Below are positions 1 to 64,000 of a stretch of DNA of 64,000 nt, one piece after another. Origin of the DNA: Lachnoclostridium sp. Its GTDB lineage: Bacteria > Bacillota_A > Clostridia > Lachnospirales > Lachnospiraceae. How positions within the stretch are numbered: the stretch's first letter is position 1; each line of letters starts with the position of its first letter. The DNA is taken from NCBI GenBank assembly GCA_015057755.1, contig SVDR01000003.1, forward strand, positions 3,625 to 67,624, given 5' to 3'. Below the pieces are notes generated by a model. It was not told the DNA's origin and did not search any database. It saw only the letters and a list, made by a program, of their open reading frames with translations. Made by a program: the position numbers and the translations under genes.

Positions 1-543
1 CTGCTTTCCTGTAGAAAGAGCGATCGCTGCACACATGGAACCGCAATCCGGAATAAAACCGTCATGAGTCGGACAGTTGATATCCAGATGTGTCGCAAGG
101 AACTCCGCACCATTTCTGATATAGAGACATGCACGCATAAGTTTCTCATATGTCAGTGTCAGGTCAAAACCGATCACTACAACATCCGGCTGTCCCTCTG
201 TCAGATTGATCCCGTTCGCTCTGAAGTTTGCCTCCAGATCCGGAGTGCCAACCAGATATACAGACTGGCCCGGATGATTCTTCTTCAGATAGTGGATCAT
301 CACGTCACCGGATGTGAGAATCTGATCACGGTCAATAAAGCAATTCATCTTTGCCAGCTTTTCAATATAAGTATTCGGAGATTTGGAAGAGTTATTTGTG
401 AAGAACACAAAGCGTTTTCCGAGACGTTTCACCTGCTCTAAGAAATCCAGAGATCCGTCAATAATCTCGTTGTCAAGATAAAAAGTTCCATCCATGTCCA
501 GAACAAACAGTTCTGTTTCCTGTAATAATACTTTCTTATTCAT
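1..543 (-). CDS. HAD-superfamily phosphatase, subfamily IIA (NagD-like), 3' end off the window
   Basis: The first 181 codons are visible; the C-terminus lies beyond the left edge. Residues 16-20 read DMDGT, the nucleophile loop of HAD hydrolases, and residues 49-52 read TNNS, the second HAD motif in its NagD/4-nitrophenylphosphatase form. Such enzymes are cytosolic Mg-dependent phosphatases acting on sugar phosphates, nucleotides or phosphoglycolate; the substrate cannot be told here. The ATG is preceded by a GAGGGGA ribosome binding site. The gene lies downstream of, and in the same direction as, the response regulator gene, but a hairpin terminator separates them, so it probably has its own promoter in the roughly 100 bases between. 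Confidence 0.85.
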   Translation of the reverse strand, partial: MNKKVLLQETELFVLDMDGTFYLDNEIIDGSLDFLEQVKRLGKRFVFFTNNSSKSPNTYIEKLAKMNCFIDRDQILTSGDVMIHYLKKNHPGQSVYLVGTPDLEANFRANGINLTEGQPDVVVIGFDLTLTYEKLMRACLYIRNGAEFLATHLDINCPTHDGFIPDCGSMCAAIALSTGKQ

Positions 544-644
544 CGTTTTCCCCTCGTTGGATTATTTTGCCCTAAATATTTCTTCCTAATTATATCTAAT
601 TGATGATAACTCTCTTTCCGTCTACTTGTCAAGTAAATAACAAA

Positions 645-679
645 GACAGAAAACAAGTTTTACATTCTTGCTTTCTGTC
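645..679 (-). terminator. Rho-independent terminator after the response regulator
   Basis: An inverted repeat (GACAGAAA..CAAG pairing with CTTG..TTTCTGTC) lies just beyond the stop of the response regulator and is followed on the minus strand by a T-rich run. It closes the two-component operon. Confidence 0.7.
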
Positions 680-723
680 CTCATTTTTACTTAATATTCT
701 TATTGAAAAATGGCGTTTTTGCC

Positions 724-1413
724 CTAAACTTTAAAGCGGTAGCCCACGCCCCAGATCGTCTCGATATACTGCGGCTTCGCTGTATTCAGCTCGATCTTTT
801 CACGGATTTTCTTAATGTGAACCGTAACCGTCGCAATGTCTCCGATGGATTCCATATCCCAGATTTTAGAGAATAATTCCTCCTTCGTATATACATGATT
901 CGGGTTCTGCGCAAGGAATGTCAGAAGGTCGAATTCCTTTGTTGTAAAATTCTTTTCCTCTCCGTTCACATATACACGGCGAGCCGTTTTATCAATCTTG
1001 ATACCGCGGATCTCAATGATATCATTGACAGGCATACCGCTTCCGATGAGGCGTTCATAACGAGATAAATGCGCCTTCACGCGCGCTACCATCTCACTCG
1101 GGCTGAACGGCTTTGTAATATAGTCGTCCGCACCAAGTCCGAGACCGCGGATCTTATCGATATCATCCTTCTTCGCTGAGATCATGATGATCGGCGTGTT
1201 TTTGGTCTCACGGATCTTCTTGCAGATCTCAAATCCATCCACCTCCGGAAGCATCAGATCCAGAATGAACAGATCGAACTCCTCCTCAAGGGCGCGTTTC
1301 AATCCGCTGCGTCCATCATTTTCAATTTCCACCTCAAAACCGGATAATTCCAAATAGTCCTTTTCCAGTTCCGCAATGCTCACTTCGTCCTCTACAATTA
1401 AAATCTTACTCAT
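724..1413 (-). CDS. OmpR/PhoB-family response regulator
   Basis: This is a 229-residue two-domain regulator. The receiver domain (about 1-120) has the acidic pocket near residues 8-10, the phospho-acceptor Asp52 in the segment FILDLMLP, and the conserved Lys in the ITKPF loop. The C-terminal half is a winged-helix DNA-binding domain (about 130-229) ending in the family's usual IWGVGYRF. It should be phosphorylated by the kinase encoded immediately upstream, 31 bases away in the same operon, and then bind target promoters. The kinase-first gene order is less common than regulator-first. The signal and the regulon cannot be deduced from the window. Confidence 0.93.
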   Translation of the reverse strand: MSKILIVEDEVSIAELEKDYLELSGFEVEIENDGRSGLKRALEEEFDLFILDLMLPEVDGFEICKKIRETKNTPIIMISAKKDDIDKIRGLGLGADDYITKPFSPSEMVARVKAHLSRYERLIGSGMPVNDIIEIRGIKIDKTARRVYVNGEEKNFTTKEFDLLTFLAQNPNHVYTKEELFSKIWDMESIGDIATVTVHIKKIREKIELNTAKPQYIETIWGVGYRFKV

Positions 1414-1444
1414 AATCTGCTCCTTATCTGCAAAATCATCTCGC

Positions 1445-2923
1445 CTATGCGTTGATCTTCCTTAATACAAAATGAATCTCTGTTCCGATTCCCAGCTTGC
1501 TTGTGGCCCAGATTTTTCCGCCGTGATCCTCGATGATCTTCTTAACGATCGAAAGGCCGATACCGCTTCCGCCGGTCGCAGAGTTTCTGGAGGAGTCCGT
1601 TCGATAGAACCGGTCAAAAATGTACGGCAGTTCCTTCTGTCCGATACCTTTTCCATTGTCCTCGATCTCCACCTGCACGAAATCTCCCACATCCAGAATG
1701 CGGATATTGATCCTTCCTTTTTTCTTGTCCATGTATTTGAGGGAGTTGCCGATAATGTTGTCCACCACTCGCTTGATCTGCTCCGCATCCGCAATAACCA
1801 GAACATCTTCATCTACATAATTGAAATACCCAAGTTCCACACCGCGGGCCTCCAGATCCAGTCCCACTTCATCGATGCAGTCGCCAAAATAATCGGCTAC
1901 ATTGATCTTCGCAAACGCATACGGGATCTTGTTGGTATCGATCTTCGAATAAAAGGTCAGTTCTGCGATCAGGCGGTCCATATCGTTGGCCTTATTATAA
2001 ATGGTTCGGATATATCGCTCCAGTTTCTCCGGAGAAGAAGCGACACCGTCCAGAATACCCTCTGCATATCCCTTGATCGCCGTGATCGGAGTCTTCAGGT
2101 CATGGGAAATGTTGCTGATCAGCTCCTTGCTCTCTTTATCGTACTGGATCTTCTCCTCCGTCGTCTCCTTCAGACGGATTCGCATCTCTTCAAAGTTCTG
2201 GCACAACTGGCCAATCTCATCATCATCTTCCACATCCAGCGTGAAATCCAGATTTCCGTCACGGATCTGCTTGGTCGCTTCCTGCAGCTGACCGAGCGGT
2301 TTCCAGATCGACCGGTAAACCCAGGCAACCATGATCGCCGCCGTGATAATCAGGATCACACTGCTGGCAACCAGCATTTCCACAAACATAAATTTCACTT
2401 CCGGAATGACCTCTACCACATTGGTCACCAAAAGGATCGTTCCCTCAGTGTCATCCGCAAATCGGAACCCTCTCTGTTTGATCAAATGTTCCGTATTGTC
2501 ATCCAGATAATTGCCCCAGGATGCGGTTCTTCCCAGATCCTCAAACTCCCGGATCTCGGATGCCAGTTCGCGGGTCCGTTCCTGGTTTCCTGTGTAAAGC
2601 AGTTCCTGCTCATCTAAAAGAATCAGGAACGAGTGTGCCTTGGCAAGATCGGTATTCATCTTATCCAGATAAGTTCTGTCATGAAACTTTTCCGGATCCT
2701 TTTCCAGCGTCTGATCAATCTCCATCTGGATCGCCTCTGTCAAACGGCTGAACACACGGATCGAAGCTCCGGAAGCCAGATCCACCTGCTCTTCCAGACC
2801 ATATGTCTCACTGAATATTCTTCCCTGATAATCGTACAATGACATGATCGCCAAATAGATCAGCGTGATCGGAAGAACCGTGATCGTCAGAAACGCAATT
2901 GCAAGCCTTGTCCGAATTTTCAT
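1445..2923 (-). CDS. Membrane sensor histidine kinase
   Basis: This is a 492-residue kinase with a membrane helix at about residues 7-29, an extracytoplasmic sensor region of about 150 residues, a second membrane helix at about 182-204, a HAMP linker, a HisKA domain with His274 in the box ISHDLKTP, and a HATPase domain with DNGKGIG and GIGLSIV nucleotide-binding motifs. The start at 2923 was chosen because AGGAGG sits 11 bases upstream; an in-frame TTG at 2959 would add 12 residues but has a poorer site. The gene heads an operon with the response regulator and is divergent from the M20 amidohydrolase at 3136. The sensed ligand is unknown. Confidence 0.93.
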   Translation of the reverse strand: MKIRTRLAIAFLTITVLPITLIYLAIMSLYDYQGRIFSETYGLEEQVDLASGASIRVFSRLTEAIQMEIDQTLEKDPEKFHDRTYLDKMNTDLAKAHSFLILLDEQELLYTGNQERTRELASEIREFEDLGRTASWGNYLDDNTEHLIKQRGFRFADDTEGTILLVTNVVEVIPEVKFMFVEMLVASSVILIITAAIMVAWVYRSIWKPLGQLQEATKQIRDGNLDFTLDVEDDDEIGQLCQNFEEMRIRLKETTEEKIQYDKESKELISNISHDLKTPITAIKGYAEGILDGVASSPEKLERYIRTIYNKANDMDRLIAELTFYSKIDTNKIPYAFAKINVADYFGDCIDEVGLDLEARGVELGYFNYVDEDVLVIADAEQIKRVVDNIIGNSLKYMDKKKGRINIRILDVGDFVQVEIEDNGKGIGQKELPYIFDRFYRTDSSRNSATGGSGIGLSIVKKIIEDHGGKIWATSKLGIGTEIHFVLRKINA

Positions 2924-3062
2924 GCTTGTAAGCGCCTCCTTTTTCTGTAATTTGCTCAATAATCTTCCGTCGCATTCGTGCTCCGGATTCTACAAACAGT
3001 ATAACATATTTCCCCGGACTCGTTTATAAAACAATTCTAAAATATTTTCTTTGCATAAACTA

Positions 3063-3091
3063 TTCGTTTTTTAACACTTTAATGCTATAAT
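3063..3091 (+). promoter_or_regulatory. Candidate sigma-A promoter of the M20 amidohydrolase
   Basis: A perfect -10 TATAAT at 3086-3091 is preceded 17 bases upstream by a weak -35 (TTCGTT). An AGGAGG ribosome binding site follows before the ATG at 3136. Confidence 0.5.
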
Positions 3092-3135
3092 AATACAATA
3101 TGAAAACCTTTGCAGTTTTAGGAGGAACGTGAATT

Positions 3136-4506
3136 ATGACAAACAGACAACAGCAGATTGTAAACAATGTCTATGCGATCAAACAGCTTATCTACGATTC
3201 CGAGCGCTGGCTCTGGGCTCATCCGCAGACCGGTTTTACAGAGTGGGATGCAAATACATATCTGACCGAGCAGTTTGAAGCACTTGGCTATACATTGACA
3301 CAGGCAGGAAATATTCCGGGATTCTACACAGATATCGACACAGGAAAACCAGGCCCGACTCTCGTGATCATGGGTGAATTGGATGCCCTTGATATTGCCA
3401 ACCACCCGGAATCCGTAAACGGAATGACTCATTGCTGCGGCCACCACGCTCAGGCAGCGACTCTGTTAGGTATCGCGGCTGCATTGAAACAGCCGGGCGC
3501 ACTGGATGGTATGTGCGGAAAGATCCGCCTTATGACAGTTCCGGCAGAGGAAATGATCCAGCTCGGCTTCCGTGAGCAGCTTCGTAAAGACGGAACGATC
3601 ACATTCTTTGCAGGCAAAATCGAATTAATGAAACGCGGCTTCTTCGACGGTGTTGATATTGCGATCATGGTGCATGGAAACAACACACCTCCGGAGGACA
3701 ATATCGACTTTACATGTACAGCAGGCAACAACGGCTGTATCATGAAAACTTTAAAGTTCAAAGGCAAATCCGCGCATGCAGGCGGTGCTCCGCATCTTGG
3801 CGTCAATGCCCAGTATGCAGCAATGCTCGGTATGCAGGCTGCCAACAATCTTCGTGAGACCTTCCAGGAGAAAGACATGATCCGTTTCCACCCGGTAGCA
3901 ATGGGTGTAAACTGTGCGGTAAATATCATTCCGGATGAATTAGTATTAGAAAGCCATGTGCGTGCAAAAACACTTGCTGCCATCGAATTTGAAAATAAAA
4001 AGCTGAACCGTGCCATGGCAGGCGCTGCTCTTTCCATGGGCGCAGGCGTTGAAATCTCCGACCGTCCGGGACATTCTCCGGCATTCCACGATCCGGCCCT
4101 GATGAAACTCGCAGAGTCCTGCTGCGGTGATCTGGTTGGCACTGACCGTGTTTCCTTCGATTACAATGCATGGATGACCGGTACAACCGACTTCGGTGAT
4201 GTAACTCAGATCATGCCGGGCGTACAGTTCTTCGCAAGCGGAGAAGCTGGAATCGTTCACGGTATCGATTTCCAGGTTATCGACGTAGAAAAACTCTGCG
4301 TGAACTCTGCAAAAGCACAGCTCTTCGTGGCTGACGCTCTCCTCAGCAATGACGGAGCTACTGCAAAAGAGATCATCGCAAACTACAAGCCGGCTTATCC
4401 GTCCGCAAAAGCGCTGATCGAGACGGTTGACCGACTCATCATGGACAAAGATGCCGTTATCTACGACGAAAACGGAAATGCATCTATTGATTTCCAGAAT
4501 CTGTAA
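3136..4506 (+). CDS. M20-family amidohydrolase (AbgA/IAA-amino-acid hydrolase-like)
   Basis: This 456-residue protein is a zinc/manganese-dependent amide-bond hydrolase of the M20 peptidase superfamily. Visible features are the metal-binding segments MGELDAL and HCCGHHAQ near residues 80-105, a PAEE segment carrying the general-base Glu, and the dimerisation-domain hallmark SAHAGGAPH. Relatives remove amino acids from N-acyl or aminobenzoyl conjugates. The protein is cytosolic, with no signal peptide. It is monocistronic: its own promoter lies upstream and a strong terminator follows at once. A distant paralogue, the AbgB-like enzyme at 13.7 kb, is encoded elsewhere in the window. The true substrate is unknown. 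Confidence 0.88.
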   Translation: MTNRQQQIVNNVYAIKQLIYDSERWLWAHPQTGFTEWDANTYLTEQFEALGYTLTQAGNIPGFYTDIDTGKPGPTLVIMGELDALDIANHPESVNGMTHCCGHHAQAATLLGIAAALKQPGALDGMCGKIRLMTVPAEEMIQLGFREQLRKDGTITFFAGKIELMKRGFFDGVDIAIMVHGNNTPPEDNIDFTCTAGNNGCIMKTLKFKGKSAHAGGAPHLGVNAQYAAMLGMQAANNLRETFQEKDMIRFHPVAMGVNCAVNIIPDELVLESHVRAKTLAAIEFENKKLNRAMAGAALSMGAGVEISDRPGHSPAFHDPALMKLAESCCGDLVGTDRVSFDYNAWMTGTTDFGDVTQIMPGVQFFASGEAGIVHGIDFQVIDVEKLCVNSAKAQLFVADALLSNDGATAKEIIANYKPAYPSAKALIETVDRLIMDKDAVIYDENGNASIDFQNL

Positions 4507-4512
4507 ATAACG

Positions 4513-4553
4513 CAAGAATGGCACCCTCGCACGAGGATGCCATTCTTTTTTCT
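4513..4553. terminator. Bidirectional terminator between the M20 gene and metK
   Basis: A hairpin with arms AAGAATGGCA and TGCCATTCTT and a T run on both strands lies between the two convergent genes and can serve either one. Confidence 0.8.
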
Positions 4554-4560
4554 ATATAGA

Positions 4561-5748
4561 TTACAAATATTTCTTTAAATCTTCAACCTTATCAAGTTTC
4601 TCCCACGGTAACTCAACATCAGTTCTGCCGAAGTGACCGTAAGCAGCTGTCTGCTTGTAGATTGGGCGGCGAAGGTCTAACATCTTGATGATGCCTGCCG
4701 GACGAAGGTCAAAGTTCTCACGGACCATCGCAACCAGCTTCTCATCGGAAAGCTTGCCTGTGCCGAATGTGTCGATCATGACGGAAGTCGGCTGTGCAAC
4801 ACCGATCGCATAGGAAAGCTGAATCTCGCACTTGTCAGCAAGACCTGCTGCTACGATGTTCTTTGCAACGTAACGTGCTGCGTAAGCTGCAGAACGGTCA
4901 ACCTTTGTACAGTCTTTACCGGAGAATGCACCGCCGCCGTGACGAGCGTAACCGCCGTATGTGTCAACGATGATCTTTCTGCCTGTAAGACCTGTATCAC
5001 CGTGCGGGCCGCCGATTACGAAACGACCTGTCGGGTTGATGAAGAACTTTGTATTCTCATCGATCATCTCCTGCGGAAGAACTACGTTAAAGATGTGCTC
5101 TTTTACGTCTGCATGGATCTGCTCCTGAGTTACATTCTCATTGTGCTGAGTGGAAAGTACAACTGCATCCAGACGGAGCGGTTTGCCATCCTCATCGTAC
5201 TCTACCGTAACCTGAGTCTTTCCGTCCGGTCTTAAATACGGAAGTGTACCATTTTTTCTAACATCTGTGAGACGTTTGGAAAGCTTGTGTGCAAGGGAGA
5301 TCGGATACGGCATAAGTTCCGGAGTCTCATTTGTTGCATAACCGAACATCATACCCTGGTCGCCGGCACCGATTGCTTCGATCTCATCATCTGTCATCTT
5401 GTTTTCTTTTGCTTCGAGCGCTTTGTCTACACCCATAGCGATATCTGCGGACTGCTCATCGATTGCTGTGATAACGCCGCATGTGTCGCAGTCGAAACCA
5501 TATTTCGCACGGTCATAACCGATCTCGCGAACAGTCTCACGAACAATCTTCTGGATATCTACGTATGCACTTGTTGTGATCTCACCCATGATCACTGCAA
5601 GACCTGTTGTTACAGCTGTCTCACATGCTACACGAGCCATCGGGTCCTGAGCCATGATCGCATCAAGAACCGCATCAGAAATTGCGTCACACATTTTGTC
5701 CGGATGTCCCTCTGTAACGGACTCGGAAGTAAATAATCTCTTCTCCAT
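4561..5748 (-). CDS. metK: S-adenosylmethionine synthetase
   Basis: This 395-residue enzyme makes S-adenosylmethionine from methionine and ATP and is the cell's methyl-donor source. The N-terminus has the MetK signature [11 protein letters not shown], the P-loop-like GAGDQG stretch is present near residue 120, and the second signature GGGAFSGKD lies near residue 270. The length equals that of typical MetK. An AAAGGAG site precedes the ATG. Expression should be controlled by the SAM-I riboswitch directly upstream, which would stop transcription when S-adenosylmethionine is plentiful. The gene is convergent with the M20 gene and shares its terminator. Confidence 0.98.
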
Positions 5749-5769
5749 TGTTTTCTCCTTTTTGAGTAA

Positions 5770-5943
5770 AAGAAAAGTCCGCTTTTACACAGTTTAAGCG
5801 GACTTGATTTAACAGTTTATATCAAATCCTCTTATTGCTCGATTTCTCGCTCAGGCTGGCACCTTCCTGCCCTCTCGCTCGCGCGATTAACAGGGGTTGC
5901 CGTGACTTCACAGGTCCTATGTACCTCCATCACTCTGAATAAG
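5770..5943 (-). promoter_or_regulatory. SAM-I (S-box) riboswitch with terminator, controlling metK
   Basis: On the minus strand, the aptamer (5943 to 5831) starts with the P1 arm CTTAT and runs through AGAGTGATGGAGG, CACGGCAACC and AAGGTGCCAGCC to the closing ATAAG, which are the conserved blocks of the S-box aptamer in the right order. It is followed by a hairpin with arms AAGTCCGCTT/AAGCGGACTT (5775-5805) and a T-rich tail, the expression platform. It lies 22 bases upstream of metK, a standard target. Confidence 0.93.
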
Positions 5944-6045
5944 GGATATTGCTTTGCGAACTTTTATTCAATTGTTGCAGACAGTATAATATCGGATTCT
6001 CCGGCAATTGTCAAGAGACAATTTGCAGGAATCGTCATTTTTTTA

Positions 6046-7338
6046 CTATCCAACGCGAAGTCTGAACTTCTGGGCCTCTTTCTCAGAGTCCACCTGCTCG
6101 ATGTGTGCTCCGAGAAGACGAAGTTTCTCCACGAAATTCTCATAACCACGCTCAATATACTCGATCTCGCTCACAGTCGTATAACCTTCTGCAGCAAGAC
6201 CTGCCATAACCAGAGCCGCACCTGCACGAAGGTCCGGAGCCTCAACCTGGGCACCTGTAAACATCTTTACACCTTCTACAATTGCAACGGAACCTTCCAC
6301 CTGAATGTTCGCACCCATGCGTGCAAGCTCATCCACGTACTTGAAACGGTTCTCAAAAATGCTCTCTGTTACCACGCTGGTACCCTCTGCAAGAGCCAGC
6401 GCAACAGTCATCTGCGGCTGCATATCTGTCGGGAATCCCGGATACGGCAGTGTCTTGAAGTTCATATGGCGCTGTTTCGGCTTTCCGACAACACGGATCT
6501 CCTCATCAAACTCCACAACTTCACAGCCCATCTCCAGAAGTTTCGCAGAAATCGCCTCCATGTGCTTCGGAATAACATTCTTTACAGTAATGTCTCCGCG
6601 GGTGATCGCAGCGCCGCACATAAATGTACCTGCTTCGATCTGGTCCGGAATGATGGAATAAACTGTTCCGTGAAGGCGTCTTACACCTTTGATACGGATC
6701 ACGTCTGTACCTGCACCTTTGATATTGGCACCCATGCTGTTTAAGAAGTTAGCAACGTCAACAACGTGCGGTTCTTTCGCAACGTTCTCCAGGATCGTCT
6801 CGCCCTCCGCCATCGCTGCTGCCATCATGATATTGATGGTCGCACCAACAGAAACCACATCCAGATAAATGTGGCTTCCGATCAGATCGATCGCATGTGC
6901 AAGAACTGCGCCGGAAGAGATCGTTACATCCGCACCTAATGCACGGAAACCTTTTAAATGCTGGTCGATCGGACGGCTTCCGATCGTGCATCCGCCCGGA
7001 AGCGGAACTTCCGCACTCTTATATTTGCCCAGCAGTGCGCCAATAAAATAATAAGACGCACGGATCTTTCTCATATGCTCATCTTCTACGGTTACGGCGT
7101 GAATCTCTTTTGCATTGATCTTAACCGTATGGCGATCCAGTCGATCAACCTTCGCACCAAGATGGCAGATCGCCTCGATCAGCGCATTGATATCGCTGAC
7201 ATCCGGCAGATTTTCCACGATAACATCATCGTCTGTCATAATGGCTGCTGCCAGGATTCCCAGGGCTGCGTTCTTGGCTCCGCCGATCACAACTTCGCCA
7301 ACAAGGGGATTTCCGCCCTTCATAATGTACTGCTTCAT
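6046..7338 (-). CDS. murA: UDP-N-acetylglucosamine 1-carboxyvinyltransferase
   Basis: This 430-residue enzyme transfers enolpyruvate from PEP to UDP-GlcNAc, the first committed step of peptidoglycan synthesis, in the cytosol. The N-terminal substrate loop GGAKNAAL is clear at about residues 19-26, and the catalytic Cys is present in PGGCTIG near residue 115, so fosfomycin sensitivity would be expected. The C-terminal half contains the second inside-out barrel with the usual TDMQPQM segment. The start has an AGAGGTG site. Firmicutes often have two MurA paralogues; which one this is cannot be decided without the rest of the genome. Confidence 0.97.
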   Translation of the reverse strand: MKQYIMKGGNPLVGEVVIGGAKNAALGILAAAIMTDDDVIVENLPDVSDINALIEAICHLGAKVDRLDRHTVKINAKEIHAVTVEDEHMRKIRASYYFIGALLGKYKSAEVPLPGGCTIGSRPIDQHLKGFRALGADVTISSGAVLAHAIDLIGSHIYLDVVSVGATINIMMAAAMAEGETILENVAKEPHVVDVANFLNSMGANIKGAGTDVIRIKGVRRLHGTVYSIIPDQIEAGTFMCGAAITRGDITVKNVIPKHMEAISAKLLEMGCEVVEFDEEIRVVGKPKQRHMNFKTLPYPGFPTDMQPQMTVALALAEGTSVVTESIFENRFKYVDELARMGANIQVEGSVAIVEGVKMFTGAQVEAPDLRAGAALVMAGLAAEGYTTVSEIEYIERGYENFVEKLRLLGAHIEQVDSEKEAQKFRLRVG

Positions 7339-7468
7339 ACTGCACCTCTATATATCGAATCAACAAATTCCACTGCAAACGGAATTCTATCTAATTTCAG
7401 AATTTTGGTTATACTTTGACGAATAAATTATAACACACTCTCACTATTTGTAAAGCATGGTTTTTCCT

Positions 7469-9961
7469 TTATTTTTCAGAAATAAAACAAATAAAGTCAT
7501 TTCCTGCCTTTTCAAATCGCTCTTTTGCAGTTTCAAGGGCAATAGTTTCAGACTGTTCAGAAATTGGATCCCAAATTCGCACATGTCCCTGATCATACCC
7601 GGTCAGATACTGGTATCTTCCATATCCGGTGTTTATCAGAACCGGCTGGTTCTGTCCCACAAAATAGAGAATCTGATTCAGCGCAGTTCCCGAAGCATCC
7701 AAAGCCAGACCGTCTTCAAAACTGCGGCTGACACCGGTAAACCGTTCTTTTTTCTGCTCAAACTGCTTTACAGCACCCTGAACATCTCTCATAAAATAGG
7801 CATTCGGTTTGTTGATACGGCTCCAGATCGGTTTATTGGAACCGACTGACACAAATCCCATATTATCATATGCTGTCTGAACCGCATCCGCAAAATCTGT
7901 AAAAATACCGAGACAGCGTCCGCGTCCATATGCATAAAACTCGGTCGCCTCAGATTCCGCCTGCCCGTCATAAGACAGATTGAGAACACGTTCGCCTCCG
8001 AATACTATTTTTTTCGGTAAGACACGTTTTATCTTTTGGTTCGAGGAAATTTCCTTTCCTAACTGAACAAAATATGTTCTTCCCTTTACATCCGAAGCAT
8101 ACCAGCCGATCTCATCCGTTCTCTTCGGCACGGTCTCCACGTTACAGATCAGCGTATCCTCCGACACCTCCGCAAAGAATCCATTGACACGGTCGCGGAC
8201 TCTTGTAATATGGATTCTGCTTTCATCGACCTTCACATCACGGATATAATATCCGCTCTTTTCATAGTGCATCGCCGGCTCCATCGTCTCATCCACGATC
8301 TCCAGAGACTTCAGATAAAGTCCTATCACACGGTCTCCGACGCTCATATAATCTCCGGAATTGCCGATTCCGTAAACACAGTCATTTCCGACAAATCCCA
8401 GGATCCGGTAAGAATCACCTTTTCCATCGCCAATCTGTGTCTTGCTTCCGGTATCCAGGTCCATGATGTGCAGCATTTTTGAATCATAGAGGCCGGTATT
8501 TTCCTGCCATGCAATTCTGGAAGAATCCGCACTGACGGAAAAATGCTCTGTGCTGAGTCCGGACGCCACAACCACGTACTCGTAGCTGGTCATATCGACT
8601 CCATAAACAAAGCCATTTAAATAGAAATAAAAATTACCATTGTCTCCCTTATACGCCAACTGTCCGATATCGGCTGCCAGCTCCTCATACTGCATGGAAA
8701 CCGGGAAGAAAAACTTCTCCTCCAGCGTATTGTCATCTGCATGATAACAATGATAAGAAACACCGGTCCGACCTTCATTCGTTCCGCGGTTCATATATCC
8801 GTAAACCAGAAAATCAATATCACCGTTTTCCTCTACCCGCAGAACCTCAATGTCATGGCGGTCTTCATATGCTCTCACGTCCAGCGCTCCGTCTTCATCC
8901 GTGTCAGCAAAGGAAAATACCAGTGTAATGGTTCCATCCTGAGTATTATAAGACCAGAGTTCGCGGTTATTCACAAATGTCACAAACCGGCTGTCAGAAC
9001 TTTTTACCGTATACAGGTCTTCACCATCTGAGATGCCCAGAAGAATGCGTTTTCCAGAGAAACAATCGCGGTCTCCCGTAAACACCTCGTTCATCCTGCG
9101 CTCATAATCCATCATGTAAATACGCTGACTGGTCCATTTCATCGTGAAATTCTCAGTTACTGTATACAGTTCAATTCCGGTTGCTTCATCCACTCTGGTA
9201 ACTTCATATTTCAGCTCCACATTGGCCACATCGCCGTCCAGCTCTTTCAGCATCATGTGCGGTTCCGAGCTCCGTTCGATCCCCATAGTGCCCCATGTCA
9301 TCTGATTGAAGTTATTTTTCAGTGTCACAACACCAAAGCTGCTGTTGTCAGCACTTGGAGATGTCTCCATGTACATCGTCAGATCCTGCGCTGATTCATA
9401 ATGGAACGTCTTCTGAGAAAACTCCGTCGCAAACGCCAGCATATCCATGGCGTGAGCGCTGTCTGTGTCCAGAATTCTGGAATAATACCACACTTCGGAT
9501 CCATCCTTCATATTCAGACGGATACCAAGCTGATATTCGGTTTCTTCTTCGATCAGATTCTGAATCGGTAAAACAGCCGTAATGCGGCCGTTTTCTTTGC
9601 TCCAGTCTTCCACTTCCGTGCGTTCGATCAGATGTGTCACATCCAGACTCCGGATCTCATAGCCCATACCTTTGACATCATCAGCTTCCTCGACCGTTAC
9701 CGTAAGCCTCCGGTCTTCCGGAAGCACAAGCAGGCTGTCACGTTCCGCTGCCACCGTCTTTTTCTCACGGTGTCCCAATAACGGTGCCATTGTGATCTCT
9801 CCCATCTCCGGATACACGATCGGAAGCGTCGCATCCTCCATGGCAGTGTAAGTGATCTGCTCACCATTTTCCTCTGTCCGGCCCATCGGCCACATAAAAT
9901 AAACAACTGCCGCAATCAGAAATACGGCAGACAATACTGCAATCTTTTTTCCCGTTTTCAT
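7469..9961 (-). CDS. Large membrane-anchored extracytoplasmic protein, C39-like C-terminus
   Basis: This 830-residue protein begins with a single N-terminal membrane helix (about residues 7-25) and is otherwise hydrophilic, so it is probably anchored outside the membrane. The central part (about 260-700) has many short strand-rich repeats of the kind seen in beta-propellers, with recurrent aromatic-Gly-Asp turns, but no repeat signature I can name. The last 100 residues (ALNQILYFVGQNQPVLI and GYDQGHVRIWDP) resemble the Cys/His-peptidase fold of C39-like domains, although no catalytic Cys is evident in the expected place. It is followed by murA on the same strand and preceded by a small conserved gene. 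The function is unknown. Confidence 0.75.
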   Translation of the reverse strand: MKTGKKIAVLSAVFLIAAVVYFMWPMGRTEENGEQITYTAMEDATLPIVYPEMGEITMAPLLGHREKKTVAAERDSLLVLPEDRRLTVTVEEADDVKGMGYEIRSLDVTHLIERTEVEDWSKENGRITAVLPIQNLIEEETEYQLGIRLNMKDGSEVWYYSRILDTDSAHAMDMLAFATEFSQKTFHYESAQDLTMYMETSPSADNSSFGVVTLKNNFNQMTWGTMGIERSSEPHMMLKELDGDVANVELKYEVTRVDEATGIELYTVTENFTMKWTSQRIYMMDYERRMNEVFTGDRDCFSGKRILLGISDGEDLYTVKSSDSRFVTFVNNRELWSYNTQDGTITLVFSFADTDEDGALDVRAYEDRHDIEVLRVEENGDIDFLVYGYMNRGTNEGRTGVSYHCYHADDNTLEEKFFFPVSMQYEELAADIGQLAYKGDNGNFYFYLNGFVYGVDMTSYEYVVVASGLSTEHFSVSADSSRIAWQENTGLYDSKMLHIMDLDTGSKTQIGDGKGDSYRILGFVGNDCVYGIGNSGDYMSVGDRVIGLYLKSLEIVDETMEPAMHYEKSGYYIRDVKVDESRIHITRVRDRVNGFFAEVSEDTLICNVETVPKRTDEIGWYASDVKGRTYFVQLGKEISSNQKIKRVLPKKIVFGGERVLNLSYDGQAESEATEFYAYGRGRCLGIFTDFADAVQTAYDNMGFVSVGSNKPIWSRINKPNAYFMRDVQGAVKQFEQKKERFTGVSRSFEDGLALDASGTALNQILYFVGQNQPVLINTGYGRYQYLTGYDQGHVRIWDPISEQSETIALETAKERFEKAGNDFICFISEK

Positions 9962-9989
9962 TCGGTCTCTTCCTTACTTCTTCTGTATA

Positions 9990-10379
9990 TCATTGCCTGC
10001 TGACAGGCATATTATTCCTCTCACGTCTGCGGAGCATTTCATGCAGCACCATGAGCATCACGATATCCTCATTTGTCATGTTTCCCTGCTCTCCTGCATT
10101 TCTCATAATCCTGTTCCGCATTCCATATAACCATTCCCGATCCGGCCATTCATCATAAATCGCACTGCCCGGACCGTCATTCCGGTCAAATTCTTCCTCC
10201 ACAAACCGCTGCCAGTTTCTCGTATTCAGCGGATACAGACCGCGAATATATTCATATTCCGCCTGCATTCTCCGTCTGCCGTCCCATTCTCCCGGCCAGT
10301 TCTGCCGAAACTCCCGGTTGTAGATCCAATATGGCTCATTCTCATATTTCTGCGGATAACCGCGATACACCATTTCCAT
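9990..10379 (-). CDS. Conserved hypothetical protein, Trp/Arg/Glu-rich
   Basis: This is a 129-residue soluble protein with no signal peptide or membrane segment. It is unusually rich in Trp, Tyr, Arg and Glu (for example WPGEWDGRRRMQAEYEY) and has a helical tail with many Arg residues. I do not recognise the family. It lies 28 bases upstream of the large membrane-anchored protein on the same strand, which suggests co-transcription and a related function. A GAGGAGCGGG site precedes the start. Confidence 0.65.
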   Translation of the reverse strand: MEMVYRGYPQKYENEPYWIYNREFRQNWPGEWDGRRRMQAEYEYIRGLYPLNTRNWQRFVEEEFDRNDGPGSAIYDEWPDREWLYGMRNRIMRNAGEQGNMTNEDIVMLMVLHEMLRRRERNNMPVSRQ

Positions 10380-10458
10380 AAAAATTCCCGCTCCTCATAC
10401 AGAAATCCTGTTAGGATATACTATGCAGAAAAGAGCGGGAACGTTAATTCCTAAAAAC

Positions 10459-11379
10459 CTAAAAAAGCTTTTCCGGATATACACCGTCGTCGATCAGTTT
10501 GCGGATCGCTGCAACAACTGTCGGCTTATCCTCTTTATAAGTCACACCAAACCATTTATCCGGAGTTTCCAGGAGGCGTACTTTCGCTTTGTTCTCGCGG
10601 ATACACTGATCCACGATTGTCGGAAGCAGATACTCCGATCTCAGATCTCCTTCTTTTACATTTGCAAGAAACTTCGGAAATCCCTGCTCCAGCTCCTCGA
10701 GGAAAGAAACCGGAAGTCCGAACATATTCATGGAAACATGTTGATTGGCACTTACAAACGTCGGCTCTCCCTCTTTGGTAACCGCATGCATCCGGTCACT
10801 CTGGCGATAAATTTCATATGTTTCCGTTACTTTTTTCAGATAACCGTTTCGATCTACCTCGCAGATTCCACGGGTTACTCCTCCATTTTCACTGAGTGTA
10901 TTGGCCAGTACAAAACCGGCCATGCACATCTTCATCCTGTCTCCGTCCTCATCCATCTCGTTTACCATATACTCATGGAGTCTCTTAAAGCCCTCTTTTC
11001 CATAGTAATCGTCTGCATTGATCACAAGGAACGGTTCATGGATCACGTTTTTCGCTGATAAAATTGCCTGACCGGTACCCCACGGTTTTGTTCTTCCGTC
11101 CGGTACAGAAAAACCTTCCGGAAGGTCGTCAATGGACTGAAATGCATATTCAACATTGGCAATCTTTTCAATACGATTGCCGATAATTTCTCTAAAATCT
11201 GCCTCAATATCCTTTCGGATAATAAATACGATCTTATCAAAACCTGCTTCCAAGGCATCATAAATGGAGTAGTCCATAATAATCTCACCGTTTGGTCCGA
11301 CCGGCTCCAACTGTTTGATGCCGCCGCCAAAACGACTTCCGATACCGGCCGCCATGATGACTAAGGCTGTTTTTTTCAT
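10459..11379 (-). CDS. Sugar-phosphate nucleotidyltransferase family protein
   Basis: This is a 306-residue protein of the NTP_transferase fold. The N-terminus reads MAAGIGSRFGGGIKQLEP, the nucleotide-binding G-rich loop with a downstream Lys, and VINADDYYG near residue 115 supplies the metal-binding Asp. The signature pair suggests transfer of a nucleotide to a sugar phosphate, as in UTP- or CTP-sugar pyrophosphorylases, but the C-terminal half is not diagnostic and the substrate is unknown. AGGAGG precedes the ATG. It stands alone, separated from the chromosomal rfbF by 50 kb. Confidence 0.8.
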   Translation of the reverse strand: MKKTALVIMAAGIGSRFGGGIKQLEPVGPNGEIIMDYSIYDALEAGFDKIVFIIRKDIEADFREIIGNRIEKIANVEYAFQSIDDLPEGFSVPDGRTKPWGTGQAILSAKNVIHEPFLVINADDYYGKEGFKRLHEYMVNEMDEDGDRMKMCMAGFVLANTLSENGGVTRGICEVDRNGYLKKVTETYEIYRQSDRMHAVTKEGEPTFVSANQHVSMNMFGLPVSFLEELEQGFPKFLANVKEGDLRSEYLLPTIVDQCIRENKAKVRLLETPDKWFGVTYKEDKPTVVAAIRKLIDDGVYPEKLF

Positions 11380-11484
11380 GTTTTATCCTCCTGTGTACAC
11401 AAATCTCCTTTGTGCCAGTTTCATCATAGCACATTCAGAATCGTATTGCAATCAACAGAACCGCTAAGGATGTTTACGAAATTC

Positions 11485-11901
11485 TTAACTGAATCTTCCC
11501 ATCAGCTTTGCCAGCGGAGAAACCACATCCGAAAGATCCTGGATTGCCTGATTGAGACTGTCAATATCGATGGAATTGATCTGCTCCAGCGCCTTCTGGA
11601 TTCCTTCTTCGCTGTTGATCGCCAGTTTATCCACATGGTCTACCAGTGCTGCCAGATCTGCCTCTGTCAACTGGTTGGAAATCTGACCAAGATCCTCTGC
11701 CACAGCTCCGATCGTCTGAAGCGACCGCTGTGCAGTCGGAACCACACTCTTATACGCAAAAAGTACCGCACAGAAAACTCCCACACAGCACAATGCCATC
11801 ACTATCGTCATCAGATACTGGCGCTTTGCATATTTCTCCTGTCTGCGTTCACTCTCTTCAATCTTAGTTAACAGTTCTTCTAAGTTTCTGTTTTCTTCCA
11901 T
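11485..11901 (-). CDS. Small single-pass membrane protein with coiled coil
   Basis: The 138-residue protein has a charged N-terminal helix (about 1-28), one membrane segment (about 29-51) and an amphipathic helical C-terminal part with heptad-like Leu/Ile spacing. No enzymatic motif is present. This architecture fits a membrane-tethered scaffold or toxin-like helical protein, but the family is not recognised. It is encoded on the same strand as the secreted protein at 11927, with only a 25-base gap. Confidence 0.65.
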   Translation of the reverse strand: MEENRNLEELLTKIEESERRQEKYAKRQYLMTIVMALCCVGVFCAVLFAYKSVVPTAQRSLQTIGAVAEDLGQISNQLTEADLAALVDHVDKLAINSEEGIQKALEQINSIDIDSLNQAIQDLSDVVSPLAKLMGRFS

Positions 11902-11926
11902 ATGCGTTCCTCCTTACTTCTAAGTG

Positions 11927-13498
11927 TTACGGTAACTGACTGTTCAAAATACGGAAATCATCTGCCAGCTCCTGTTCCTCGCCACGAGTTCCGTAAATCC
12001 TTCCATACTGTTCATATGTATATACACGAATATCGTCCAATCTGACTCCGCGATTTGTGCGGATCTTCAGATCGTATTCTCCCGACCATGGAAAACTCAT
12101 GGTGTAAATGCCTGCCTTTTGTACAGCCACGCGCTTTGTCGTCTTGCCGAGCGTCACTTCCAGACTTGCATATCCTGCCGTCGGTTCCGCCCAGAATTCT
12201 ACCTGAATTTCTTCCGCATATCCTAAACGTCCTGTGAGCCTCTGTGTGATCATGCCGTTCTTTGCAAGCACTGCTTTACGGTCTCCGTCAATCTCCTGCA
12301 CCATATCATTGCCGCCATATCCCCAGCCTGTAAAATCCAGTCCGAACTGGCCGTTGTATACACAGTTGTTGACATAATTCCGATACACCCAGAGTCCGTA
12401 TCCCATGGTACTCTTCTGCAATGCAGGAGCCAGTCCCCGCACGTAATCGTCCACCTCATCCTCCAGCACCTGTGTGTTGTGGGAAAATTCTGCTGTTGTA
12501 TCCATATATAACAACTGTTCCGCATATAATTTCTTTCCGCTGAGTGTCTCCAGAGAAGTCAGCGTCCGGTCAGCTGCTGCCAGCGCCGTTGCTGCGCTGA
12601 TCCGGTCATACTCATTTTTCTGCCCCATGGACACACTGTACATCAGAGCGCTGTACTCCGCTCCCTGACACGGGTAAGTGGCATGATGAGAATAATAATA
12701 CGTTCCCTCCGGTGCATAGATCGGATCACCGTCTGCACGAACTTCCATGGAAATGCCTGGAAATACCGTCTGGGTTTCTGCAAGAAATTCATTCAGAAAC
12801 TGGTCATAGTATTCGAAAAATAATGCTGCCTCCGGACTCTTTCGCTCCGGAATCGCAATCTCTCCTTCATACCCACGCGCATGCATAAACTCTGTAAACC
12901 CACACTCCTGCGCCAGAGTCACACGTTCTTCCTGTGTAAGATTTCTTCCCATATTATGAACATAGTCCCAGAAATCTTCCCAGGTGATAAATCCGCTGTG
13001 GAAATTCGCATGGGAGGCTGCCGCCTGATAAATGGACTCACTGTATCTCAGCCACATCGCCCGGTCCTCACTGCCTTTTTTTGTAACACCGGCAAATCTG
13101 GACGGAAGTTCTGACGGTCCGTAATAATCCCACGTATATCCAATTCGCAGCGTTACCCAGAGTCCATGTTCTTCTGCGCAGGTCATAACCTTATGGAGCT
13201 TATCAAATGCTGCCTGATTCCATTCCTCTTTCTCGTTTTCCGGATGAAATTCCCTCCAAGGGATTACCAAAATAATGCTGTTGAAGCCGTCTGCTTTGAT
13301 CTTGGCAAAATTTGCAGACATATTTTCATCTTCACTGCCCCAGTAGTTGATCGGCCATTCATCTCCAAAATATGTGACGGATTTTAAATAAGCAGGCTTC
13401 TCCGCCGCATAAACGGTTTTCTGTCCGGACAGACCGGCAAAGGCTCCCAGCATGCAGGCTGTCAACGCCAGTGTTGTCACTGTTTTTCTTATGTTCAT
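11927..13498 (-). CDS. Secreted TIM-barrel protein, glycoside hydrolase-like
   Basis: The start was set at 13498 (MNIRKTV) because AGGAG lies 10 bases upstream and a clear Sec signal peptide follows (hydrophobic core, then VYAAEKPA cleavage region near residue 27). Upstream in-frame codons would add 25 residues with no site. The mature 500-residue protein has the barrel pattern of clan A glycoside hydrolases: FGDEWPINYWG, GFNSIILVIPWREFHPE, GLWVTLRIG and ITWEDFWD, the last a possible acid/base Glu. The C-terminal 110 residues look like a beta-sandwich carbohydrate-binding module. The GH family and substrate are not identified. Confidence 0.75.
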   Translation of the reverse strand: MNIRKTVTTLALTACMLGAFAGLSGQKTVYAAEKPAYLKSVTYFGDEWPINYWGSEDENMSANFAKIKADGFNSIILVIPWREFHPENEKEEWNQAAFDKLHKVMTCAEEHGLWVTLRIGYTWDYYGPSELPSRFAGVTKKGSEDRAMWLRYSESIYQAAASHANFHSGFITWEDFWDYVHNMGRNLTQEERVTLAQECGFTEFMHARGYEGEIAIPERKSPEAALFFEYYDQFLNEFLAETQTVFPGISMEVRADGDPIYAPEGTYYYSHHATYPCQGAEYSALMYSVSMGQKNEYDRISAATALAAADRTLTSLETLSGKKLYAEQLLYMDTTAEFSHNTQVLEDEVDDYVRGLAPALQKSTMGYGLWVYRNYVNNCVYNGQFGLDFTGWGYGGNDMVQEIDGDRKAVLAKNGMITQRLTGRLGYAEEIQVEFWAEPTAGYASLEVTLGKTTKRVAVQKAGIYTMSFPWSGEYDLKIRTNRGVRLDDIRVYTYEQYGRIYGTRGEEQELADDFRILNSQLP

Positions 13499-13580
13499 CA
13501 ATGTTAACTCCTGATGTTCTTTCGTGATATTTCTGATTTTATTATAGCACACCCTTGCCATAAGAAAAAGCAAAACAGCA

Positions 13581-13622
13581 AAAGACCGCGGAACGGTCGC
13601 TTTCGCTTCCCTTCCGCGGTCT
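13581..13622 (-). terminator. Terminator after the AbgB-like gene
   Basis: Inverted repeat with arms AGACCGCGGAA and TTCCGCGGTCT, followed on the minus strand by TTTTGCTGTTTT. Confidence 0.7.
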
Positions 13623-13668
13623 CTTATGTATCTGCGCCGTATCGCAGCTTACTTTTTTATAGAATGAA

Positions 13669-15117
13669 TTAAGCCTTTGTCATACCAATTGCTCTCGGTT
13701 TGCAGCCATCCGGAATCGGGCAAAGGTAACCGTCAGCGCCTACCGCCTCATCAAACTCTGCTTTTGCTTCTACAAGGATTTCCGGATCTTCGATCAGGTC
13801 GATCGCTGTACCAGCCATTGTCTTCGCAGCGTAGATCAGACCTTTGTGAGCCAAACCGCTCTTACCCTGTGCTACGATCTGCCAGGAGTGACCCGGAGTA
13901 CCTGCTGCCCATGTGGTTACGTAAGCCTGAGCAGTCGGGCAGTTCCAGCTTACATCACCAACGTCTGTAGAACCGAAGCCCTGGATACCTCTCTCGTGGA
14001 ACGGTAAAACGAATGTGTAAAGAGTCTCGCCCTTATGGGAAGCGATCTCCTGCTTATCTGCCTTTGTATCATACTCTTTCACGAACTTGTCGATAGACTC
14101 GTACGGTTTCGCTGTGGATTCGTGGATTGCTTTTGCAAGAGCCATCTCTTCCTCTGTATATTCCGGAGAACCGATCTCGTGGAGGTTTTCCCAAATCTTC
14201 TTCGCAATAACTCTGTTGCTGATCAGGTTGGAGCAGCCTTTTACGAAGTCGATCTCAACTCTGGTCTCTGTCATATGAGCTGCACCCTCTGCGATCTTAT
14301 TTACACGCTGGTAAATCTCCTCAACCTGTGCGTTTCTCGGTGCACGGATCAGATAAAGAACTTCTGCGTACGGCTGTACTACGTTCGGAGAATAGCCGCC
14401 TGTATTTGTGATCGCATAGTGGATTCTTGCTTCCGGAATTACGTGCTCACGTAAGAACTGAACACCCATGTTCATAAGCTCAAGAGCATCGAGAGCGGAT
14501 CTTCCAAGATGCGGAGCGCCGCCTGCATGTGCACTTGTACCGTAGAACTTATAAGCTACCTGATAGTTTGCAAGGGAGCTTCCTGTATCGGCTCTGTTCA
14601 TGTCGCCCGGATGCCATGTGATCGCTGCATCAAGACCATCAAATGCGCCGCCTTTTGCCATGAACGCTTTACCGGAACCGCCTTCTTCACCCGGACATCC
14701 GAAGTAAATAACTGTACCTGATTTGCCTGTCTCCTGTAAATATTTCTTCACGCCCATCGCTGCGGAAAGAGCTGCTGTACCTAACATATTGTGACCGCAG
14801 CCATGTCCCGGAGCGCCGGAGTTAAATGCCTGTTTCTCTGCGATGCCTGCAACCTGGTTAAGACCGGAAAGAGCATCGTACTCGCCAAGGAAGCCGATCA
14901 CCGGTTTACCGGAACCGAATGTTCCTTTAAATGCAGTCGGAACATCTGCAATACCTTCTTCTACTTCAAAACCTTCTTTTCTTAAAAGGTCGCAAAGAAC
15001 TTTCATGGACTTTGTCTCTAAAAATGCAGTCTCAGCGCAATCCCAGATAATATCACTCGCCTCGAGGATTTCTGCTGCAGTATTGTCAATTTCATTCCAA
15101 GCAATCTGTTTTCCCAT
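13669..15117 (-). CDS. AbgB-like M20 amidohydrolase (aminobenzoyl-glutamate hydrolase subunit B family)
   Basis: This protein of about 482 residues matches the AbgB branch of M20 amidohydrolases along its whole length: LGEYDALSGL, GHGCGHNMLGTAA, GCPGEEGGSGK, TWHPGD, SAHAGGAPHLGRSALDA, YLIRAP and the C-terminal STDVGDVSW and GTPGHSW segments. In E. coli, AbgB works with AbgA to release p-aminobenzoate from folate breakdown products; here there is no adjacent AbgA or AbgT. The start is either 15123 or 15117; AAGGTGATATG sits better for 15117. It is monocistronic with its own terminator. The substrate is inferred only by family. Confidence 0.88.
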   Translation of the reverse strand: MGKQIAWNEIDNTAAEILEASDIIWDCAETAFLETKSMKVLCDLLRKEGFEVEEGIADVPTAFKGTFGSGKPVIGFLGEYDALSGLNQVAGIAEKQAFNSGAPGHGCGHNMLGTAALSAAMGVKKYLQETGKSGTVIYFGCPGEEGGSGKAFMAKGGAFDGLDAAITWHPGDMNRADTGSSLANYQVAYKFYGTSAHAGGAPHLGRSALDALELMNMGVQFLREHVIPEARIHYAITNTGGYSPNVVQPYAEVLYLIRAPRNAQVEEIYQRVNKIAEGAAHMTETRVEIDFVKGCSNLISNRVIAKKIWENLHEIGSPEYTEEEMALAKAIHESTAKPYESIDKFVKEYDTKADKQEIASHKGETLYTFVLPFHERGIQGFGSTDVGDVSWNCPTAQAYVTTWAAGTPGHSWQIVAQGKSGLAHKGLIYAAKTMAGTAIDLIEDPEILVEAKAEFDEAVGADGYLCPIPDGCKPRAIGMTKA

Positions 15118-15292
15118 CTTCATATCACCTTTCTTAAATAAAACATTGAACGGTCACATTTTGCTGACATTTTTCCGTCAACACAAATATTTTACCATTT
15201 TGCTCCAATAGCGTCAATATTTTTTAGACATTTTAACAAAGATATGTGAAAATTTTATAGAATGTTTCATCATTTTATACAGAAAGAATCTC

Positions 15293-15321
15293 TTGCGCTT
15301 TTATATAAGGAATGTTATAAT
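15293..15321 (+). promoter_or_regulatory. Sigma-A-type promoter of the small membrane protein gene
   Basis: TTGCGC at 15293-15298, a 17-base spacer and a perfect TATAAT at 15316-15321, followed by GGAGG before the ATG at 15383. Confidence 0.7.
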
Positions 15322-15382
15322 CTACAAAGTGGTGTCTTGTCTCAAGACAAAGACGAATGTGGAAAATATTGGAGGTTATTTC

Positions 15383-15838
15383 ATGAACACTTTTCTGAAT
15401 GTACTCCTGATCATTGTCATTGTGGCGGCAATCGTTCTGGGTATTATGTACTACTTCGGTAGAAAGATGGAAAAACGTCAGGTAGAACAGCAGTCTATGA
15501 TCGACGCTGCGAAGCAGACAGTTACGATTATGGCTATCGACAAAAAGAAGATGAAGATGTCCGAATCCGGTATGCCGCAGGAAGCGATCGACGCCGTTCC
15601 GTGGTATGCAAGACGCATGAAAGTGCCGGTAGTAAAAGTAAAGATCGGTCCGAAGATCATGACTATGCTTGCTGATGAGAAAGCATTCTTACAGCTTCCG
15701 TTAAAGACAGAAGCAAAGGTAGTGATCAGCGGTCTCTACATAACAGATGTTAAGAGCGCCCGCGGCGGTCTTATCCCGCTTCCGAAAAAGAAAACAATCG
15801 GTCAGCGTATCACAGGTATCTTCAAAAAAGATAAATAA
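15383..15838 (+). CDS. Small membrane-anchored hypothetical protein
   Basis: The ATG at 15383 (MNTFLNVLL) is preceded by TTGGAGGTTATTTC, a good ribosome binding site; an upstream in-frame start at 15293 would lie inside the promoter. The 151-residue product has one N-terminal membrane helix (about 3-24), a Lys/Glu-rich linker, and a basic soluble domain with VPVVKVKIGPKIMTMLADE. It ends in a Lys-rich tail. It is transcribed alone with its own promoter and terminator. The family is widespread in gut Clostridia to my recollection, but its role is unknown. Confidence 0.75.
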   Translation: MNTFLNVLLIIVIVAAIVLGIMYYFGRKMEKRQVEQQSMIDAAKQTVTIMAIDKKKMKMSESGMPQEAIDAVPWYARRMKVPVVKVKIGPKIMTMLADEKAFLQLPLKTEAKVVISGLYITDVKSARGGLIPLPKKKTIGQRITGIFKKDK

Positions 15839-15845
15839 GAAACAG

Positions 15846-15888
15846 CAAAATCCGCAATTGGCATTCAGCCGCTTGCGGATTTTTTATT
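15846..15888. terminator. Terminator between convergent genes
   Basis: Arms AAATCCGCAA and TTGCGGATTT followed by a T run on the plus strand. It lies between the small membrane protein and the DUF1934 gene. Confidence 0.8.
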
Positions 15889-15893
15889 ATTGT

Positions 15894-16343
15894 TTATTCA
15901 TTTGTCAGGCGCAGCGCCTCAGTTCCGCGCGCAGTTGCCGTGATCTCTAAAATGCTGTCGGATACAAACTGTCCGTTCATCTCCATCGCATAGCGCAGCT
16001 CCAGATGAAGTTTGTCTGCATCTGCCTCTACAAAAAGATCTTTGGTCGTGATTCCGAGAACGATCAGGCCCATCGGAGTCATATAGTCCGACATATGCTG
16101 TTTTCCCAATTCATAGACCATCTTGCTGGAGATCGCGCCTTTCTTGGTCACTTCCACCATTTCCGGAGTGATCTTCACGGTATTCTTGGTCGTCACCTGC
16201 ATTCCCTCGTATGTTTCTTCATAAAGCAGATACTGCTTTCCGTTTTTCTCATACCAGGTTCCGTTTGTGATCACTTCGACGGAATCCTTTTCCCCGTCAA
16301 TAAACTGAGTTCCTTTTACGCTCACGAGAACGTCTTTTGCCAT
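15894..16343 (-). CDS. DUF1934 (YwiB-like) protein
   Basis: This 149-residue cytosolic protein fits the DUF1934 family, small lipocalin-like beta-barrels of unknown function in Firmicutes. Visible features are the N-terminal VSVKGTQ strand, the central YLLYEETYEG segment and the C-terminal LELRYAMEMNGQ strand. It sits 11 bases after murI and in the same operon as murI and ddl, so a link with cell wall precursor supply is possible but unproven. Confidence 0.8.
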   Translation of the reverse strand: MAKDVLVSVKGTQFIDGEKDSVEVITNGTWYEKNGKQYLLYEETYEGMQVTTKNTVKITPEMVEVTKKGAISSKMVYELGKQHMSDYMTPMGLIVLGITTKDLFVEADADKLHLELRYAMEMNGQFVSDSILEITATARGTEALRLTNE

Positions 16344-16354
16344 AACTTGCGCTC

Positions 16355-17176
16355 CTAATACTCTTCTATATTAATCTTGATCGTCTGTTTCACTTCGTCC
16401 GGCAGGATCGCTGTCGCAAACGCCCGGAATTTATCTGCCATATCACTTACGAAGAACTGGTATTTCTCTTCATTCGGAAGATTCCGTCCCTCATCGCAGT
16501 TCATCTCCATAGAGCGGAGAAGTGTCTTTAACTGCACGGCAGTCTCATAAGCAGGATTGACCAGTGTCACATCGCTTCCCATGGTCCGCGCAATGGTAGA
16601 GCGGATCAGCGGATAATGGGTACAGCCCAGCACCAGAGAATCTATATATTTTGATTTCAGTTCCTGTAAATATCTGGATGCGATCTCATCCGTGACCGTA
16701 TCATGGAACATTCCCTCTTCCACAAGAGGAACAAAAAGCGGGCAGGCTTTGCCAAACACTTCCACGCCCGGCTTCATGTCTACGATAGCCTTGGCATACG
16801 TTCCGCTGTTGATGGTACCCTCTGTTCCAATAATGCCGATCTTACCGTTTTTAGAAGCTGCCACAGCCGCTCTGGCTCCGGCATTGATCACACCGATGAT
16901 CGGAATGTCTTCCACCTTGCGAACTTCGTCTAACGCAAAGGAAGAAGCCGTATTGCAGGCGATTACGATCGCTTTTACATCTTTCGTGCGCAGGAAGCGG
17001 ATGATCTGCTCGGAGAATCGGATAACAGTCTCCTTGGACTTGCTTCCGTACGGAAGACGCGCCGTGTCTCCGAAATAAATGATCTTCTCTTCCGGAAGCT
17101 GGCGCATGATCTCGCGGGCAACTGTCAGACCGCCCACGCCGGAGTCAAAGACTCCGATTGCTGCATTTTTGTCCAT
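16355..17176 (-). CDS. murI: Glutamate racemase
   Basis: This 273-residue enzyme interconverts L- and D-glutamate for peptidoglycan synthesis. Both catalytic Cys motifs are present: ACNTASS near residue 72 and LGCTHYPL near residue 184. The N-terminal FDSGVGGLT phosphate-loop-like segment and the FGDTARLPYGSKS loop are typical. It follows ddl by 12 bases, so D-glutamate and D-Ala-D-Ala supply are encoded together. Confidence 0.97.
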   Translation of the reverse strand: MDKNAAIGVFDSGVGGLTVAREIMRQLPEEKIIYFGDTARLPYGSKSKETVIRFSEQIIRFLRTKDVKAIVIACNTASSFALDEVRKVEDIPIIGVINAGARAAVAASKNGKIGIIGTEGTINSGTYAKAIVDMKPGVEVFGKACPLFVPLVEEGMFHDTVTDEIASRYLQELKSKYIDSLVLGCTHYPLIRSTIARTMGSDVTLVNPAYETAVQLKTLLRSMEMNCDEGRNLPNEEKYQFFVSDMADKFRAFATAILPDEVKQTIKINIEEY

Positions 17177-17188
17177 ATATCTTACTTC

Positions 17189-18253
17189 TTACCTTTCATA
17201 TCTCTTAAATGCATGGCTGATCAGTGCATCGACAAGCTGCGGCTTGCTGATGCCCCTTGCCTCCCAGAGCATCGGATACATGCTGATCGCTGTAAAGCCC
17301 GGAAGTGTGTTGATCTCATTGAATACAACACCGCCGTCAGCCTCTACGAAAAAGTCCACGCGGGAAAGACCGTAGCCGTCCACACCTTTGAAGATCTTGA
17401 TCGCCGCTTCGCGAACTGTCTCTGCTGCGTTGCCCGGAAGTTCCGGATCAATCACAGTCTTGGACTCTGCATTATAATATTTCGCTTCGAAATCATAGAA
17501 ATCTGCCGCTGCAAGGATCTCACCGACACCGGAAGCCTGCACTTCCTCAAGTCCGCCGCCATAGACAGCACACTCAACCTCGTGGCCCACGATCATCTCT
17601 TCAACGAGAATTCTTCTGTCGTGTTTTGTCGCCTCCTCAAGACCTGCGATCAGCTCCTCGCGGTTATCCGCACGGGATACACCCTTGGAGGAACCTGCGT
17701 TGGACGGTTTTACGAATACCGGATACGGGAACGCATTCTCAATCTTTGCGATGATCGCGTCCATATCGTTCATTTCCTCTTTCAGTACTGCCACAAAAGC
17801 TGCCTGACGGATGCCGAGGCTGTTTACGATCACCTTTGTAGACATCTTATCCATGGAGACTGCGGATGCCAGAACACCACAGCCAACGTACGGAATTCTT
17901 GCCAGCTCCAGGATGCCCTGAACTGTTCCGTCTTCGCCATACAGACCATGAAGAACCGGGAATACAACATCTACCGGAACCTTCTCAACCTTACCGTCTT
18001 CCATAACGAGCAGGCATTTCTCTTTTGCGTCCGGAGACAGCACCGCACTTACCTTGCTCTCTCTCCATGTGTCATTTTTAATCTCTTCTGTAGAGTTCAC
18101 CTTTACCCAGTGACCGTCCTCTGTGATTCCCACTAAAATTACATTATATTTCTCTGTATCGATGTTTGCGACCACGTTCTGTACAGACATGCAGGAAACC
18201 ACATGCTCAGAAGACTGACCGCCAAACAATGCAACCAGGTTCATTTTACTCAT
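17189..18253 (-). CDS. ddl: D-alanine--D-alanine ligase
   Basis: This 354-residue ATP-grasp enzyme joins two D-alanines for peptidoglycan precursors. The N-terminus LVALFGGQSSEH is the family signature. The ATP-grasp core includes VKPSNAGSSKGVS and VDFFVEADGGVVFNEINT, the latter carrying the metal ligands, followed by LPGFTAISMYP. The start at 18253 (MSKMN) is supported by AGAGAGG nine bases upstream and by family length; the frame stays open for 130 codons farther upstream, but that stretch crosses the divergent spoIIR start and has no site. It begins an operon with murI and the DUF1934 gene. Confidence 0.97.
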   Translation of the reverse strand: MSKMNLVALFGGQSSEHVVSCMSVQNVVANIDTEKYNVILVGITEDGHWVKVNSTEEIKNDTWRESKVSAVLSPDAKEKCLLVMEDGKVEKVPVDVVFPVLHGLYGEDGTVQGILELARIPYVGCGVLASAVSMDKMSTKVIVNSLGIRQAAFVAVLKEEMNDMDAIIAKIENAFPYPVFVKPSNAGSSKGVSRADNREELIAGLEEATKHDRRILVEEMIVGHEVECAVYGGGLEEVQASGVGEILAAADFYDFEAKYYNAESKTVIDPELPGNAAETVREAAIKIFKGVDGYGLSRVDFFVEADGGVVFNEINTLPGFTAISMYPMLWEARGISKPQLVDALISHAFKRYER

Positions 18254-18375
18254 CTTGATCATCCTCTCTTTTCCGGAGTTTACGCCCTTCTCATTAAATG
18301 GGCGCAATTCGTTTAGATTATAGCACAACTGGGAATAATAACAAATAGTAAAATTGTAAAAATGAGGTGGATAAT

Positions 18376-19041
18376 TTGAAAAAGAAATATGACTTTTGCA
18401 TGACAATAGCATTACTCTTGACAATCTTCCTGTTTGCCATGTCCGGAGTGCGTCACAACCAGGATGCTCTTGCCTCCCGGATCGCCCCTGAGATCCTTCG
18501 TTTTCATGTGCTGGCCAACAGCGATTCTCCGGAGGATCAGGCATTAAAACTGGAAGTGAAAGAGTTTTTGCTGGAGACGATCCGCGAAGAAACTCCGGCT
18601 TCTGCCGACCGCGACGATATGATCCGGTACATTGAGGATAATAAATATGCACTCGCTCAGACTGCTGAGCAGTTCATGCTGAAACAGGGCTTTGATTATC
18701 CGGCTGAAATCCGGCTGGAAACCTGCGGCTTCCCGCAGAAAACCTACGGAGACATGACCTTTCCGGCCGGAGAATATGAGGCTGTCCGCGTTGTCCTGGG
18801 TGACGGAAAGGGGCAGAATTTCTGGTGTGTCCTCTATCCTTCCTTATGCTATATCGACAGTACTTATGCCATCGTTCCGGATTCTTCCAAGGAATTGCTG
18901 CAGACCATTCTGCCGGAAGACGATTTTCAGGCTCTGCTGCGGGCGCGGCATGTTACATTTGACCGAGACAAAAAAACGGAGCAGGATTCTCTCCTGCCCC
19001 GATTCAAGATCCGCTTCAAGCTCGCGGAATTATTTGACTGA
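18376..19041 (+). CDS. spoIIR: Stage II sporulation protein R
   Basis: This 221-residue protein has an N-terminal membrane/signal helix (about 5-23) followed by the SpoIIR hallmark ILRFHVLANSDSPEDQALK near residue 40. In Bacillus, SpoIIR is made in the forespore and signals across the septum to trigger SpoIIGA cleavage of pro-sigma-E. The start is probably TTG at 18376, five bases after GAGGTGG; a GTG at 18367 overlaps that site. It is divergent from ddl and ends two bases before the convergent TSUP gene. It is the clearest evidence that the host lineage sporulates. Confidence 0.92.
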   Translation: MKKKYDFCMTIALLLTIFLFAMSGVRHNQDALASRIAPEILRFHVLANSDSPEDQALKLEVKEFLLETIREETPASADRDDMIRYIEDNKYALAQTAEQFMLKQGFDYPAEIRLETCGFPQKTYGDMTFPAGEYEAVRVVLGDGKGQNFWCVLYPSLCYIDSTYAIVPDSSKELLQTILPEDDFQALLRARHVTFDRDKKTEQDSLLPRFKIRFKLAELFD

Positions 19042-19043
19042 TC

Positions 19044-19757
19044 TTATAACAGATTCAGGAAACCGGATACGCCAAGGAATGCATAAACCAGTTTCTTCAT
19101 CGTTTCTGCATTGATACGGTCCACGATCTTGGTTCCCATTTTTTTGCCGATCATAATGCCCACCATACCAAGGAGTGTATACGGGATCATATCCATGGTA
19201 AAGATTCCCTTATAGATTCGGAATAACAGCATATAAACGCCGGTGACGAAGAAATGAAGCTGGATCGTTCCCAGATATTCTTCTTTGTCATCCAAAGCTG
19301 CCAGGAAATAAATAACCATTGGCGGACCGCCAATACCAAACAAGCCGCCCAGAATACCTGCAAGAATACCGCAGACTGTCGCACTTGCCAGATTGGCCTT
19401 TACCTTTAATTTTGAAGAAAATACGAGAAAATATACGGCAAGGATCATTAAGAACACGCCGAAGATCTTCTTCAAAAGGTCTGTAGGAAGGTACGGAGCC
19501 AATAATACAGCGACCGAACTGACCAGAATGTAAATCAGTGCAGGAACCAGAGTCAGCTTCCACTGGCATTTCTTTCTGTAATGCCAGCTTAAAGAACACG
19601 TTCCTGCCAGAGAAATGGCCGATGAAATGGCCGATGCACCTAAGATCGGAAAGAGCATCGGAAAAAATACCATCATAAAAATGCCAGAACCAAATCCCGT
19701 TACCGACTGGATCAGACCGGCTACGACCGGAGCGAAAAATACCACTGCTGCAGTCAT
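19044..19757 (-). CDS. TSUP-family (TauE/SafE) membrane transporter
   Basis: This 237-residue protein has seven to eight hydrophobic segments and the TSUP pattern: GLIQSVTGFGSGIFMM in the first helix and GILGGLFGIGGPPMVIY in the middle, the duplicated glycine-rich motif of the family. Relatives export sulfite or organosulfonates or take up sulfur compounds. It lies downstream of the TolC-like genes on the same strand with its own AAGGAGG site, so it may be the last gene of the efflux operon, but its substrate is unknown. Confidence 0.88.
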   Translation of the reverse strand: MTAAVVFFAPVVAGLIQSVTGFGSGIFMMVFFPMLFPILGASAISSAISLAGTCSLSWHYRKKCQWKLTLVPALIYILVSSVAVLLAPYLPTDLLKKIFGVFLMILAVYFLVFSSKLKVKANLASATVCGILAGILGGLFGIGGPPMVIYFLAALDDKEEYLGTIQLHFFVTGVYMLLFRIYKGIFTMDMIPYTLLGMVGIMIGKKMGTKIVDRINAETMKKLVYAFLGVSGFLNLL

Positions 19758-19779
19758 GAAAATATCCTCCTTAAAATAC

Positions 19780-21036
19780 CTACTGACTCAATGTCAGATT
19801 TCCCTGTACGGCCCAGTCATACGTCTCGACCGCCTGCAAAAGAGCCAGTTCCGCTGTCCGCACATTCACTTCTGCTGTCGCAAAAGCATTTTTCTGCTGC
19901 AGGTATTCTAACCTGCCTATCATGCCCAGCGCCATCTTGCGCTCTGCCTGATCCATCTTGGACTGTTCCAGAGTCAAGGCATTCTGGGCATGACTGAGTT
20001 CATTTTTGGCCTGCGTTACCGCATAATACAGATTTACCATGGAAGCCTTGATCTCGGATTCCTCTGCGTCAATCGTGCGGATCAGATTCTGCATTTCCAC
20101 AGAACCGTTTGTCAGTGTCCCTTTGCTAAGACGATTATACTTTAATGTAAAGTTATTTTCCAGCGCTTTCTGTGTATCTGCCTCTAAATTCATGGCTTCC
20201 AGCTTAGCCGGATCCACTTCCGGGATCTCCGGGATCTCCGGAGACGCATTGTAAGCCCAGCCGAGCATGGTACAAAGTGTCTGACGGATCTTCACTTCAT
20301 TTGCCTCGATCGTCATCAATCCCGCCTGCACGGAATCCAGGTTCTGCTTGGCAGAGATCACATCATTCTGAGTTGCCATTCCGGCTGCCGCCTGACGCTC
20401 CGTGGACTGGTAAACTGCCTGCAGCAATTCCAGCGTCGAATTCAGACTGCCCTTCTGAAGAAGGATCTGCTCATAACCGATCAATGCACTCTGGGCACCG
20501 GCGATCATCGCAGCACGCGGAGTATCAATGATCTGAATACGCATCATTTCCGGCGTCATCTCGGTCAGCTGGTCCGCACTCAGTAGGATCTGTTCCGACT
20601 GATTTCCCAACAGGACAGCCGAATAGACCATCTCCGCATAAGCAGACGGAGACACCGACATCCCGGCCGGAAGCATCGGACTTTCCAAGCCCAGCATTCC
20701 TTTAAAGGTCTCTGCCGTTGCCTGAAGCTGCTCTGCAGTGTCCGCCAGCTGATCGGAGCCATCCTCGATCTGCTCCTTGAGTTCCTCAATATCACTCATC
20801 GAATCCTTTGTGTCTTTGTATGTTTCACGTAAGTTTTGAAGCGTTGTGTTGTATACGTCGATCAGACGGCTGATCTCTTCATATTCCATCACGTTGTCTT
20901 CCAGACGTTTCTGTGTCTCGTCATCGTACGGTTTTCCCGGCTCCGAAACAAATTCCTTCGCATAAGTCAGGACCGGAGTACACGCCAGAGACATCGCCAG
21001 TGCCATCGGAAGTACACGATTCCATTTTTTTCTCAT
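19780..21036 (-). CDS. TolC-like coiled-coil protein (second of two)
   Basis: This is a 418-residue protein with a signal peptide (MRKKWNRVLPM, cleaving near LTYAKE) and long alpha-helical regions with heptad repeats. Two related halves can be seen: an ASGLA-type turn with LGWAYNASPEIPEIPEVD in the middle and LEQSKMDQAERKMALGMI followed by RLEYLQQKNAF near the C-terminus, both typical of outer membrane efflux proteins. It is a clear paralogue of the gene just upstream (LGWAYNSSPDIRTIPEPD there). The start at 21036 is preferred over the GTG at 21045, which overlaps the AAAAGGTG site. The host is expected to lack an outer membrane, so the partner surface is unclear. Confidence 0.8.
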   Translation of the reverse strand: MRKKWNRVLPMALAMSLACTPVLTYAKEFVSEPGKPYDDETQKRLEDNVMEYEEISRLIDVYNTTLQNLRETYKDTKDSMSDIEELKEQIEDGSDQLADTAEQLQATAETFKGMLGLESPMLPAGMSVSPSAYAEMVYSAVLLGNQSEQILLSADQLTEMTPEMMRIQIIDTPRAAMIAGAQSALIGYEQILLQKGSLNSTLELLQAVYQSTERQAAAGMATQNDVISAKQNLDSVQAGLMTIEANEVKIRQTLCTMLGWAYNASPEIPEIPEVDPAKLEAMNLEADTQKALENNFTLKYNRLSKGTLTNGSVEMQNLIRTIDAEESEIKASMVNLYYAVTQAKNELSHAQNALTLEQSKMDQAERKMALGMIGRLEYLQQKNAFATAEVNVRTAELALLQAVETYDWAVQGNLTLSQ

Positions 21037-21048
21037 ATTTTTCACCTT

Positions 21049-22230
21049 TTACATCAATCCTTTGATCGCCCACTCATACGTTTCCATTGCCGCCAGCAGA
21101 TCCAGAGCCGCCTGCTCTTTGTTCGCCTTTGCAGTCAGCCATGTGATCTCTTCCGCCAGATATTCGGCTCTGCTGATCATACCAAGTGCAAGTTTCCGCT
21201 CTGCCTGCGCAAGTTTCGCCTCTGAAACAGGCCATCCCTCGACAGCAGACTGATAGGACAGCACTTTCTGCTGAACATCTTTATACAGAAATTCCATCTG
21301 CATTCGGACTTCATTTTCTTTCTCTTTTATCTGTCTCAGCTTATCCTGGGTTCCGTTGAACTCGGATTTGTCGGTTCTCCGGATATCTGTCACATCATAG
21401 TTGGCTCCGACCGCAAGTTCCATATCCGTTTTCAGATGATACCCTTCCACTTTTGTCAGATCCGGTTCCGGAATCGTTCGGATGTCCGGGCTGCTGTTGT
21501 AAGCCCAGCCCAGTGCAGTCAGCAGGGACTGCCTGCATTTTACTAATGATGCGTGGGAAACATCTGCGGAAGCTTTTGCCGCGTGGAGAGAATCTTGTGC
21601 GGCCAGCAGCTCATCTCCGGAGATCATCCCCAATGTATGCTGCCGTTCTGAAGCCGCGTAGGAAAGTTCCGCAAGCTCCAGACTCTTTTTTGCGATCTCA
21701 TCCTGTGCTGTCAGAGTCTGATATTCCCGCATCTGAGCAGAAACCGCAATAGTTTCCTGATTGCGCACAATACGGAGTGCACGCTTTGTGCTCAGGGTTC
21801 CCTTTGCCGCATCTTCTTTTTCTCTCGCAAAACGTTTTAATGTCTTGATGTTATCCTGATATTCCTGATAAGCCTCTTCGCTGATGGAGTCCTTCAAATC
21901 CTCTGCCTCATCCTTCAGTTCTTTCGCTTCAAAGCGGAACTCCTCCGCCATAAGCAGCAACTGATCTTTGGAAAGTCCAGAACTTCCGTCCGGATTTCCG
22001 TTAAAAACTTCCAATTGCTTCAGATAAGTCGGATTGTAATGTTCTACCAGCCCCTGAAGCTCCCAGTATTCCAGAACGTTATCTCCAAAACTGAGCATCT
22101 GCGCTACTGTATAAGAACCCAGAGGAGTCTCCACATCCTGCAGTTCTGCGGCATAAGTCGGGATACTTCCCAGAACCGCAGCCGTCAGAGCCAGCGAACA
22201 GGCAACCTTCCATTTCATATTTCGTTTCAT
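21049..22230 (-). CDS. TolC-like coiled-coil protein (first of two)
   Basis: This is a 393-residue secreted protein with a signal peptide (about 1-28) and predominantly helical, heptad-bearing sequence. LGWAYNSSPDIRTIPEPD and the C-terminal AQAERKLALGMISRAEYL correspond to the repeated turns of TolC-family efflux proteins. Its ATG overlaps the TGA of the RND permease gene (ATGA), so the two are translationally coupled. Coupling to an RND permease and adaptor is exactly the arrangement of a tripartite pump, although the host appears monoderm. Confidence 0.82.
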   Translation of the reverse strand: MKRNMKWKVACSLALTAAVLGSIPTYAAELQDVETPLGSYTVAQMLSFGDNVLEYWELQGLVEHYNPTYLKQLEVFNGNPDGSSGLSKDQLLLMAEEFRFEAKELKDEAEDLKDSISEEAYQEYQDNIKTLKRFAREKEDAAKGTLSTKRALRIVRNQETIAVSAQMREYQTLTAQDEIAKKSLELAELSYAASERQHTLGMISGDELLAAQDSLHAAKASADVSHASLVKCRQSLLTALGWAYNSSPDIRTIPEPDLTKVEGYHLKTDMELAVGANYDVTDIRRTDKSEFNGTQDKLRQIKEKENEVRMQMEFLYKDVQQKVLSYQSAVEGWPVSEAKLAQAERKLALGMISRAEYLAEEITWLTAKANKEQAALDLLAAMETYEWAIKGLM

Positions 22231-25200
22231 TCTTCTACCATCTCCTCTGTTCCTGAGGCACTGCCCTTACCGTTCATAACGCTATAGTAAATCGGCAGCA
22301 TCAGAAGTGCCAGAACGGTGGACGCGATCAGACCTCCCATATCAACCAGTGCAAGACCCTGCATCATCTGACCAGCCTGACCGATACCGAGTCCCAGCGG
22401 AACCAGCGCCACAACCGTTGTCAGAGTTGTCATCAGGATCGGACGCAGACGGGTCGCTCCCGCTTCCACAAGTGCGGTATTCAGGTCCATTTCCGCACGG
22501 TACTGGTTAACTGTATCCACATACAGAATACCGTTATTAACTACAGTTCCGACTAAGATCATGAAACCGAACAGAGCCGGCATACTGAGTTTCACTCCGC
22601 ACAGCCATAAAAGACCGAATGAACCGATCAGGGAGAACGGAATGGTCGTCATAACCATGATGGAGAATTTCGGAGATTCAAACTGGCTCGCCATGACAAC
22701 GAATACAAGGAACGCTGCATATCCGATTGCCACGTAAAGTGCATTAAACTCTTCATACATCATCTCTATCAGTGTGTTTTCCTGCTCTTTCACATCGCTG
22801 CTCAGATACGGTTTTACGATTTCTTCGTGAATTTCATCCAGAGAATTCTCTGTTCCGAAATCATTGATCGCACCGGAGATTGTTACCTGATACTGCTTAT
22901 CCGTCTTTGTAATGCTCAACGGGCTGTCTTCAAAACCGATTTCCGCAATGTCTGCAAGAGCTACCGCGGAGCCCATGGTGTTGTAAACCACGATTCCCTG
23001 AAGTTCATCAATCGTATCATATTCGTCTGCTGGATATTCTACCATAACAGAAAGATCGTTTCCTTTCACATTCATGGTCATAGCCTCTGTACCGCTGAGC
23101 ATCATGTAGACCTGACCGGCTACCTGAACCGGAGTCAGTCCTTCCGCAGTCGCTTTGACTGGGTCTACAGAAACCTTTACAAGCGGAGCATCATTTTCCA
23201 TGGTTGAATGGATCTGCGCCGTATCCTCACGGGCACGAAGTTTATCAACGATCTCATCGGAAATATCTTTTAACTGCTCATAGTCCGTGCTGAGAAGTAT
23301 AATTTCAATATCATCTGCTTCCGGCATGGACATACTCATCAGTGAAGACTGTTCCTGCAGTGATACGACACAATCAGGCCATGTCTGGAGTTCCTGCTTC
23401 CACTCTTTCAATACTGCCGATGTCTCTCTGGAACGATCCTCCTTCAGGTATGCAGTCAGAGTGATGCCGCTGCCTCCTGTCAGGTTTAATCCGCTGCTTC
23501 CGTAAGAAAGAAGATAAGATTCCACATCTGCATCCTGTGCGATATATTCTTCCGCACGGGCTCCGATCTTATCAATTTCCTCAATCGTAAGACCCGGCTG
23601 GGATTCAATGGTGATCGCAATGATACCATCATCCGTCATTGGCATCAGCTCTGTCTCCAACTGAGTCGCTAAATACAGGGACAGCGCCAGAAGCGTAACC
23701 GAAGTGAACATAACGGCTGCTTTATGGTTTAATAATTTACGGATCAGACTGCGGTATCCGTCCTGAAGCACATGCATAAAACGGCTGGCAGGAGTCGTTG
23801 TCTTCTCCTTTGGCATATAAAATACATAGCAAAGCGGAACCAGAGACATCGCTGAGATCAGGGATGCAACCAGACCGAATACGATGGAAAATCCAAGCGG
23901 CTGGAATAACTGACCGGAAAGACCATCCATAACTGCCAGCGGAAGGAATACAACACAGGTCGTTGTCGTACCGCCGAGAATGGACTGGAATACTCTTTTC
24001 GTACCTTCCAGGGCAGCCTTTCTTGCTTCCACAAAACCGCCTCCGGCTGTGGTTCTGAAACAGCTCTCCAGTACAACGATGGAGTTATCAACCATCATAC
24101 CAATACCCACGACCATACTTCCCAGTGTAATAATGTTCAGGGAAAATCCTGCCACTTTTACTGCGATCAATGTGGATAAAACAGAAACCGGAATGGAGGT
24201 TCCGACAATTAAGGATGCCTTCAAATCACCCAGGAAGATGAAAATGATCGCCATGGCAACAACGACAGCCGTTACCATCGTCTGCATTACCGTTTCAATG
24301 GACTGTACGATCAGCTTACTGTTATCATTGATCACCTCAATGTTCAGGTTCGGGTCCTCTTCCATCATTTCTTCTAAGACAGCCATTACTTCCCTGGACA
24401 CTTCAATATCCGTGCTGTCCTGGTTTTTGTTGATACCAATAGAAATAGTATCCACTCCATTGTAACGTCCGATGGAAGTCTGCTCTTCCAGAGCCAGATA
24501 AATGTTGGCAATATCTTCCATATAAATAATGTTTCCATTGCCTGCGGTGATCGGAATCTGTTTCAGAAGTTCAACTGTATCAAAATCTACACCGCTGGTT
24601 ACGGAAAGATTTCTTGTACCGACAATCGTATCTCCCAAAGGCATCGCAAAGTTCGCAGTCGCAATCGAAGTCGCAACAGCGCTCATATTCATGCGGTACT
24701 GCGCCAGCTTCTCCGGGATCAGTTCAATGCGGACATACTCCGCCTGACCGCCGCTGATGTTTACGTTGGCTACACAGCCCAGTTTTTCAATCTGTGGAAC
24801 TACCGTATTATCTACATAGTTATAAAGGTTGCTGACACTCTCATTGTTGACTGCGATCGTCAGAGAAGTCAGATCATTAATATCCAGTTCGATGATGGTC
24901 GGAGTATCTACATCATCCGGAAGGACCGTATCCAACGCATCAATCTTTTTCTTCAGCTCATCGTAAGCCTCATTGATATCCGTTCCATACTCGTAAGAGA
25001 GCAGGACCATACCATAGTTTTCACTGGAAGTACTGGTGATCGTTTCCACGCCGGAAAGTGTTCCGACAGAATCCTCAATCTCTTTGACAACCAATTCTTC
25101 CACATCTTCCGGACTCGCACCCGGATAAATGGCGCTGATAATGAGCATTGGCATATTAATCTCAGACATCAGTTCCATTTTATTTGTTGTAATGGACGTA

Positions 25201-25277
25201 AATCCAAATACGATCAGACACAGCACCACGATCAAAGTCGTGACCGGTCTCTTCAAGACGGTTTTCGTTAAGCCCAT
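22227..25277 (-). CDS. RND-family efflux permease (AcrB/SwrC-like)
   Basis: This 1016-residue inner membrane proton-driven transporter starts with MGLTKTVLKRPVTTLIVV, the typical first helix, and has two large extracytoplasmic loops between helices 1-2 and 7-8. The helix 4 segment has the conserved Asp within GIGMMVDNSIVVLES. The length and two-fold symmetric layout match the AcrB family. It is the pump of the operon adaptor-RND-TolC-TolC. In Firmicutes, relatives such as SwrC export lipopeptides or detergents; the substrate here is unknown. A GGGAGGCG site precedes the ATG. Confidence 0.95.
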   Translation of the reverse strand: MGLTKTVLKRPVTTLIVVLCLIVFGFTSITTNKMELMSEINMPMLIISAIYPGASPEDVEELVVKEIEDSVGTLSGVETITSTSSENYGMVLLSYEYGTDINEAYDELKKKIDALDTVLPDDVDTPTIIELDINDLTSLTIAVNNESVSNLYNYVDNTVVPQIEKLGCVANVNISGGQAEYVRIELIPEKLAQYRMNMSAVATSIATANFAMPLGDTIVGTRNLSVTSGVDFDTVELLKQIPITAGNGNIIYMEDIANIYLALEEQTSIGRYNGVDTISIGINKNQDSTDIEVSREVMAVLEEMMEEDPNLNIEVINDNSKLIVQSIETVMQTMVTAVVVAMAIIFIFLGDLKASLIVGTSIPVSVLSTLIAVKVAGFSLNIITLGSMVVGIGMMVDNSIVVLESCFRTTAGGGFVEARKAALEGTKRVFQSILGGTTTTCVVFLPLAVMDGLSGQLFQPLGFSIVFGLVASLISAMSLVPLCYVFYMPKEKTTTPASRFMHVLQDGYRSLIRKLLNHKAAVMFTSVTLLALSLYLATQLETELMPMTDDGIIAITIESQPGLTIEEIDKIGARAEEYIAQDADVESYLLSYGSSGLNLTGGSGITLTAYLKEDRSRETSAVLKEWKQELQTWPDCVVSLQEQSSLMSMSMPEADDIEIILLSTDYEQLKDISDEIVDKLRAREDTAQIHSTMENDAPLVKVSVDPVKATAEGLTPVQVAGQVYMMLSGTEAMTMNVKGNDLSVMVEYPADEYDTIDELQGIVVYNTMGSAVALADIAEIGFEDSPLSITKTDKQYQVTISGAINDFGTENSLDEIHEEIVKPYLSSDVKEQENTLIEMMYEEFNALYVAIGYAAFLVFVVMASQFESPKFSIMVMTTIPFSLIGSFGLLWLCGVKLSMPALFGFMILVGTVVNNGILYVDTVNQYRAEMDLNTALVEAGATRLRPILMTTLTTVVALVPLGLGIGQAGQMMQGLALVDMGGLIASTVLALLMLPIYYSVMNGKGSASGTEEMVEE

Positions 25278-25293
25278 AAATCACGCCTCCCTA

Positions 25294-26355
25294 TTATTCT
25301 GTAAATTCAGCCACTACCGAAGCGCCATCGAAAAGCTCTCTTGTCCAGGAAACAATGATCTGGTCATCGTAGTCCAGACCGGACTCGATCTCGATTCTCT
25401 CTGCGTCTACCAGTCCGTCTTCCACAAATACTTTTTCTGCAAGTCCGGTATCTGCATCATAAATATACACGAATGCTTCTCCATCGTCGTAGTTTACACT
25501 ATTTGCCGGAACCGTCAGAACATCTTCTGCCTTCTGCGCAGTCACATAAAGCTTTACCATGCTTCCATTGGCAATGCCTGCTGCATCTTCCAGATTTGCC
25601 TTCACGGTAAACAAACCAGTCTGCATATCAACCATAGTTCCAACTTCTATGATCGTTCCGTGGTATTCCAGACCGTTCTTCTCAACCGTAAACGGGTCTC
25701 CCACTTTGATTCCCTGCTGTACACGCTCGGTTACTGCGAAATTGACCGTCTTGCTTCCCTCGCTGGAGATCACTCCCACCATACCTGCACTCAGCATATT
25801 TTTCTCAACCACGCTGAAAGACTCCAAGCGACCACTGATCGGCGCTTTTACTACTGTTGCATCTACCTGTGCATCATAAGCAAGCTGCAGACCCTTTACC
25901 TGCAGTTTCGCTGCTTCGACACCGCTTACCACCTGCTCATACGCCTGTGCTGCAATATCTCCGCTCTCATAAAGCACTTTCATACGCTCCAGATTTGTCT
26001 GCGCATCCTTTAACTGAATCTTTGCCGCATCCAGCTGGATTTTCGCAGAATCCAACTGTAAATTGTCAATCTTAAATAATTCCTGGTCCTTCTCCACATA
26101 ATCGCCCAGTTTTACATACACTTCCAGCACTTCTCCGGAACCGGTCGCGATCACATACACACTTTCCTCCGCCGTCACAGTTCCTGTCAGCCCTGTTTCC
26201 AGTTCGATCGTCGCCTTCTGCGGGTATTCCACACGCACGGTCGGATCCGGAATCGCTTCCATCACAACCTCTTCCTGATTCAGTCTGAACCACACCGCTG
26301 CGCCAAGGGCTCCTACTGCTACAGCACCCACAACAAATTTACCAATCTTTCCCAT
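25294..26355 (-). CDS. RND periplasmic adaptor (membrane fusion protein)
   Basis: This 353-residue protein has an N-terminal membrane anchor (about 5-25), a barrel-sandwich/lipoyl segment (ATGSGEVLEVYVKLGDYVEKDQ... and VVKAPISGRLESFSVVEKNML), a helical hairpin (AKIQLDAAKIQLKDAQTNLERM) and a beta-barrel with membrane-proximal domain, in the order of HlyD/AcrA adaptors. It would bridge the RND permease and the TolC-like proteins. It lies 16 bases upstream of the permease gene in the same operon. Confidence 0.93.
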   Translation of the reverse strand: MGKIGKFVVGAVAVGALGAAVWFRLNQEEVVMEAIPDPTVRVEYPQKATIELETGLTGTVTAEESVYVIATGSGEVLEVYVKLGDYVEKDQELFKIDNLQLDSAKIQLDAAKIQLKDAQTNLERMKVLYESGDIAAQAYEQVVSGVEAAKLQVKGLQLAYDAQVDATVVKAPISGRLESFSVVEKNMLSAGMVGVISSEGSKTVNFAVTERVQQGIKVGDPFTVEKNGLEYHGTIIEVGTMVDMQTGLFTVKANLEDAAGIANGSMVKLYVTAQKAEDVLTVPANSVNYDDGEAFVYIYDADTGLAEKVFVEDGLVDAERIEIESGLDYDDQIIVSWTRELFDGASVVAEFTE

Positions 26356-26415
26356 TCTACTCTCTATCCTTTCTGTTCATTACTTCTCTGTCTATTTTTG
26401 AGACTCACACAACCA

Positions 26416-27039
26416 CTACTCACGCGGACACGCTCCGTATCGCAGCAGCTTCATGCAGCTGCGATATGAACGCTCAATTTCATTTATCTCTTTTTCTTTC
26501 GCAAAATACTTCTTTAAAGATACGACCAGGGACGCTGTATGCAATCTCAAAAGTTCCTGAAACTCCTCCGGATCCACGTTGCAAACCTGCGGATTTACCT
26601 GACTATAGATCTTCATGGCGTAAGAACGATTCTCTTCTTCCAGCTTACAGTCTTCCGACGGATTCCGCGTAATCTGTTCTGAAAAGAAGTTGCTCCTCAT
26701 CATATTTCCCACGATTTCTACCAGTCCCTGTTCATCAACCCAGTGAATGGTATGATAGAGCACACGGTCAAACACTTCCCAGATATCTCCTCCGTTCTCT
26801 TCCAATCCCTGCAGGTAGAACTGACGGTAAACATCAATAAAATCACCCATGACCCACTTTAACAGATCGATCTTGTCCTCAAAATATGTGTAAAAACTGC
26901 CTCTTGAAATCTCTGCAGTCTGAATGATCTTATTAATCGAAGCTTCCTCCGGAGATACGCGCTTAAATTCCTGAATTGCTGCATTTCTTATGGTCTCTGC
27001 TTTTTCTTTCGGTAATCGAAAAAAACGCTCTGATGGCAT
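26416..27039 (-). CDS. TetR-family transcriptional regulator of the efflux operon
   Basis: This 207-residue protein has an N-terminal helix-turn-helix (about 10-55: IRNAAIQEFKRV, SINKIIQTAEISRGSFYTYF) typical of TetR repressors and a helical ligand-binding C-terminal part. The start was set to the ATG at 27039, six bases after GGAGGGGG. Two perfect 13-bp palindromes lie 57-90 bases upstream, the obvious operator. It most likely represses its own operon and the RND pump in the absence of a pump substrate. The gap to the adaptor gene is only 60 bases, so they may be one transcription unit. Confidence 0.9.
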   Translation of the reverse strand: MPSERFFRLPKEKAETIRNAAIQEFKRVSPEEASINKIIQTAEISRGSFYTYFEDKIDLLKWVMGDFIDVYRQFYLQGLEENGGDIWEVFDRVLYHTIHWVDEQGLVEIVGNMMRSNFFSEQITRNPSEDCKLEEENRSYAMKIYSQVNPQVCNVDPEEFQELLRLHTASLVVSLKKYFAKEKEINEIERSYRSCMKLLRYGACPRE

Positions 27040-27095
27040 ATTCAACCCCCTCCTTCTTCCAAACGCCGCCTTATTATATCTGACGGCACAAAAAA

Positions 27096-27129
27096 TGACA
27101 GCCTGTCATCATTATGTGACAGCCTGTCA
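27096..27129. promoter_or_regulatory. Two tandem 13-bp palindromic operators upstream of tetR
   Basis: TGACAGCCTGTCA occurs twice, at 27096-27108 and 27117-27129, centre-to-centre 21 bases (two helical turns). Each is a perfect inverted repeat around a central C. The size and position are those expected for TetR-family operators controlling the tetR-RND operon. Confidence 0.8.
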
Positions 27130-27166
27130 TTTTTGTCAATCTCTCTGTTTGAGATTTTATATTGAT

Positions 27167-27715
27167 TTAACAATTTCTTAACCGACGCAGTTCATCCAAC
27201 GCCTTCTCTGTATCCAAAGTCATGCTTCCGTCCGGAAATACGTAGACCGGAACACCGACCTTGCCGTCCGCCCTTACTGCATCATAGAGCTCCGGATGAT
27301 TTTCACGAATCTTCAGATACAGGCGCATATCCTGCAGATTTTCCAGCATATCATGGAATTCAAATTCCTGACCTTCTGCTTTTGCCTGCTCCACTGCCAC
27401 ACGACAATCCGGACACAGCCAGGTTCCCACAAGCTGAACAGCCGGAGCCTTTTCTTTTCTCGCCGCCTCAAATGCCTTTTCGCAGTCAAATGTCACGGTT
27501 CCATCTTCCAGAACAAATACCGGAATACCGATAGTATTATTCTTTCTGCACTCCTCAAACAGTTCCGGATTTGCATCGCGGACACTCAAAAATTCTTTTA
27601 AATAAGCCATCGATGTTTCCATGTCATGGAATTCGATCGGTAATTTCTGTCTCTCAATCTCTGCACACGCCCAGATACAGTCTTTGCACAGATGATTTCC
27701 CAACATTGTGATCAT
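27167..27715 (-). CDS. Tandem glutaredoxin/thioredoxin-like domain protein
   Basis: The start at 27715 (MITMLG) has AAGGAG nine bases upstream. The 182-residue cytosolic protein contains two copies of the same domain: CKDCIWA...EFHDM...IGIPVFVLEDG...DCEKA (about 1-85) and CPDCRVA...EFHDM...VGVPVYVFPDG...DTEKA (about 95-180). Each has a CxxC redox pair and a cis-Pro-type GIPVF/GVPVY strand typical of glutaredoxin-like folds. The duplication suggests internal electron transfer. It lies 28 bases downstream of the aldo/keto reductase gene in the same direction, so the two may form a redox operon. Confidence 0.82.
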   Translation of the reverse strand: MITMLGNHLCKDCIWACAEIERQKLPIEFHDMETSMAYLKEFLSVRDANPELFEECRKNNTIGIPVFVLEDGTVTFDCEKAFEAARKEKAPAVQLVGTWLCPDCRVAVEQAKAEGQEFEFHDMLENLQDMRLYLKIRENHPELYDAVRADGKVGVPVYVFPDGSMTLDTEKALDELRRLRNC

Positions 27716-27743
27716 GTCGTTTTCTCCTTTGTATCCGAACCGT

Positions 27744-28781
27744 TTAGAAGTTGTACGGTTCAATCGGTTTGCCGGCAAGAATCTCCTCATAGTCCTTCAG
27801 GTTTCTTGCCAGAAGTTCCGGAGTGTTCAGTCCGTACGGGCATTTACTTGCGCACTGGTTGCAATGTAAGCAGTCTTTGATCTTCATCATCTTCGCCTGG
27901 CTTGCCTCAGAAAGATGACCTGCAGACGGAGAACGGCGGAGAAGCAGAGACATTCTCGCACAAGTATTGATCTCAATGCCAACCGGACACGGCATACAAT
28001 ATCCGCACGCACGGCAGAAACTTCCGTATAACTGTTTTCTGTCTGCCTCGATCAGAGCCTTGATCTCGCCATCCATGGACGGTTCATTCTGCATATAGCT
28101 CAGGAATTCATCCAGCTCATGTTCTCTCTGCACGCCCCAGATCGGAACCACATTATCAAACTGCGCCTGGAATGCGTACGCAGCCGCAGAATTTGTGATC
28201 AGACCGCCGGACAATGCTTTCATAGCGATAAAGCCCATATCGTGTTCTTTACATTTTTTCACAAGTGCAATATCTGCATCGCTGCACAGATAACAGAACG
28301 GGAACTGCAATGTCTCATAAAGTCCGGAGTCAATGGCTTCGTTTGCCACGGACTGACGGTGGTTTGTAATACCGATGTGAAGAATCTTGCCCTGCTCTTT
28401 CGCCTTCAGCGCTGCCTCATAGAGACCGTACTGGTCATCCGGCTTCGGGCAGAACGGCGGGTTGTGGAACTGGTACACATCGATGTGATCTGTCTTTAAC
28501 TTCGTCAGGGAAGTCTCCAGGTCTTTCCAGAAATCATCCACATTCTTCGCCATGGTTTTTGATGTAATAATGATGTCGTTACGCACATCGCTCAGCGCAT
28601 ATCCAATCTTCTCTTCACTGTCCGAATACGCTCTCGCTGTATCAAACAGATTGATTCCGCTGTCATATGCTTTTCTCAGCAGCTTTGCAGCCTCTTCCTT
28701 TGTGATACGCTGGATCGGCAGCGCGCCAAATCCATTCTTGTTGACTGTGATACCGGTACTTCCTAATCTTACTGTTGTCAT
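27744..28781 (-). CDS. Aldo/keto reductase with C-terminal 4Fe-4S ferredoxin-like domain
   Basis: The 345-residue protein has an aldo/keto reductase barrel (FGALPIQRI, NLFDTARAYSDSEEKIGYAL with the catalytic Asp/Tyr, HIDVYQFHN) and then a C-terminal extension with two cysteine clusters: CRACGYCMPCPVG (around residue 255) and CLHCNQCASKCPYG (around 310), able to bind two 4Fe-4S clusters. Such fusions couple substrate reduction to ferredoxin-type electron donors. A paralogue lies at 55.7 kb. AAGGGG precedes the ATG. Confidence 0.93.
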   Translation of the reverse strand: MTTVRLGSTGITVNKNGFGALPIQRITKEEAAKLLRKAYDSGINLFDTARAYSDSEEKIGYALSDVRNDIIITSKTMAKNVDDFWKDLETSLTKLKTDHIDVYQFHNPPFCPKPDDQYGLYEAALKAKEQGKILHIGITNHRQSVANEAIDSGLYETLQFPFCYLCSDADIALVKKCKEHDMGFIAMKALSGGLITNSAAAYAFQAQFDNVVPIWGVQREHELDEFLSYMQNEPSMDGEIKALIEADRKQLYGSFCRACGYCMPCPVGIEINTCARMSLLLRRSPSAGHLSEASQAKMMKIKDCLHCNQCASKCPYGLNTPELLARNLKDYEEILAGKPIEPYNF

Positions 28782-28821
28782 ACGTTGTTCCCCTTTCTTG
28801 ATGTTGCTGATTGGTGAACGC

Positions 28822-29016
28822 CTAGGTACGCTGCTTGTCCAGCAGCTCCTTCAGGGCCTCATCACTGTCGTCAATCCAGACATCCTCTTCCTCTGCATTA
28901 AGGCCTAAGAATTTTGCCAGCGTACGCTCATCGTCGCTGTTGTTCCAGATGTCAATGTAATCATCAATTGCCTCGAATTCAATTTCTCCGGCCAGATACT
29001 TTTCTTTGAACGTCAT
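28822..29016 (-). CDS. Small acidic conserved hypothetical protein
   Basis: The product has 64 residues and is strongly acidic, especially in the middle (EEEDVWIDDSDEALKELL). No motif is recognised. It overlaps the last 38 bases of the GntR regulator gene in another frame and has its own AAGGAG site, so it is probably translationally linked to the regulator. The overlap and the good site argue that it is real; similar small proteins are often found next to FCD-type regulators. Confidence 0.65.
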   Translation of the reverse strand: MTFKEKYLAGEIEFEAIDDYIDIWNNSDDERTLAKFLGLNAEEEDVWIDDSDEALKELLDKQRT

Positions 29017-29689
29017 TTTCCTGCTCCTTTAAATTCTTGAGAATTGTGATCTCCTGATTGTCAATATGTTCTCTGATCGCCTGTTTCGCCTCCTGCACGT
29101 GACGGAGAGAAAGGGCTTTGATAATATTTTCATGCTCGATCTTGAGGATCTGGCGTTTGTCTTCATCTTTAATATATTCCAGACGATAACGGTACATCTG
29201 CTCTCTTAAATTGTTCAGCACCTGCACCAGCTTCGCATTTTTTGTACTGTTGTAAATAATCTCATGGTAAAGCTCATCGTTCTGGGCAATCTGGATCGCA
29301 TCTCCCTTGCTGATGGCCTCCGTAAATTTCTCCTGGGCAGCCTTCAGCGCCTCAAATTCCTCCGGAGTCATACGCTGACAAGCCAGATCGATCGCAAGCT
29401 CCTCGAGAGAACGGCGTACCTCTAATACATCTCTGAGATTGCTCTCGGAAATCTTTGCAACTTCCGCGCCCTTTCTCGGGATCATCAGTACAAGACCCTC
29501 CAGCTCCAGCTTTCTGATCGCCTCACGGATCGGAGTACGGCTCACACCAAGGCGCTCCGCAAGCTGAATCTCCATCAGACGCTCGCCCGGCTCAAGCTCT
29601 CCCTTTAAAATTGCCTGTCTCAGTGTCTTAAAAACCACGTCACGGAGCGGCAGATATTCATCCATATTTACCTGAAAGTTATTTGTCAT
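28979..29689 (-). CDS. GntR-family regulator, FadR subfamily with FCD domain
   Basis: This 236-residue regulator has an N-terminal winged helix-turn-helix (ERLGVSRTPIREAIRKLELE at about 45-65) and a C-terminal all-helical FCD ligand-binding domain with the metal-ligand signature around DELYHEIIYNSTKN and LRHVQEAKQAIREHIDN. FCD regulators usually bind a small carboxylate or metal and control nearby metabolic genes. Neighbours are a small acidic protein and an Fe-S aldo/keto reductase, so it could control that reductase. AGGAG precedes the ATG. Confidence 0.92.
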   Translation of the reverse strand: MTNNFQVNMDEYLPLRDVVFKTLRQAILKGELEPGERLMEIQLAERLGVSRTPIREAIRKLELEGLVLMIPRKGAEVAKISESNLRDVLEVRRSLEELAIDLACQRMTPEEFEALKAAQEKFTEAISKGDAIQIAQNDELYHEIIYNSTKNAKLVQVLNNLREQMYRYRLEYIKDEDKRQILKIEHENIIKALSLRHVQEAKQAIREHIDNQEITILKNLKEQENDVQRKVSGRRN

Positions 29690-29720
29690 TTGTCATTCTC
29701 CTATCGGGGTTATTTTCGAT

Positions 29721-30614
29721 CTAAGCCTTGCGCGGATTAAAAAATTTTGACATGTAAACCTGACGGGTCAGGCGTCCGCCCTCTGCTTTTTTCAGCGTCT
29801 CATACGCTCGTCTTGCGTTCTCTTCCTCTTTAAAAATACCGAATACGGTCGGACCGCTGCCGCTCATCAGAGAGCCGTCCGCACCACATTCCATCATGAT
29901 ATGTTTGATCGTTCCGATTTCCGGATGATCCGGAATCGTCACCGTTTCCAATACATTGCCAAGGCGCGCGATCACGCCGTCTAAGTCGCCACATTTGATT
30001 GCCTCTGCCATCCCGTCAATGTCCGGATGCTGCTCTGCTGTCAGCTCATTGGCGCGAAGCTTTCCATATACAGCTTTCGTCGATACCGAAACCTGCGGTT
30101 TTGCAAGAACCAGGTGACACTGCGGAGCCGGAGGAAGTTCTGTCAGGATTTCTCCGATTCCCTCGGAAAGCGCCGTTCCGCGCATAATACAATACGGAAC
30201 ATCTGCTCCCAGTTTCACGCCTCGCTCCATCAGTTCCTTGCGGGACAGGCCAAGAGAAAACAGACGGTTCATACCAACCATAACCGCAGCCGCATCCGTG
30301 CTGCCTCCTGCCATTCCTGCCGCAACCGGGATACACTTCTTAATTTTAATCGTCACGCCTTCTGTGATGCCAAATTCATCTGCTAATAACTTTGCCGCAC
30401 GGTACGCCAGGTTTCCCTCGCCGTCCGGTATATACGGAAGATTGGTCTCCGTACGAATCTCGTCGGTTCCGTTCTTCTCCATGACGATCTTGTCATACAA
30501 GTTCACGGTCTGCATGATCATGCGAACTTCATGATAACCATCTTCACGTTTTCTTACCACATCCAGACCCAGATTGATCTTTCCATAGGCTTTCAATTCC
30601 AAAACATCTGTCAT
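29721..30614 (-). CDS. ispE: 4-(cytidine 5'-diphospho)-2-C-methyl-D-erythritol kinase
   Basis: This 297-residue GHMP kinase phosphorylates CDP-methylerythritol in the non-mevalonate isoprenoid pathway, in the cytosol. It starts with LKAYGKINLGLDVV, the IspE N-terminal signature, has the ATP-binding glycine loop PVAAGMAGGSTDAAA near residue 95, and the C-terminal SGSGPTVFGIF motif. It lies 31 bases upstream of the GntR gene on the same strand. Confidence 0.96.
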   Translation of the reverse strand: MTDVLELKAYGKINLGLDVVRKREDGYHEVRMIMQTVNLYDKIVMEKNGTDEIRTETNLPYIPDGEGNLAYRAAKLLADEFGITEGVTIKIKKCIPVAAGMAGGSTDAAAVMVGMNRLFSLGLSRKELMERGVKLGADVPYCIMRGTALSEGIGEILTELPPAPQCHLVLAKPQVSVSTKAVYGKLRANELTAEQHPDIDGMAEAIKCGDLDGVIARLGNVLETVTIPDHPEIGTIKHIMMECGADGSLMSGSGPTVFGIFKEEENARRAYETLKKAEGGRLTRQVYMSKFFNPRKA

Positions 30615-30844
30615 AATTGTCTCACCTCAGTTTCACAAAAACTCACAAAAGTACAAAAAAATGTTTCCACATTGTACTAACCGTGTTTCTTGTATACAAT
30701 TTAAAGTATACCTTATAACTGCATGCTTTGACAAGTCTTTTGTTGCTTCTGCGGGCACTTTCCGCACTTCTTTACGCAAATTCTTTACAAAACTTCACAA
30801 ACAAAAAAGGAGTCCTGCTTATCCTTCCGCACTGCGGCGAAAAG

Positions 30845-31570
30845 TCAGCACAACTCCTCTTTCAAACCCAGCTCCTTCGCCAGATTTTTCGATCTGATAT
30901 TTTCCTTTGCGATCCGGGCTGTGATCTTTGATGCTCCCAGTTCCTCGATTCCATACTGAATGATCGCGCTGCAGGCTTCCTTTGCATAGCCGCGTCGACG
31001 ATAAGCAGGAAACACATGGTAACCGATCTCCAGCGTTTCCCCCTCTGTTTGCTCCGCCTGGGACTCTGCACACAAAGCATAAGATTCCAAGTTCTCTCCA
31101 TACCCTTCTTCTGAAGATTCTCCCGGCAGCGTAAGCCCCGCCATTCCGACCAGATTTCCGGTCTGTTTCTCCACAAGCGCCCAAAAACCAAACTCATAAA
31201 AGGTATATTGGTTCTTCGTGTACGCTTCCAATTCCTCAATTGAGCCAAAACCGCGCCCGATCCGGTTGCTCCAGACCTCATCAAAATCATCCGCAAACAT
31301 TTCCCGGATCAATAACCGCTCAGTCTCACAGATATGCCACGGAATCCCCAGGTGTCTTCTCGCCACCCGTTCCAGATATTCCTCCGTCACATCCTCCGGA
31401 TCCTCGACCACATAACGCGCCGCTGCGATCTCTTCCATCTCCTGTCCCGGTCTCCACAAACCAACAACGGCTCTCCCGGCTGCTTTCGCAGCCAGAAGAG
31501 CCTCCTTTTCATCAGAAACCAAGACGGGAATCTCGCGACCATTGACGATCGCAGTCTTCCACTCCTGCAT
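30845..31570 (-). CDS. GNAT-family N-acetyltransferase (RimJ/RimL-like)
   Basis: This is a 241-residue protein. The first 80 residues form a lead domain of unknown fold, and the rest is a GNAT acetyltransferase: ERLLIREMFADDFDEVW, GFWALVEKQTGNLVGMAG, LEIGYHVFPAYRRRGYAKEA (the acetyl-CoA pyrophosphate loop), and the C-terminal SKNLAKELGLK. RimJ/RimL relatives acetylate ribosomal protein N-termini or small amines. The extra N-terminal domain is unusual. The target is unknown. Confidence 0.85.
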   Translation of the reverse strand: MQEWKTAIVNGREIPVLVSDEKEALLAAKAAGRAVVGLWRPGQEMEEIAAARYVVEDPEDVTEEYLERVARRHLGIPWHICETERLLIREMFADDFDEVWSNRIGRGFGSIEELEAYTKNQYTFYEFGFWALVEKQTGNLVGMAGLTLPGESSEEGYGENLESYALCAESQAEQTEGETLEIGYHVFPAYRRRGYAKEACSAIIQYGIEELGASKITARIAKENIRSKNLAKELGLKEELC

Positions 31571-31584
31571 CTAACTGCCTCCGA

Positions 31585-32106
31585 TTATTTACGCTTTTCC
31601 GGTTCCGGATACTCTACGCCGAATGTCTCCGCTGTGATCTCTTTGATCTTCTGCTCTTTCATCGGGCAGTCTCTGAAATCTGTGCGTACACAAGCGATCT
31701 TATTTACAATATCCATGCCCTCGATAACCTGACCGAATGCAGCATACTGGCCATCTAAATATGTGGATGTCTCATGCATGATGAAGAACTGGGAACCAGC
31801 AGAATGCGGGTCCATCGCACGTGCCATGGAAAGAACGCCCGGTGTATGGGACAGCTCATTCTTGAAGCCTGCCATGCTGAACTCACCCTTGATGTGATAG
31901 CCCGGACCGCCTGTACCTGTACCGTTCGGACATCCGCCCTGGATCATAAAACCTTTGATCACGCGGTGGAATGTAAGACCGTTGTAGAAGCCTTTCTTTA
32001 CAAGGCTTAAAAAGTTGTTAACAGTATTCGGAGCAACCTCCGGATATAACTCGGCTTTGATCACATCGCCGTTCATCATTTCAATAGTAATAACTGGATT
32101 CTGCAT
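31585..32106 (-). CDS. Cyclophilin-type peptidyl-prolyl isomerase
   Basis: The start at 32106 has AAGGAG nine bases upstream; a longer in-frame reading would add 34 residues without a site. The 173-residue protein has the cyclophilin core: FHRVIKGFMIQGGCP with the catalytic Arg and Gln, GTGGPGYHIKGEF, and GSQFFIMH. It catalyses cis-trans isomerisation of prolyl peptide bonds, and without a signal peptide it acts in the cytosol. It lies 14 bases upstream of the GNAT gene. Confidence 0.94.
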   Translation of the reverse strand: MQNPVITIEMMNGDVIKAELYPEVAPNTVNNFLSLVKKGFYNGLTFHRVIKGFMIQGGCPNGTGTGGPGYHIKGEFSMAGFKNELSHTPGVLSMARAMDPHSAGSQFFIMHETSTYLDGQYAAFGQVIEGMDIVNKIACVRTDFRDCPMKEQKIKEITAETFGVEYPEPEKRK

Positions 32107-32176
32107 TGAAATATTCTCCTTTACGTTGTAATTCGTATGAGTCTTATTATAGCGGTTGGTGAGGGGAATGTCCATA

Positions 32177-32204
32177 GAAAAAGACCTCTTTTCAGAGGCC
32201 TTTT
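32177..32204 (-). terminator. Terminator after the SIMPL lipoprotein gene
   Basis: Arms AAAAGGCCTCT and AGAGGTCTTTTT on the minus strand with a T-rich tail, just past the stop at 32222. Confidence 0.75.
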
Positions 32205-32221
32205 CCATTCCATCTCAATCT

Positions 32222-33007
32222 CTATTCGCCATCCACCAGCTCAAACTCCACCACGATCTCTGCAGTTACCTGCATCTCTCCAGGCATCACGTCCATCGCA
32301 ACACTGTCCGCTGCTGCCATTGCTTTTACCGCTTCATTGGTCGCTCTGAGATCAGCATTTACGTATCTTCCATACTGATTATCGCTCATCTCCGTGATAT
32401 TCAAGACACCGCCCAGTTTCTTTCCGCTGGCAGCTGCCAAAGCCTCCCCTTTTTCCTTGGAAAGCTCGATCGCTTTTGCCAGCGCCTGATTGTATGCCTC
32501 GTCATACTGACTGGAGAAATAAGACACGGAATCAATCTCATTGGCCCCGTTCTCTACTGTTTCTGTCAGCATCGTACCCACCTGTTCCATCGGGATATCA
32601 GTCACAACCACGTTTGTATACATCTCATAACCAACTAAAATCTGCTCGTTATTTGTCCATTTATATCTTGGATTCAGAGAAAATCCGGAAGTTTTGATGG
32701 ACTCCTCTTCAAAACCGAGTCCCTTCACGTATTCCAGCAGCTGATTTAATTTTTCAGTGTTTTCCTGCTGACAGACGGAGGCTGATTTATCCTCTGTTCG
32801 AATTGACAGATGAATCTCTGCCATATCCGGAACCACTTCCACCGTTTCTCTGCTTGTCATGGATATCTTATTTTCCTGAGCCGGTACTGTCTGCACCTGG
32901 ATCACTTCCGGAAATGTTGTCTGGCTGACCGGAGCCGAACAGGCGGAAAGGACCGTACTTCCAATGATCATACAGCCAAGTGCTGCAACAATCGTTCTTT
33001 TCTTCAT
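32222..33007 (-). CDS. SIMPL (DUF541) domain lipoprotein
   Basis: The 261-residue product has a lipoprotein signal (positive N-terminus, hydrophobic core and the lipobox LSAC near residue 23), so it is anchored on the outer face of the membrane. The rest matches the SIMPL/DUF541 family: ISMTSRETVEVVPDMAEIHLSI, GFSLNPRYKW and GYEMYTNVVVT are the typical strands. Family members are implicated in stress resistance but have no firm biochemical role. The transposon insertion begins 142 bases upstream of its start, so its promoter is probably still intact. Confidence 0.88.
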   Translation of the reverse strand: MKKRTIVAALGCMIIGSTVLSACSAPVSQTTFPEVIQVQTVPAQENKISMTSRETVEVVPDMAEIHLSIRTEDKSASVCQQENTEKLNQLLEYVKGLGFEEESIKTSGFSLNPRYKWTNNEQILVGYEMYTNVVVTDIPMEQVGTMLTETVENGANEIDSVSYFSSQYDEAYNQALAKAIELSKEKGEALAAASGKKLGGVLNITEMSDNQYGRYVNADLRATNEAVKAMAAADSVAMDVMPGEMQVTAEIVVEFELVDGE

Positions 33008-33148
33008 AATCTCTGCCTCCTCTGAATCATTTTATCTCATGATGATAGTATAGCAGAGAAATCTTGCGTTCCGAGGTCATTTCTCTTACAAATTCTTACA
33101 TATCTTTTACATTCTTCCATCCCTTGGAAAAGTTTATTTTTATGAACA

Positions 33149-33153
33149 AACTA
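33149..33153. repeat. Left 5-bp target site duplication
   Basis: AACTA directly before TGTTCA, matching AACTA at 53322-53326 directly after TGAACA. A 5-bp duplication is what Tn7-family transposition produces. Confidence 0.85.
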
Positions 33154-33904
33154 TGTTCAACTCCATTTCAAAACCGACTCATTGACCAAGCAGAATCGAC
33201 ACGCTGACTACTCAGAATCAACACATCAACCACGAAAAATCATCAAATCGTCCAAATGAAAATCATCGAATTATCCCTCTGGGGTTCGCCCTTCTAGCAG
33301 AAGGCCTCACACAAAAAACGCAAAGCTTCACCTCTCGATCTACCGCCTCTGTCGGCTTTCGGCCGGTTTCATCCGGCCTCAGTCAGCCTCACTCCGGCCT
33401 CACCAGGTCTCAATCCATTCCATTTTCCCTCTCCCAGAGTTGGACCCTCAAGGTCCCTCAACAGGCCCTCCAGGTCCAACTCCCTTTCTTCCCTTTTTTC
33501 CTCATTCTCACCCAACCGAGGATCCGGATTCATTCGAAGAGTTGAATCTGGGTCCGTGTCTGTGTTCCCTTTTTCCTTGTATTTACAAGGTTTTCTCGTT
33601 CTTTTCGCTTTTCTTTTCCGCTTTTTTAAGGGCCTCATGAGGGAGTTTCAAAGAAAGGTTCTTTTTTCTTTTCGGGCTTTTTGAAAGGAAGAGAAAAAGA
33701 GGGAAAAAGGAAGAATGAAGATGGAAGACTCTGTGATGGGCCTTTTGAGGTCTGCAGAAGAACCTGCAGAAGCAAACCCAGAGACAGGGACAGAGGCCGG
33801 GAAAAAGCTCCCGGCCTCTGTTGATTGGCTGCTCTAGTTTATCGAGAGTGGACCGCGCCGATTTTGGAATGGACGGCGCGAGGATTACCAAGCGGATGTG
33901 AACA
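33154..33904. repeat. 751-bp cassette, left copy (complete L-end/R-end mini-transposon)
   Basis: The copy looks identical to that at 52571-53321 when read side by side. It starts TGTTCA and ends TGAACA. The left part carries five AATC-type repeats spaced 22-23 bases (33172, 33194, 33216, 33238, 33261) and the right part carries inverted counterparts near 33883, 33860 and a weaker one near 33837, as expected of TnsB binding sites. The middle has a 10-bp inverted repeat around 33437-33481, an 11-bp-arm hairpin (CAGAGGCCGGG with CCCGGCCTCTG) at 33791-33820, and a pyrimidine-rich then purine-rich stretch. No convincing gene is seen in it. Confidence 0.88.
33172..33283. promoter_or_regulatory. Array of five 22-bp TnsB-type binding repeats (left end)
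   Basis: Repeats begin at 33172 (AACCGACTCATTGACC), 33194 (AATCGACACGCTGACT), 33216 (AATCAACACATCAACC), 33238 (AATCATCAAATCGTCC) and 33261 (AATCATCGAATTATCC). The 22-23 base period places them on one face of the helix. The same array is repeated at 52589-52700. Confidence 0.8.
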
Positions 33905-34090
33905 AAGAGTCCCGGAATAATTCTACCTTGTACCTTTACTATACATTACCCGCCTGAGAGCGTATAGCCGGGAAAGCGCCTAAAGTTTTTTCATCAGTGC
34001 AGTGCAGAGTGCCTAAATCTCCTTTTCGACCCAAGGGATCTTGCATTTTATCTTCAGCAAGAAATCTCTTGACTAACGATAAGGAAGTGC

Positions 34091-35062
34091 ATGTTCATGG
34101 CACAATTTACATTCATCGATTTATTCTGTGGTCTGGGCGGATTCCGACATGCCCTAGAATCATTGGGCGGGAAGTGTGTATTTTCCTCTGACATTGACCC
34201 ATATGCCTGCGCCACATACAAAGCAAACTTTGGAGAAGAGCCAGCCGGAGATATTACTAAAATCGATTCAAAAGATATTCCACCATTCAATGTTCTTTGC
34301 GGAGGATTCCCATGCCAGGCCTTTAGCCTCGCCGGCAAGCAGCGAGGGTTTTTGGATAAACGTGGTACTCTCTTCTTCCAGATTCTTCGGATTGCAGCGC
34401 ACCATAAACCGGAAGTTCTTTTTCTGGAAAATGTAGAAAACCTGATCCGCCACAATGGAGGGCGTACACTCCAGGTCATCCTTCTCTCTCTGCAGGCCTT
34501 TGGTTACAAGGTCCATCACAAAGTCCTCATTGCTAACGATTATGGTGTTGCCCAGATTCGTAAACGTCTCTATTTTGTCTGCATTCGTGAAGATCTTCAA
34601 GTCTCTTTCAGCTTCCCTGAACCCTTTGGAAATACGACTGCCGTCGAAGACTATCTCGAGGAATCCGTAGATGAGAAGTTCTTCATTGATGATCCATCCA
34701 TTCAGTTCTATAAACCAGAGCTGACAGAGCGTATCAATGCCACCTATAGGATTGGCTACATCGGAAAAGTCTCTCAATCTCATCGCATATACAGTGTCAA
34801 AGGTGTCACTCCAACCTTTGTCTGCCAAAGTCGAGGTCCCGGCGGTGGAACCGAGGCTTATCTAGTAAACGGTAGGGTTCGAATACCTACGCCACTGGAA
34901 GCAAAGCGGATTATGGGCTTTCCCGATGATTACATCTTCCCAGTATCAGATGAAAAAGCTCTGGAGCTTCTTGGAAACTCTGTCGCAGTCCCAGTTATCC
35001 ATGCAATCGCACAGGAAATTATCAAAACAGGGCTTTTCGACTCTCCCAATGTGGAATCTTAA
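34091..35062 (+). CDS. C5-cytosine DNA methyltransferase, orphan
   Basis: This is a complete 323-residue type II C5 methyltransferase. Motif I (FIDLFCGLGGFRHAL) binds S-adenosylmethionine, motif IV (GGFPCQAFS) has the catalytic Cys, motif VI is ENVENL, motif VIII is QIRKRLYFV, and motif X (GNSVAVPVI) closes the protein. The target recognition region is short, so the recognised site is probably short. No restriction endonuclease lies nearby, so it is probably a protective or regulatory methylase that shields the element from host restriction. The first ATG follows AAGGAAG. Confidence 0.95.
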   Translation: MFMAQFTFIDLFCGLGGFRHALESLGGKCVFSSDIDPYACATYKANFGEEPAGDITKIDSKDIPPFNVLCGGFPCQAFSLAGKQRGFLDKRGTLFFQILRIAAHHKPEVLFLENVENLIRHNGGRTLQVILLSLQAFGYKVHHKVLIANDYGVAQIRKRLYFVCIREDLQVSFSFPEPFGNTTAVEDYLEESVDEKFFIDDPSIQFYKPELTERINATYRIGYIGKVSQSHRIYSVKGVTPTFVCQSRGPGGGTEAYLVNGRVRIPTPLEAKRIMGFPDDYIFPVSDEKALELLGNSVAVPVIHAIAQEIIKTGLFDSPNVES

Positions 35063-35544
35063 ACTTTTTCAAGGAATTTTCCCTATTTTTTTGTCATTTC
35101 CAAAAATTAAATTATAATATATATAGATAGTTTTCGCCGGCGGGCTAGGGAGCCCTTCGGCGCGCCGCGAGGCTACAATACAGATAGTTGCAACTAACCA
35201 CGTGAACATTGAAAACTAAATGAGCCGTAACATCGAGGAGCCTCCGGGCTCTGTATCAGAACGATCCCTGACGATTCCCAAGGCGGCCGTATCCTAAAAA
35301 CCAACCATTTTCTGCTTATAAATTGTCCGCGAAAATATGTACAATTTTCTCCATTGTTTTTGTGCATATTGCTGAATCGCAAAAATTTTCAAAATAAAAT
35401 GCGCGAAACCTCGAATTTCTCACATATTAAATATGTCAGATAAAGGCGATACAGTAATCAAAGCCTAGTCGCAGCGCCGTATATCTGGCACAGATCAATC
35501 GAGAAATTTACCAGACGGTCACATACCGTCAGAAAGGATAAACG
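35063..35544 (+). other. Promoter and long structured leader or small RNA region
   Basis: About 480 bases without a gene. A good promoter (TTGTCA at 35091-35096, 16-base spacer, TATAAT at 35113-35118) should start an RNA near 35125. The RNA could fold several hairpins: GGGCT/AGCCC at 35142-35155, the 12-bp palindrome TAGTTGCAACTA at 35185-35196, GAGCC/GGCTC at 35238-35251 and GACGGT/ACCGTC at 35514-35530 just before the next gene's ribosome binding site. The stretch near 35384-35426 resembles one upstream of the RepL gene (47061-47103). It may be a 5' leader of the accessory gene cluster or an independent RNA. Confidence 0.55.
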
Positions 35545-35958
35545 ATGAAACAACATTTTACGAGCAGAGAAGATTTTGAAGCTTACACAGCAAGAACTGG
35601 ACTGGACGATGATGCTCATGCTGATATATACATGGGATATGGTACAACTGATTTCCGGGAAGCCTGGGATATTGCAGAAACTTGCTATCTGACTGACAAG
35701 GCATATATGCTCATGCGGTATAGTGAATATTGCTATCGCATGACACATGATATAGAGTTTGACAAAAGCTTCGAGGATTATCTTGATTGTGACATTGACT
35801 ACTATGACTACTACCACAGTACATACACAGACTGGCTCTGCCAGAAGACATCTTCAGACCATAGTACAGGAATGTACAGTTGGAACGAAGTTCAGAAGAT
35901 GATCCAACTGGCCGGAACCCTCATCACCGATAAAGACTACGTGCGTCTCAAAACATAG
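35545..35958 (+). CDS. Small acidic Tyr/Asp-rich hypothetical protein
   Basis: This 137-residue protein is strongly acidic, with dense Asp/Tyr stretches (DYLDCDIDYYDYYHS near residue 85) and no membrane segment or known motif. A hairpin (GACGGT/ACCGTC) and then AGAAAGGA lie directly before the ATG. The negative charge resembles DNA-mimic antirestriction proteins, but the family is not recognised, so that role is only a guess. It heads the accessory cluster that contains the Cas5-like gene. Confidence 0.7.
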   Translation: MKQHFTSREDFEAYTARTGLDDDAHADIYMGYGTTDFREAWDIAETCYLTDKAYMLMRYSEYCYRMTHDIEFDKSFEDYLDCDIDYYDYYHSTYTDWLCQKTSSDHSTGMYSWNEVQKMIQLAGTLITDKDYVRLKT

Positions 35959-36197
35959 GGCACACAGCAAGAAACCATTAGACCTGTTTTAACCGTCAGT
36001 ACATACCTGACAAGACCGTGATTCCAACCATAGAATTTTGTTTCCAACCTGAGAACCGCATTTGTATATGTTATGACTGCAAATGCCACCGCCTGTACAT
36101 ATGGGACAGGACTGTACATTGACAATTAAATCAATCCGCCACCTATGGCAAATCAAAATTATTGAAAGGGTCTCAGACCCAGAAAGGAAACAAATCT

Positions 36198-36596
36198 ATG
36201 CGTTTCACGTTTACTTTAATAGAGCTTGAAGGTCTGGAGTACCTTCTTGCACGAATCATCGGTGCATACGAAAGAGCTGCCGAGATTCCTGAAGATCAGC
36301 GCACAAACGTCCGTGAGATCACACAATTTGAAGCCGACAGAATTAGAATCGAAGACGGGCACCACGATGTCTATCTCCTCTATAACTTTGCCCTTGAGGA
36401 GATTTTCATCCAGGACAAGTACTGTCTGGCACGCGGCTACCGTGTAACCAGGGAAATAAGCGACATCTACAAAGAAACTCCGATTTTGGTCGATCTAACA
36501 GAATTCCTCTTTGACTACAGTATCGACCTGAACCGCCTGGAAGAAAAGATATACCGGGCAACAGAAACTATTACTTCACTTACAGAAAGGATATAA
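36198..36596 (+). CDS. Hypothetical protein upstream of cas5
   Basis: The start at 36198 (MRFTFTL) was chosen because AGAAAGGA lies nine bases upstream, itself directly after a GGGTC/GACCC hairpin; an in-frame TTG at 36162 would place the hairpin inside the coding region. The 132-residue protein is acidic and mostly helical, with no known motif. It ends five bases before the Cas5-like gene, so the two are co-transcribed. I do not recognise it; as the direct partner of a lone Cas5 it deserves attention. Confidence 0.7.
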   Translation: MRFTFTLIELEGLEYLLARIIGAYERAAEIPEDQRTNVREITQFEADRIRIEDGHHDVYLLYNFALEEIFIQDKYCLARGYRVTREISDIYKETPILVDLTEFLFDYSIDLNRLEEKIYRATETITSLTERI

Positions 36597-36601
36597 CGAA
36601 T

Positions 36602-37111
36602 ATGAAGAAAACAATGAAAGTACATATGTGTGGACCACTGCAGGCATACGGTAAGAAACCAGTTGGAGATTATGTTGCAACACACCATCAGCCAACCAGA
36701 TCAGCTGTTGCAGGACTTATTGCATGCTGTGGCGGAATCACGAAAGAAGATCCGCGATACAAAGAGATTGAGGATTCCATCGAAATCTCCGTAGAGAGTT
36801 ATCATACACCAAGACATGGCGAGCCACTTGTTCCGCTGACAGAGCCAAAGATTATCGTTGACTTCCAGTCCAACTCCACTGGTGAAGAACATTCCTTCAC
36901 TCGCAGGGAGTACATCTCTGACGCTTACTTCATCGTCAACCTGACCGCTGATGAGGATAAGATCGAACAGTACACCGCCTGGTTGGAAGACCCATACTGG
37001 CCGCCATACCTTGGACGTAAAAACTGCACTCCAAGCTTACCGTTCATTATGGACAAGGCTCCATGTGCAACAGGAGGCGATTCTTCCAATGAAAATACAA
37101 CGGATCAGTAA
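36602..37111 (+). CDS. cas5: Lone Cas5e-like protein, C-terminally shortened
   Basis: The 169-residue product matches Cas5 of type I-E (CasD): the N-terminal beta-strand and loop CGPLQAYGKK, the segment QPTRSAVAGLIACCGGI, the strand TRREYISDAYFIVNL and the Cas5 signature PPYLGRKNCTPSLPF. E. coli Cas5e is about 224 residues; this one stops about 50 residues earlier, and the next gene's ribosome binding site lies inside its last codons, so the shortening is natural. Cas5 normally holds the 5' handle of the crRNA in Cascade. No Cas6, Cas7, Cas8, Cas3 or CRISPR array is in the element, so it cannot form its own Cascade. A role as decoy or adaptor is inference. Confidence 0.88.
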   Translation: MKKTMKVHMCGPLQAYGKKPVGDYVATHHQPTRSAVAGLIACCGGITKEDPRYKEIEDSIEISVESYHTPRHGEPLVPLTEPKIIVDFQSNSTGEEHSFTRREYISDAYFIVNLTADEDKIEQYTAWLEDPYWPPYLGRKNCTPSLPFIMDKAPCATGGDSSNENTTDQ

Positions 37112-37532
37112 AATTGTTCCGGAACACTTTCAGCCCAAAGCAGTGCTAAGCACTTTAGACTGGGAAATCCTGCAGGACGCTGTCACGATACTGTTACGGG
37201 CATATTACTTCTATGAACTGAACCAACACTTTAGCACGGCAGGCCTGTTTAAACGTCTTCCGAATGCAAACTTCGACCGACTTGTCATTGCTCCGACTGA
37301 TGGAATCAGCGGACACCAGATCGGCGACTACTTACTCCGCGCGGCTTTTCTGACGGATGACCGATACATTCTCCTTGCCGCTAATCATATCTCCATGAAA
37401 GATTATGATACCATGGTGTTAGACACACCATCGACATTCTTCCTCGTTACAGACGATGACCGAGATTTTGTGACCGAGGACTTATATCAATGCTTTATCG
37501 ACCGGAACGAAATACCCGGGATCGAATTTTAA
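37089..37532 (+). CDS. Hypothetical acidic protein, paralogue A
   Basis: The ATG at 37089 lies inside the end of the Cas5-like gene (23-base overlap) and has AGGAGG ten bases upstream, so translation is coupled. The 147-residue product is acidic. Segments IGDYLLRAAFLTDDRYILLA and FFLVTDDDRDF, then LYQCFID, are closely matched in the gene at 37658, so the two are paralogues. No known domain is recognised. Coupling to Cas5 suggests that it acts with it. Confidence 0.75.
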   Translation: MKIQRISKIVPEHFQPKAVLSTLDWEILQDAVTILLRAYYFYELNQHFSTAGLFKRLPNANFDRLVIAPTDGISGHQIGDYLLRAAFLTDDRYILLAANHISMKDYDTMVLDTPSTFFLVTDDDRDFVTEDLYQCFIDRNEIPGIEF

Positions 37533-37657
37533 TGAACCATGAAACAGCCGGAGTCCGCATCTTCGCGGGCTCTGGTCCATTCGAACAAACTAATTTGTTC
37601 TATGCCGCAATAAGCGGTTTCAAATACAAAAATATATATTGAAAGGTAAATTTGATT

Positions 37658-38104
37658 ATGAAGATTAATAGAATTGAAAATATGACACTCGACAACATGA
37701 CAGTAAAGAAGGACTTAACAGAAGCAGATTATGTCCTTTTGAAAGACACCCTGAAATCACTTGTGAAAACCTATGCTTTCTTTGAGCACGATAAAGAATT
37801 TGACAACGACAACCTCTTTGTTCGTGAATATGGTTCTGAACTTCCGAGAGTCAGCATTGCCGGCTATGAAGAAGAAGATGGAATCCTGATCGGCGATTAC
37901 TTTGTGCGCTCCGCTTTTCTGACTGAAAAGGAACAGCTTATCATTATCGCTAGTCCAATTCGCCAGATTGACGAAGAGAACCTTCTTGTAGATCCGGATG
38001 AGATTCTCTTCTTCCTGGTTACAGACTTAAACAATGGCTGCACAACATCCGCATTGTATGATTGTTTCATTGATGATGTTCCTACACCAACTGTAACAAT
38101 CTAA
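37658..38104 (+). CDS. Hypothetical acidic protein, paralogue B
   Basis: This 148-residue acidic product is the paralogue of the preceding gene: IGDYFVRSAFLTEKEQLIII and FFLVTDLNNG, then LYDCFID. The N-terminal 40 residues differ. The ATG at 37658 has GAAAGG 11 bases upstream; an in-frame TTG at 37652 overlaps the spacer. A CCGC/GCGG hairpin lies in the 125-base gap before it. It is the last gene before a strong terminator. The function is unknown. Confidence 0.75.
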   Translation: MKINRIENMTLDNMTVKKDLTEADYVLLKDTLKSLVKTYAFFEHDKEFDNDNLFVREYGSELPRVSIAGYEEEDGILIGDYFVRSAFLTEKEQLIIIASPIRQIDEENLLVDPDEILFFLVTDLNNGCTTSALYDCFIDDVPTPTVTI

Positions 38105-38161
38105 TCAGAGCGCCTATGCGACCGAATGAAACTGTCGGCCTTCCGTCAGTTTCGCCTAAAA

Positions 38162-38192
38162 TAAAACAAGCCCCGCAGGGCTTGTTTTATTT
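38162..38192 (+). terminator. Terminator of the cas5 cluster
   Basis: Arms AACAAGCCC and GGGCTTGTT around CGCA, with A and T runs outside, so it works on both strands. Confidence 0.85.
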
Positions 38193-38277
38193 CTATGGGA
38201 TTCTAACTTGAGCCTTCTTATCGAAGACTCTTTTACTTTACCGAATCTGAGTGTTCATTAATCTTTTGTTTTAGTGG

Positions 38278-39267
38278 TTAGTTATAAACGTGAATCATTA
38301 AGGATCCATTATTATTTACAACACTGAAACGTTTACCATAATCAGTTACTCTATTCTGCCATGCGGATAAATCAAGGGTTTCTACAGAAATACCATCACC
38401 AACATTTTCCATTAAAACTCGTTTTTTAGAATATCCATTTGGATCTTCAACAAACACTGATGTAAAATTATTATTTCCATCATTTACATTTTTATAGTAA
38501 CCCATTATAGGTTGTCCGTCAGCTCCTAAAACAACTTTATATCCTGAAGATGTTTTTTTTGCATGTTCATTAATATAATTAAAAAGTTCCTGACCGACAT
38601 TATCACCAACAATAGCCTTAATTGCTTTTTCTTTTACATCTGGCTGAGCAGCATAATATGCCATCATTGCCGAATCTGTTGCATCATTTGCCATATCACT
38701 CCAATAATTCCCGATCCATGCCATTACAAATTTATCTTCATTTAATGCTGGATTATGTTGAATAGCAATATTTGCGCCAGTTGTATTTGTACTAACATCC
38801 TGCTTAATTGAATCTTTTCCATATACATAAGTATATGTTGTTGTATCCCAACTTGCACCAGAAGTTGTCAACGAATTTTCAAATGCACTTACTAATTTGC
38901 CTCTCATAAGGCTCCAAATTTCATCACTGGACTTACCAAGATATTCATCTGTGCCAACTTTTACGGAGCCGAAGCCATTGTGTACGGCAACGCCGTTCTC
39001 TGTCCATCTACCATATTCATCAACTGTATAGCCGTCAGGCGTAGTGCAATTTTTTAAGTAGCTATATGGTCCATCGTAGTAATAACAATATCCGTGCCAC
39101 CATACCCACACTGGATAGTTTTCATACTTCTTAATGTTGTCTGTTTTAACATATGTCTGTGTTCCACTATTCCAAGTAGATGTCACTGCTGCTGATGCTG
39201 GAATCACTGATCCAACCATCATAATTGCTGCTAAAATAACAGCTGCTAAACTTTTAACCTTTCTCAT
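38278..39267 (-). CDS. Secreted protein with cell-wall-binding-repeat-like segment
   Basis: This 329-residue protein has a clear Sec signal peptide (MRKVKSLAAVILAAIM..., cleaving after SAA near residue 28). Residues 45-100 are aromatic-rich (WVWWHGYCYYYDGPYSYLKN, then YTVDEYGRWTENG), resembling choline/cell-wall-binding repeats. The rest is not recognised. The gene is more AT-rich than its neighbours and lies with a Cys-rich gene in the AT-rich cargo patch, so it was probably acquired separately. A role at the host surface (adhesin, wall protein or bacteriocin-like) is open. Confidence 0.75.
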   Translation of the reverse strand: MRKVKSLAAVILAAIMMVGSVIPASAAVTSTWNSGTQTYVKTDNIKKYENYPVWVWWHGYCYYYDGPYSYLKNCTTPDGYTVDEYGRWTENGVAVHNGFGSVKVGTDEYLGKSSDEIWSLMRGKLVSAFENSLTTSGASWDTTTYTYVYGKDSIKQDVSTNTTGANIAIQHNPALNEDKFVMAWIGNYWSDMANDATDSAMMAYYAAQPDVKEKAIKAIVGDNVGQELFNYINEHAKKTSSGYKVVLGADGQPIMGYYKNVNDGNNNFTSVFVEDPNGYSKKRVLMENVGDGISVETLDLSAWQNRVTDYGKRFSVVNNNGSLMIHVYN

Positions 39268-39331
39268 TTCTATTTTATCTCCTTTTCGTTTTCGTTTTTT
39301 GTGCCGTTTGACACGTATGATATGACATTTA

Positions 39332-40087
39332 TTAAACGTAATAAATTTGTCTAGCCCTTGTTATAATGCATTCACTTTCGTAATCCGCCTTCCCATGGAC
39401 AGGTTTCCATTCTCCAGCAATTACAATTAACTCCTTATGTGTTGATCCCTTTAGCTTTTTAAATTGTTGCTTAAAAAGTTCTTCAGAATCAAACACCACT
39501 TTTACATGGCCTTTATGCATTTTATAATTTACTGGATAATTCATTAGTAACGCATATTCTCCTACTACACTTTTATAAAACGTACATTCCACTAATAGTG
39601 GCTGATCAATTCCATCTTTATAATCGTTGTAATTTTCAGCATCCGCAAGTAAGTCATTAATGCTTATTCCATTATAACTATCCGTTTTCTTTTTACCTAT
39701 ACACATAGCATAAAGCATTCTTACCGTTGTGATTGGTTTTTTAGAGCCACCTACTGTTTGTGCATTTTCTCCAGTATTACCTCTGACTATTGATTTTTTA
39801 GAACCCAACAACGTGCTAAAAAATTCACCTTTATCAAACTGCTTTTCTTCATATTGAGTTTCATCAAACTTGATATTACACTTGATGCACTTATCACTTA
39901 CATGGTCAGGAGATCCTTGACATGTTCTAAAATATGCGTTTTCAGGATTCGCAACATCCACTAACTCCATCTTTGCGGGACATGACGTTGTACTGCAATA
40001 AAATACTTGTTTTCTGTCTTTAATAGTACAATCTCGCGCATATACAATAGGTCCTAATGAAGATCCTCGCTTGGCACATTCAGGCAT
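39332..40087 (-). CDS. Cys-rich hypothetical protein, weakly CoiA-like N-terminus
   Basis: The start at 40087 (MPECAKRG) has AGGAGGTGGAGGA just upstream; the frame stays open for 28 more codons, which lack a site. The 251-residue product has a Cys cluster (FYCSTTSCPAKMELVD and RTCQGSPDHVSDKCIKC) that probably binds zinc, and the N-terminal pattern of charged residues, YARDC and zinc finger is reminiscent of the N-terminal domain of CoiA-type proteins. This is a weak likeness. It is AT-rich and has no clear partner. Confidence 0.6.
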   Translation of the reverse strand: MPECAKRGSSLGPIVYARDCTIKDRKQVFYCSTTSCPAKMELVDVANPENAYFRTCQGSPDHVSDKCIKCNIKFDETQYEEKQFDKGEFFSTLLGSKKSIVRGNTGENAQTVGGSKKPITTVRMLYAMCIGKKKTDSYNGISINDLLADAENYNDYKDGIDQPLLVECTFYKSVVGEYALLMNYPVNYKMHKGHVKVVFDSEELFKQQFKKLKGSTHKELIVIAGEWKPVHGKADYESECIITRARQIYYV

Positions 40088-40221
40088 TCCTCCACCTCCT
40101 GTCTTGAATTTATTAAAAACACCTCTTGATCTATATGCATTAATTATACTCGGATATTCGTACATATTCAACCAATTTTTCCCACCTTATACTTAAATCA
40201 TCCTAAGAATCGAGGTGGATC

Positions 40222-40422
40222 ATGATCAGTTACGAACCATTGTTTGAGACCATGAAAAAGAAAAATGTCACGTCCTATAAGCTTCAGAAGGCCGGTTTCA
40301 GCAAAGCCACTTATTATAGCATTAAGCAGGGCAACAGTGTATCCACCAACACCATCAACCAACTCTGTAAGATTCTTCAATGCGAAGTATCGGATGTCAT
40401 CAAGTTTATAGATGAGGACTGA
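40222..40422 (+). CDS. Small XRE-family (Cro/C1-like) regulator
   Basis: This 66-residue protein consists of a single helix-turn-helix of the HTH_26 type: VTSYKLQKAGFSKATYYSIK followed by VSTNTINQLCKILQCEVSDVI. Such proteins are dimeric repressors that typically control neighbouring mobile-element operons. It has a GAGGTGG site and is divergent from the Cys-rich gene at 39332-40087. A bidirectional terminator follows. Confidence 0.88.
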   Translation: MISYEPLFETMKKKNVTSYKLQKAGFSKATYYSIKQGNSVSTNTINQLCKILQCEVSDVIKFIDED

Positions 40423-40438
40423 TTACCCTTGATATAGA

Positions 40439-40478
40439 AAAACGCTTCCCATAGCCAGACTTATGGGAAGCGTTTTTG
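40439..40478. terminator. Bidirectional terminator
   Basis: Arms AAACGCTTCCCATA and TATGGGAAGCGTTT, T run on the plus strand. It lies between the XRE gene and the small Cys-rich gene. Confidence 0.85.
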
Positions 40479-40479
40479 C

Positions 40480-40650
40480 TTATCGATAGTTCCTATAGTA
40501 TTTTTCGAACCACTTTGGTTGTCGCTTGGGTGGTTCGTCCTTTTCCCGGAAACAACAGTAACAGCCTTTCGAACAGGTCAGTTTCCCTCTATGTAAATGA
40601 GGACACTCATGCAATTCCGGGTCCAGAGTGCAAAGGTATCTTGCTTCCAT
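40480..40650 (-). CDS. Small Cys/His-rich hypothetical protein
   Basis: The 56-residue product (start at 40650, GGAGGG eight bases upstream; an in-frame ATG at 40668 is less well placed) has Cys and His residues in the pattern CTLDPELHECPHLHRGKLTC, then CCYCCF-like Cys at SKGCYCCF, likely a zinc-binding knuckle. Small proteins of this type are common at the ends of transfer operons in Firmicutes elements. The function is unknown. Confidence 0.6.
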   Translation of the reverse strand: MEARYLCTLDPELHECPHLHRGKLTCSKGCYCCFREKDEPPKRQPKWFEKYYRNYR

Positions 40651-40810
40651 GTTTCTTCCCTCCATCAACGATTCTTCTGGGTCTTACCCATAGAAATCGT
40701 ATCAGAAAGGCTGTCCCGATTGTGGGTCAATCGCCCTCATAATCGAACTGGTGTTCCTTTTCTTTTCTATCCATTGATTATCAATAGAAAACTGAGTGTT
40801 TCCGGGCATT

Positions 40811-41212
40811 TTACTTCACTAAATGGTCTTTCTTATAGACCAATGTAAACCACAGTTCTTCGTCCATATTTTCCATTGATATTACATCGGCCATATATAA
40901 TGCCATACGTAGCCGCTTCGCATCTACTTCCACCTCAAAACCCGCACTGTGTTTAATCGTAGCAGCAAATTCTGTTTTGTCCTCTTGAATTTCTAACAGC
41001 GCATCCACAGACTCAGCCACATCCTTCAAGACTGGTAAGATCGTTGTAGCAAACCACTCTGAAAGTTTCTCTTCCCGTTCCTTCTTATCATCCTCCTTCA
41101 TCTTTAAGATTGCCTTATGCACTTTAGCGAGCTCATGTCCTCGCATTTTGGCTATCGCATCATATACTTCACCCGATATCAATCCTTCTTCCGTGTAGTC
41201 ATATGTCTGCAT
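40811..41212 (-). CDS. Hypothetical helical protein of the mobilization region
   Basis: This 133-residue charged protein has a long helix (KVHKAILKMKEDDKKEREEKL) and a mixed C-terminal part. No family is recognised. It has GGAGGAAG six bases before the ATG and lies downstream of the relaxase on the same strand, separated by 170 bases, so it may be co-transcribed with it. A regulatory or accessory transfer role is only inferred from position. Confidence 0.65.
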   Translation of the reverse strand: MQTYDYTEEGLISGEVYDAIAKMRGHELAKVHKAILKMKEDDKKEREEKLSEWFATTILPVLKDVAESVDALLEIQEDKTEFAATIKHSAGFEVEVDAKRLRMALYMADVISMENMDEELWFTLVYKKDHLVK

Positions 41213-41381
41213 AATCTTCCTCCTTTTCTTATTTTGTTTTCATTTTACCAATGCGATAGATGGGTGCGAAGCGGCAGAGCGCCTAAATATTTGTCGTGAG
41301 AGCAGTGCACCTTGACGAGGGTATGGAAAAAGCGACCAAATATCTTGGCCGCCGGTGTAGATGGAGCAGTGCATATTGCCA

Positions 41382-43076
41382 TCAAAGAATTTTTCGTTTA
41401 TATGAAAGGTCCCTGTGAAGACTCTCTGGGCCAGAACCAAGCAGATCCGGTGCTTTGGTTCTGGCTTGTTTGAGTAAACTGACGTTGTAGCCTTCCTGAT
41501 AGTGGTCTTTCAGTTTGGATTCAACCAAAGAATCGTATGCCGGTCTCTTGCCACGGACTAAGTCTTTCAGTTCTTTCGTAAGGGTCTGATTGGTCTGTAC
41601 GAGCATATGAAACTCCCTGTATAGAGAAAACTGCAGCTCCTGTAACTTCTGAATCCGCTTCTGCTTCTCTTCATATACTCCGAAGTTGATTGTTGCCTTT
41701 CCTTTCTCCTTCTGTGAAATATGCTTGACTTCCGCGAGCCGTTGTTTTAAGACCTGTAGATGTTTTTCGTTCTCCACTATCTCTTCTTTTAGAAGCTTCC
41801 TCTTTTGAATCTGAAACGGATTGGTTTTCTCCAACTGTCTCTGTGCCTCTGCGATCACATGACCCAATGCTTCGATCGTTGCCAAAAGCTGTTCCGTTGC
41901 CTCTGCTGTGGCACGTGCCTTCTCCAAAGCTGTCCTCTTCTGTTCCTGCTCCGATACTGCCTCTTCCGACAGCGCGAGCTGTTGATATGCTGTCACGATC
42001 GCCTGCGCCCGGATTCCTTCCAGACGTGACGCAATATGCTTCATTCGTTCCCTTTCCTTATTTTCCAGTTGTTTGAGTTCCACTTCCAACTTGTACAAGA
42101 AGCGGTTATCTTCCTGAATCTGTCGGTTCAAATCGCCTCTGTCGGTGCGGATTCCTTTCTTCTCCATCTGAAAAGCCTGAACTCCCATGTGTACACCTGC
42201 GATTCTTGCGACTCCCTGTTCCGCATATGAACGGTGATCGATCCGTGTATCAATCCCATTCTCCTCGAGTACACGGTTGCAAGTAACCGCCCAGTTCTCA
42301 CGCCATCTTTTAAGGGTATCCTTAGAACTCCACTGCTGGATGGACGGATTCAGCATTTTCACGGTTGCCGGATACTTGTTCACACGTTTCAGTCCTTTTT
42401 CCTCTGCTTCTTCCGCAGTCATTTTCACTTTTCTCTTTCCCTGATAGTAGTAATACAGTTTCTTCCAACCCTCTGCTTCGGCCTGTGCTATGAAACGGGC
42501 CGGGATGTTCATCTGAAGATTGTCTCTCCGGCAGGTGTATGCCTTTTCTGACTTTGACTCCCACTGCCCGTTTTCATCTATCGGCCTCATAGTCAGCATG
42601 ATGTGGACGTGGCAGTTTCGGAAGATCATCTTTGACAGATCGTTTGTCGGAGTTCCATCTTTATCTACCGGGATTCCTTTTCCGTTCGTGATTGGCGGAT
42701 GATGGATCGAGAAGTCCGCGCACATCCCGTTGCAAATGAAATTCTCCAAAATATACTCCCGCACTAATGCGATCTGCGTTTCCAGAACCAACTCCTTCGG
42801 AAGTCCGATTTCAATTTCCCTCGCAAGCTGTGCATTACTGGACTTCTCTGCCTGTTCAACCGAGTTCCAGAGCGTGGATCGGTCTTTAAACTGCTCCGGA
42901 ACATAAGCCGGTGTTAGTACTTCGCTGTGGACCACCCAGTTCTTTCTTGTAAAATCATATGTGAGACCATCCCACTCACTCTCTATCTTGCTTGCTGACC
43001 GATAAGCCGCAGCCGCAATCGCGGAACGGCCTTCTGATCGGCTTATTATCTGTGCGCTCAAATGAAAATTTGCCAT
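41382..43076 (-). CDS. mobL: MobA/MobL-family relaxase
   Basis: This is a 564-residue MOB-Q-type relaxase. The start at 43076 (MANFHLSAQ) has AAGGAG 10 bases upstream; a longer in-frame version would run into the oriT. The N-terminal domain has the catalytic-Tyr-bearing segment AAAAYRSASKIES and the metal-binding His pair NCHVHIMLTMRP near residue 160. The C-terminal 250 residues form a long coiled coil with many Glu and Lys. It nicks the oriT lying just upstream and pilots the strand to a recipient. The layout matches IncQ-like MobA. Confidence 0.93.
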   Translation of the reverse strand: MANFHLSAQIISRSEGRSAIAAAAYRSASKIESEWDGLTYDFTRKNWVVHSEVLTPAYVPEQFKDRSTLWNSVEQAEKSSNAQLAREIEIGLPKELVLETQIALVREYILENFICNGMCADFSIHHPPITNGKGIPVDKDGTPTNDLSKMIFRNCHVHIMLTMRPIDENGQWESKSEKAYTCRRDNLQMNIPARFIAQAEAEGWKKLYYYYQGKRKVKMTAEEAEEKGLKRVNKYPATVKMLNPSIQQWSSKDTLKRWRENWAVTCNRVLEENGIDTRIDHRSYAEQGVARIAGVHMGVQAFQMEKKGIRTDRGDLNRQIQEDNRFLYKLEVELKQLENKERERMKHIASRLEGIRAQAIVTAYQQLALSEEAVSEQEQKRTALEKARATAEATEQLLATIEALGHVIAEAQRQLEKTNPFQIQKRKLLKEEIVENEKHLQVLKQRLAEVKHISQKEKGKATINFGVYEEKQKRIQKLQELQFSLYREFHMLVQTNQTLTKELKDLVRGKRPAYDSLVESKLKDHYQEGYNVSLLKQARTKAPDLLGSGPESLHRDLSYKRKIL

Positions 43077-43122
43077 CTGAATCACTCCTTGAAATTTATT
43101 TGCTGCCTGTGGGCTGTTATTT

Positions 43123-43158
43123 ACACCACCCCACAAGGGTGGTGTATAAGTGCGCCCT
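43123..43158 (+). other. oriT with IncQ-like nic site
   Basis: A 9-bp inverted repeat (ACACCACCC at 43123-43131 and GGGTGGTGT at 43137-43145) is followed at once by TAAGTGCGCCCT (43147-43158). The nic core of RSF1010-type oriT is TAAGTGCG/CCCT, with the nick after TAAGTGCG, and it also follows an inverted repeat. The site lies 47 bases upstream of the relaxase start, in the usual position. Confidence 0.85.
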
Positions 43159-43183
43159 TCTTTATTAAAAAAGAGAAGGGATT

Positions 43184-43423
43184 TTAACGTCCCATCTCCA
43201 TCAGTAGTTGTATAGATTTTGGTGCCAGGACCGAGAAAAACACCAACTGCTCAATCTGGCTGTTTGAAAGGCTGACGGCCGGTACCACCTCATTGATTGC
43301 ACTCTCCAAAATGGCGCCTCTCTCAATCAGTCTGTGTGTACGCCTTTTGCGTTCTTTTAAACTCGCGCGTCTTCTGGCCGCTTCTTCCCGGTGTTTCTTT
43401 TGTAAAAGTTCCAGTTCGGTCAT
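43184..43423 (-). CDS. DUF3847-like accessory mobilization protein
   Basis: This 79-residue highly charged protein (EAARRRASLKERKRRTHRL, then IERGAILESAI) fits the DUF3847-type family that lies next to MobA/MobL relaxases in Clostridia and may be a relaxosome component. It is co-directional with the relaxase and lies on the other side of the oriT. Confidence 0.75.
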   Translation of the reverse strand: MTELELLQKKHREEAARRRASLKERKRRTHRLIERGAILESAINEVVPAVSLSNSQIEQLVFFSVLAPKSIQLLMEMGR

Positions 43424-43448
43424 AATTTGACCACCTCTTATTCAATCG

Positions 43449-43625
43449 TTATCTGTACCATGGCAGTTTTCGTCTTCTTCTTGACTCTGTGTCTGATTCT
43501 GACTCTGGTCTGACGGTTTTCTTGTCATCCTTCATTACAACCAGTTCAATTTCTCTACATGGTTTCTTTGTGCCCGCGAAACTTCGGTACATATCCATCA
43601 TAGTAAGTTGTGTCTGCATACTCAT
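43449..43625 (-). CDS. Small basic protein of the transfer operon
   Basis: The 58-residue product starts MSMQTQLTMMDMY and ends with the basic stretch SRRRRKLPWYR. AAGGAG lies nine bases upstream of the ATG. It is short and low in known motifs, but its site and position between DUF3847 and DUF5688 genes support it. It may bind DNA or nucleic acid. Confidence 0.55.
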   Translation of the reverse strand: MSMQTQLTMMDMYRSFAGTKKPCREIELVVMKDDKKTVRPESESDTESRRRRKLPWYR

Positions 43626-43639
43626 ATTTCAAATCTCCT

Positions 43640-44587
43640 TTATCTTCTGTGTTTATGTCCTTCCATGGAAGTTCCAACTGTCATTTTCTGTTCTGCTCCG
43701 GCCAGTTTCAGCTTGTGGCCATCACAGTAATACACATTATCCGTCAGTTGATCCTGCATTGGGACATTTTCAGCATTAACACTGCGCACCATGTTCCTCA
43801 ACACATCGACTCCATGTTTCCACTCCTTTGTAGGGATGATGATTGTCTCATGGATTGAAGATGGTAACATATAAAAATCCGAATCCAGACATTCATGTAC
43901 GGCCTTCATCACAACTGGATCAAGAGCCACAGCCGCACCCTGAAGCCCTCTGGAACTTCCGAGCAGATACATCGGGTTTGCGGTTCCTACGATCGAACGG
44001 TCAAATGAACCGTTAAATTCCCTCTGATAAATACTAATATCATCAAAACCAAAGATGAAGTTTTCGAGTGGATAAAAGTTTGCTGTACGTCTTAGGTTCT
44101 CCGTCGCCATACCAAGCATTTCTTCTTTCGTCATTCTAAGTTGTCCCATAATTTCTTTGCTCACAACTAAAGAAGTATCGTCTTCCACACACCATTTGGC
44201 ATAAAGAGCCATATCTTCAACCCGCTGATGTGGGATGTGCTGCAGCCATTCCTTGTTCCTCTCATATCCCACCACACATGCCATCAATTTTTTAGCCGCC
44301 TGCTCCGCGTCAAAACTTTGAATATCAAGCGCCGACATCTTTTTAAAAAGAACATCTTCACGGATGCCCAGGATCAGCTCTTCCATCGATAACCCTTTTT
44401 TCCATTCTTCATACCGGTCCTTCGGGTATATCACGATACCCACATGTGTAAAATCTCGACAGATTACGATTCCGGCCAGGTCTTCATTATTCCTGTGTAT
44501 CATAGTTTTAGTAAGCGTGCACCCTCTGGGTTCCATTGCATTTACCAATGCATCGTAAAAGCTATTCTCGAAGCTGTTATAATTCAT
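43640..44587 (-). CDS. DUF5688 family protein
   Basis: This 315-residue protein matches the DUF5688 family of Lachnospiraceae plasmids and integrative elements. Visible features are LNLAGIVICRDFTHVG-like strand VICRDFTHVGIVIYPK, a central helical part and the C-terminal segment SSIHETIIIPTKEW with HGVDVLRNMV. It abuts the TraG-like gene: its start lies one base before the stop of the upstream gene. Its function is unknown; it may help recipient entry or plasmid stability. Confidence 0.78.
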   Translation of the reverse strand: MNYNSFENSFYDALVNAMEPRGCTLTKTMIHRNNEDLAGIVICRDFTHVGIVIYPKDRYEEWKKGLSMEELILGIREDVLFKKMSALDIQSFDAEQAAKKLMACVVGYERNKEWLQHIPHQRVEDMALYAKWCVEDDTSLVVSKEIMGQLRMTKEEMLGMATENLRRTANFYPLENFIFGFDDISIYQREFNGSFDRSIVGTANPMYLLGSSRGLQGAAVALDPVVMKAVHECLDSDFYMLPSSIHETIIIPTKEWKHGVDVLRNMVRSVNAENVPMQDQLTDNVYYCDGHKLKLAGAEQKMTVGTSMEGHKHRR

Positions 44588-46192
44588 CTATGTACCTCCA
44601 AGTCGTTGGTTATATTCCCTGACCTTATCAGCCAGGATATTTAGCATTTTGTCTTTGAAATAGAAGGCTTTCTTAATCCTCAGATACCCGATCCCAGACA
44701 CTACGATTATCACTTCTTCGTCTCTTGTTAGAGTTACCAGATCACTGGTCTCTATGATCGGACGGTCTTCATAAGAGTATGATCGGTTGCGGTTCTTTCC
44801 CGTGTTCTGTGTTTCCCTTTTGTCCTTAAATTTGCCGGCCCATTCAGACACCATCCGGCCGGTCTCGGGATCACTCGCTTCACAGATAACCTTCACGCGG
44901 CAGTTATCAACCAACACTTTCGACTCCGCTTTTGAGTACACCATCTCCACCTGTCCCAGGGACTGGAACGCGAGTAGGATCATAACCTTTTTGCTGCGGA
45001 GTGTTGCCAGAGCTCCGAAGATTCCCTCGATACGACCAAGTCTGGCAAACTCATCGATCACGACCAGAACAGGCTTCTCTTCGTTTTCACTCCGGCGTTC
45101 AAGCTCCCTCAGGGTCTGAACCGTACACAGACGCATAAGCGGTTTATAGCTTTCAAGCAAATGCTCCGGAACTGCCAGGAAGATCGACTTACCTTCACGG
45201 AATGACATCGGACTTGCCTTTGTATAGTTGTCCCGCAGACAGAAGCGGATGTCGGATTTGCTGAAGATAGATAACGATGTGGTCATTTCCGTCATGATGT
45301 CCTCGATACTCTCGGCTTTCTTCCCTGCATACTTCGCCAGATACTTATAATGCAGATCATTCCGGTCACTCTCTGAAATAATGTCCGCAATCAGTGTCCC
45401 TAGTTCAGCTTCTAGTATTCGATTCACAGAGTCGATGAACGAATCTCCCTGTTTGTAAAAGTAAAGGAGCAGCCCTGTGAACATGGTCCGGGCGTTCTCC
45501 ACGAAAAAGGTGTCCTGAGTACTGGTGCTGATGATAAGGGACTGAGCAATCTCTTCCATGGTCTCTATGAGCAGATCGCCTGATGGATTTTTGTGTAAAC
45601 GATAATACGGGTCCCATCCACAGCTTGTACGGTCACTGGGATCAACCACCATGACCTCCTCATCGTACCTGTAGGTTGATTTTTCATGAAGTTCTCCCTT
45701 GATGTCGATAGCAAAGGTCTGATATGACTGTTTTCTGGCCGCGAAATTCGCAAGCAGCGTATCAAGAAGAACAGTGGATGTTTTTCCAGAACCTGGTCCT
45801 CCGATGATACAGTAGTGATATACTGTGTCCAGCGGGATTCGCACGTACTTCTTTCTCCACTTTCCAAGAACGATCCCTTCCGGTTCCTTTGATAGCAGTT
45901 TGCCCGGTACTTGTGGATGGATGGCCTGTTGCTTTAATGCGGACTCCTTCCTGATCCGCGAATCCGGGATCAATCCATCTCCGATCACAAACTCATCCAG
46001 GCTCTTTCCCTCACACACTGTGGACCAGAGATTATTAAACATGATCCACACCAGAACAGCCAGGGAGAGGATTGCGATTTGCGATACCTCGATGTTCTCA
46101 TAAATCCGTGGCAGGATTAGCGCCAGTACTGGAACAATCCATATCCCGGTCCATGCGATCAGGTTACGAATCGTCTTCAGGATCCGTTTCAT
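44588..46192 (-). CDS. VirD4/TraG-type coupling protein
   Basis: This 534-residue ATPase couples the relaxosome to a type IV secretion channel. The start at 46192 has AGGAGG eight bases upstream. Two membrane helices lie near residues 10-55. Walker A is GGPGSGKTST near residue 150, Walker B is VLVVIDEFARLGR near 375, and the RecA-like core follows. No other T4SS gene is in the element, so transfer needs a channel from another element. The small gene at 46164 overlaps its first 29 bases. Confidence 0.93.
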   Translation of the reverse strand: MKRILKTIRNLIAWTGIWIVPVLALILPRIYENIEVSQIAILSLAVLVWIMFNNLWSTVCEGKSLDEFVIGDGLIPDSRIRKESALKQQAIHPQVPGKLLSKEPEGIVLGKWRKKYVRIPLDTVYHYCIIGGPGSGKTSTVLLDTLLANFAARKQSYQTFAIDIKGELHEKSTYRYDEEVMVVDPSDRTSCGWDPYYRLHKNPSGDLLIETMEEIAQSLIISTSTQDTFFVENARTMFTGLLLYFYKQGDSFIDSVNRILEAELGTLIADIISESDRNDLHYKYLAKYAGKKAESIEDIMTEMTTSLSIFSKSDIRFCLRDNYTKASPMSFREGKSIFLAVPEHLLESYKPLMRLCTVQTLRELERRSENEEKPVLVVIDEFARLGRIEGIFGALATLRSKKVMILLAFQSLGQVEMVYSKAESKVLVDNCRVKVICEASDPETGRMVSEWAGKFKDKRETQNTGKNRNRSYSYEDRPIIETSDLVTLTRDEEVIIVVSGIGYLRIKKAFYFKDKMLNILADKVREYNQRLGGT

Positions 46193-46313
46193 GCTGTCTA
46201 TCCTCCTGGCGTATCTCAGCCGCCACCTTATATACATGATACCGATCACGTTCTAATAACAGCTCATCCATCTCGTCTTCGTGGATGATATAGTATTTCC
46301 CTATCTTCCTCAT
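46164..46313 (-). CDS. Small hypothetical protein overlapping the TraG start
   Basis: This 49-residue acidic-to-basic product (MRKIGKYYIIHEDEMDELLL) has GGTGAGG before its ATG and overlaps the coupling protein gene by 29 bases in another frame. It may be translationally coupled to that gene. No motif is recognised, so support is moderate. Confidence 0.5.
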   Translation of the reverse strand: MRKIGKYYIIHEDEMDELLLERDRYHVYKVAAEIRQEDRQHETDPEDDS

Positions 46314-47141
46314 GTTGTACCTCACCTTGTATATTGCCTTCTAATAGTATTATGCAAGAATGCTCAACAAAAAATCGCACTTCTTACCCTTATACACCAC
46401 TAAATTTCGATTATTCACAATGTAAGTGAGTTAATGGGATGTTATCCACACATTTCCCTTGTTATTTGTGTATACATCTATCCGCTTATCTTCCTCCACT
46501 TATGTATTACAGTACCTATAGAGTTCCTTATGAGGCCGAATCCCTCCGGGATCTATGAAGCCAGATTCATTGTTCTATTTGATGAAGCCTGTTGCACTCC
46601 TGATGTCTGTGTCATCCACTTGCTGAAGATTTCCAGTTACACTCTTACCCAAACAAACACAGGGCGGCATACATCAGGCACTCGAGGATGACACAGGGCA
46701 CTCTCTGTGACGGAAACACCTGGATTCTGATGGACTCTAAAGAACAATCCCGCCATGATTTCAAGAAGTTTACCCGCGGGATTGTGGCCTCATGCAAACT
46801 TAACAATAGCTCGGCCTGCTCATGGCCTCGGATGGCGCCTCTAGGTTGCTCTGGGTTCTCCCAAGGTTCTCATAAGGTATGAACAAGTTAATTGGCATAA
46901 ATACCAGATAATAACAACAACTTGGGAAAAACCTCGGTTTTCCTTGTAAATACAAGGTTTTCTCAATTTTACAGAGTCTGATTTTTCTATATCCAAGATT
47001 CTGCTTTTTTGTTTGAGCCTGACAGATCGCGAAAGAATTTCCGTCAAAAAAACTTGCAGAAATTTCAAAATAAAATTCGCCATTTTCCCTAAAACTCACA
47101 TTATATATAAGAGAATAATCATAAAAGAAAGGATATTGTAT
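46314..47141. other. 828-base gap, candidate plasmid origin region
   Basis: No convincing gene. It contains a dyad CCTTGTAAATACAAGG at 46942-46957, inverted AATCCCGC/GCGGGATT arms near 46747 and 46780, and ends just before the RepL-like gene. The stretch near 47061-47103 resembles one before the accessory cluster (35384-35426). A replication origin for RepL plasmids is usually near or inside rep, so the region is a candidate for oriV and copy control, but I cannot show iterons. Confidence 0.45.
46942..46957. promoter_or_regulatory. Palindromic dyad shared with the 751-bp cassettes
   Basis: CCTTGTAAATACAAGG here, CCTTGTATTTACAAGG at 33575-33590 and 52992-53007; all three are preceded by TT and followed by TTTTCTC. 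The shared symmetry points to an operator or recombination site used by the element. Confidence 0.55.
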
Positions 47142-47567
47142 ATGAAACTTCCCGTAAAGATTCCACAGCTCATGCGGTCTGATGGAAAGCTCAAGCTTGT
47201 CACAACCTCGAACTGTTCTCTCCGCAACTACCGCCGCATTTTTAATAATCAGGCTTTGCCCGTTATCGCACACTTTGCAAACAAGCAGACCCAGGTACTT
47301 CTGTACCTCATGTACAACGCAGATTCTAACAATTCCATTTTCTGCACCTATGCTGACATCATGGGTAACTGTGAGATCAAAGACAGATCCCTTGTTTCCA
47401 AGGTCCTGAAGGAGCTGACTGAAGCAGAAGCGATCGTAAAACTCACAACCTCACATTATATGCTGAACCCAGCGATCAGCATGCAGGGCAATAATGAGAA
47501 GTTCGGCCTTCTGGCCTCAGAATTCAATTCGTATGTAATGGAAAGTAAAAGAAGAAAGGAAAAATAA
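47142..47567 (+). CDS. repL: RepL-like plasmid replication initiator
   Basis: The start at 47142 has AGAAAGGA nine bases upstream. The 141-residue product has the winged-helix layout of Firmicutes RepL proteins: TQVLLYLMYNADSNNSIFCT, then YADIMGNCEIKDRSLVSKVL and YMLNPAISMQGN at the C-terminus. RepL starts rolling-circle or theta replication of small plasmids. Its presence in the enclosed part shows that the element can be, or was, an autonomous replicon. Likeness is by pattern only. Confidence 0.75.
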   Translation: MKLPVKIPQLMRSDGKLKLVTTSNCSLRNYRRIFNNQALPVIAHFANKQTQVLLYLMYNADSNNSIFCTYADIMGNCEIKDRSLVSKVLKELTEAEAIVKLTTSHYMLNPAISMQGNNEKFGLLASEFNSYVMESKRRKEK

Positions 47568-47570
47568 CAA

Positions 47571-47900
47571 ATGAAGAATTTTGATAAGATCAGTGACACA
47601 ATGATACTGGAAGCTAAGAAAACAAATCTTGTAAGCTTCCTCCGCTCTCGCCACCCGGACAGCATTTGGTTCGCGAGCCATCCAAATGCAAGGAAGTACC
47701 ATTGCTGGAGAAGCCGGAAGCATGACAGCCTCGTCTTCTTCACAGAAACAGACGGTATGGGAAACACCATTTACAAATACCACCGATGGTCCAACCGTGA
47801 ACAGGATGACGGCATTACATACCTCGTCAAGTATGAGGGCTACACATGGCCGGCTGCGGTCAGAGCATTAGCTTACTACTTTGACAACCTCGATTCATAA
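47571..47900 (+). CDS. Small protein resembling the N-terminal zinc/primase-like domain
   Basis: This 109-residue product follows repL by three bases. The pattern VSFLRSRHPDSIWFAS... then KHDSLVFF, KYHRWSNRE and ITYLVKYEGYTWPAAVRAL resembles the first domain of CHC2/DUF3991-type primase-like proteins of plasmids, in which a fold begins with a LxxxxRxHxxxW lead and ends with an MSFxEAV helix. The zinc-ligand Cys are largely absent. It may help replication. Confidence 0.6.
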   Translation: MKNFDKISDTMILEAKKTNLVSFLRSRHPDSIWFASHPNARKYHCWRSRKHDSLVFFTETDGMGNTIYKYHRWSNREQDDGITYLVKYEGYTWPAAVRALAYYFDNLDS

Positions 47901-47938
47901 ATAAACGGATGCCCTCTGGGGCACCCGTTTATTTTTTT
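47901..47938. terminator. Bidirectional terminator between rep and tns operons
   Basis: Arms AAATAAACGG and CCGTTTATTT around TGCCC..GGCA, with a T run on the plus strand. It closes the rep operon and lies at the end of tniQ. Confidence 0.85.
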
Positions 47939-48887
47939 ATGCGGTCCGTTGCCGTTTGTATCGGAGCCGTTTATATGGTGATCCACATAGCTGCCGTTCA
48001 TATTCGCCTGCAGCATTCGGCTTTCCAAAGGTTTCTTCCGGCATTTGACCGATCAGAGTTGCGAGAATGATGTATCGTTCCGGCGACGGAAAATTCCAAC
48101 TGCGCAACTTCATGGAAAGGCCCTGTGTAAAATATCCTCCGAAGCAGGAGCGTATAATCTGTGGTCCGTAAAAACCAACAAGGTCCTCGTATAGCTTCTC
48201 CGTGTCAATCATCCCTATACGGCTCCCGCAAACCGTACGATATTTTGCTTCCAGTTCGTGATCCAGATTGCTGTAGCCCTTAGTCGGGCTAAGCTCAAAC
48301 GGTGCCACCAGATACCGGTACATCATATCAGCCAGTTTCGACTCATACTCCTTTACCTCAAAGTCTGGTTCTCCAACCGTTTCGATAAAATCTGGCAGCA
48401 CAATGCTCTGCTTCCACTCCGTCACCCGTTGGTATTCGATCAGTCTGCAATGGTGTCTGGGACAGACTGTCATAAATGGTAGCTGATGTTCCCTGTGCCA
48501 GTAACTCTCTCCGTATCTGTCAACTTCTTCTTTCTGGCAGATTGGACAATACCGCAGTGTCTGCTTTGTTCTCGGTGTCGTTTTCCACCCAAAGTCCACT
48601 TGTTTCTCCTGAGATACGGACTCCAACAGTCTCTGTTTTTCCTCAAATGGTTTGATCCTACAGAAGTAAGGGAAGAGTGTATGGTTTATGACCAGTTTTT
48701 TTACATCAAAGACGTCCTCCGGCAGTGTCTGCAGTATATTGAAGATACTCCGATTTGGAAAAAGAAAGAATGGCTCTTCGCTACTGCGGTTCAGTAGCAT
48801 GCTCTTATTACAGCTCCTGATATGGAATCGGCACAATACGCTGTACCAAAGTTCATCCGGGTATGGAGTGGGAAAATATGGGAGCAT
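47937..48887 (-). CDS. tniQ: TniQ/TnsD-family target selector
   Basis: This 316-residue protein starts at the ATG 48887, whose first base is the last base of the TAA of tnsC (TAATG), so translation is coupled. TniQ features are PYPDELWYSVLCRFH near residue 11, the zinc-binding RYCPICQKEEVDRYGESYWH near 115 and CPRHHCRL near 142. TniQ/TnsD proteins choose the target and recruit TnsC. At this length it is like the short TniQ proteins of Tn5053-type and some Firmicutes elements rather than Tn7 TnsD. It is the only candidate selector here. Confidence 0.92.
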   Translation of the reverse strand: MLPYFPTPYPDELWYSVLCRFHIRSCNKSMLLNRSSEEPFFLFPNRSIFNILQTLPEDVFDVKKLVINHTLFPYFCRIKPFEEKQRLLESVSQEKQVDFGWKTTPRTKQTLRYCPICQKEEVDRYGESYWHREHQLPFMTVCPRHHCRLIEYQRVTEWKQSIVLPDFIETVGEPDFEVKEYESKLADMMYRYLVAPFELSPTKGYSNLDHELEAKYRTVCGSRIGMIDTEKLYEDLVGFYGPQIIRSCFGGYFTQGLSMKLRSWNFPSPERYIILATLIGQMPEETFGKPNAAGEYERQLCGSPYKRLRYKRQRTA

Positions 48888-50224
48888 TATATACACCTTC
48901 TTTCTATCAGATTTAACTCCTCAAGTCTCTTTAGGAAGTCCGTTCCACTTTTTGACAATTCCAGAATATCGGTCTCATCTCTTCCCGATTCCGGCCGGCC
49001 TCGCTTCGTTGCAAAATAACGATGGCCTGATTCCTCAGATCCTTCCATCTCTACTTCCTTCACATTAAAATCCGATATGCTTGTGCCGTTGCCTCCGTAA
49101 TACTTGGGAACATCGATTCCTAGCATTGCGACTGCCTGCTTCATCAGCTCATACGTGACCTTCTCCGCACCCGTAAGGATTGCCTGGATCTGCGCTTCCT
49201 GTACCACCTTCACGATGTATGCGGGAATCCCGGCGGTCAGGTCATAAATCTGCTTCATCAGTTTCTCTGTAAGCTCACTCTCTTTCAATGTGACCTGATA
49301 GTTCCAAAGCTCTGTGATAAACTTCCGGTATGATACATCATACTTTAACGGCAGGAGTCTCAGACCTCTTGTTCTGCGTTTTAGATGTTCCTTTTGAACA
49401 AACAACTCTTCCGCATCCAGGGTTCCGCAAAAGAGCAGGGACGTGGCGGTCTCGTTTGTCAACTCAACCAGAAACTTGATCAGCGGCTTCGTCTGGTTTG
49501 TCTTCGCGGCTGTCCGCACGGCATTCTGTATCTCATCGATCACAATGACTCCTACATGATGGTTCATGCAGATGATTTTCAGTTTTGCAGAAAGAGCGCT
49601 TGCTGCAAGATTCCTCGACTTTGCAATCTGTGTAAAGTAATCAGATCCAAGTGCCCGGTCTATCGCTGCAAGGGTATTAAAGACCATCGTTTTAATGGAA
49701 CAGTCAGACGGACATTCCACCACAAGGTAGTTGATCTGCTTCGTGTAAAACTCCTTTCCCTGATACCGCGTGTGTAGGATGACCTGTGGCATGAGACTCA
49801 GACACCTGCGGATCGTAGACGTTTTTCCGATACCCGGCACTCCAAGAACTGCTCCCGAATACACCTGTGTTGCATATGGGAGTGAGCGTTCCCGTCCTGT
49901 TCGAAAGTCCATATATATCGCATTGAGCTGACGGACACTCTCGACGATCGTCTTAGACTGATAAGTAGATGTCATTGCACGGTACAGCATGTCATATACC
50001 ACATACATATAGTCCATCGGTTGGAACCACTTATCCAGATCCATCGTTTTCGCACGCCGTTCTTGTGGGCTCAGTTTTTCCATACCATATGAGCCAGGCA
50101 GATTGCTGCGGATCATCTCATTGAATGCTTCCCTCGACAACTGTTCCGGCAGCGCCTCCATATATGGATTTCCGTTCTCTTCTTTGTACTCCGCGGATAC
50201 CATGACTTCGTTTATGTACTTCAT
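48887..50224 (-). CDS. tnsC: TnsC-like AAA+ ATPase
   Basis: This 445-residue ATPase links target selection to the transposase. Walker A is GVPGIGKTSTIR near residue 130, Walker B is VGVIVIDEIQNAV near 235, and sensor segments follow (SLLFCGTLDAEEL). The N-terminal 120 residues are a linking domain. It is coupled to tnsB by a TAATG overlap and to tniQ by a second one. In Tn7-like systems TnsC filaments mark the target and give immunity. Confidence 0.93.
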   Translation of the reverse strand: MKYINEVMVSAEYKEENGNPYMEALPEQLSREAFNEMIRSNLPGSYGMEKLSPQERRAKTMDLDKWFQPMDYMYVVYDMLYRAMTSTYQSKTIVESVRQLNAIYMDFRTGRERSLPYATQVYSGAVLGVPGIGKTSTIRRCLSLMPQVILHTRYQGKEFYTKQINYLVVECPSDCSIKTMVFNTLAAIDRALGSDYFTQIAKSRNLAASALSAKLKIICMNHHVGVIVIDEIQNAVRTAAKTNQTKPLIKFLVELTNETATSLLFCGTLDAEELFVQKEHLKRRTRGLRLLPLKYDVSYRKFITELWNYQVTLKESELTEKLMKQIYDLTAGIPAYIVKVVQEAQIQAILTGAEKVTYELMKQAVAMLGIDVPKYYGGNGTSISDFNVKEVEMEGSEESGHRYFATKRGRPESGRDETDILELSKSGTDFLKRLEELNLIERRCI

Positions 50225-51993
50225 TACACGACCTCCTTCTCACGATTCTTTTTGATAATCTCTGGATTCACTCTGCCCTTGACAGCGCTTTCTTTCCCAT
50301 CAAGGATCCCTCTCACTTCCTTTATGAACTTCAGTCTTCCTTCAGCTTCTGCCTTTTGCAGTTCGCTTCGTTTTTCCCGTTCTGCCTTTTTCTGGGCCCG
50401 GAGTTCATCCTCCGTGATTCCCATATACCGCTTGTACGAACTGGAAAGTTCAAATTGAACCCATTCCTTCTCCGTCCGCACATAGATATTTGACACATCG
50501 TTCGGGTCAAATGCGATTGTTATTTTCTCCTTTCCGTTTACATTCTCGAAAATTCGATTATAATATTTATGCCCGTATAAGAGACCCTTGTAGAAGATTC
50601 CCTTTCGGCTCATGGCAACCTCAGTACGTGGCAGACCCATCCGGTATACTAATTTCTCATCGACCGGGATCATATCGGATCTGCCCTGTTCCGTATACCA
50701 GTTCCACAATCTTGCCGGTACCGGGTCAGCTTCACATGGTAATGCCGGGCAGTCCTGCAGCACCCGGCTGCTGTTTAGATACAAGATTGCGTGAATGACG
50801 ATTTTCGTGAATTCCTCCAGATTCAAGACAGCCTGGTTTCTGTAATCAACTGCCCATCGCTCCTCAAAGTTTCTTTCGATTGCACCATTTCCTCGAAGGA
50901 ATGGAAAATATCTGTCTTGCAGAAGATCAAAGCTCTTCTCGATCAGGCCTTTACTATCTGGCCTGAACGGCGGAAGTGTCTGGATATCAATCCCAAACGT
51001 AGAGACCCATTCCATCACACGTTTTCCCGTGAATTCCCTGCCTTTGTCGGTGATGATTTCGCTTGGAAGACCGCGGCTCGGCCATTGGTCCGCAGTAATC
51101 TCAATCCCATACTTCTTACAGAACGCAACCTTATCCTCAGCCGCATTACAGAGACAGGCGATCACAGCCTCCTCGCCATCCTCAAACCCAATGTATATTC
51201 CGGCAATCAGCTGTGTCACGGTATCGACTGCCATGTAAATATTCGGTCGTCCGATTACAGAGCTCTTATCCGTTCTTGACACCAGGTAGATGTCAGCATG
51301 CGTTGCGTCCATCTGATATGCGCCAACCCGCTTTCTCCATTCCATTTCAGAACCATGGAGCCCTCTCTGGTTCCGCTGATAATCCGAAAGTCCCTCACGT
51401 GCAATTCCTTTCCGCGCCTGCCTGTGATACCCGTTTTTGTAAAAATAGTGCCGGAACTGCCACCAGGTCGGGCTGTCTTCCTTTAGAACACCGTTTTCAT
51501 CCATAAATCGCGCCAAAAGCATAAGGTCAAATGCTGTTTGCAGGGAAACCCGTTTGGCACTGTAGTAAAACTCTTCAATCGCCCATGAAAACACCCTCTC
51601 AACGTCTGTTTTGGGTCTCTCAATTACTTCTCGTTCTTCGATTAATGGCCTTCCAGCAAGATGTTTATAATACAACAGCTGTATCCTGCGGATAGTTGTC
51701 TGATTATTCTCCGCCACTTCCTTAGCCACTTTTCGCCTCTCTTTTCGGTCAAAAATGCACTTTTCATTGATTATCAATGGATAAATGAGTGCTTCTCGCC
51801 GTTTTTGTCCCTCTGTGGACTCTTTCTCCATGCGGTTCAAGAAATCGGCCGGAAAGGCTATTCTCGTCATTGAATTATTTTCGGACTCAGGAATAAATCT
51901 CGGTTCACGTGGGTGATCGTACGATATGATCCACTCTCCGTCTTCCATCCGTTTAACCAAACGAAAAGTCTCTCCCATATACTCGTAGAACAT
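50224..51993 (-). CDS. tnsB: TnsB-like DDE transposase
   Basis: This 589-residue transposase has helix-turn-helix domains in the first 200 residues and an RNase H-fold core with catalytic Asp in YQMDATHADI near 230, Asp in IITDKGREFTG near 315, and Glu in SKGLIEKSFDLLQ near 350. A basic tail rich in Lys, Arg and Glu follows, as in TnsB. It should bind the 22-bp repeats at the cassette ends and join the 3' ends to target DNA. The ATG lies four bases after the tnsA stop. Confidence 0.95.
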   Translation of the reverse strand: MFYEYMGETFRLVKRMEDGEWIISYDHPREPRFIPESENNSMTRIAFPADFLNRMEKESTEGQKRREALIYPLIINEKCIFDRKERRKVAKEVAENNQTTIRRIQLLYYKHLAGRPLIEEREVIERPKTDVERVFSWAIEEFYYSAKRVSLQTAFDLMLLARFMDENGVLKEDSPTWWQFRHYFYKNGYHRQARKGIAREGLSDYQRNQRGLHGSEMEWRKRVGAYQMDATHADIYLVSRTDKSSVIGRPNIYMAVDTVTQLIAGIYIGFEDGEEAVIACLCNAAEDKVAFCKKYGIEITADQWPSRGLPSEIITDKGREFTGKRVMEWVSTFGIDIQTLPPFRPDSKGLIEKSFDLLQDRYFPFLRGNGAIERNFEERWAVDYRNQAVLNLEEFTKIVIHAILYLNSSRVLQDCPALPCEADPVPARLWNWYTEQGRSDMIPVDEKLVYRMGLPRTEVAMSRKGIFYKGLLYGHKYYNRIFENVNGKEKITIAFDPNDVSNIYVRTEKEWVQFELSSSYKRYMGITEDELRAQKKAEREKRSELQKAEAEGRLKFIKEVRGILDGKESAVKGRVNPEIIKKNREKEVV

Positions 51994-51996
51994 CCG

Positions 51997-52389
51997 CTAC
52001 ACCTCCTTCTCCATCACAACGATTTTCCAGTTGTCAATCTTGGATAGAGCCCAATACCTTCGGGAAAATTCCAGTTTTTCAATGACTGCTCTCTTTGACA
52101 GCATTTCCTCCGTCACTATCTCCCGGACAGCGATCGTTCCATTCATGTATCGGATCACAAAATCACTCACCCATGCTCCTTCAAAATACTCTTTTCGGAT
52201 GTCCACTCTTGGGATGTACGGGAATATCTCCTGGTCCAGTTCCACCTCTACTTCATATGCCTCTACTTCTGTATTGGCTTCTAGCAGCCTGGCATATTCC
52301 CTCGCAAGTTCTGTATGGGTACAATACGTGGAATCGTTCTTGCTACTTTTAAAATGAATGTCTCTTCGTCTCTTTCCCTGTCTTTCCAT
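51997..52389 (-). CDS. tnsA: TnsA-like endonuclease, short and divergent
   Basis: This 130-residue protein corresponds to the catalytic part of TnsA: helix THTELAREYARLLEANTEVE, then WVSDFVIRYMNG carrying the Asp, then AVREIVTEEM and the helix SRRYWALSKIDNWKIVV. In Tn7 the active site is a restriction-like Glu, Asp and Lys; here a Lys after the second acidic residue is not evident, since the strand ends REIV. TnsA normally cuts the 5' ends so that transposition is cut-and-paste. If this one cannot, transposition would be replicative. It is the first gene of the operon and lies next to the right cassette. Confidence 0.85.
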   Translation of the reverse strand: MERQGKRRRDIHFKSSKNDSTYCTHTELAREYARLLEANTEVEAYEVEVELDQEIFPYIPRVDIRKEYFEGAWVSDFVIRYMNGTIAVREIVTEEMLSKRAVIEKLEFSRRYWALSKIDNWKIVVMEKEV

Positions 52390-52570
52390 ACGGTATACTC
52401 CTTTTCATTTATTCAAGGTGAATGATTCGGAATCACGTCTCATTTGTTCACAGAAATGACATTATTTAGCTACAAAACGGCCATAAACAGCGGATTTTTG
52501 AACCTCTCAAGCCCGAAAATCGGCTTTTTTACCACAAACTCGGAATAATTCGATTTATTCGGAATTTCTA
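52390..52570 (-). promoter_or_regulatory. Promoter region of the tns operon, with repeated TTCCGAAT blocks
   Basis: The 181 bases between tnsA and the right cassette hold three copies of a TTCCGAAT-like motif (52428, 52541-52549 and 52560-52567) and the AAAGGAG site of tnsA. The 11-mer CGGAATAATTC at 52541-52551 recurs at 33913-33923 just after the left cassette. A regulator may bind here. The -10 and -35 are not clear to me. Confidence 0.45.
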
Positions 52571-53321
52571 TGTTCAACTCCATTTCAAAACCGACTCATT
52601 GACCAAGCAGAATCGACACGCTGACTACTCAGAATCAACACATCAACCACGAAAAATCATCAAATCGTCCAAATGAAAATCATCGAATTATCCCTCTGGG
52701 GTTCGCCCTTCTAGCAGAAGGCCTCACACAAAAAACGCAAAGCTTCACCTCTCGATCTACCGCCTCTGTCGGCTTTCGGCCGGTTTCATCCGGCCTCAGT
52801 CAGCCTCACTCCGGCCTCACCAGGTCTCAATCCATTCCATTTTCCCTCTCCCAGAGTTGGACCCTCAAGGTCCCTCAACAGGCCCTCCAGGTCCAACTCC
52901 CTTTCTTCCCTTTTTTCCTCATTCTCACCCAACCGAGGATCCGGATTCATTCGAAGAGTTGAATCTGGGTCCGTGTCTGTGTTCCCTTTTTCCTTGTATT
53001 TACAAGGTTTTCTCGTTCTTTTCGCTTTTCTTTTCCGCTTTTTTAAGGGCCTCATGAGGGAGTTTCAAAGAAAGGTTCTTTTTTCTTTTCGGGCTTTTTG
53101 AAAGGAAGAGAAAAAGAGGGAAAAAGGAAGAATGAAGATGGAAGACTCTGTGATGGGCCTTTTGAGGTCTGCAGAAGAACCTGCAGAAGCAAACCCAGAG
53201 ACAGGGACAGAGGCCGGGAAAAAGCTCCCGGCCTCTGTTGATTGGCTGCTCTAGTTTATCGAGAGTGGACCGCGCCGATTTTGGAATGGACGGCGCGAGG
53301 ATTACCAAGCGGATGTGAACA
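52571..53321. repeat. 751-bp cassette, right copy (complete L-end/R-end mini-transposon)
   Basis: It looks identical to 33154-33904 by side-by-side reading, in the same orientation, offset 19,417 bases. It starts TGTTCA right after TTCTA and ends TGAACA right before the AACTA duplication. It holds the same 22-bp repeat arrays, central dyad (52992-53007), hairpins and purine/pyrimidine tracts. A homologous exchange between the two copies would excise the element and leave one copy with the AACTA duplication. Confidence 0.88.
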
Positions 53322-53326
53322 AACTA
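53322..53326. repeat. Right 5-bp target site duplication
   Basis: AACTA directly after TGAACA, matching 33149-33153. The next bases are TGAACA, the same six that precede the left AACTA. Confidence 0.85.
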
Positions 53327-53528
53327 TGAACATCTGCCACTTTTTCGCCGGATATTGTTCACAAAATGGTTACATACTCATCACACTTTCTACATCTTTA
53401 CCAGATATGATATAACCATAAAAGAAAAGCATTTGCTGCAACACATATATGCTTACAAGATTTTTTTCATAATACTCGGGCTGGTAATCCTTATTACCAG
53501 CTCTCCTCCCTTTTCAAATATGTATCAG

Positions 53529-53555
53529 AAAAAGCATCCGGTCGGATGCTTTTTT
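53529..53555. terminator. Terminator of the AGCS symporter gene
   Basis: Arms AGCATCCG and CGGATGCT around GT, with A and T runs on either side. The T run overlaps the stop of the symporter gene. Confidence 0.85.
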
Positions 53556-54871
53556 TATGGCCTCCTCACTTCTCCCGCCAATAAGATCAATGCAAGAAGA
53601 TTCGGTATTGCCATCATTCCATTAAAAATATCTGAAATCTCCCACACAGTCTCCATCGGTCCCAAACACCCCATGAACACACAGATCAGGTATCCGCCCA
53701 GATAAAATTTCGATACATCCCGCCCAATGGTCTCACCCAGGTACGCTACCGCCTGCCGCCCCATATAATACCATGCGATGATCGTTGCAAAAGCAAACAA
53801 TGCCACACACATGGACACGGTATATCCACCCAGGCTGCCAAGTCCGCGTTCAAAGCAAATGCCGGTCAATTCTGCCCCGTTTCCATTATAGCCATTCAGT
53901 TCCTCTCCTGCTGTGCAAAGGATCACAAGTGCCGTCACAGTACAACTAACAATGGTATCAAAGAACACTTCAAACATGGCCCACTGTCCCTGAACTCCCG
54001 GTTCTGCATGGGCGACACCTCCATTTAATGCAGCCATGCTTCCAAGTCCGGCTTCATTGGAAAAGACACCTCGGGATACTCCGTACCGCACACATTTGCT
54101 GACAAAAAATCCCGTGACACCTCCGGATGCACTCTGAAAGGAAAAAGCATCTGTCATAATTCTTGTAAATGCTCCGGGAATCTGTTCATGAAAGGCGAAT
54201 AAGACAATTCCTGAAACAATCATATAAATGGCTGCGGACAGAGGAACCATTTTTTCTGCCGTTGCTGCAATCGCTTTTGCGCCGCCGGCCAGAATCCTCC
54301 CAACCAGTATTGTAAGAAGAAGACCAATGAATACAGGCGGCAGGGAAAATGCAAACTCAAAGGTTTCCGAAATCGCATTGGCCTGAACCATGCTTCCCAT
54401 TCCAAAGGAAGCCAGAAGGCAGAGCACTGCGTAGATTACAGCCAGCCATCGGCTGCCAAGCCCGCGTTCCAGATATACCATGGCTCCTGACATCCAGTTT
54501 CCGCTTTGGTCTCGCCGACGGTATTTCATTCCTAATTCTGTTTCTGCATATGCGGTTGCCATTCCCAAACAAGCAGACACCCACATCCAGAAAATCGCAC
54601 CAGGACCGCCTGCCAGAAGGGCTGTCGCCACACCTGCAATATTTCCGGTTCCAATCGTGGCCGCCAAGGCTGTGCAGGCGGACTGAAAAGAAGAGATATC
54701 ACTCGAATTTTGCTCCGACTTTTTGAATAAGCTTCCGATGGTCGCCTTCCACCATTTCGGAAATCCTAAGATTGCAAACCCTCTCAGCTTCATTGTATAG
54801 AGGATACCGACAAACAAAAACAGAGCCAGCATTCCGGGCCCCCAGATAAATTCATGCAGCCACTGTACCAT
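53555..54871 (-). CDS. Alanine/glycine:cation symporter (AGCS family)
   Basis: This 438-residue polytopic protein has about ten membrane helices and AGCS family motifs: GTGNIAGVATALLAGGPGAIFW, the GMATAYAETELGMKYR segment, and SVRYGVSRGVFSNEAGLGS-like FSNEAGLGSMAALNGG. It takes up alanine or glycine with sodium or protons. Monocistronic, with the terminator above; the transposon lies 228 bases downstream of its stop, so it was left intact. Confidence 0.93.
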   Translation of the reverse strand: MVQWLHEFIWGPGMLALFLFVGILYTMKLRGFAILGFPKWWKATIGSLFKKSEQNSSDISSFQSACTALAATIGTGNIAGVATALLAGGPGAIFWMWVSACLGMATAYAETELGMKYRRRDQSGNWMSGAMVYLERGLGSRWLAVIYAVLCLLASFGMGSMVQANAISETFEFAFSLPPVFIGLLLTILVGRILAGGAKAIAATAEKMVPLSAAIYMIVSGIVLFAFHEQIPGAFTRIMTDAFSFQSASGGVTGFFVSKCVRYGVSRGVFSNEAGLGSMAALNGGVAHAEPGVQGQWAMFEVFFDTIVSCTVTALVILCTAGEELNGYNGNGAELTGICFERGLGSLGGYTVSMCVALFAFATIIAWYYMGRQAVAYLGETIGRDVSKFYLGGYLICVFMGCLGPMETVWEISDIFNGMMAIPNLLALILLAGEVRRP

Positions 54872-55006
54872 ATGACACCCACATAATTTCTCTCTATGTT
54901 TTATTCCAATTTCAACGCGGATATGCTATACTGAATCTGGATAAAACCGACATTTTTCATGTAGACGAACAAATCGTAATTTTTATATTGAAAGGATGTA
55001 TGAATC

Positions 55007-55711
55007 ATGAAACCGATTATTTTAATCACAGGCGGCACTGCAACTGCAGCAAACGGAACTCCGCAGTGGTCTATCAACCGAAACTATGCGGAAATGATAG
55101 CAAAAGCCGGCGGTATCCCGATTCTTGCGATTAACGACGATGTAATTGCGGAATATGCAGAGATTGCGGACGGTCTGCTCCTCAGCGGCGGCAAAGATGT
55201 TGCAACTCACCTGTACGGACAGGAAAAAATGTTTGACAATATCTTTGTTGATGAGGCACGTGATATTCAGGAATGGAAGATTATGGATGCATTCGTTCCG
55301 ACAAAGAAACCGATCTTTGGTATTTGCCGCGGTGTTCAGGTCATGAACGCATACTTCGGTGGAACTCTGATTCAGGATATTCCGTCCCAGCTCGGCGGCG
55401 AACATTCCAAGGGTGTAAACCATGAGATCGAGATCAAAAAAGATTCCATTCTTGGTCAGTTGTTCGGCGAATCCCTGCTGATCAACAGCTACCATCATCA
55501 GGGTCTCGACAAGATTGCCGATGGTTTTACTGCAATCGCGTGGTCTGATGCAGGCGGAAACAAACTGGTTGAAGCAATCGAACACGAATCTCTTCCGTAC
55601 TGGTCCGTACAGTGGCATCCGGAGCGTATGAGCGGTCCGGTTACAAATCCGGCAGAGTGTGTGGATTCTCTTCCAATTTTCGAATATTTTGTAAATCAGT
55701 GTAAAAAGTAA
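55007..55711 (+). CDS. Class I glutamine amidotransferase-like hydrolase (PuuD/peptidase C26 family)
   Basis: This 234-residue enzyme has the triad of the family: the nucleophile in FGICRGVQVMNAYFGG near residue 107, and His and Glu in VQWHPERM near residue 202. GLLLSGGKDV is the oxyanion-strand segment. Relatives hydrolyse gamma-glutamyl-GABA or gamma-glutamyl peptides. It is followed 21 bases later by the Fe-S aldo/keto reductase on the same strand, so the two may act on related substrates. GAAAGG precedes the ATG. Confidence 0.9.
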   Translation: MKPIILITGGTATAANGTPQWSINRNYAEMIAKAGGIPILAINDDVIAEYAEIADGLLLSGGKDVATHLYGQEKMFDNIFVDEARDIQEWKIMDAFVPTKKPIFGICRGVQVMNAYFGGTLIQDIPSQLGGEHSKGVNHEIEIKKDSILGQLFGESLLINSYHHQGLDKIADGFTAIAWSDAGGNKLVEAIEHESLPYWSVQWHPERMSGPVTNPAECVDSLPIFEYFVNQCKK

Positions 55712-55732
55712 TATTATAAAGGAGAATGAATT

Positions 55733-56740
55733 ATGCAGTATGTAACACTTGGTAAAACTGGCCTCACCATTTCCCGCCTGGGCTTCGGCGGTATTCCGAT
55801 TCAGCGAGTAGATGCAGCAACTACAACAGAGCTTGTTAAAGCAATGGCTGAAAAGGGCATCAACTACATCGATACAGCAAGAGGCTATACAGTCAGCGAG
55901 AGCTACCTTGGCGAAGCGCTGGAAGGTCTTCGCGACAAATTTGTCCTCGCTACCAAATCCATGGCTCGCACAAAAGAAACGATGGCAAAGGACATTGAGA
56001 TCAGCTTAGGCAACCTTCGTACCGATTATATCGATCTTTATCAGGTACATAACCCGCAGTTAAAGGATCTGGATACTGTGACTGCTCCGGGCGGCGCTTT
56101 AGAAGCTCTTATGGAAGCAAAAGAGGCCGGAAAGATCGGTCACATTGGTGTGACAGCACATTCCGTAGAAGTATTTGAAAAAGCTCTTACTTTCCCGTGG
56201 GTAGAAACCATCATGTTCCCGTACAACATCGTTGAGAGCCAGGGTGAGGAACTTATCGCAAAATGTAAGGAACACAATGTTGGCTTCATCGCGATGAAAC
56301 CGCTCGCTGGCGGCGCCATCGAAGATGGTTCCATCGCAGTTCGCTATATCTGCTCCAACCCGAACGTTACAGTTGTAATTCCGGGTATGTATGACTTAAA
56401 GGAAATCGAGCAGAACTTCGAGGCAGCTTCCAACGAGGCTCCGCTGACAGAGGAAGAACTGGCTAAGATCGCAGAAGTAAAGAAACAGCTCAGCGGCAAT
56501 TTCTGCCGTCGTTGTAACTACTGTGCACCTTGTACAGTTGGCATCAACATTCCGAGCGTATTTTTATTCCAGGGCTACTTAGACCGTTATGGTCTCGGCG
56601 ACTGGGCAAAAGACCGCTACGCTTCCATGGCTGTAAAAGCAAGCGCATGTGTAGAATGTGGTGTCTGCGAGACACGCTGCCCGTACAATCTTCCGATCCG
56701 CGACATGTTAAAAGTTGCAGCTGAGAGATTCGGCGAATAA
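55733..56740 (+). CDS. Aldo/keto reductase with C-terminal 4Fe-4S ferredoxin-like domain
   Basis: This 335-residue protein has the aldo/keto reductase barrel (FGGIPIQRV, YIDTARGYTVSESYLGEAL with the catalytic Asp and Tyr, YIDLYQVHN) and the C-terminal Cys clusters CRRCNYCAPCTVGI near 255 and CVECGVCETRCPYN near 310. It is a paralogue of the gene at 27744. It is co-transcribed with the amidotransferase-like hydrolase and closed by a strong terminator. The electron donor is probably ferredoxin. Confidence 0.93.
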   Translation: MQYVTLGKTGLTISRLGFGGIPIQRVDAATTTELVKAMAEKGINYIDTARGYTVSESYLGEALEGLRDKFVLATKSMARTKETMAKDIEISLGNLRTDYIDLYQVHNPQLKDLDTVTAPGGALEALMEAKEAGKIGHIGVTAHSVEVFEKALTFPWVETIMFPYNIVESQGEELIAKCKEHNVGFIAMKPLAGGAIEDGSIAVRYICSNPNVTVVIPGMYDLKEIEQNFEAASNEAPLTEEELAKIAEVKKQLSGNFCRRCNYCAPCTVGINIPSVFLFQGYLDRYGLGDWAKDRYASMAVKASACVECGVCETRCPYNLPIRDMLKVAAERFGE

Positions 56741-56750
56741 TAGGTAAAAG

Positions 56751-56802
56751 AAAACCTCGTCTGTAGAAATCGCTTTTGCGAAATCTCCAGACGAGGTTTT
56801 AT
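56751..56802. terminator. Bidirectional terminator after the AKR gene
   Basis: Arms AAAACCTCGTCTG and CAGACGAGGTTTT around an inner hairpin (AGATTTCGC with GCGAAATCT-like arms). It lies between the convergent reductase and lipoprotein genes. Confidence 0.85.
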
Positions 56803-56808
56803 TATCCT

Positions 56809-57435
56809 TTATTTGTCTCCCGGCTTCTTCGGGCTTTCTTCGTCTTCCGAAGAAATCTGCGGCCCATTTCCTGTAACCTCCGGCAGCGGCAGATCAATGA
56901 TATCGCCTGCCTCATAATTTTTATCTACAATTACAGTTCCGTCTTCTGTCGCAACCTGCACGGATAATGCAAACTGCTCCCACACTGTGCCAAAGGAGCT
57001 TACATTGGCAAATTCAAACTCTGTAGTCTGAACAGCCAAAATGTCATTGAACATCTGCACCAGTTCAGTAGCATATGCTAACGCATCTGCTTCTGCAGTA
57101 CCATTCTTCATAACCCATGCAAGTTCCACAGTCTTTGCGTCCTCATCACATGCGTAGGACATCTTAACACCTAACGGATACAGTTCTTTATCTCCAAAGA
57201 TATCTTCAGCCTCATCTGCAACTTGCTCCCAGTCAAACATGGTTGCCGGCTCTGTTTCTCCGTCTTCTACTAACTGGATTTTCTCGATCTCACGGTCATC
57301 CATCTGTTTGTCATTAATATTTACGCCGTCCTGCGGTATTGGAAGCGGAGCATTTGTATTGATGCTACTCTGAGTACAACCGCTCAGTGCTAATACACAA
57401 AGAGACAGCAGAGCCATTCTCTTTAATAATTTCAT
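56809..57435 (-). CDS. Lipoprotein of unknown function
   Basis: The start at 57435 (MKLLKRMALLSL) follows AGGAGG by nine bases; a longer in-frame reading would cross into the GT2 gene. The 208-residue product has a lipobox LSGC near residue 20 and an acidic mature part with ending SSEDEESPKKPGDK. No fold is recognised. It lies downstream of the glycan operon and is anchored outside the membrane, so it may belong to surface assembly, but that is guesswork. Confidence 0.75.
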   Translation of the reverse strand: MKLLKRMALLSLCVLALSGCTQSSINTNAPLPIPQDGVNINDKQMDDREIEKIQLVEDGETEPATMFDWEQVADEAEDIFGDKELYPLGVKMSYACDEDAKTVELAWVMKNGTAEADALAYATELVQMFNDILAVQTTEFEFANVSSFGTVWEQFALSVQVATEDGTVIVDKNYEAGDIIDLPLPEVTGNGPQISSEDEESPKKPGDK

Positions 57436-57557
57436 AATAATCTCCTCCTGTAAAACATTCATTTTCGGGACACGACGTATTATAAACGATTCATTTTCGT
57501 TTTGGTACCCCTTTTCGCAAAATATCACAAAATATTCATGAAGTTGTAAACTTCTGT

Positions 57558-58499
57558 CTATTTCTCCAGATTTTTCGTATCCTTCACAATATAGATTGGC
57601 CGGTCTTTCATCTCCGCAAATAAGATTGCAATGTACTCGCCAATAATGCCAACGATCACAAACAGCATTGCGAACATAAAGGAAATCAATACTACGATGG
57701 TCGCATAGCCGCTGGGCGTTCCGTACTTGAACCAGGTCCAGATGGTGTAGATCATCATGATCAGACCAAACGCTGCCACTCCGCATCCGGAATAAATTCC
57801 CAGTTTTAGCGGGAGATCGGAGAAGCACAAAATCGTGTTGATAGAAAATTTCAGTAGACTCTTTAAACTGTACTTACTCTCTCCTGCAAAACGCGGTCTC
57901 GCCTCATATTCCAGAACGGTCTTTTCAAAACCAACACTCTGCACATAACCTCTGAGGAAACGAACTTTCTCTCGGTAGTTGTTTCTCAGCACATCCGCCG
58001 CCGCACGATTCATGGCAAAGAAGTCGGAGGCATTGGGCTGGAATTTTACGTCGGACAAGAAGTTGATCACTGCATAGAATCCGGCCGAAGTGATGTTTTT
58101 GATCAGACCAGCTGTTTTGTTGCGGGTGCGCGCCATGCTGATAACCTCATATCCTTCGTCAAATTTTGCAATGATCTGCGGAATACACTCCGGCGGATGC
58201 TGAAGGTCCGCATCCATGCAAATGATTCCGTCTCCGTTTGCATGGTCAATACCAGCGATCATCGCCGCCTCATGCCCGAAGTTTCTGGAAAAGTTCACGA
58301 CTTTTACCTTTGGATCCTGCTCCGCCAACTCGCGAAGAATCTGCAGGGATTGGTCTCGACTTCCGTCATTGACGAACAGAAGCTCATAATCCCATTCTTT
58401 GGGCAGTGCCTTCAGCACTGCCCCTGTTTCCTGAAAAAACTCCCTGAGCACCAGTTCTTCGTTATAAACTGATACTACAACGGAAAGCAACTTACTCAT
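57558..58499 (-). CDS. GtrB/DPM1-like polyprenyl-phosphate glycosyltransferase (GT2)
   Basis: This 313-residue enzyme starts LLSVVVSVYNEELVLREF and has the GT-A catalytic DxD in ICMDADLQHPPE near residue 93, plus the C-terminal two membrane helices (about 235-300) of GtrB-like enzymes. It probably transfers a sugar to polyprenyl phosphate on the inner face of the membrane, for use in a surface polymer. Its ATG overlaps the stop of licD by 8 bases. Confidence 0.92.
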   Translation of the reverse strand: MSKLLSVVVSVYNEELVLREFFQETGAVLKALPKEWDYELLFVNDGSRDQSLQILRELAEQDPKVKVVNFSRNFGHEAAMIAGIDHANGDGIICMDADLQHPPECIPQIIAKFDEGYEVISMARTRNKTAGLIKNITSAGFYAVINFLSDVKFQPNASDFFAMNRAAADVLRNNYREKVRFLRGYVQSVGFEKTVLEYEARPRFAGESKYSLKSLLKFSINTILCFSDLPLKLGIYSGCGVAAFGLIMMIYTIWTWFKYGTPSGYATIVVLISFMFAMLFVIVGIIGEYIAILFAEMKDRPIYIVKDTKNLEK

Positions 58500-59349
58500 A
58501 AATCATTATCTCCATGTCAGAATGGTCCGGAACCTGCTTTTCTACCGGCGGGAGCTTCATATAGTCACCATACAGCTGTACCAGACAATGCTCCCAGCCC
58601 TCCGGAATGTAGAATTCTTCATTTTCGAAAGAAATGGTCGTTACACGATCATTTTCTTCTTTCTTCATCTCCACGTACAAGTAGTTCGGCGGATAGTTGG
58701 AATAGAAGTACAGAGAAGTTTTGCTCTTCGCATCCTTCACGCAAAGCCGCTTCCAGATTTTGTATGTCACCTTAAACGGAATCAGCTTACCGATGTTGGA
58801 GAGCACTCCCACAAACAGTTTCATGACGCCCTGGTAATCGGAATATTTAATCTCGTAACGATGTCCCAGCGCCAGTCCGTAAACAATACAGTGCATAAGC
58901 TTTGTCAGTGGTTTGGAAATCTTCCCCTCCGGAAGTGCATCCAGAACGAAAATATCCACCCAGAGCTTCGTCAACTTGTCATCATAGAACTCCATCTGTT
59001 TGGAATCCACGCGTTTCTGGCTCTTATCGTACATGATCCTGGATACGAAATCATAAAATGCCTTGCCATTGTTGTAGGAATCCGGCTCTACGAATGTCAT
59101 CCCCTCGGAAAGTTCTCTGTGAACCACCTTCAGGAATTTTTCGTAGTTGGATCTGGTCATCACCACATCCACATCATCATCCCACGGAATGAAGCCTCCA
59201 TGGCGGATGGCACCCAGAAGTGTTCCGGAGTCAAGGGCATATTTGATTTTATATTTGCGGCAGATCCGGTCCACTTCTTTTAGAAGTTTCAGGTTTACCG
59301 CATGGACCTTGGAAAGGTCGTATGTTTTTGTCTCGTTTTCTACGCTCAC
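58492..59349 (-). CDS. licD: LicD-family phosphotransferase
   Basis: This 285-residue protein has the LicD signature YALDSGTLLGAIRHGGFIPW then DDDVDVVM near residue 55. LicD enzymes attach phosphocholine or other phospho-substituents (for example glycerol phosphate) to surface glycans. The start is GTG overlapping the TGA of rfbH (GTGA), and the 3' end overlaps the GT2 gene. No choline uptake or activation gene is in the window, so the donor is unknown. Confidence 0.92.
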   Translation of the reverse strand: MSVENETKTYDLSKVHAVNLKLLKEVDRICRKYKIKYALDSGTLLGAIRHGGFIPWDDDVDVVMTRSNYEKFLKVVHRELSEGMTFVEPDSYNNGKAFYDFVSRIMYDKSQKRVDSKQMEFYDDKLTKLWVDIFVLDALPEGKISKPLTKLMHCIVYGLALGHRYEIKYSDYQGVMKLFVGVLSNIGKLIPFKVTYKIWKRLCVKDAKSKTSLYFYSNYPPNYLYVEMKKEENDRVTTISFENEEFYIPEGWEHCLVQLYGDYMKLPPVEKQVPDHSDMEIMIYE

Positions 59350-60686
59350 TGCTCCAGTCCCTCTTTGATCACTTTCGCCATATAGTCAATTTTCTCGTCT
59401 GTCATTCCCGGATATACACCTACCCAGAATGTATCCTTCATAATACGCTCGGTATCCTTCAGTTCGCCAACCACACGGAAGCCCTCTCCTGCTGCACGCA
59501 TCTCATCGAAGCACGGATGCTTGATCAGGTTTCCTGCAAATAACATTCTTGTCTGAACGCCTTTGCTCTCCACATACTGAACGACTTTGTTACGGTCCAC
59601 TCCTTCCTTACAAGTAAGGAGGAATCCAAACCAGCTTGGGCGGGAGTTTTCTGCCGGCTCCGGAAGGATCAGCTTGTCCTGCACCTCTGTCAGAGCTGCC
59701 TTCAGACGGTCGAAATTGTGACGTCTTCTCTCTACAAAGGACGGGAATTTGTCGAGCTGCGCACAGCCAATGGCTGCCTGCATATCGGTTGCCTTTAAAT
59801 TGTATCCAAAATGTGAGTATACATATTTGTGGTCATAGCCGAGCGGAAGTTCTCCGTACTGTCTGTCGAAGCGGTGTCCGCAAAGGTTATCGCAGCCGGA
59901 CGGGCACACACAGTCGCGGCCCCAGTCACGGAAGGAACGGATCAGTTTGTTGAGCAGCGGGCTGTCTGTATACACAGCTCCGCCTTCGCCCATTGTCATA
60001 TGGTGCGGCGGATAGAAGCTGGATGTTCCGATATCACCAATGGTTCCTGTGAACTTCTCTTCGCCATTGATCGTGTATTTGCTTCCGAGGGCATCACAGT
60101 TGTCCTCCACCAGCCATAAATTATGCTTGTCACAGAACTCCTTTACTGCCTGCAAATCAAACGGATTGCCCAGTGTGTGAGCGATCATGACAGCTTTTGT
60201 CTTCTCAGAAAGTGCTGCCTCCAGCATTGTCACATCAATGTTGTACTGCGGGATCTTTACGTCCAGAAATACCGGAACTGCACCATACTGGATCGCCGGA
60301 GTTACAGTTGTCGGGAATCCGCATGCTACAGTAATGATTTCATCTCCGCGTTTGATTCTGCGCTCGCCAAGAAGCGGAGAAGTCAGTGCCATGAAAGCCA
60401 CCAGATTTGCAGAAGAGCCGGAGTTTACAAGAGAGCAGAATCTTACGTTCAGATACTCTGCCAGCTTCTTCTCAAATTCATCTGTATAGCGGCCGGATGT
60501 GAGCCAGAACTCCAGGGAACTGTCCACCAGATTCACCATCTCATTTTTATCGTAAACGCGGGACGCATACGGGATGCGGTCTCCCTCTTTGAATTCCTTT
60601 TTCTGATTGTGGAATTTCTCTGCATATTCGGCTACCATGGAGAGAATTTCTTCTCTTGCCTGAGCCTCAGTTTTATTTTCAAACAT
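59346..60686 (-). CDS. rfbH: CDP-6-deoxy-D-xylo-4-hexulose-3-dehydrase (E1)
   Basis: This is a 446-residue aminotransferase-fold enzyme using pyridoxamine phosphate and a 2Fe-2S cluster to remove the 3-hydroxyl of CDP-6-deoxy-4-ketohexose. Features are SSANLVAF near residue 90, YPPHHMTMGEGGAV near 215 where the usual PLP Lys is His as in E1, and the Cys cluster CVCPSGCDNLCG near 250. The ATG at 60686 has GGAGG eight bases upstream; ATGs at 60701 and 60692 overlap the site. It is the third step of CDP-3,6-dideoxyhexose synthesis; the E3 reductase is not in the window. Confidence 0.95.
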   Translation of the reverse strand: MFENKTEAQAREEILSMVAEYAEKFHNQKKEFKEGDRIPYASRVYDKNEMVNLVDSSLEFWLTSGRYTDEFEKKLAEYLNVRFCSLVNSGSSANLVAFMALTSPLLGERRIKRGDEIITVACGFPTTVTPAIQYGAVPVFLDVKIPQYNIDVTMLEAALSEKTKAVMIAHTLGNPFDLQAVKEFCDKHNLWLVEDNCDALGSKYTINGEEKFTGTIGDIGTSSFYPPHHMTMGEGGAVYTDSPLLNKLIRSFRDWGRDCVCPSGCDNLCGHRFDRQYGELPLGYDHKYVYSHFGYNLKATDMQAAIGCAQLDKFPSFVERRRHNFDRLKAALTEVQDKLILPEPAENSRPSWFGFLLTCKEGVDRNKVVQYVESKGVQTRMLFAGNLIKHPCFDEMRAAGEGFRVVGELKDTERIMKDTFWVGVYPGMTDEKIDYMAKVIKEGLEQ

Positions 60687-60712
60687 GTTCATATCCTCCA
60701 TGTATGTCTATT

Positions 60713-61783
60713 CTAACGGAACATCTCCGCAATCTGCCTGTCCATAACAGCGGCCACATCTTCACCCGCTGCGTAAGCTTTGTACCACTCTGCAGTCAGC
60801 TCAATGGCTTCTTTCACACCATACTGCGGTTTCCAGCCAAACGTGCTCTTTAATTTCGAGCAATCCAGCTTCAGGAAATTCGCCTCATGAGGACCTCCGT
60901 CGCTCTTGTTGATCCACTGCAGTCCGTCACCCCATGCTTCACAGACCATATCCACCAGATTTCCTGTTGTCACGCAGTCCTTGTCATCCGGACCAACATT
61001 ATAATACCCTGCCAGTGCACCATCTTCCAACTGCGCTTTCGCGATCATCAGGTACGCTGCCAGCGGCTCCAGAACGTGCTGATACGGTCTTGTGGAATGT
61101 GGATTTCTCACAATGATCGCTTCTTTCTTCATGGCTGCGCGCATACAGTCCGGAACGATACGGTCGTTGGCAAAATCACCTCCGCCGATCACATTTCCCG
61201 CACGGCTCGTAGAAATCGCACAGTGTCCGTCTGCAAAGAAGGACTTTTTGTAGCTGTGAGTTACCAGCTCCGAACAGGACTTACTGTTGGAATAAGGGTC
61301 ATAACCGTCCAAGCGGTCATTCTCTCTGTAACCGTACTCCCACTCCATGTTTTCGTATACTTTATCTGTCGTAACGTTCAGGAAAGACTTTACACACGGG
61401 AACAATCTGACACATTCCAGAATATTCACAGTTCCCATCACGTTGGTCTCATAGGTGTAAACCGGATCTTTGTAGGAGTCGCGCACGATCGGCTGCGCTG
61501 CCAGATGCAGAACGATTTCCGGTTCTGCTTCCGCAAATACTTCCTTCATATGAGCCAGATCGCGAATATCTCCGATCACAGACTTCATCTTTCCCTCCAG
61601 GTCTGCCATCTCAAACAGCGCCGGCTCTGTCGGCGGATTCAGGGAATATCCGGTCACTTCCGCGCCTGCATTTACCAAAATCCTACAGAGCCATGTGCCC
61701 TTGAAACCAGTATGTCCGGTCACAAGGACTTTTTTTCCTTTGTAAAAATCAAAAACTTCTTTAAAACTAAATGTAGAATTCAT
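60713..61783 (-). CDS. rfbG: CDP-glucose 4,6-dehydratase
   Basis: This 356-residue short-chain dehydrogenase/epimerase-fold enzyme makes CDP-4-keto-6-deoxyglucose. VLVTGHTGFKGTWLCRIL near residue 20 is the NAD-binding loop, the dehydratase catalytic Tyr and Lys lie in DPYSNSKSCSELV near 160, and the upstream Thr in NVTTDKVYENMEWEYGY. Neighbouring genes are rfbF and rfbH, so the pathway is consistent. Confidence 0.96.
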   Translation of the reverse strand: MNSTFSFKEVFDFYKGKKVLVTGHTGFKGTWLCRILVNAGAEVTGYSLNPPTEPALFEMADLEGKMKSVIGDIRDLAHMKEVFAEAEPEIVLHLAAQPIVRDSYKDPVYTYETNVMGTVNILECVRLFPCVKSFLNVTTDKVYENMEWEYGYRENDRLDGYDPYSNSKSCSELVTHSYKKSFFADGHCAISTSRAGNVIGGGDFANDRIVPDCMRAAMKKEAIIVRNPHSTRPYQHVLEPLAAYLMIAKAQLEDGALAGYYNVGPDDKDCVTTGNLVDMVCEAWGDGLQWINKSDGGPHEANFLKLDCSKLKSTFGWKPQYGVKEAIELTAEWYKAYAAGEDVAAVMDRQIAEMFR

Positions 61784-61806
61784 CTAAGTTCTCCTGAATG
61801 TTTTTC

Positions 61807-62580
61807 TTACTTCCAAGTCTTCCACGGTGCATTCCCGGATGCCCACATCTCTTCCAGCTGCATCTTATCGCGCTGGGTATCCATGCACTTCCAGAAGCCG
61901 GTATGATGGTAAGCCATCAGCTCACCATTCTTCGCCAGATTCTCCAGCGGCTCTCTCTCGAGAACGGTTTTATCTCCCTCGATATAATCAAATACTTCCG
62001 GATTCATGATCATAAATCCGCCGTTGATCACACCGCCATCGTTATCATTTTTCTCACGGAAGGAATTGATCTGACCTTTTCCGTCCATATCCAGAACGCC
62101 AAATCTCTGACCCACGTTTACTGCGGAGATTGTTGCGATCTTGCCATGGGCACGGTGGAACTCTTCCAGTGCTCTCAGATCGATGTCGGACACACCGTCA
62201 CCGTATGTCAGCATGAACGGTTCGTCACCCACATACTCACGGATTCTCTTCACGCGGCCGCCTGTCATGGTGTGCAGACCGGTATCGATCAGTGTCACCT
62301 TCCACGGCTCCGCATAATTGTTGTGCACCTTCATGCTGTTGTTTGCCAGGTCAAAGGTCACATCGGATGTGTGCAGGAAATAATCTGCGAAGAACTCCTT
62401 CACCACATACTGTTTATATCCGAGGCAGATCACAAATTCATTGTAACCATACTGGGAATAATGTTTCATAATATGCCATAAAATCGGTTTCTCGCCAATT
62501 TCGATCATTGGCTTCGGTTTTAAATGGCTCTCTTCACTGATTCGTGTTCCAAAACCACCTGCCAGAATTACAACTTTCAT
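61807..62580 (-). CDS. rfbF: Glucose-1-phosphate cytidylyltransferase
   Basis: This 257-residue enzyme makes CDP-glucose from CTP and glucose-1-phosphate. The N-terminal VVILAGGFGTRISEESHLKP is the nucleotidyltransferase signature with the RfbF-specific ISEES, and LTYGDGVSDID near 128 binds metal. It is the first enzyme of the CDP-deoxyhexose pathway and abuts the partial membrane protein gene at 62583. Confidence 0.96.
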   Translation of the reverse strand: MKVVILAGGFGTRISEESHLKPKPMIEIGEKPILWHIMKHYSQYGYNEFVICLGYKQYVVKEFFADYFLHTSDVTFDLANNSMKVHNNYAEPWKVTLIDTGLHTMTGGRVKRIREYVGDEPFMLTYGDGVSDIDLRALEEFHRAHGKIATISAVNVGQRFGVLDMDGKGQINSFREKNDNDGGVINGGFMIMNPEVFDYIEGDKTVLEREPLENLAKNGELMAYHHTGFWKCMDTQRDKMQLEEMWASGNAPWKTWK

Positions 62581-62582
62581 GG

Positions 62583-64000
62583 TTAATCCTCCTGTTTAAA
62601 AATATTCCATCCATTGTCTCTCAGGATCCTAAGGGCTTCTTTTTTGCCGGGCTTACTGTACTCCAGTTTCTGTTTCAGCACCTCATCATCCTGATTTTCG
62701 AAATCCAGAAGGATTTCTTTTACTCCAAGGCTGTGTTCTTTTCGATACGGTGCCTTGGAAAGTTCCGATTTCGTAGTCATGAAATTGCCGCTAAGCACGA
62801 CCGCCGTTATAAGCAGCGCGATTGCCTTTACAGCTGTATTTAACCCCTTTTTCACACTCTTTACTTCTGCTTTTTCTACACGGACCCTTCTCCATACAAA
62901 CGCGAAAGTCAGGAGAATTCCCAAAATACCAACCTGATACTGCAGTGCATATCGTGAGCTCATTCCATACGTATCCTTTAAGAAGATCCAGCGGCTCACC
63001 ATGACTACCAGATGGTTCATCCCGCCTCCTGCCATCAGCATCAGAGGAAACAGAGTCTTTTTATAAATTCCATAATAGAAATTCATCCACAGTGCCAGGA
63101 AATAAGACACCAGCACGCCGGCTCCTGTCAGGTATAAAAACGCATTCGGAACATTCTGCCAGCGCTCCGTTACCAATTCTACTCCAAAAATGACAGAAGA
63201 ACATGATTTTAACAAAAACTTAAGGAAAAATTTCGGCTGCTCGAAAAAGGTACCGATCAATGAGCCTTCCACTGCCCCCGCGTGCTCATATACCGCTTGT
63301 GAATTGCTCCAGATATAGAGCAGTAACGGCCACAGCACGCTGACTGTAAGAAGGATAATCTGCCTGTTGGCAAATCCTTTATCCTCGCTCTTCTTTCCAA
63401 ACACAACATTCATCATCCAGATAAATCCGTAGGCAATAAACAAGGTCATGGAGTAAATCGCACAGTATGGACCTGCAATAAAAATGGTTGTGATCGCCGG
63501 AAGTATTGTCATCAATAACAGATCGTGCTTTTTCCCTTCCTTTCGGTATACACGGTCAAGGACCGTATAATGATAGAAGAAGCAGACAAATGCCAGAAAA
63601 TGCATCCATCCAGTGCTGTTGTAAAGCATTTCCCACTTGTTCAGACTGAACATAAACACCATAATGGCAGCATACCAGCCAAGACCAGTCTGATGTTTCC
63701 TGCAATATCCACCGATGATCAACGCTGACGCGCCGAAACTCAAGACTCCGAGGATTCGGTCAAACGTCACACTGTAATCAAACAATGTAACATTGATCGC
63801 ACGTCCGAGGTAGCTGATCGGCATTCTGGTCAGCAGGTCTGCCACAAAGAACTTCTCCGGGTTCCACACATCCGGCAGATAAGAATTGATCAGGCGGATG
63901 TAGTCGGAGTAAACCATATCAATGGTGGCAATGTGCAGATAATACAAGTAAAACAAGGTGCCGAGGATCGGCAGTCCTATGTATACATATTTTCTAAACG
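62583..64000 (-). CDS. Polytopic membrane protein of the glycan operon, 5' end off the window
   Basis: At least 472 codons are visible and the frame stays open to the right edge, with residues of the first helix (RKYVYIGLPILG) still in it, so the start lies beyond 64000. The product has about ten hydrophobic segments and resembles GT-C-type or glucosyltransferase GtrII-like membrane proteins, with a large loop after the first helix. Its place before rfbF suggests a sugar transferase or polymerase of the surface polymer. The family is not certain. Confidence 0.75.
   Translation of the reverse strand, partial: FRKYVYIGLPILGTLFYLYYLHIATIDMVYSDYIRLINSYLPDVWNPEKFFVADLLTRMPISYLGRAINVTLFDYSVTFDRILGVLSFGASALIIGGYCRKHQTGLGWYAAIMVFMFSLNKWEMLYNSTGWMHFLAFVCFFYHYTVLDRVYRKEGKKHDLLLMTILPAITTIFIAGPYCAIYSMTLFIAYGFIWMMNVVFGKKSEDKGFANRQIILLTVSVLWPLLLYIWSNSQAVYEHAGAVEGSLIGTFFEQPKFFLKFLLKSCSSVIFGVELVTERWQNVPNAFLYLTGAGVLVSYFLALWMNFYYGIYKKTLFPLMLMAGGGMNHLVVMVSRWIFLKDTYGMSSRYALQYQVGILGILLTFAFVWRRVRVEKAEVKSVKKGLNTAVKAIALLITAVVLSGNFMTTKSELSKAPYRKEHSLGVKEILLDFENQDDEVLKQKLEYSKPGKKEALRILRDNGWNIFKQED

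Follow-up and report, generated by a model that had tools for sequence, protein, structure and literature searches.

A mobilizable plasmid enclosed by two geneless Tn7-like cassettes in a Lachnoclostridium genome: a probable product of targeted replicative cointegration

In this work, we describe an insertion in Lachnoclostridium sp. in which 18.67 kb of plasmid-like DNA is enclosed by two identical 751-bp cassettes, with a set of tns genes located on the plasmid and outside the cassette. The DNA analyzed, hereafter the window, comprises 64,000 nucleotides of contig SVDR01000003.1. The insertion is probably an integrated mobilizable plasmid of ~19.4 kb that uses a geneless cassette as its transposon, entering the chromosome by targeted replicative cointegration and being released later. 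Complete cassette pairs, solo cassettes and a fixed insertion site were also found in related genomes.

Results

Cassette pair and borders

The first-pass annotation had proposed two 751-bp direct repeats, each with TGTTCA/TGAACA ends and arrays of sites at ~22-bp intervals, an outer duplication AACTA, and inner borders AAGAG and TTCTA that do not match; all of these features were confirmed (Table 1). No differences were found between the two copies, and their identity extends 3 bp to the left and 2 bp to the right of the 751-bp unit, a repeat far in excess of chance expectation. The borders are ordered as AACTA, copy 1, AAGAG, the enclosed DNA, TTCTA, copy 2 and AACTA. Each copy starts with TGTTCA and ends with TGAACA, and A-rich sites spaced by ~22 bp, as read from the sequence, are present inside both ends. 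The smallest unit with an L and an R end is the cassette itself and, in departure from a Tn7-like transposon, the tns genes are not found between its ends, tnsA starting 181 bp from copy 2 and outside the L-R unit.

Table 1. Features of the insertion and its surroundings (window coordinates).
Feature	Position	Strand	Basis
Outer target-site duplication AACTA, left	33149..33153	.	
Cassette copy 1, two-ended mini-transposon without recognized gene, 751 bp	33154..33904	.	Sequence comparison
C5 cytosine DNA methyltransferase, cargo	34091..35062	+	Pfam PF00145
Lone type I-E Cas5, cargo	36602..37111	+	Pfam, NCBIfam TIGR01868, PADLOC
Small conserved ORF, present also in G002 and G552	40811..41212	-	tblastn
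Relaxase, MobQ/MobA-MobL	41382..43136	-	Pfam, NCBIfam
DUF5688 protein, present also in G002 and G204	43640..44587	-	
Coupling protein, VirD4/TraG type	44588..46249	-	Pfam
Palindromic CCTTGTAAATACAAGG box near repL; an almost identical box lies inside the cassette	46938..46964	.	
RepL replication protein	47013..47567	+	Pfam PF05732
TniQ, putative target selector	47937..48896	-	Pfam PF06527
AAA+ ATPase, TnsC type	48887..50224	-	Pfam TniB, AAA_22
TnsB transposase, D229/D316/E352	50224..51993	-	Pfam rve + Mu-transpos_C
TnsA-fold protein without catalytic lysine	51997..52389	-	Pfam Tn7_TnsA-like_N (below cut-off), profile match, alignment
Cassette copy 2, same as copy 1; the whole insertion has its R end, on the tnsA side, at the outer end of this copy	52571..53321	.	
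Outer target-site duplication AACTA, right	53322..53326	.	
Conserved intergenic box, attachment-site landmark	53380..53560	+	

Plasmid and Tns proteins

The enclosed DNA had been read as a RepL-MobL-TraG plasmid encoding TnsABC-TniQ, and Pfam recovers these families. MobA_MobL, T4SS coupling protein and RepL were detected, and matches to TniB, AAA_22 and TniQ exceed the cut-off, with Tn7_TnsA-like_N (21.7 vs 26.5 bits) and rve (26.3 vs 32.6 bits) falling below it. Carrying a MobQ relaxase, a VirD4-like protein and TnsB, the insertion has the gene content of an integrative and mobilizable element. Among the 18 ORFs scanned with Pfam, no recombinase or resolvase and no other T4SS families were found, and the ORFs scanned held no cas family beside Cas5. 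A reading of the Cas5 gene as part of a guide-RNA, CRISPR-associated transposon (CAST) was set aside because it is the single cas gene recognized among these ORFs.

TnsB matches Tn7 TnsB (7pik, E 4e-53) in the PDB, and its D229, D316 and E352 are invariant in 26/26 aligned sequences. The TnsA-like protein has the fold of Tn7 TnsA; a single TnsA sequence retrieved no match in a PDB search, and a TnsA profile matched 1f1z weakly (E 0.023). For Tn7 TnsA, we take the active-site residues to be E63/D114/K132, and the position of the catalytic lysine was taken from sequence alignment to 1f1z. No lysine is present at TnsA residues 89-97 in any of the 19 closest sequences, so the TnsA of the window's family does not appear to be an endonuclease with an intact active site, and replicative cointegration is therefore predicted. 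Among wider relatives, the aligned column (Tn7 QVK) has no lysine in 16/16 TnsA loci, stop signs having been removed from the translations before this alignment. In one of these proteins (L012), VKP stands one residue beyond the column, resembling the QVKP of Tn7, and in several others a lysine follows at a distance of two to four residues; the missing-lysine argument is less certain for these relatives than for the window's own TnsA family.

Target site

A single conserved intergenic box marks the insertion in two hosts, at a distance of 129 bp in the window and 130 bp in G552, and insertion is therefore targeted. The genes whose 3' ends lie close to the R end include guaA, nrdR, fba and galE, as named by eye, and as in Tn7-like elements the attachment site is fixed and the orientation is single.

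Layout in related genomes

It had also been suggested that the cassette is an integration module driven by tns genes located outside it, with solo copies in related genomes, and both expectations found support in independent relatives. G552 (5.39-Mb contig) has a pair of 460-bp cassettes, 448/460 identical, with GGAAG outside, and G204 (217-kb contig), whose TnsB is 32-34% identical, has a pair of 294-bp cassettes without differences and with AATTG outside. As in the window, outer borders match and inner borders do not, and the cassettes of all three complete pairs are directly oriented around the plasmid. Because the layout recurs in these two contigs, it is not specific to the window assembly. 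In the decayed element of G555, GTAAT is present on either side, and a 5-bp target-site duplication was observed in 4/4 insertions with both outer ends resolved.

Solo cassettes occur after guaA in G559 (one copy, no clear duplication) and in G306, as a tandem of five. In G002, assembly gaps are located at both cassette places, and in L004, L008, L059, L083 and L067 a second cassette end was not placed by eye. Two genomes count against the proposal: in G295 (2.9-Mb contig) the tns genes lie after guaA and the region upstream of tnsA is single-copy genome-wide, except for a 32-bp match, and the draft genome of G417 has one copy of that region.

Cassette conservation

Across eight copies, conservation is highest in the cassette interior (0.93 in columns 151-250, versus 0.79-0.87 at the ends), the opposite of expectation, which points to some role of the interior. 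Inverted similarity between ends was rarely reached by shuffled sequences in L102 and L103 (0/200 each), L006 (1/200) and L007 (3/200), and in L012 (1/200) it was not at the expected end; the same test gave nothing in six of 11 regions, including the window (35/200). The window cassette folds better than 20/20 shuffles (z -6.1). When copies from eight relatives were folded jointly with RNAalifold, 87 pairs were obtained, of which 4 showed double changes, and the covariation term was ~0; Rfam returned a single sub-threshold match (E 0.96). The G002 row was left out of alignment A5. A conserved RNA was set aside, the covariation being near zero and the case going no further than a terminator-like hairpin.

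Database searches

TnsB matched 3894 PLSDB records, all below 60% identity, with the best 20 of 3894 at ~30%. A distant blastn search of the cassette against PLSDB plasmids gave no match. No TnsB was confirmed in IMG/VR viral contigs, where a 23-bp pattern of the window cassette had no match and a 19-bp pattern of the G552-type cassette identified one contig (L098) with a cassette R end. Neither of the 2 genomes in the G176 genus had a TnsB match. Among 397 genomes of the family of G002, presumably Lachnospiraceae, the window cassette DNA gave nine matches of 27-55 bp each, judged to be due to chance. The window's host itself probably belongs to this family as an uncultured member, its ispE and SIMPL matches reaching 61-62% at best.

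Discussion

In the mechanism that we propose, the integrated, mobilizable plasmid (one cassette plus 18.67 kb) would carry tnsA-like, tnsB, tnsC and tniQ outside its transposon, of which there would remain a cassette that has an L and an R end but no genes. TniQ would choose the fixed attachment site, TnsC would recruit TnsB, and TnsB would join both cassette ends to target positions staggered by 5 bp. The plasmid would remain attached because the TnsA-like subunit could not cut the other strand, and replication through the cassette would then leave it fused with the target and bounded by a cassette copy on each side; a TnsA without its catalytic lysine would explain the cointegrate as product. 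Later recombination between the copies, presumably by host functions, would release a circle and leave a solo cassette at the site, and the freed circle could replicate through RepL and be mobilized through its relaxase and coupling protein.

Homologous recombination of a one-cassette circle into an older solo cassette, the outer duplication dating from the older insertion, would produce borders identical to those observed, and relatives do have solo cassettes at attachment sites. However, the window copies are identical, whereas mosaic differences would be expected unless the older copy were very recent, and the same perfect identity is found in the distant G204 element; moreover, some cassette still had to arrive first by transposition. 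We consider this route unlikely as the origin of the window insertion. Still less probable is an ordinary 20,168-bp Tn7-like transposon moving by its outermost ends, with long repeated termini whose inner ends are relics. The duplication at the outermost ends and the tns genes between them agree with such an element, G295 may be one, and in Tn7-like elements tnsA usually lies just inside one end; but distant relatives also have inner ends, two elements show no difference between their inner and outer copies, complete cassettes are found alone, and cut-and-paste transposition depends on TnsA activity, not predicted in the case of the window's family. That a MITE-like cassette hopped alone with supplied Tns proteins and caught the plasmid by chance between two copies is very improbable: solo and tandem cassettes do occur, and Tn3 miniature elements flanking other DNA are reported (TIME-COMPs; PMC13367494, PMC4133298), but several elements, including those whose TnsB is as little as 32-34% identical, have a cassette upstream of tnsA, and the cassette is directly oriented around the plasmid in every complete pair.

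Targeted cointegration of the plasmid is the reading that we prefer, and the insertion shares features with several known systems. With Tn7 and canonical Tn7-like elements it shares the TnsB, TnsC and TniQ families, the TnsA fold, a 5-bp duplication, end-site arrays, and insertion beside conserved genes in one orientation; it differs in having its tns genes outside the smallest L-R unit, a TnsA family without the catalytic lysine, and a plasmid between two complete two-ended cassettes, with solo cassettes in relatives. Tn5053/Tn402 and type V-K CAST, which have no TnsA and are replicative, enclose their tns genes within the transposon, and their cointegrate is an intermediate or by-product, whereas the window element seems to reside normally in the fused state; no resolvase was found among its 18 ORFs scanned. 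What they have in common with the window element is that, for lack of TnsA cutting, a cointegrate is expected (PMC8649781, PMC11406308). TnGBS and its relatives, a group of integrative and conjugative elements, are likewise transferable and integrate by a DDE transposase. TnGBS has single ends and its transposase is Mutator-related, whereas the window element has proteins of Tn7 type, goes to fixed targets and duplicates its cassette. TIME-COMPs similarly place two-ended Tn3-derived mini-elements around a DNA stretch, but they depend on another, autonomous element for their transposase, whereas here it would come from the flanked plasmid itself and the sites are targeted. In the literature searched, we found no described equivalent of a cassette-flanked Tn7-type plasmid.

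Cointegrates are usually regarded as by-products that a system avoids or resolves, and here fusion appears to be the integration route. If so, the transposition machinery need never sit inside the transposon, and the plasmid would integrate at a chosen safe site, a natural example of whole-plasmid targeted integration that would account for a TnsA fold retained without its lysine. Such elements may be misdrawn by searches that assume tns genes between single ends. We lean, with modest confidence, towards extending this cycle to a whole clade in Clostridia, in which a Tn7-like transposon would have become LTR-like, with a geneless cassette, a non-cutting TnsA and targeted cointegration as its normal cycle. 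Solo and tandem cassettes, accumulating at attachment sites, would then constitute a readable fossil record of plasmid invasion in gut Clostridia.

Organization of the window element

The two 751-bp direct repeats claimed by the first-pass annotation are identical and lie in the same orientation, and their borders are as it described, matching outside and differing inside. The ends and arrays it reported were also found, both copies running from TGTTCA to TGAACA with, by eye, A-rich sites approximately 22 bp apart inside each end. The TniQ, TnsC, TnsB and TnsA-like genes sit between the copies, outside the cassette as proposed, together with genes for a MobQ relaxase, a DUF5688 protein, a VirD4-like coupling protein, RepL, a C5 methyltransferase and a lone type I-E Cas5 (Cas5e), beside which no other cas family was found among the ORFs scanned. 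This plasmid Cas5e may be an anti-CRISPR-like decoy. The tnsA gene starts 181 bp outside the inner end of copy 2, which leaves the smallest unit with two ends devoid of any recognised gene. Among the open-licence PubMed Central papers brought up by searches, including PMC8649781, PMC10293859 and PMC11406308, none was recognised as describing a Tn7-like plasmid whose tns genes lie outside a cassette that has two ends and is present in duplicate.

Repeats of the type GAATTAATCGGAG...CTCGGAATAATTC separate cassette from tnsA in the window (by eye) and in the related loci L001 and L002, and are possibly operator sites of the tns operon. Two protein database entries, P0001 and P0121, include a TnsB 93% identical to that of the window, with a longest contig of 18,779 bp, close to the predicted circle size, and an identical TnsA on nine contigs of up to 78 kb, the window's contig perhaps among them.

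Coordinates and borders of cassettes and associated features in the window and in relatives' genomes
Source	Feature	Coordinates	Length (bp)	Outer border	Inner border
Window	Cassette copy 1	33154-33904	751	AACTA	AAGAG
Window	Cassette copy 2	52571-53321	751	AACTA	TTCTA
Window	Cas5e gene	36602-37111
Window	Palindromic box CCTTGTAWWTACAAGG, cassettes	33571-33597; 52988-53014
Window	Palindromic box CCTTGTAWWTACAAGG, near repL	46938-46964
Window	GAATTAATCGGAG...CTCGGAATAATTC repeats	52390-52570
Window	Conserved intergenic box (+)	53380-53560
G552 (L084)	Cassette 1	6089-6548	460	GGAAG	AAGTA
G552 (L084)	Cassette 2	15100-15559	460	GGAAG	TACTT
G204	Cassette 1	6120-6413	294	AATTG	ATGGA
G204	Cassette 2	33217-33510	294	AATTG	TCTCC
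G555	Cassette 5' part			GTAAT
G555	Cassette 3' part			GTAAT

Relatives with both outer ends resolved

A matching 5-bp outer border flanks all four insertions with both outer ends resolved (window, G552, G204 and G555), each match having a chance of about 1 in 1000. The G552 cassettes, on a 5.39-Mb contig from the genus of genome G002 (presumably Enterocloster), are identical at 448/460 positions and still enclose a tnsA fragment, MobL and a small ORF; TnsB had no match at 1e-80 in that genome. G204, from the family of G002, encodes a TnsB 32-34% identical to the window's; its two cassettes, inserted after a gene read as fba, are identical, with termini ATAT rather than TGT, and the interior genes encode a helicase, a DnaG/Toprim-type primase, a DUF5688 protein and an SSB. 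In G555 the 3' part ends 13.9 kb beyond the 5' part, and none of 18 window-element proteins was found between them. Older partial cassettes lie just past the outer duplication in G552, G204 and, by eye, G555. The cassettes of the window and G552 have only short stretches in common; the best match of the window cassette is 29 bp there and 47 bp in G306, both at E 6e-5.

Cassette ends

Among relatives seen on one side, a second, outward-facing end was placed by eye between outer end and tnsA in L001, L005, L006, L007, L012 and G002, and none in L004, L008, L059, L067 or L083. Inverted similarity between cassette ends, compared with 200 shuffles in each of 11 regions, was rarely equalled in L102 (0/200), L103 (0/200), L006 (1/200), L007 (3/200) and L012 (1/200, though not at the expected end), and gave no signal in the window (35), L005 (49), L101 (57), G306 (134), G559 (139) or G552 (156); the test is weak because the ends share short sites only. 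Borders in the window, G552 and G306 were set by duplications and repeat limits. Conservation is higher in the interior of the cassettes than at their ends, which counts against the integration model proposed below, as it leaves this unexplained. Contigs L001, L003, L004, L008 and L083 end within approximately 1.5 kb upstream of tnsA, and 3/3 tnsA loci of G002 have an assembly gap there, as a repeat would cause, which is suggestive only.

A terminator-like hairpin, inspected by eye, lies approximately 60-130 bp inside the gene-facing cassette end in L084, L099, L087, L005, L101-L103 and the window, perhaps insulating the upstream host gene. Besides the palindromic box CCTTGTAWWTACAAGG in the window cassette and near repL, the sequence GTATTTACAAGG also occurs in two cassettes of L084, five of L099 and one each in L087, L085 and G002, and is absent from L001, L012, L101, L103, L005, L006 and G204.

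Target sites

The window and G552 insertions are both flanked by an AGCS-type symporter on one side and a PPIase-GNAT pair on the other, and lie 129 and 130 bp, respectively, from the conserved box. Element-free AGCS-SIMPL-PPIase-GNAT order occurs in L043, L047 and L048 (box inverted in L048), and L044 retains AGCS-SIMPL as far as its contig end; in G552 no SIMPL gene was found, and a further stretch of approximately 4.3 kb lies between AGCS and the box, in which ORFs resembling transposase and reverse transcriptase genes were seen by eye. The box, also present in L043, L044, L047 and L084, has a hairpin and a T-run at its end (AAGATTTTTTTCATAATACTCGGGCTGATAA...TCTCCTCCC) and resembles a small RNA not yet described, or the terminator of one; the window copy had no Rfam match. 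As read from translation or sequence, other insertions lie just after guaA (G002, G559, G306, L101), nrdR (L005-L007), galE (G555, cassette 5' part), fba (L102) and, in L103, a gene for an enzyme of the PEP/pyruvate dikinase type. The tnsA-side end faces the upstream host gene where tnsA is present, as the corresponding end does in solo cassettes. By analogy with Tn7-like systems, TniQ would be the target selector. By eye, the viral-collection contig L098 (IMGVR_UViG_2744054950_000005) starts within a cassette, its flank resembles the G552 AGCS site, and the next gene reads like recA.

Solo cassettes

The predicted solo cassettes were recovered in G306 and G559, without clear matching 5-bp duplications as expected of them. 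In G306, five complete cassettes (454-470 bp) stand immediately after guaA, separated by 5, 5, 4 and 3 bp, plus a partial 108-bp match approximately 5 kb away; 18 window-element proteins had no tblastn match (1e-3) in the 20 kb covered. Four of the five are mutually ~92-93% identical and the remaining one ~79-80%, so they record several invasions, and the spacers are unlike each other, hence matching duplications were not preserved. In G559, guaA is followed by one complete cassette of 471 bp and then by an older, truncated end; a 5-bp duplication could not be clearly made out there, and the sole TnsB match at 1e-80 sits on a different contig.

Proposed mode of integration

We propose that TnsB-TnsC-TniQ would link the ends of the cassette carried by a circular plasmid to the target, the second strand staying uncut, so that replication would yield target-cassette-plasmid-cassette-target with one outer duplication; host recombination between cassettes could then reverse the fusion, leaving a solo cassette. 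The same borders would result if the circle had recombined into a solo cassette already at the site, which we consider improbable given copies identical over 751 bp (window) and 294 bp (G204), an identity that favours cointegration without proving it. Against the cointegration model, G295 (2.9-Mb contig) carries tnsABC-tniQ after guaA with a region upstream of tnsA that is single-copy genome-wide, save for a 32-bp match, and may be a decayed or ordinary element; the draft genome G417 also has one copy of this region.

A further point against the model is that elements of this kind are rare: a TnsB match at 1e-80 occurs in 5 of 397 genomes from the family and 3 of 17 from the genus of G002. The absence of the TnsA catalytic lysine, from which a cointegrate is predicted, is a weaker argument in wider relatives (L012 and others), which lowers the probability of a clade-wide reading and leaves the odds of the other readings, based on the window's own family, unchanged. 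On balance, we lean slightly towards a Clostridia clade with LTR-like Tn7-type integration, in which a geneless cassette and a non-cutting TnsA would make targeted cointegration the normal life cycle.
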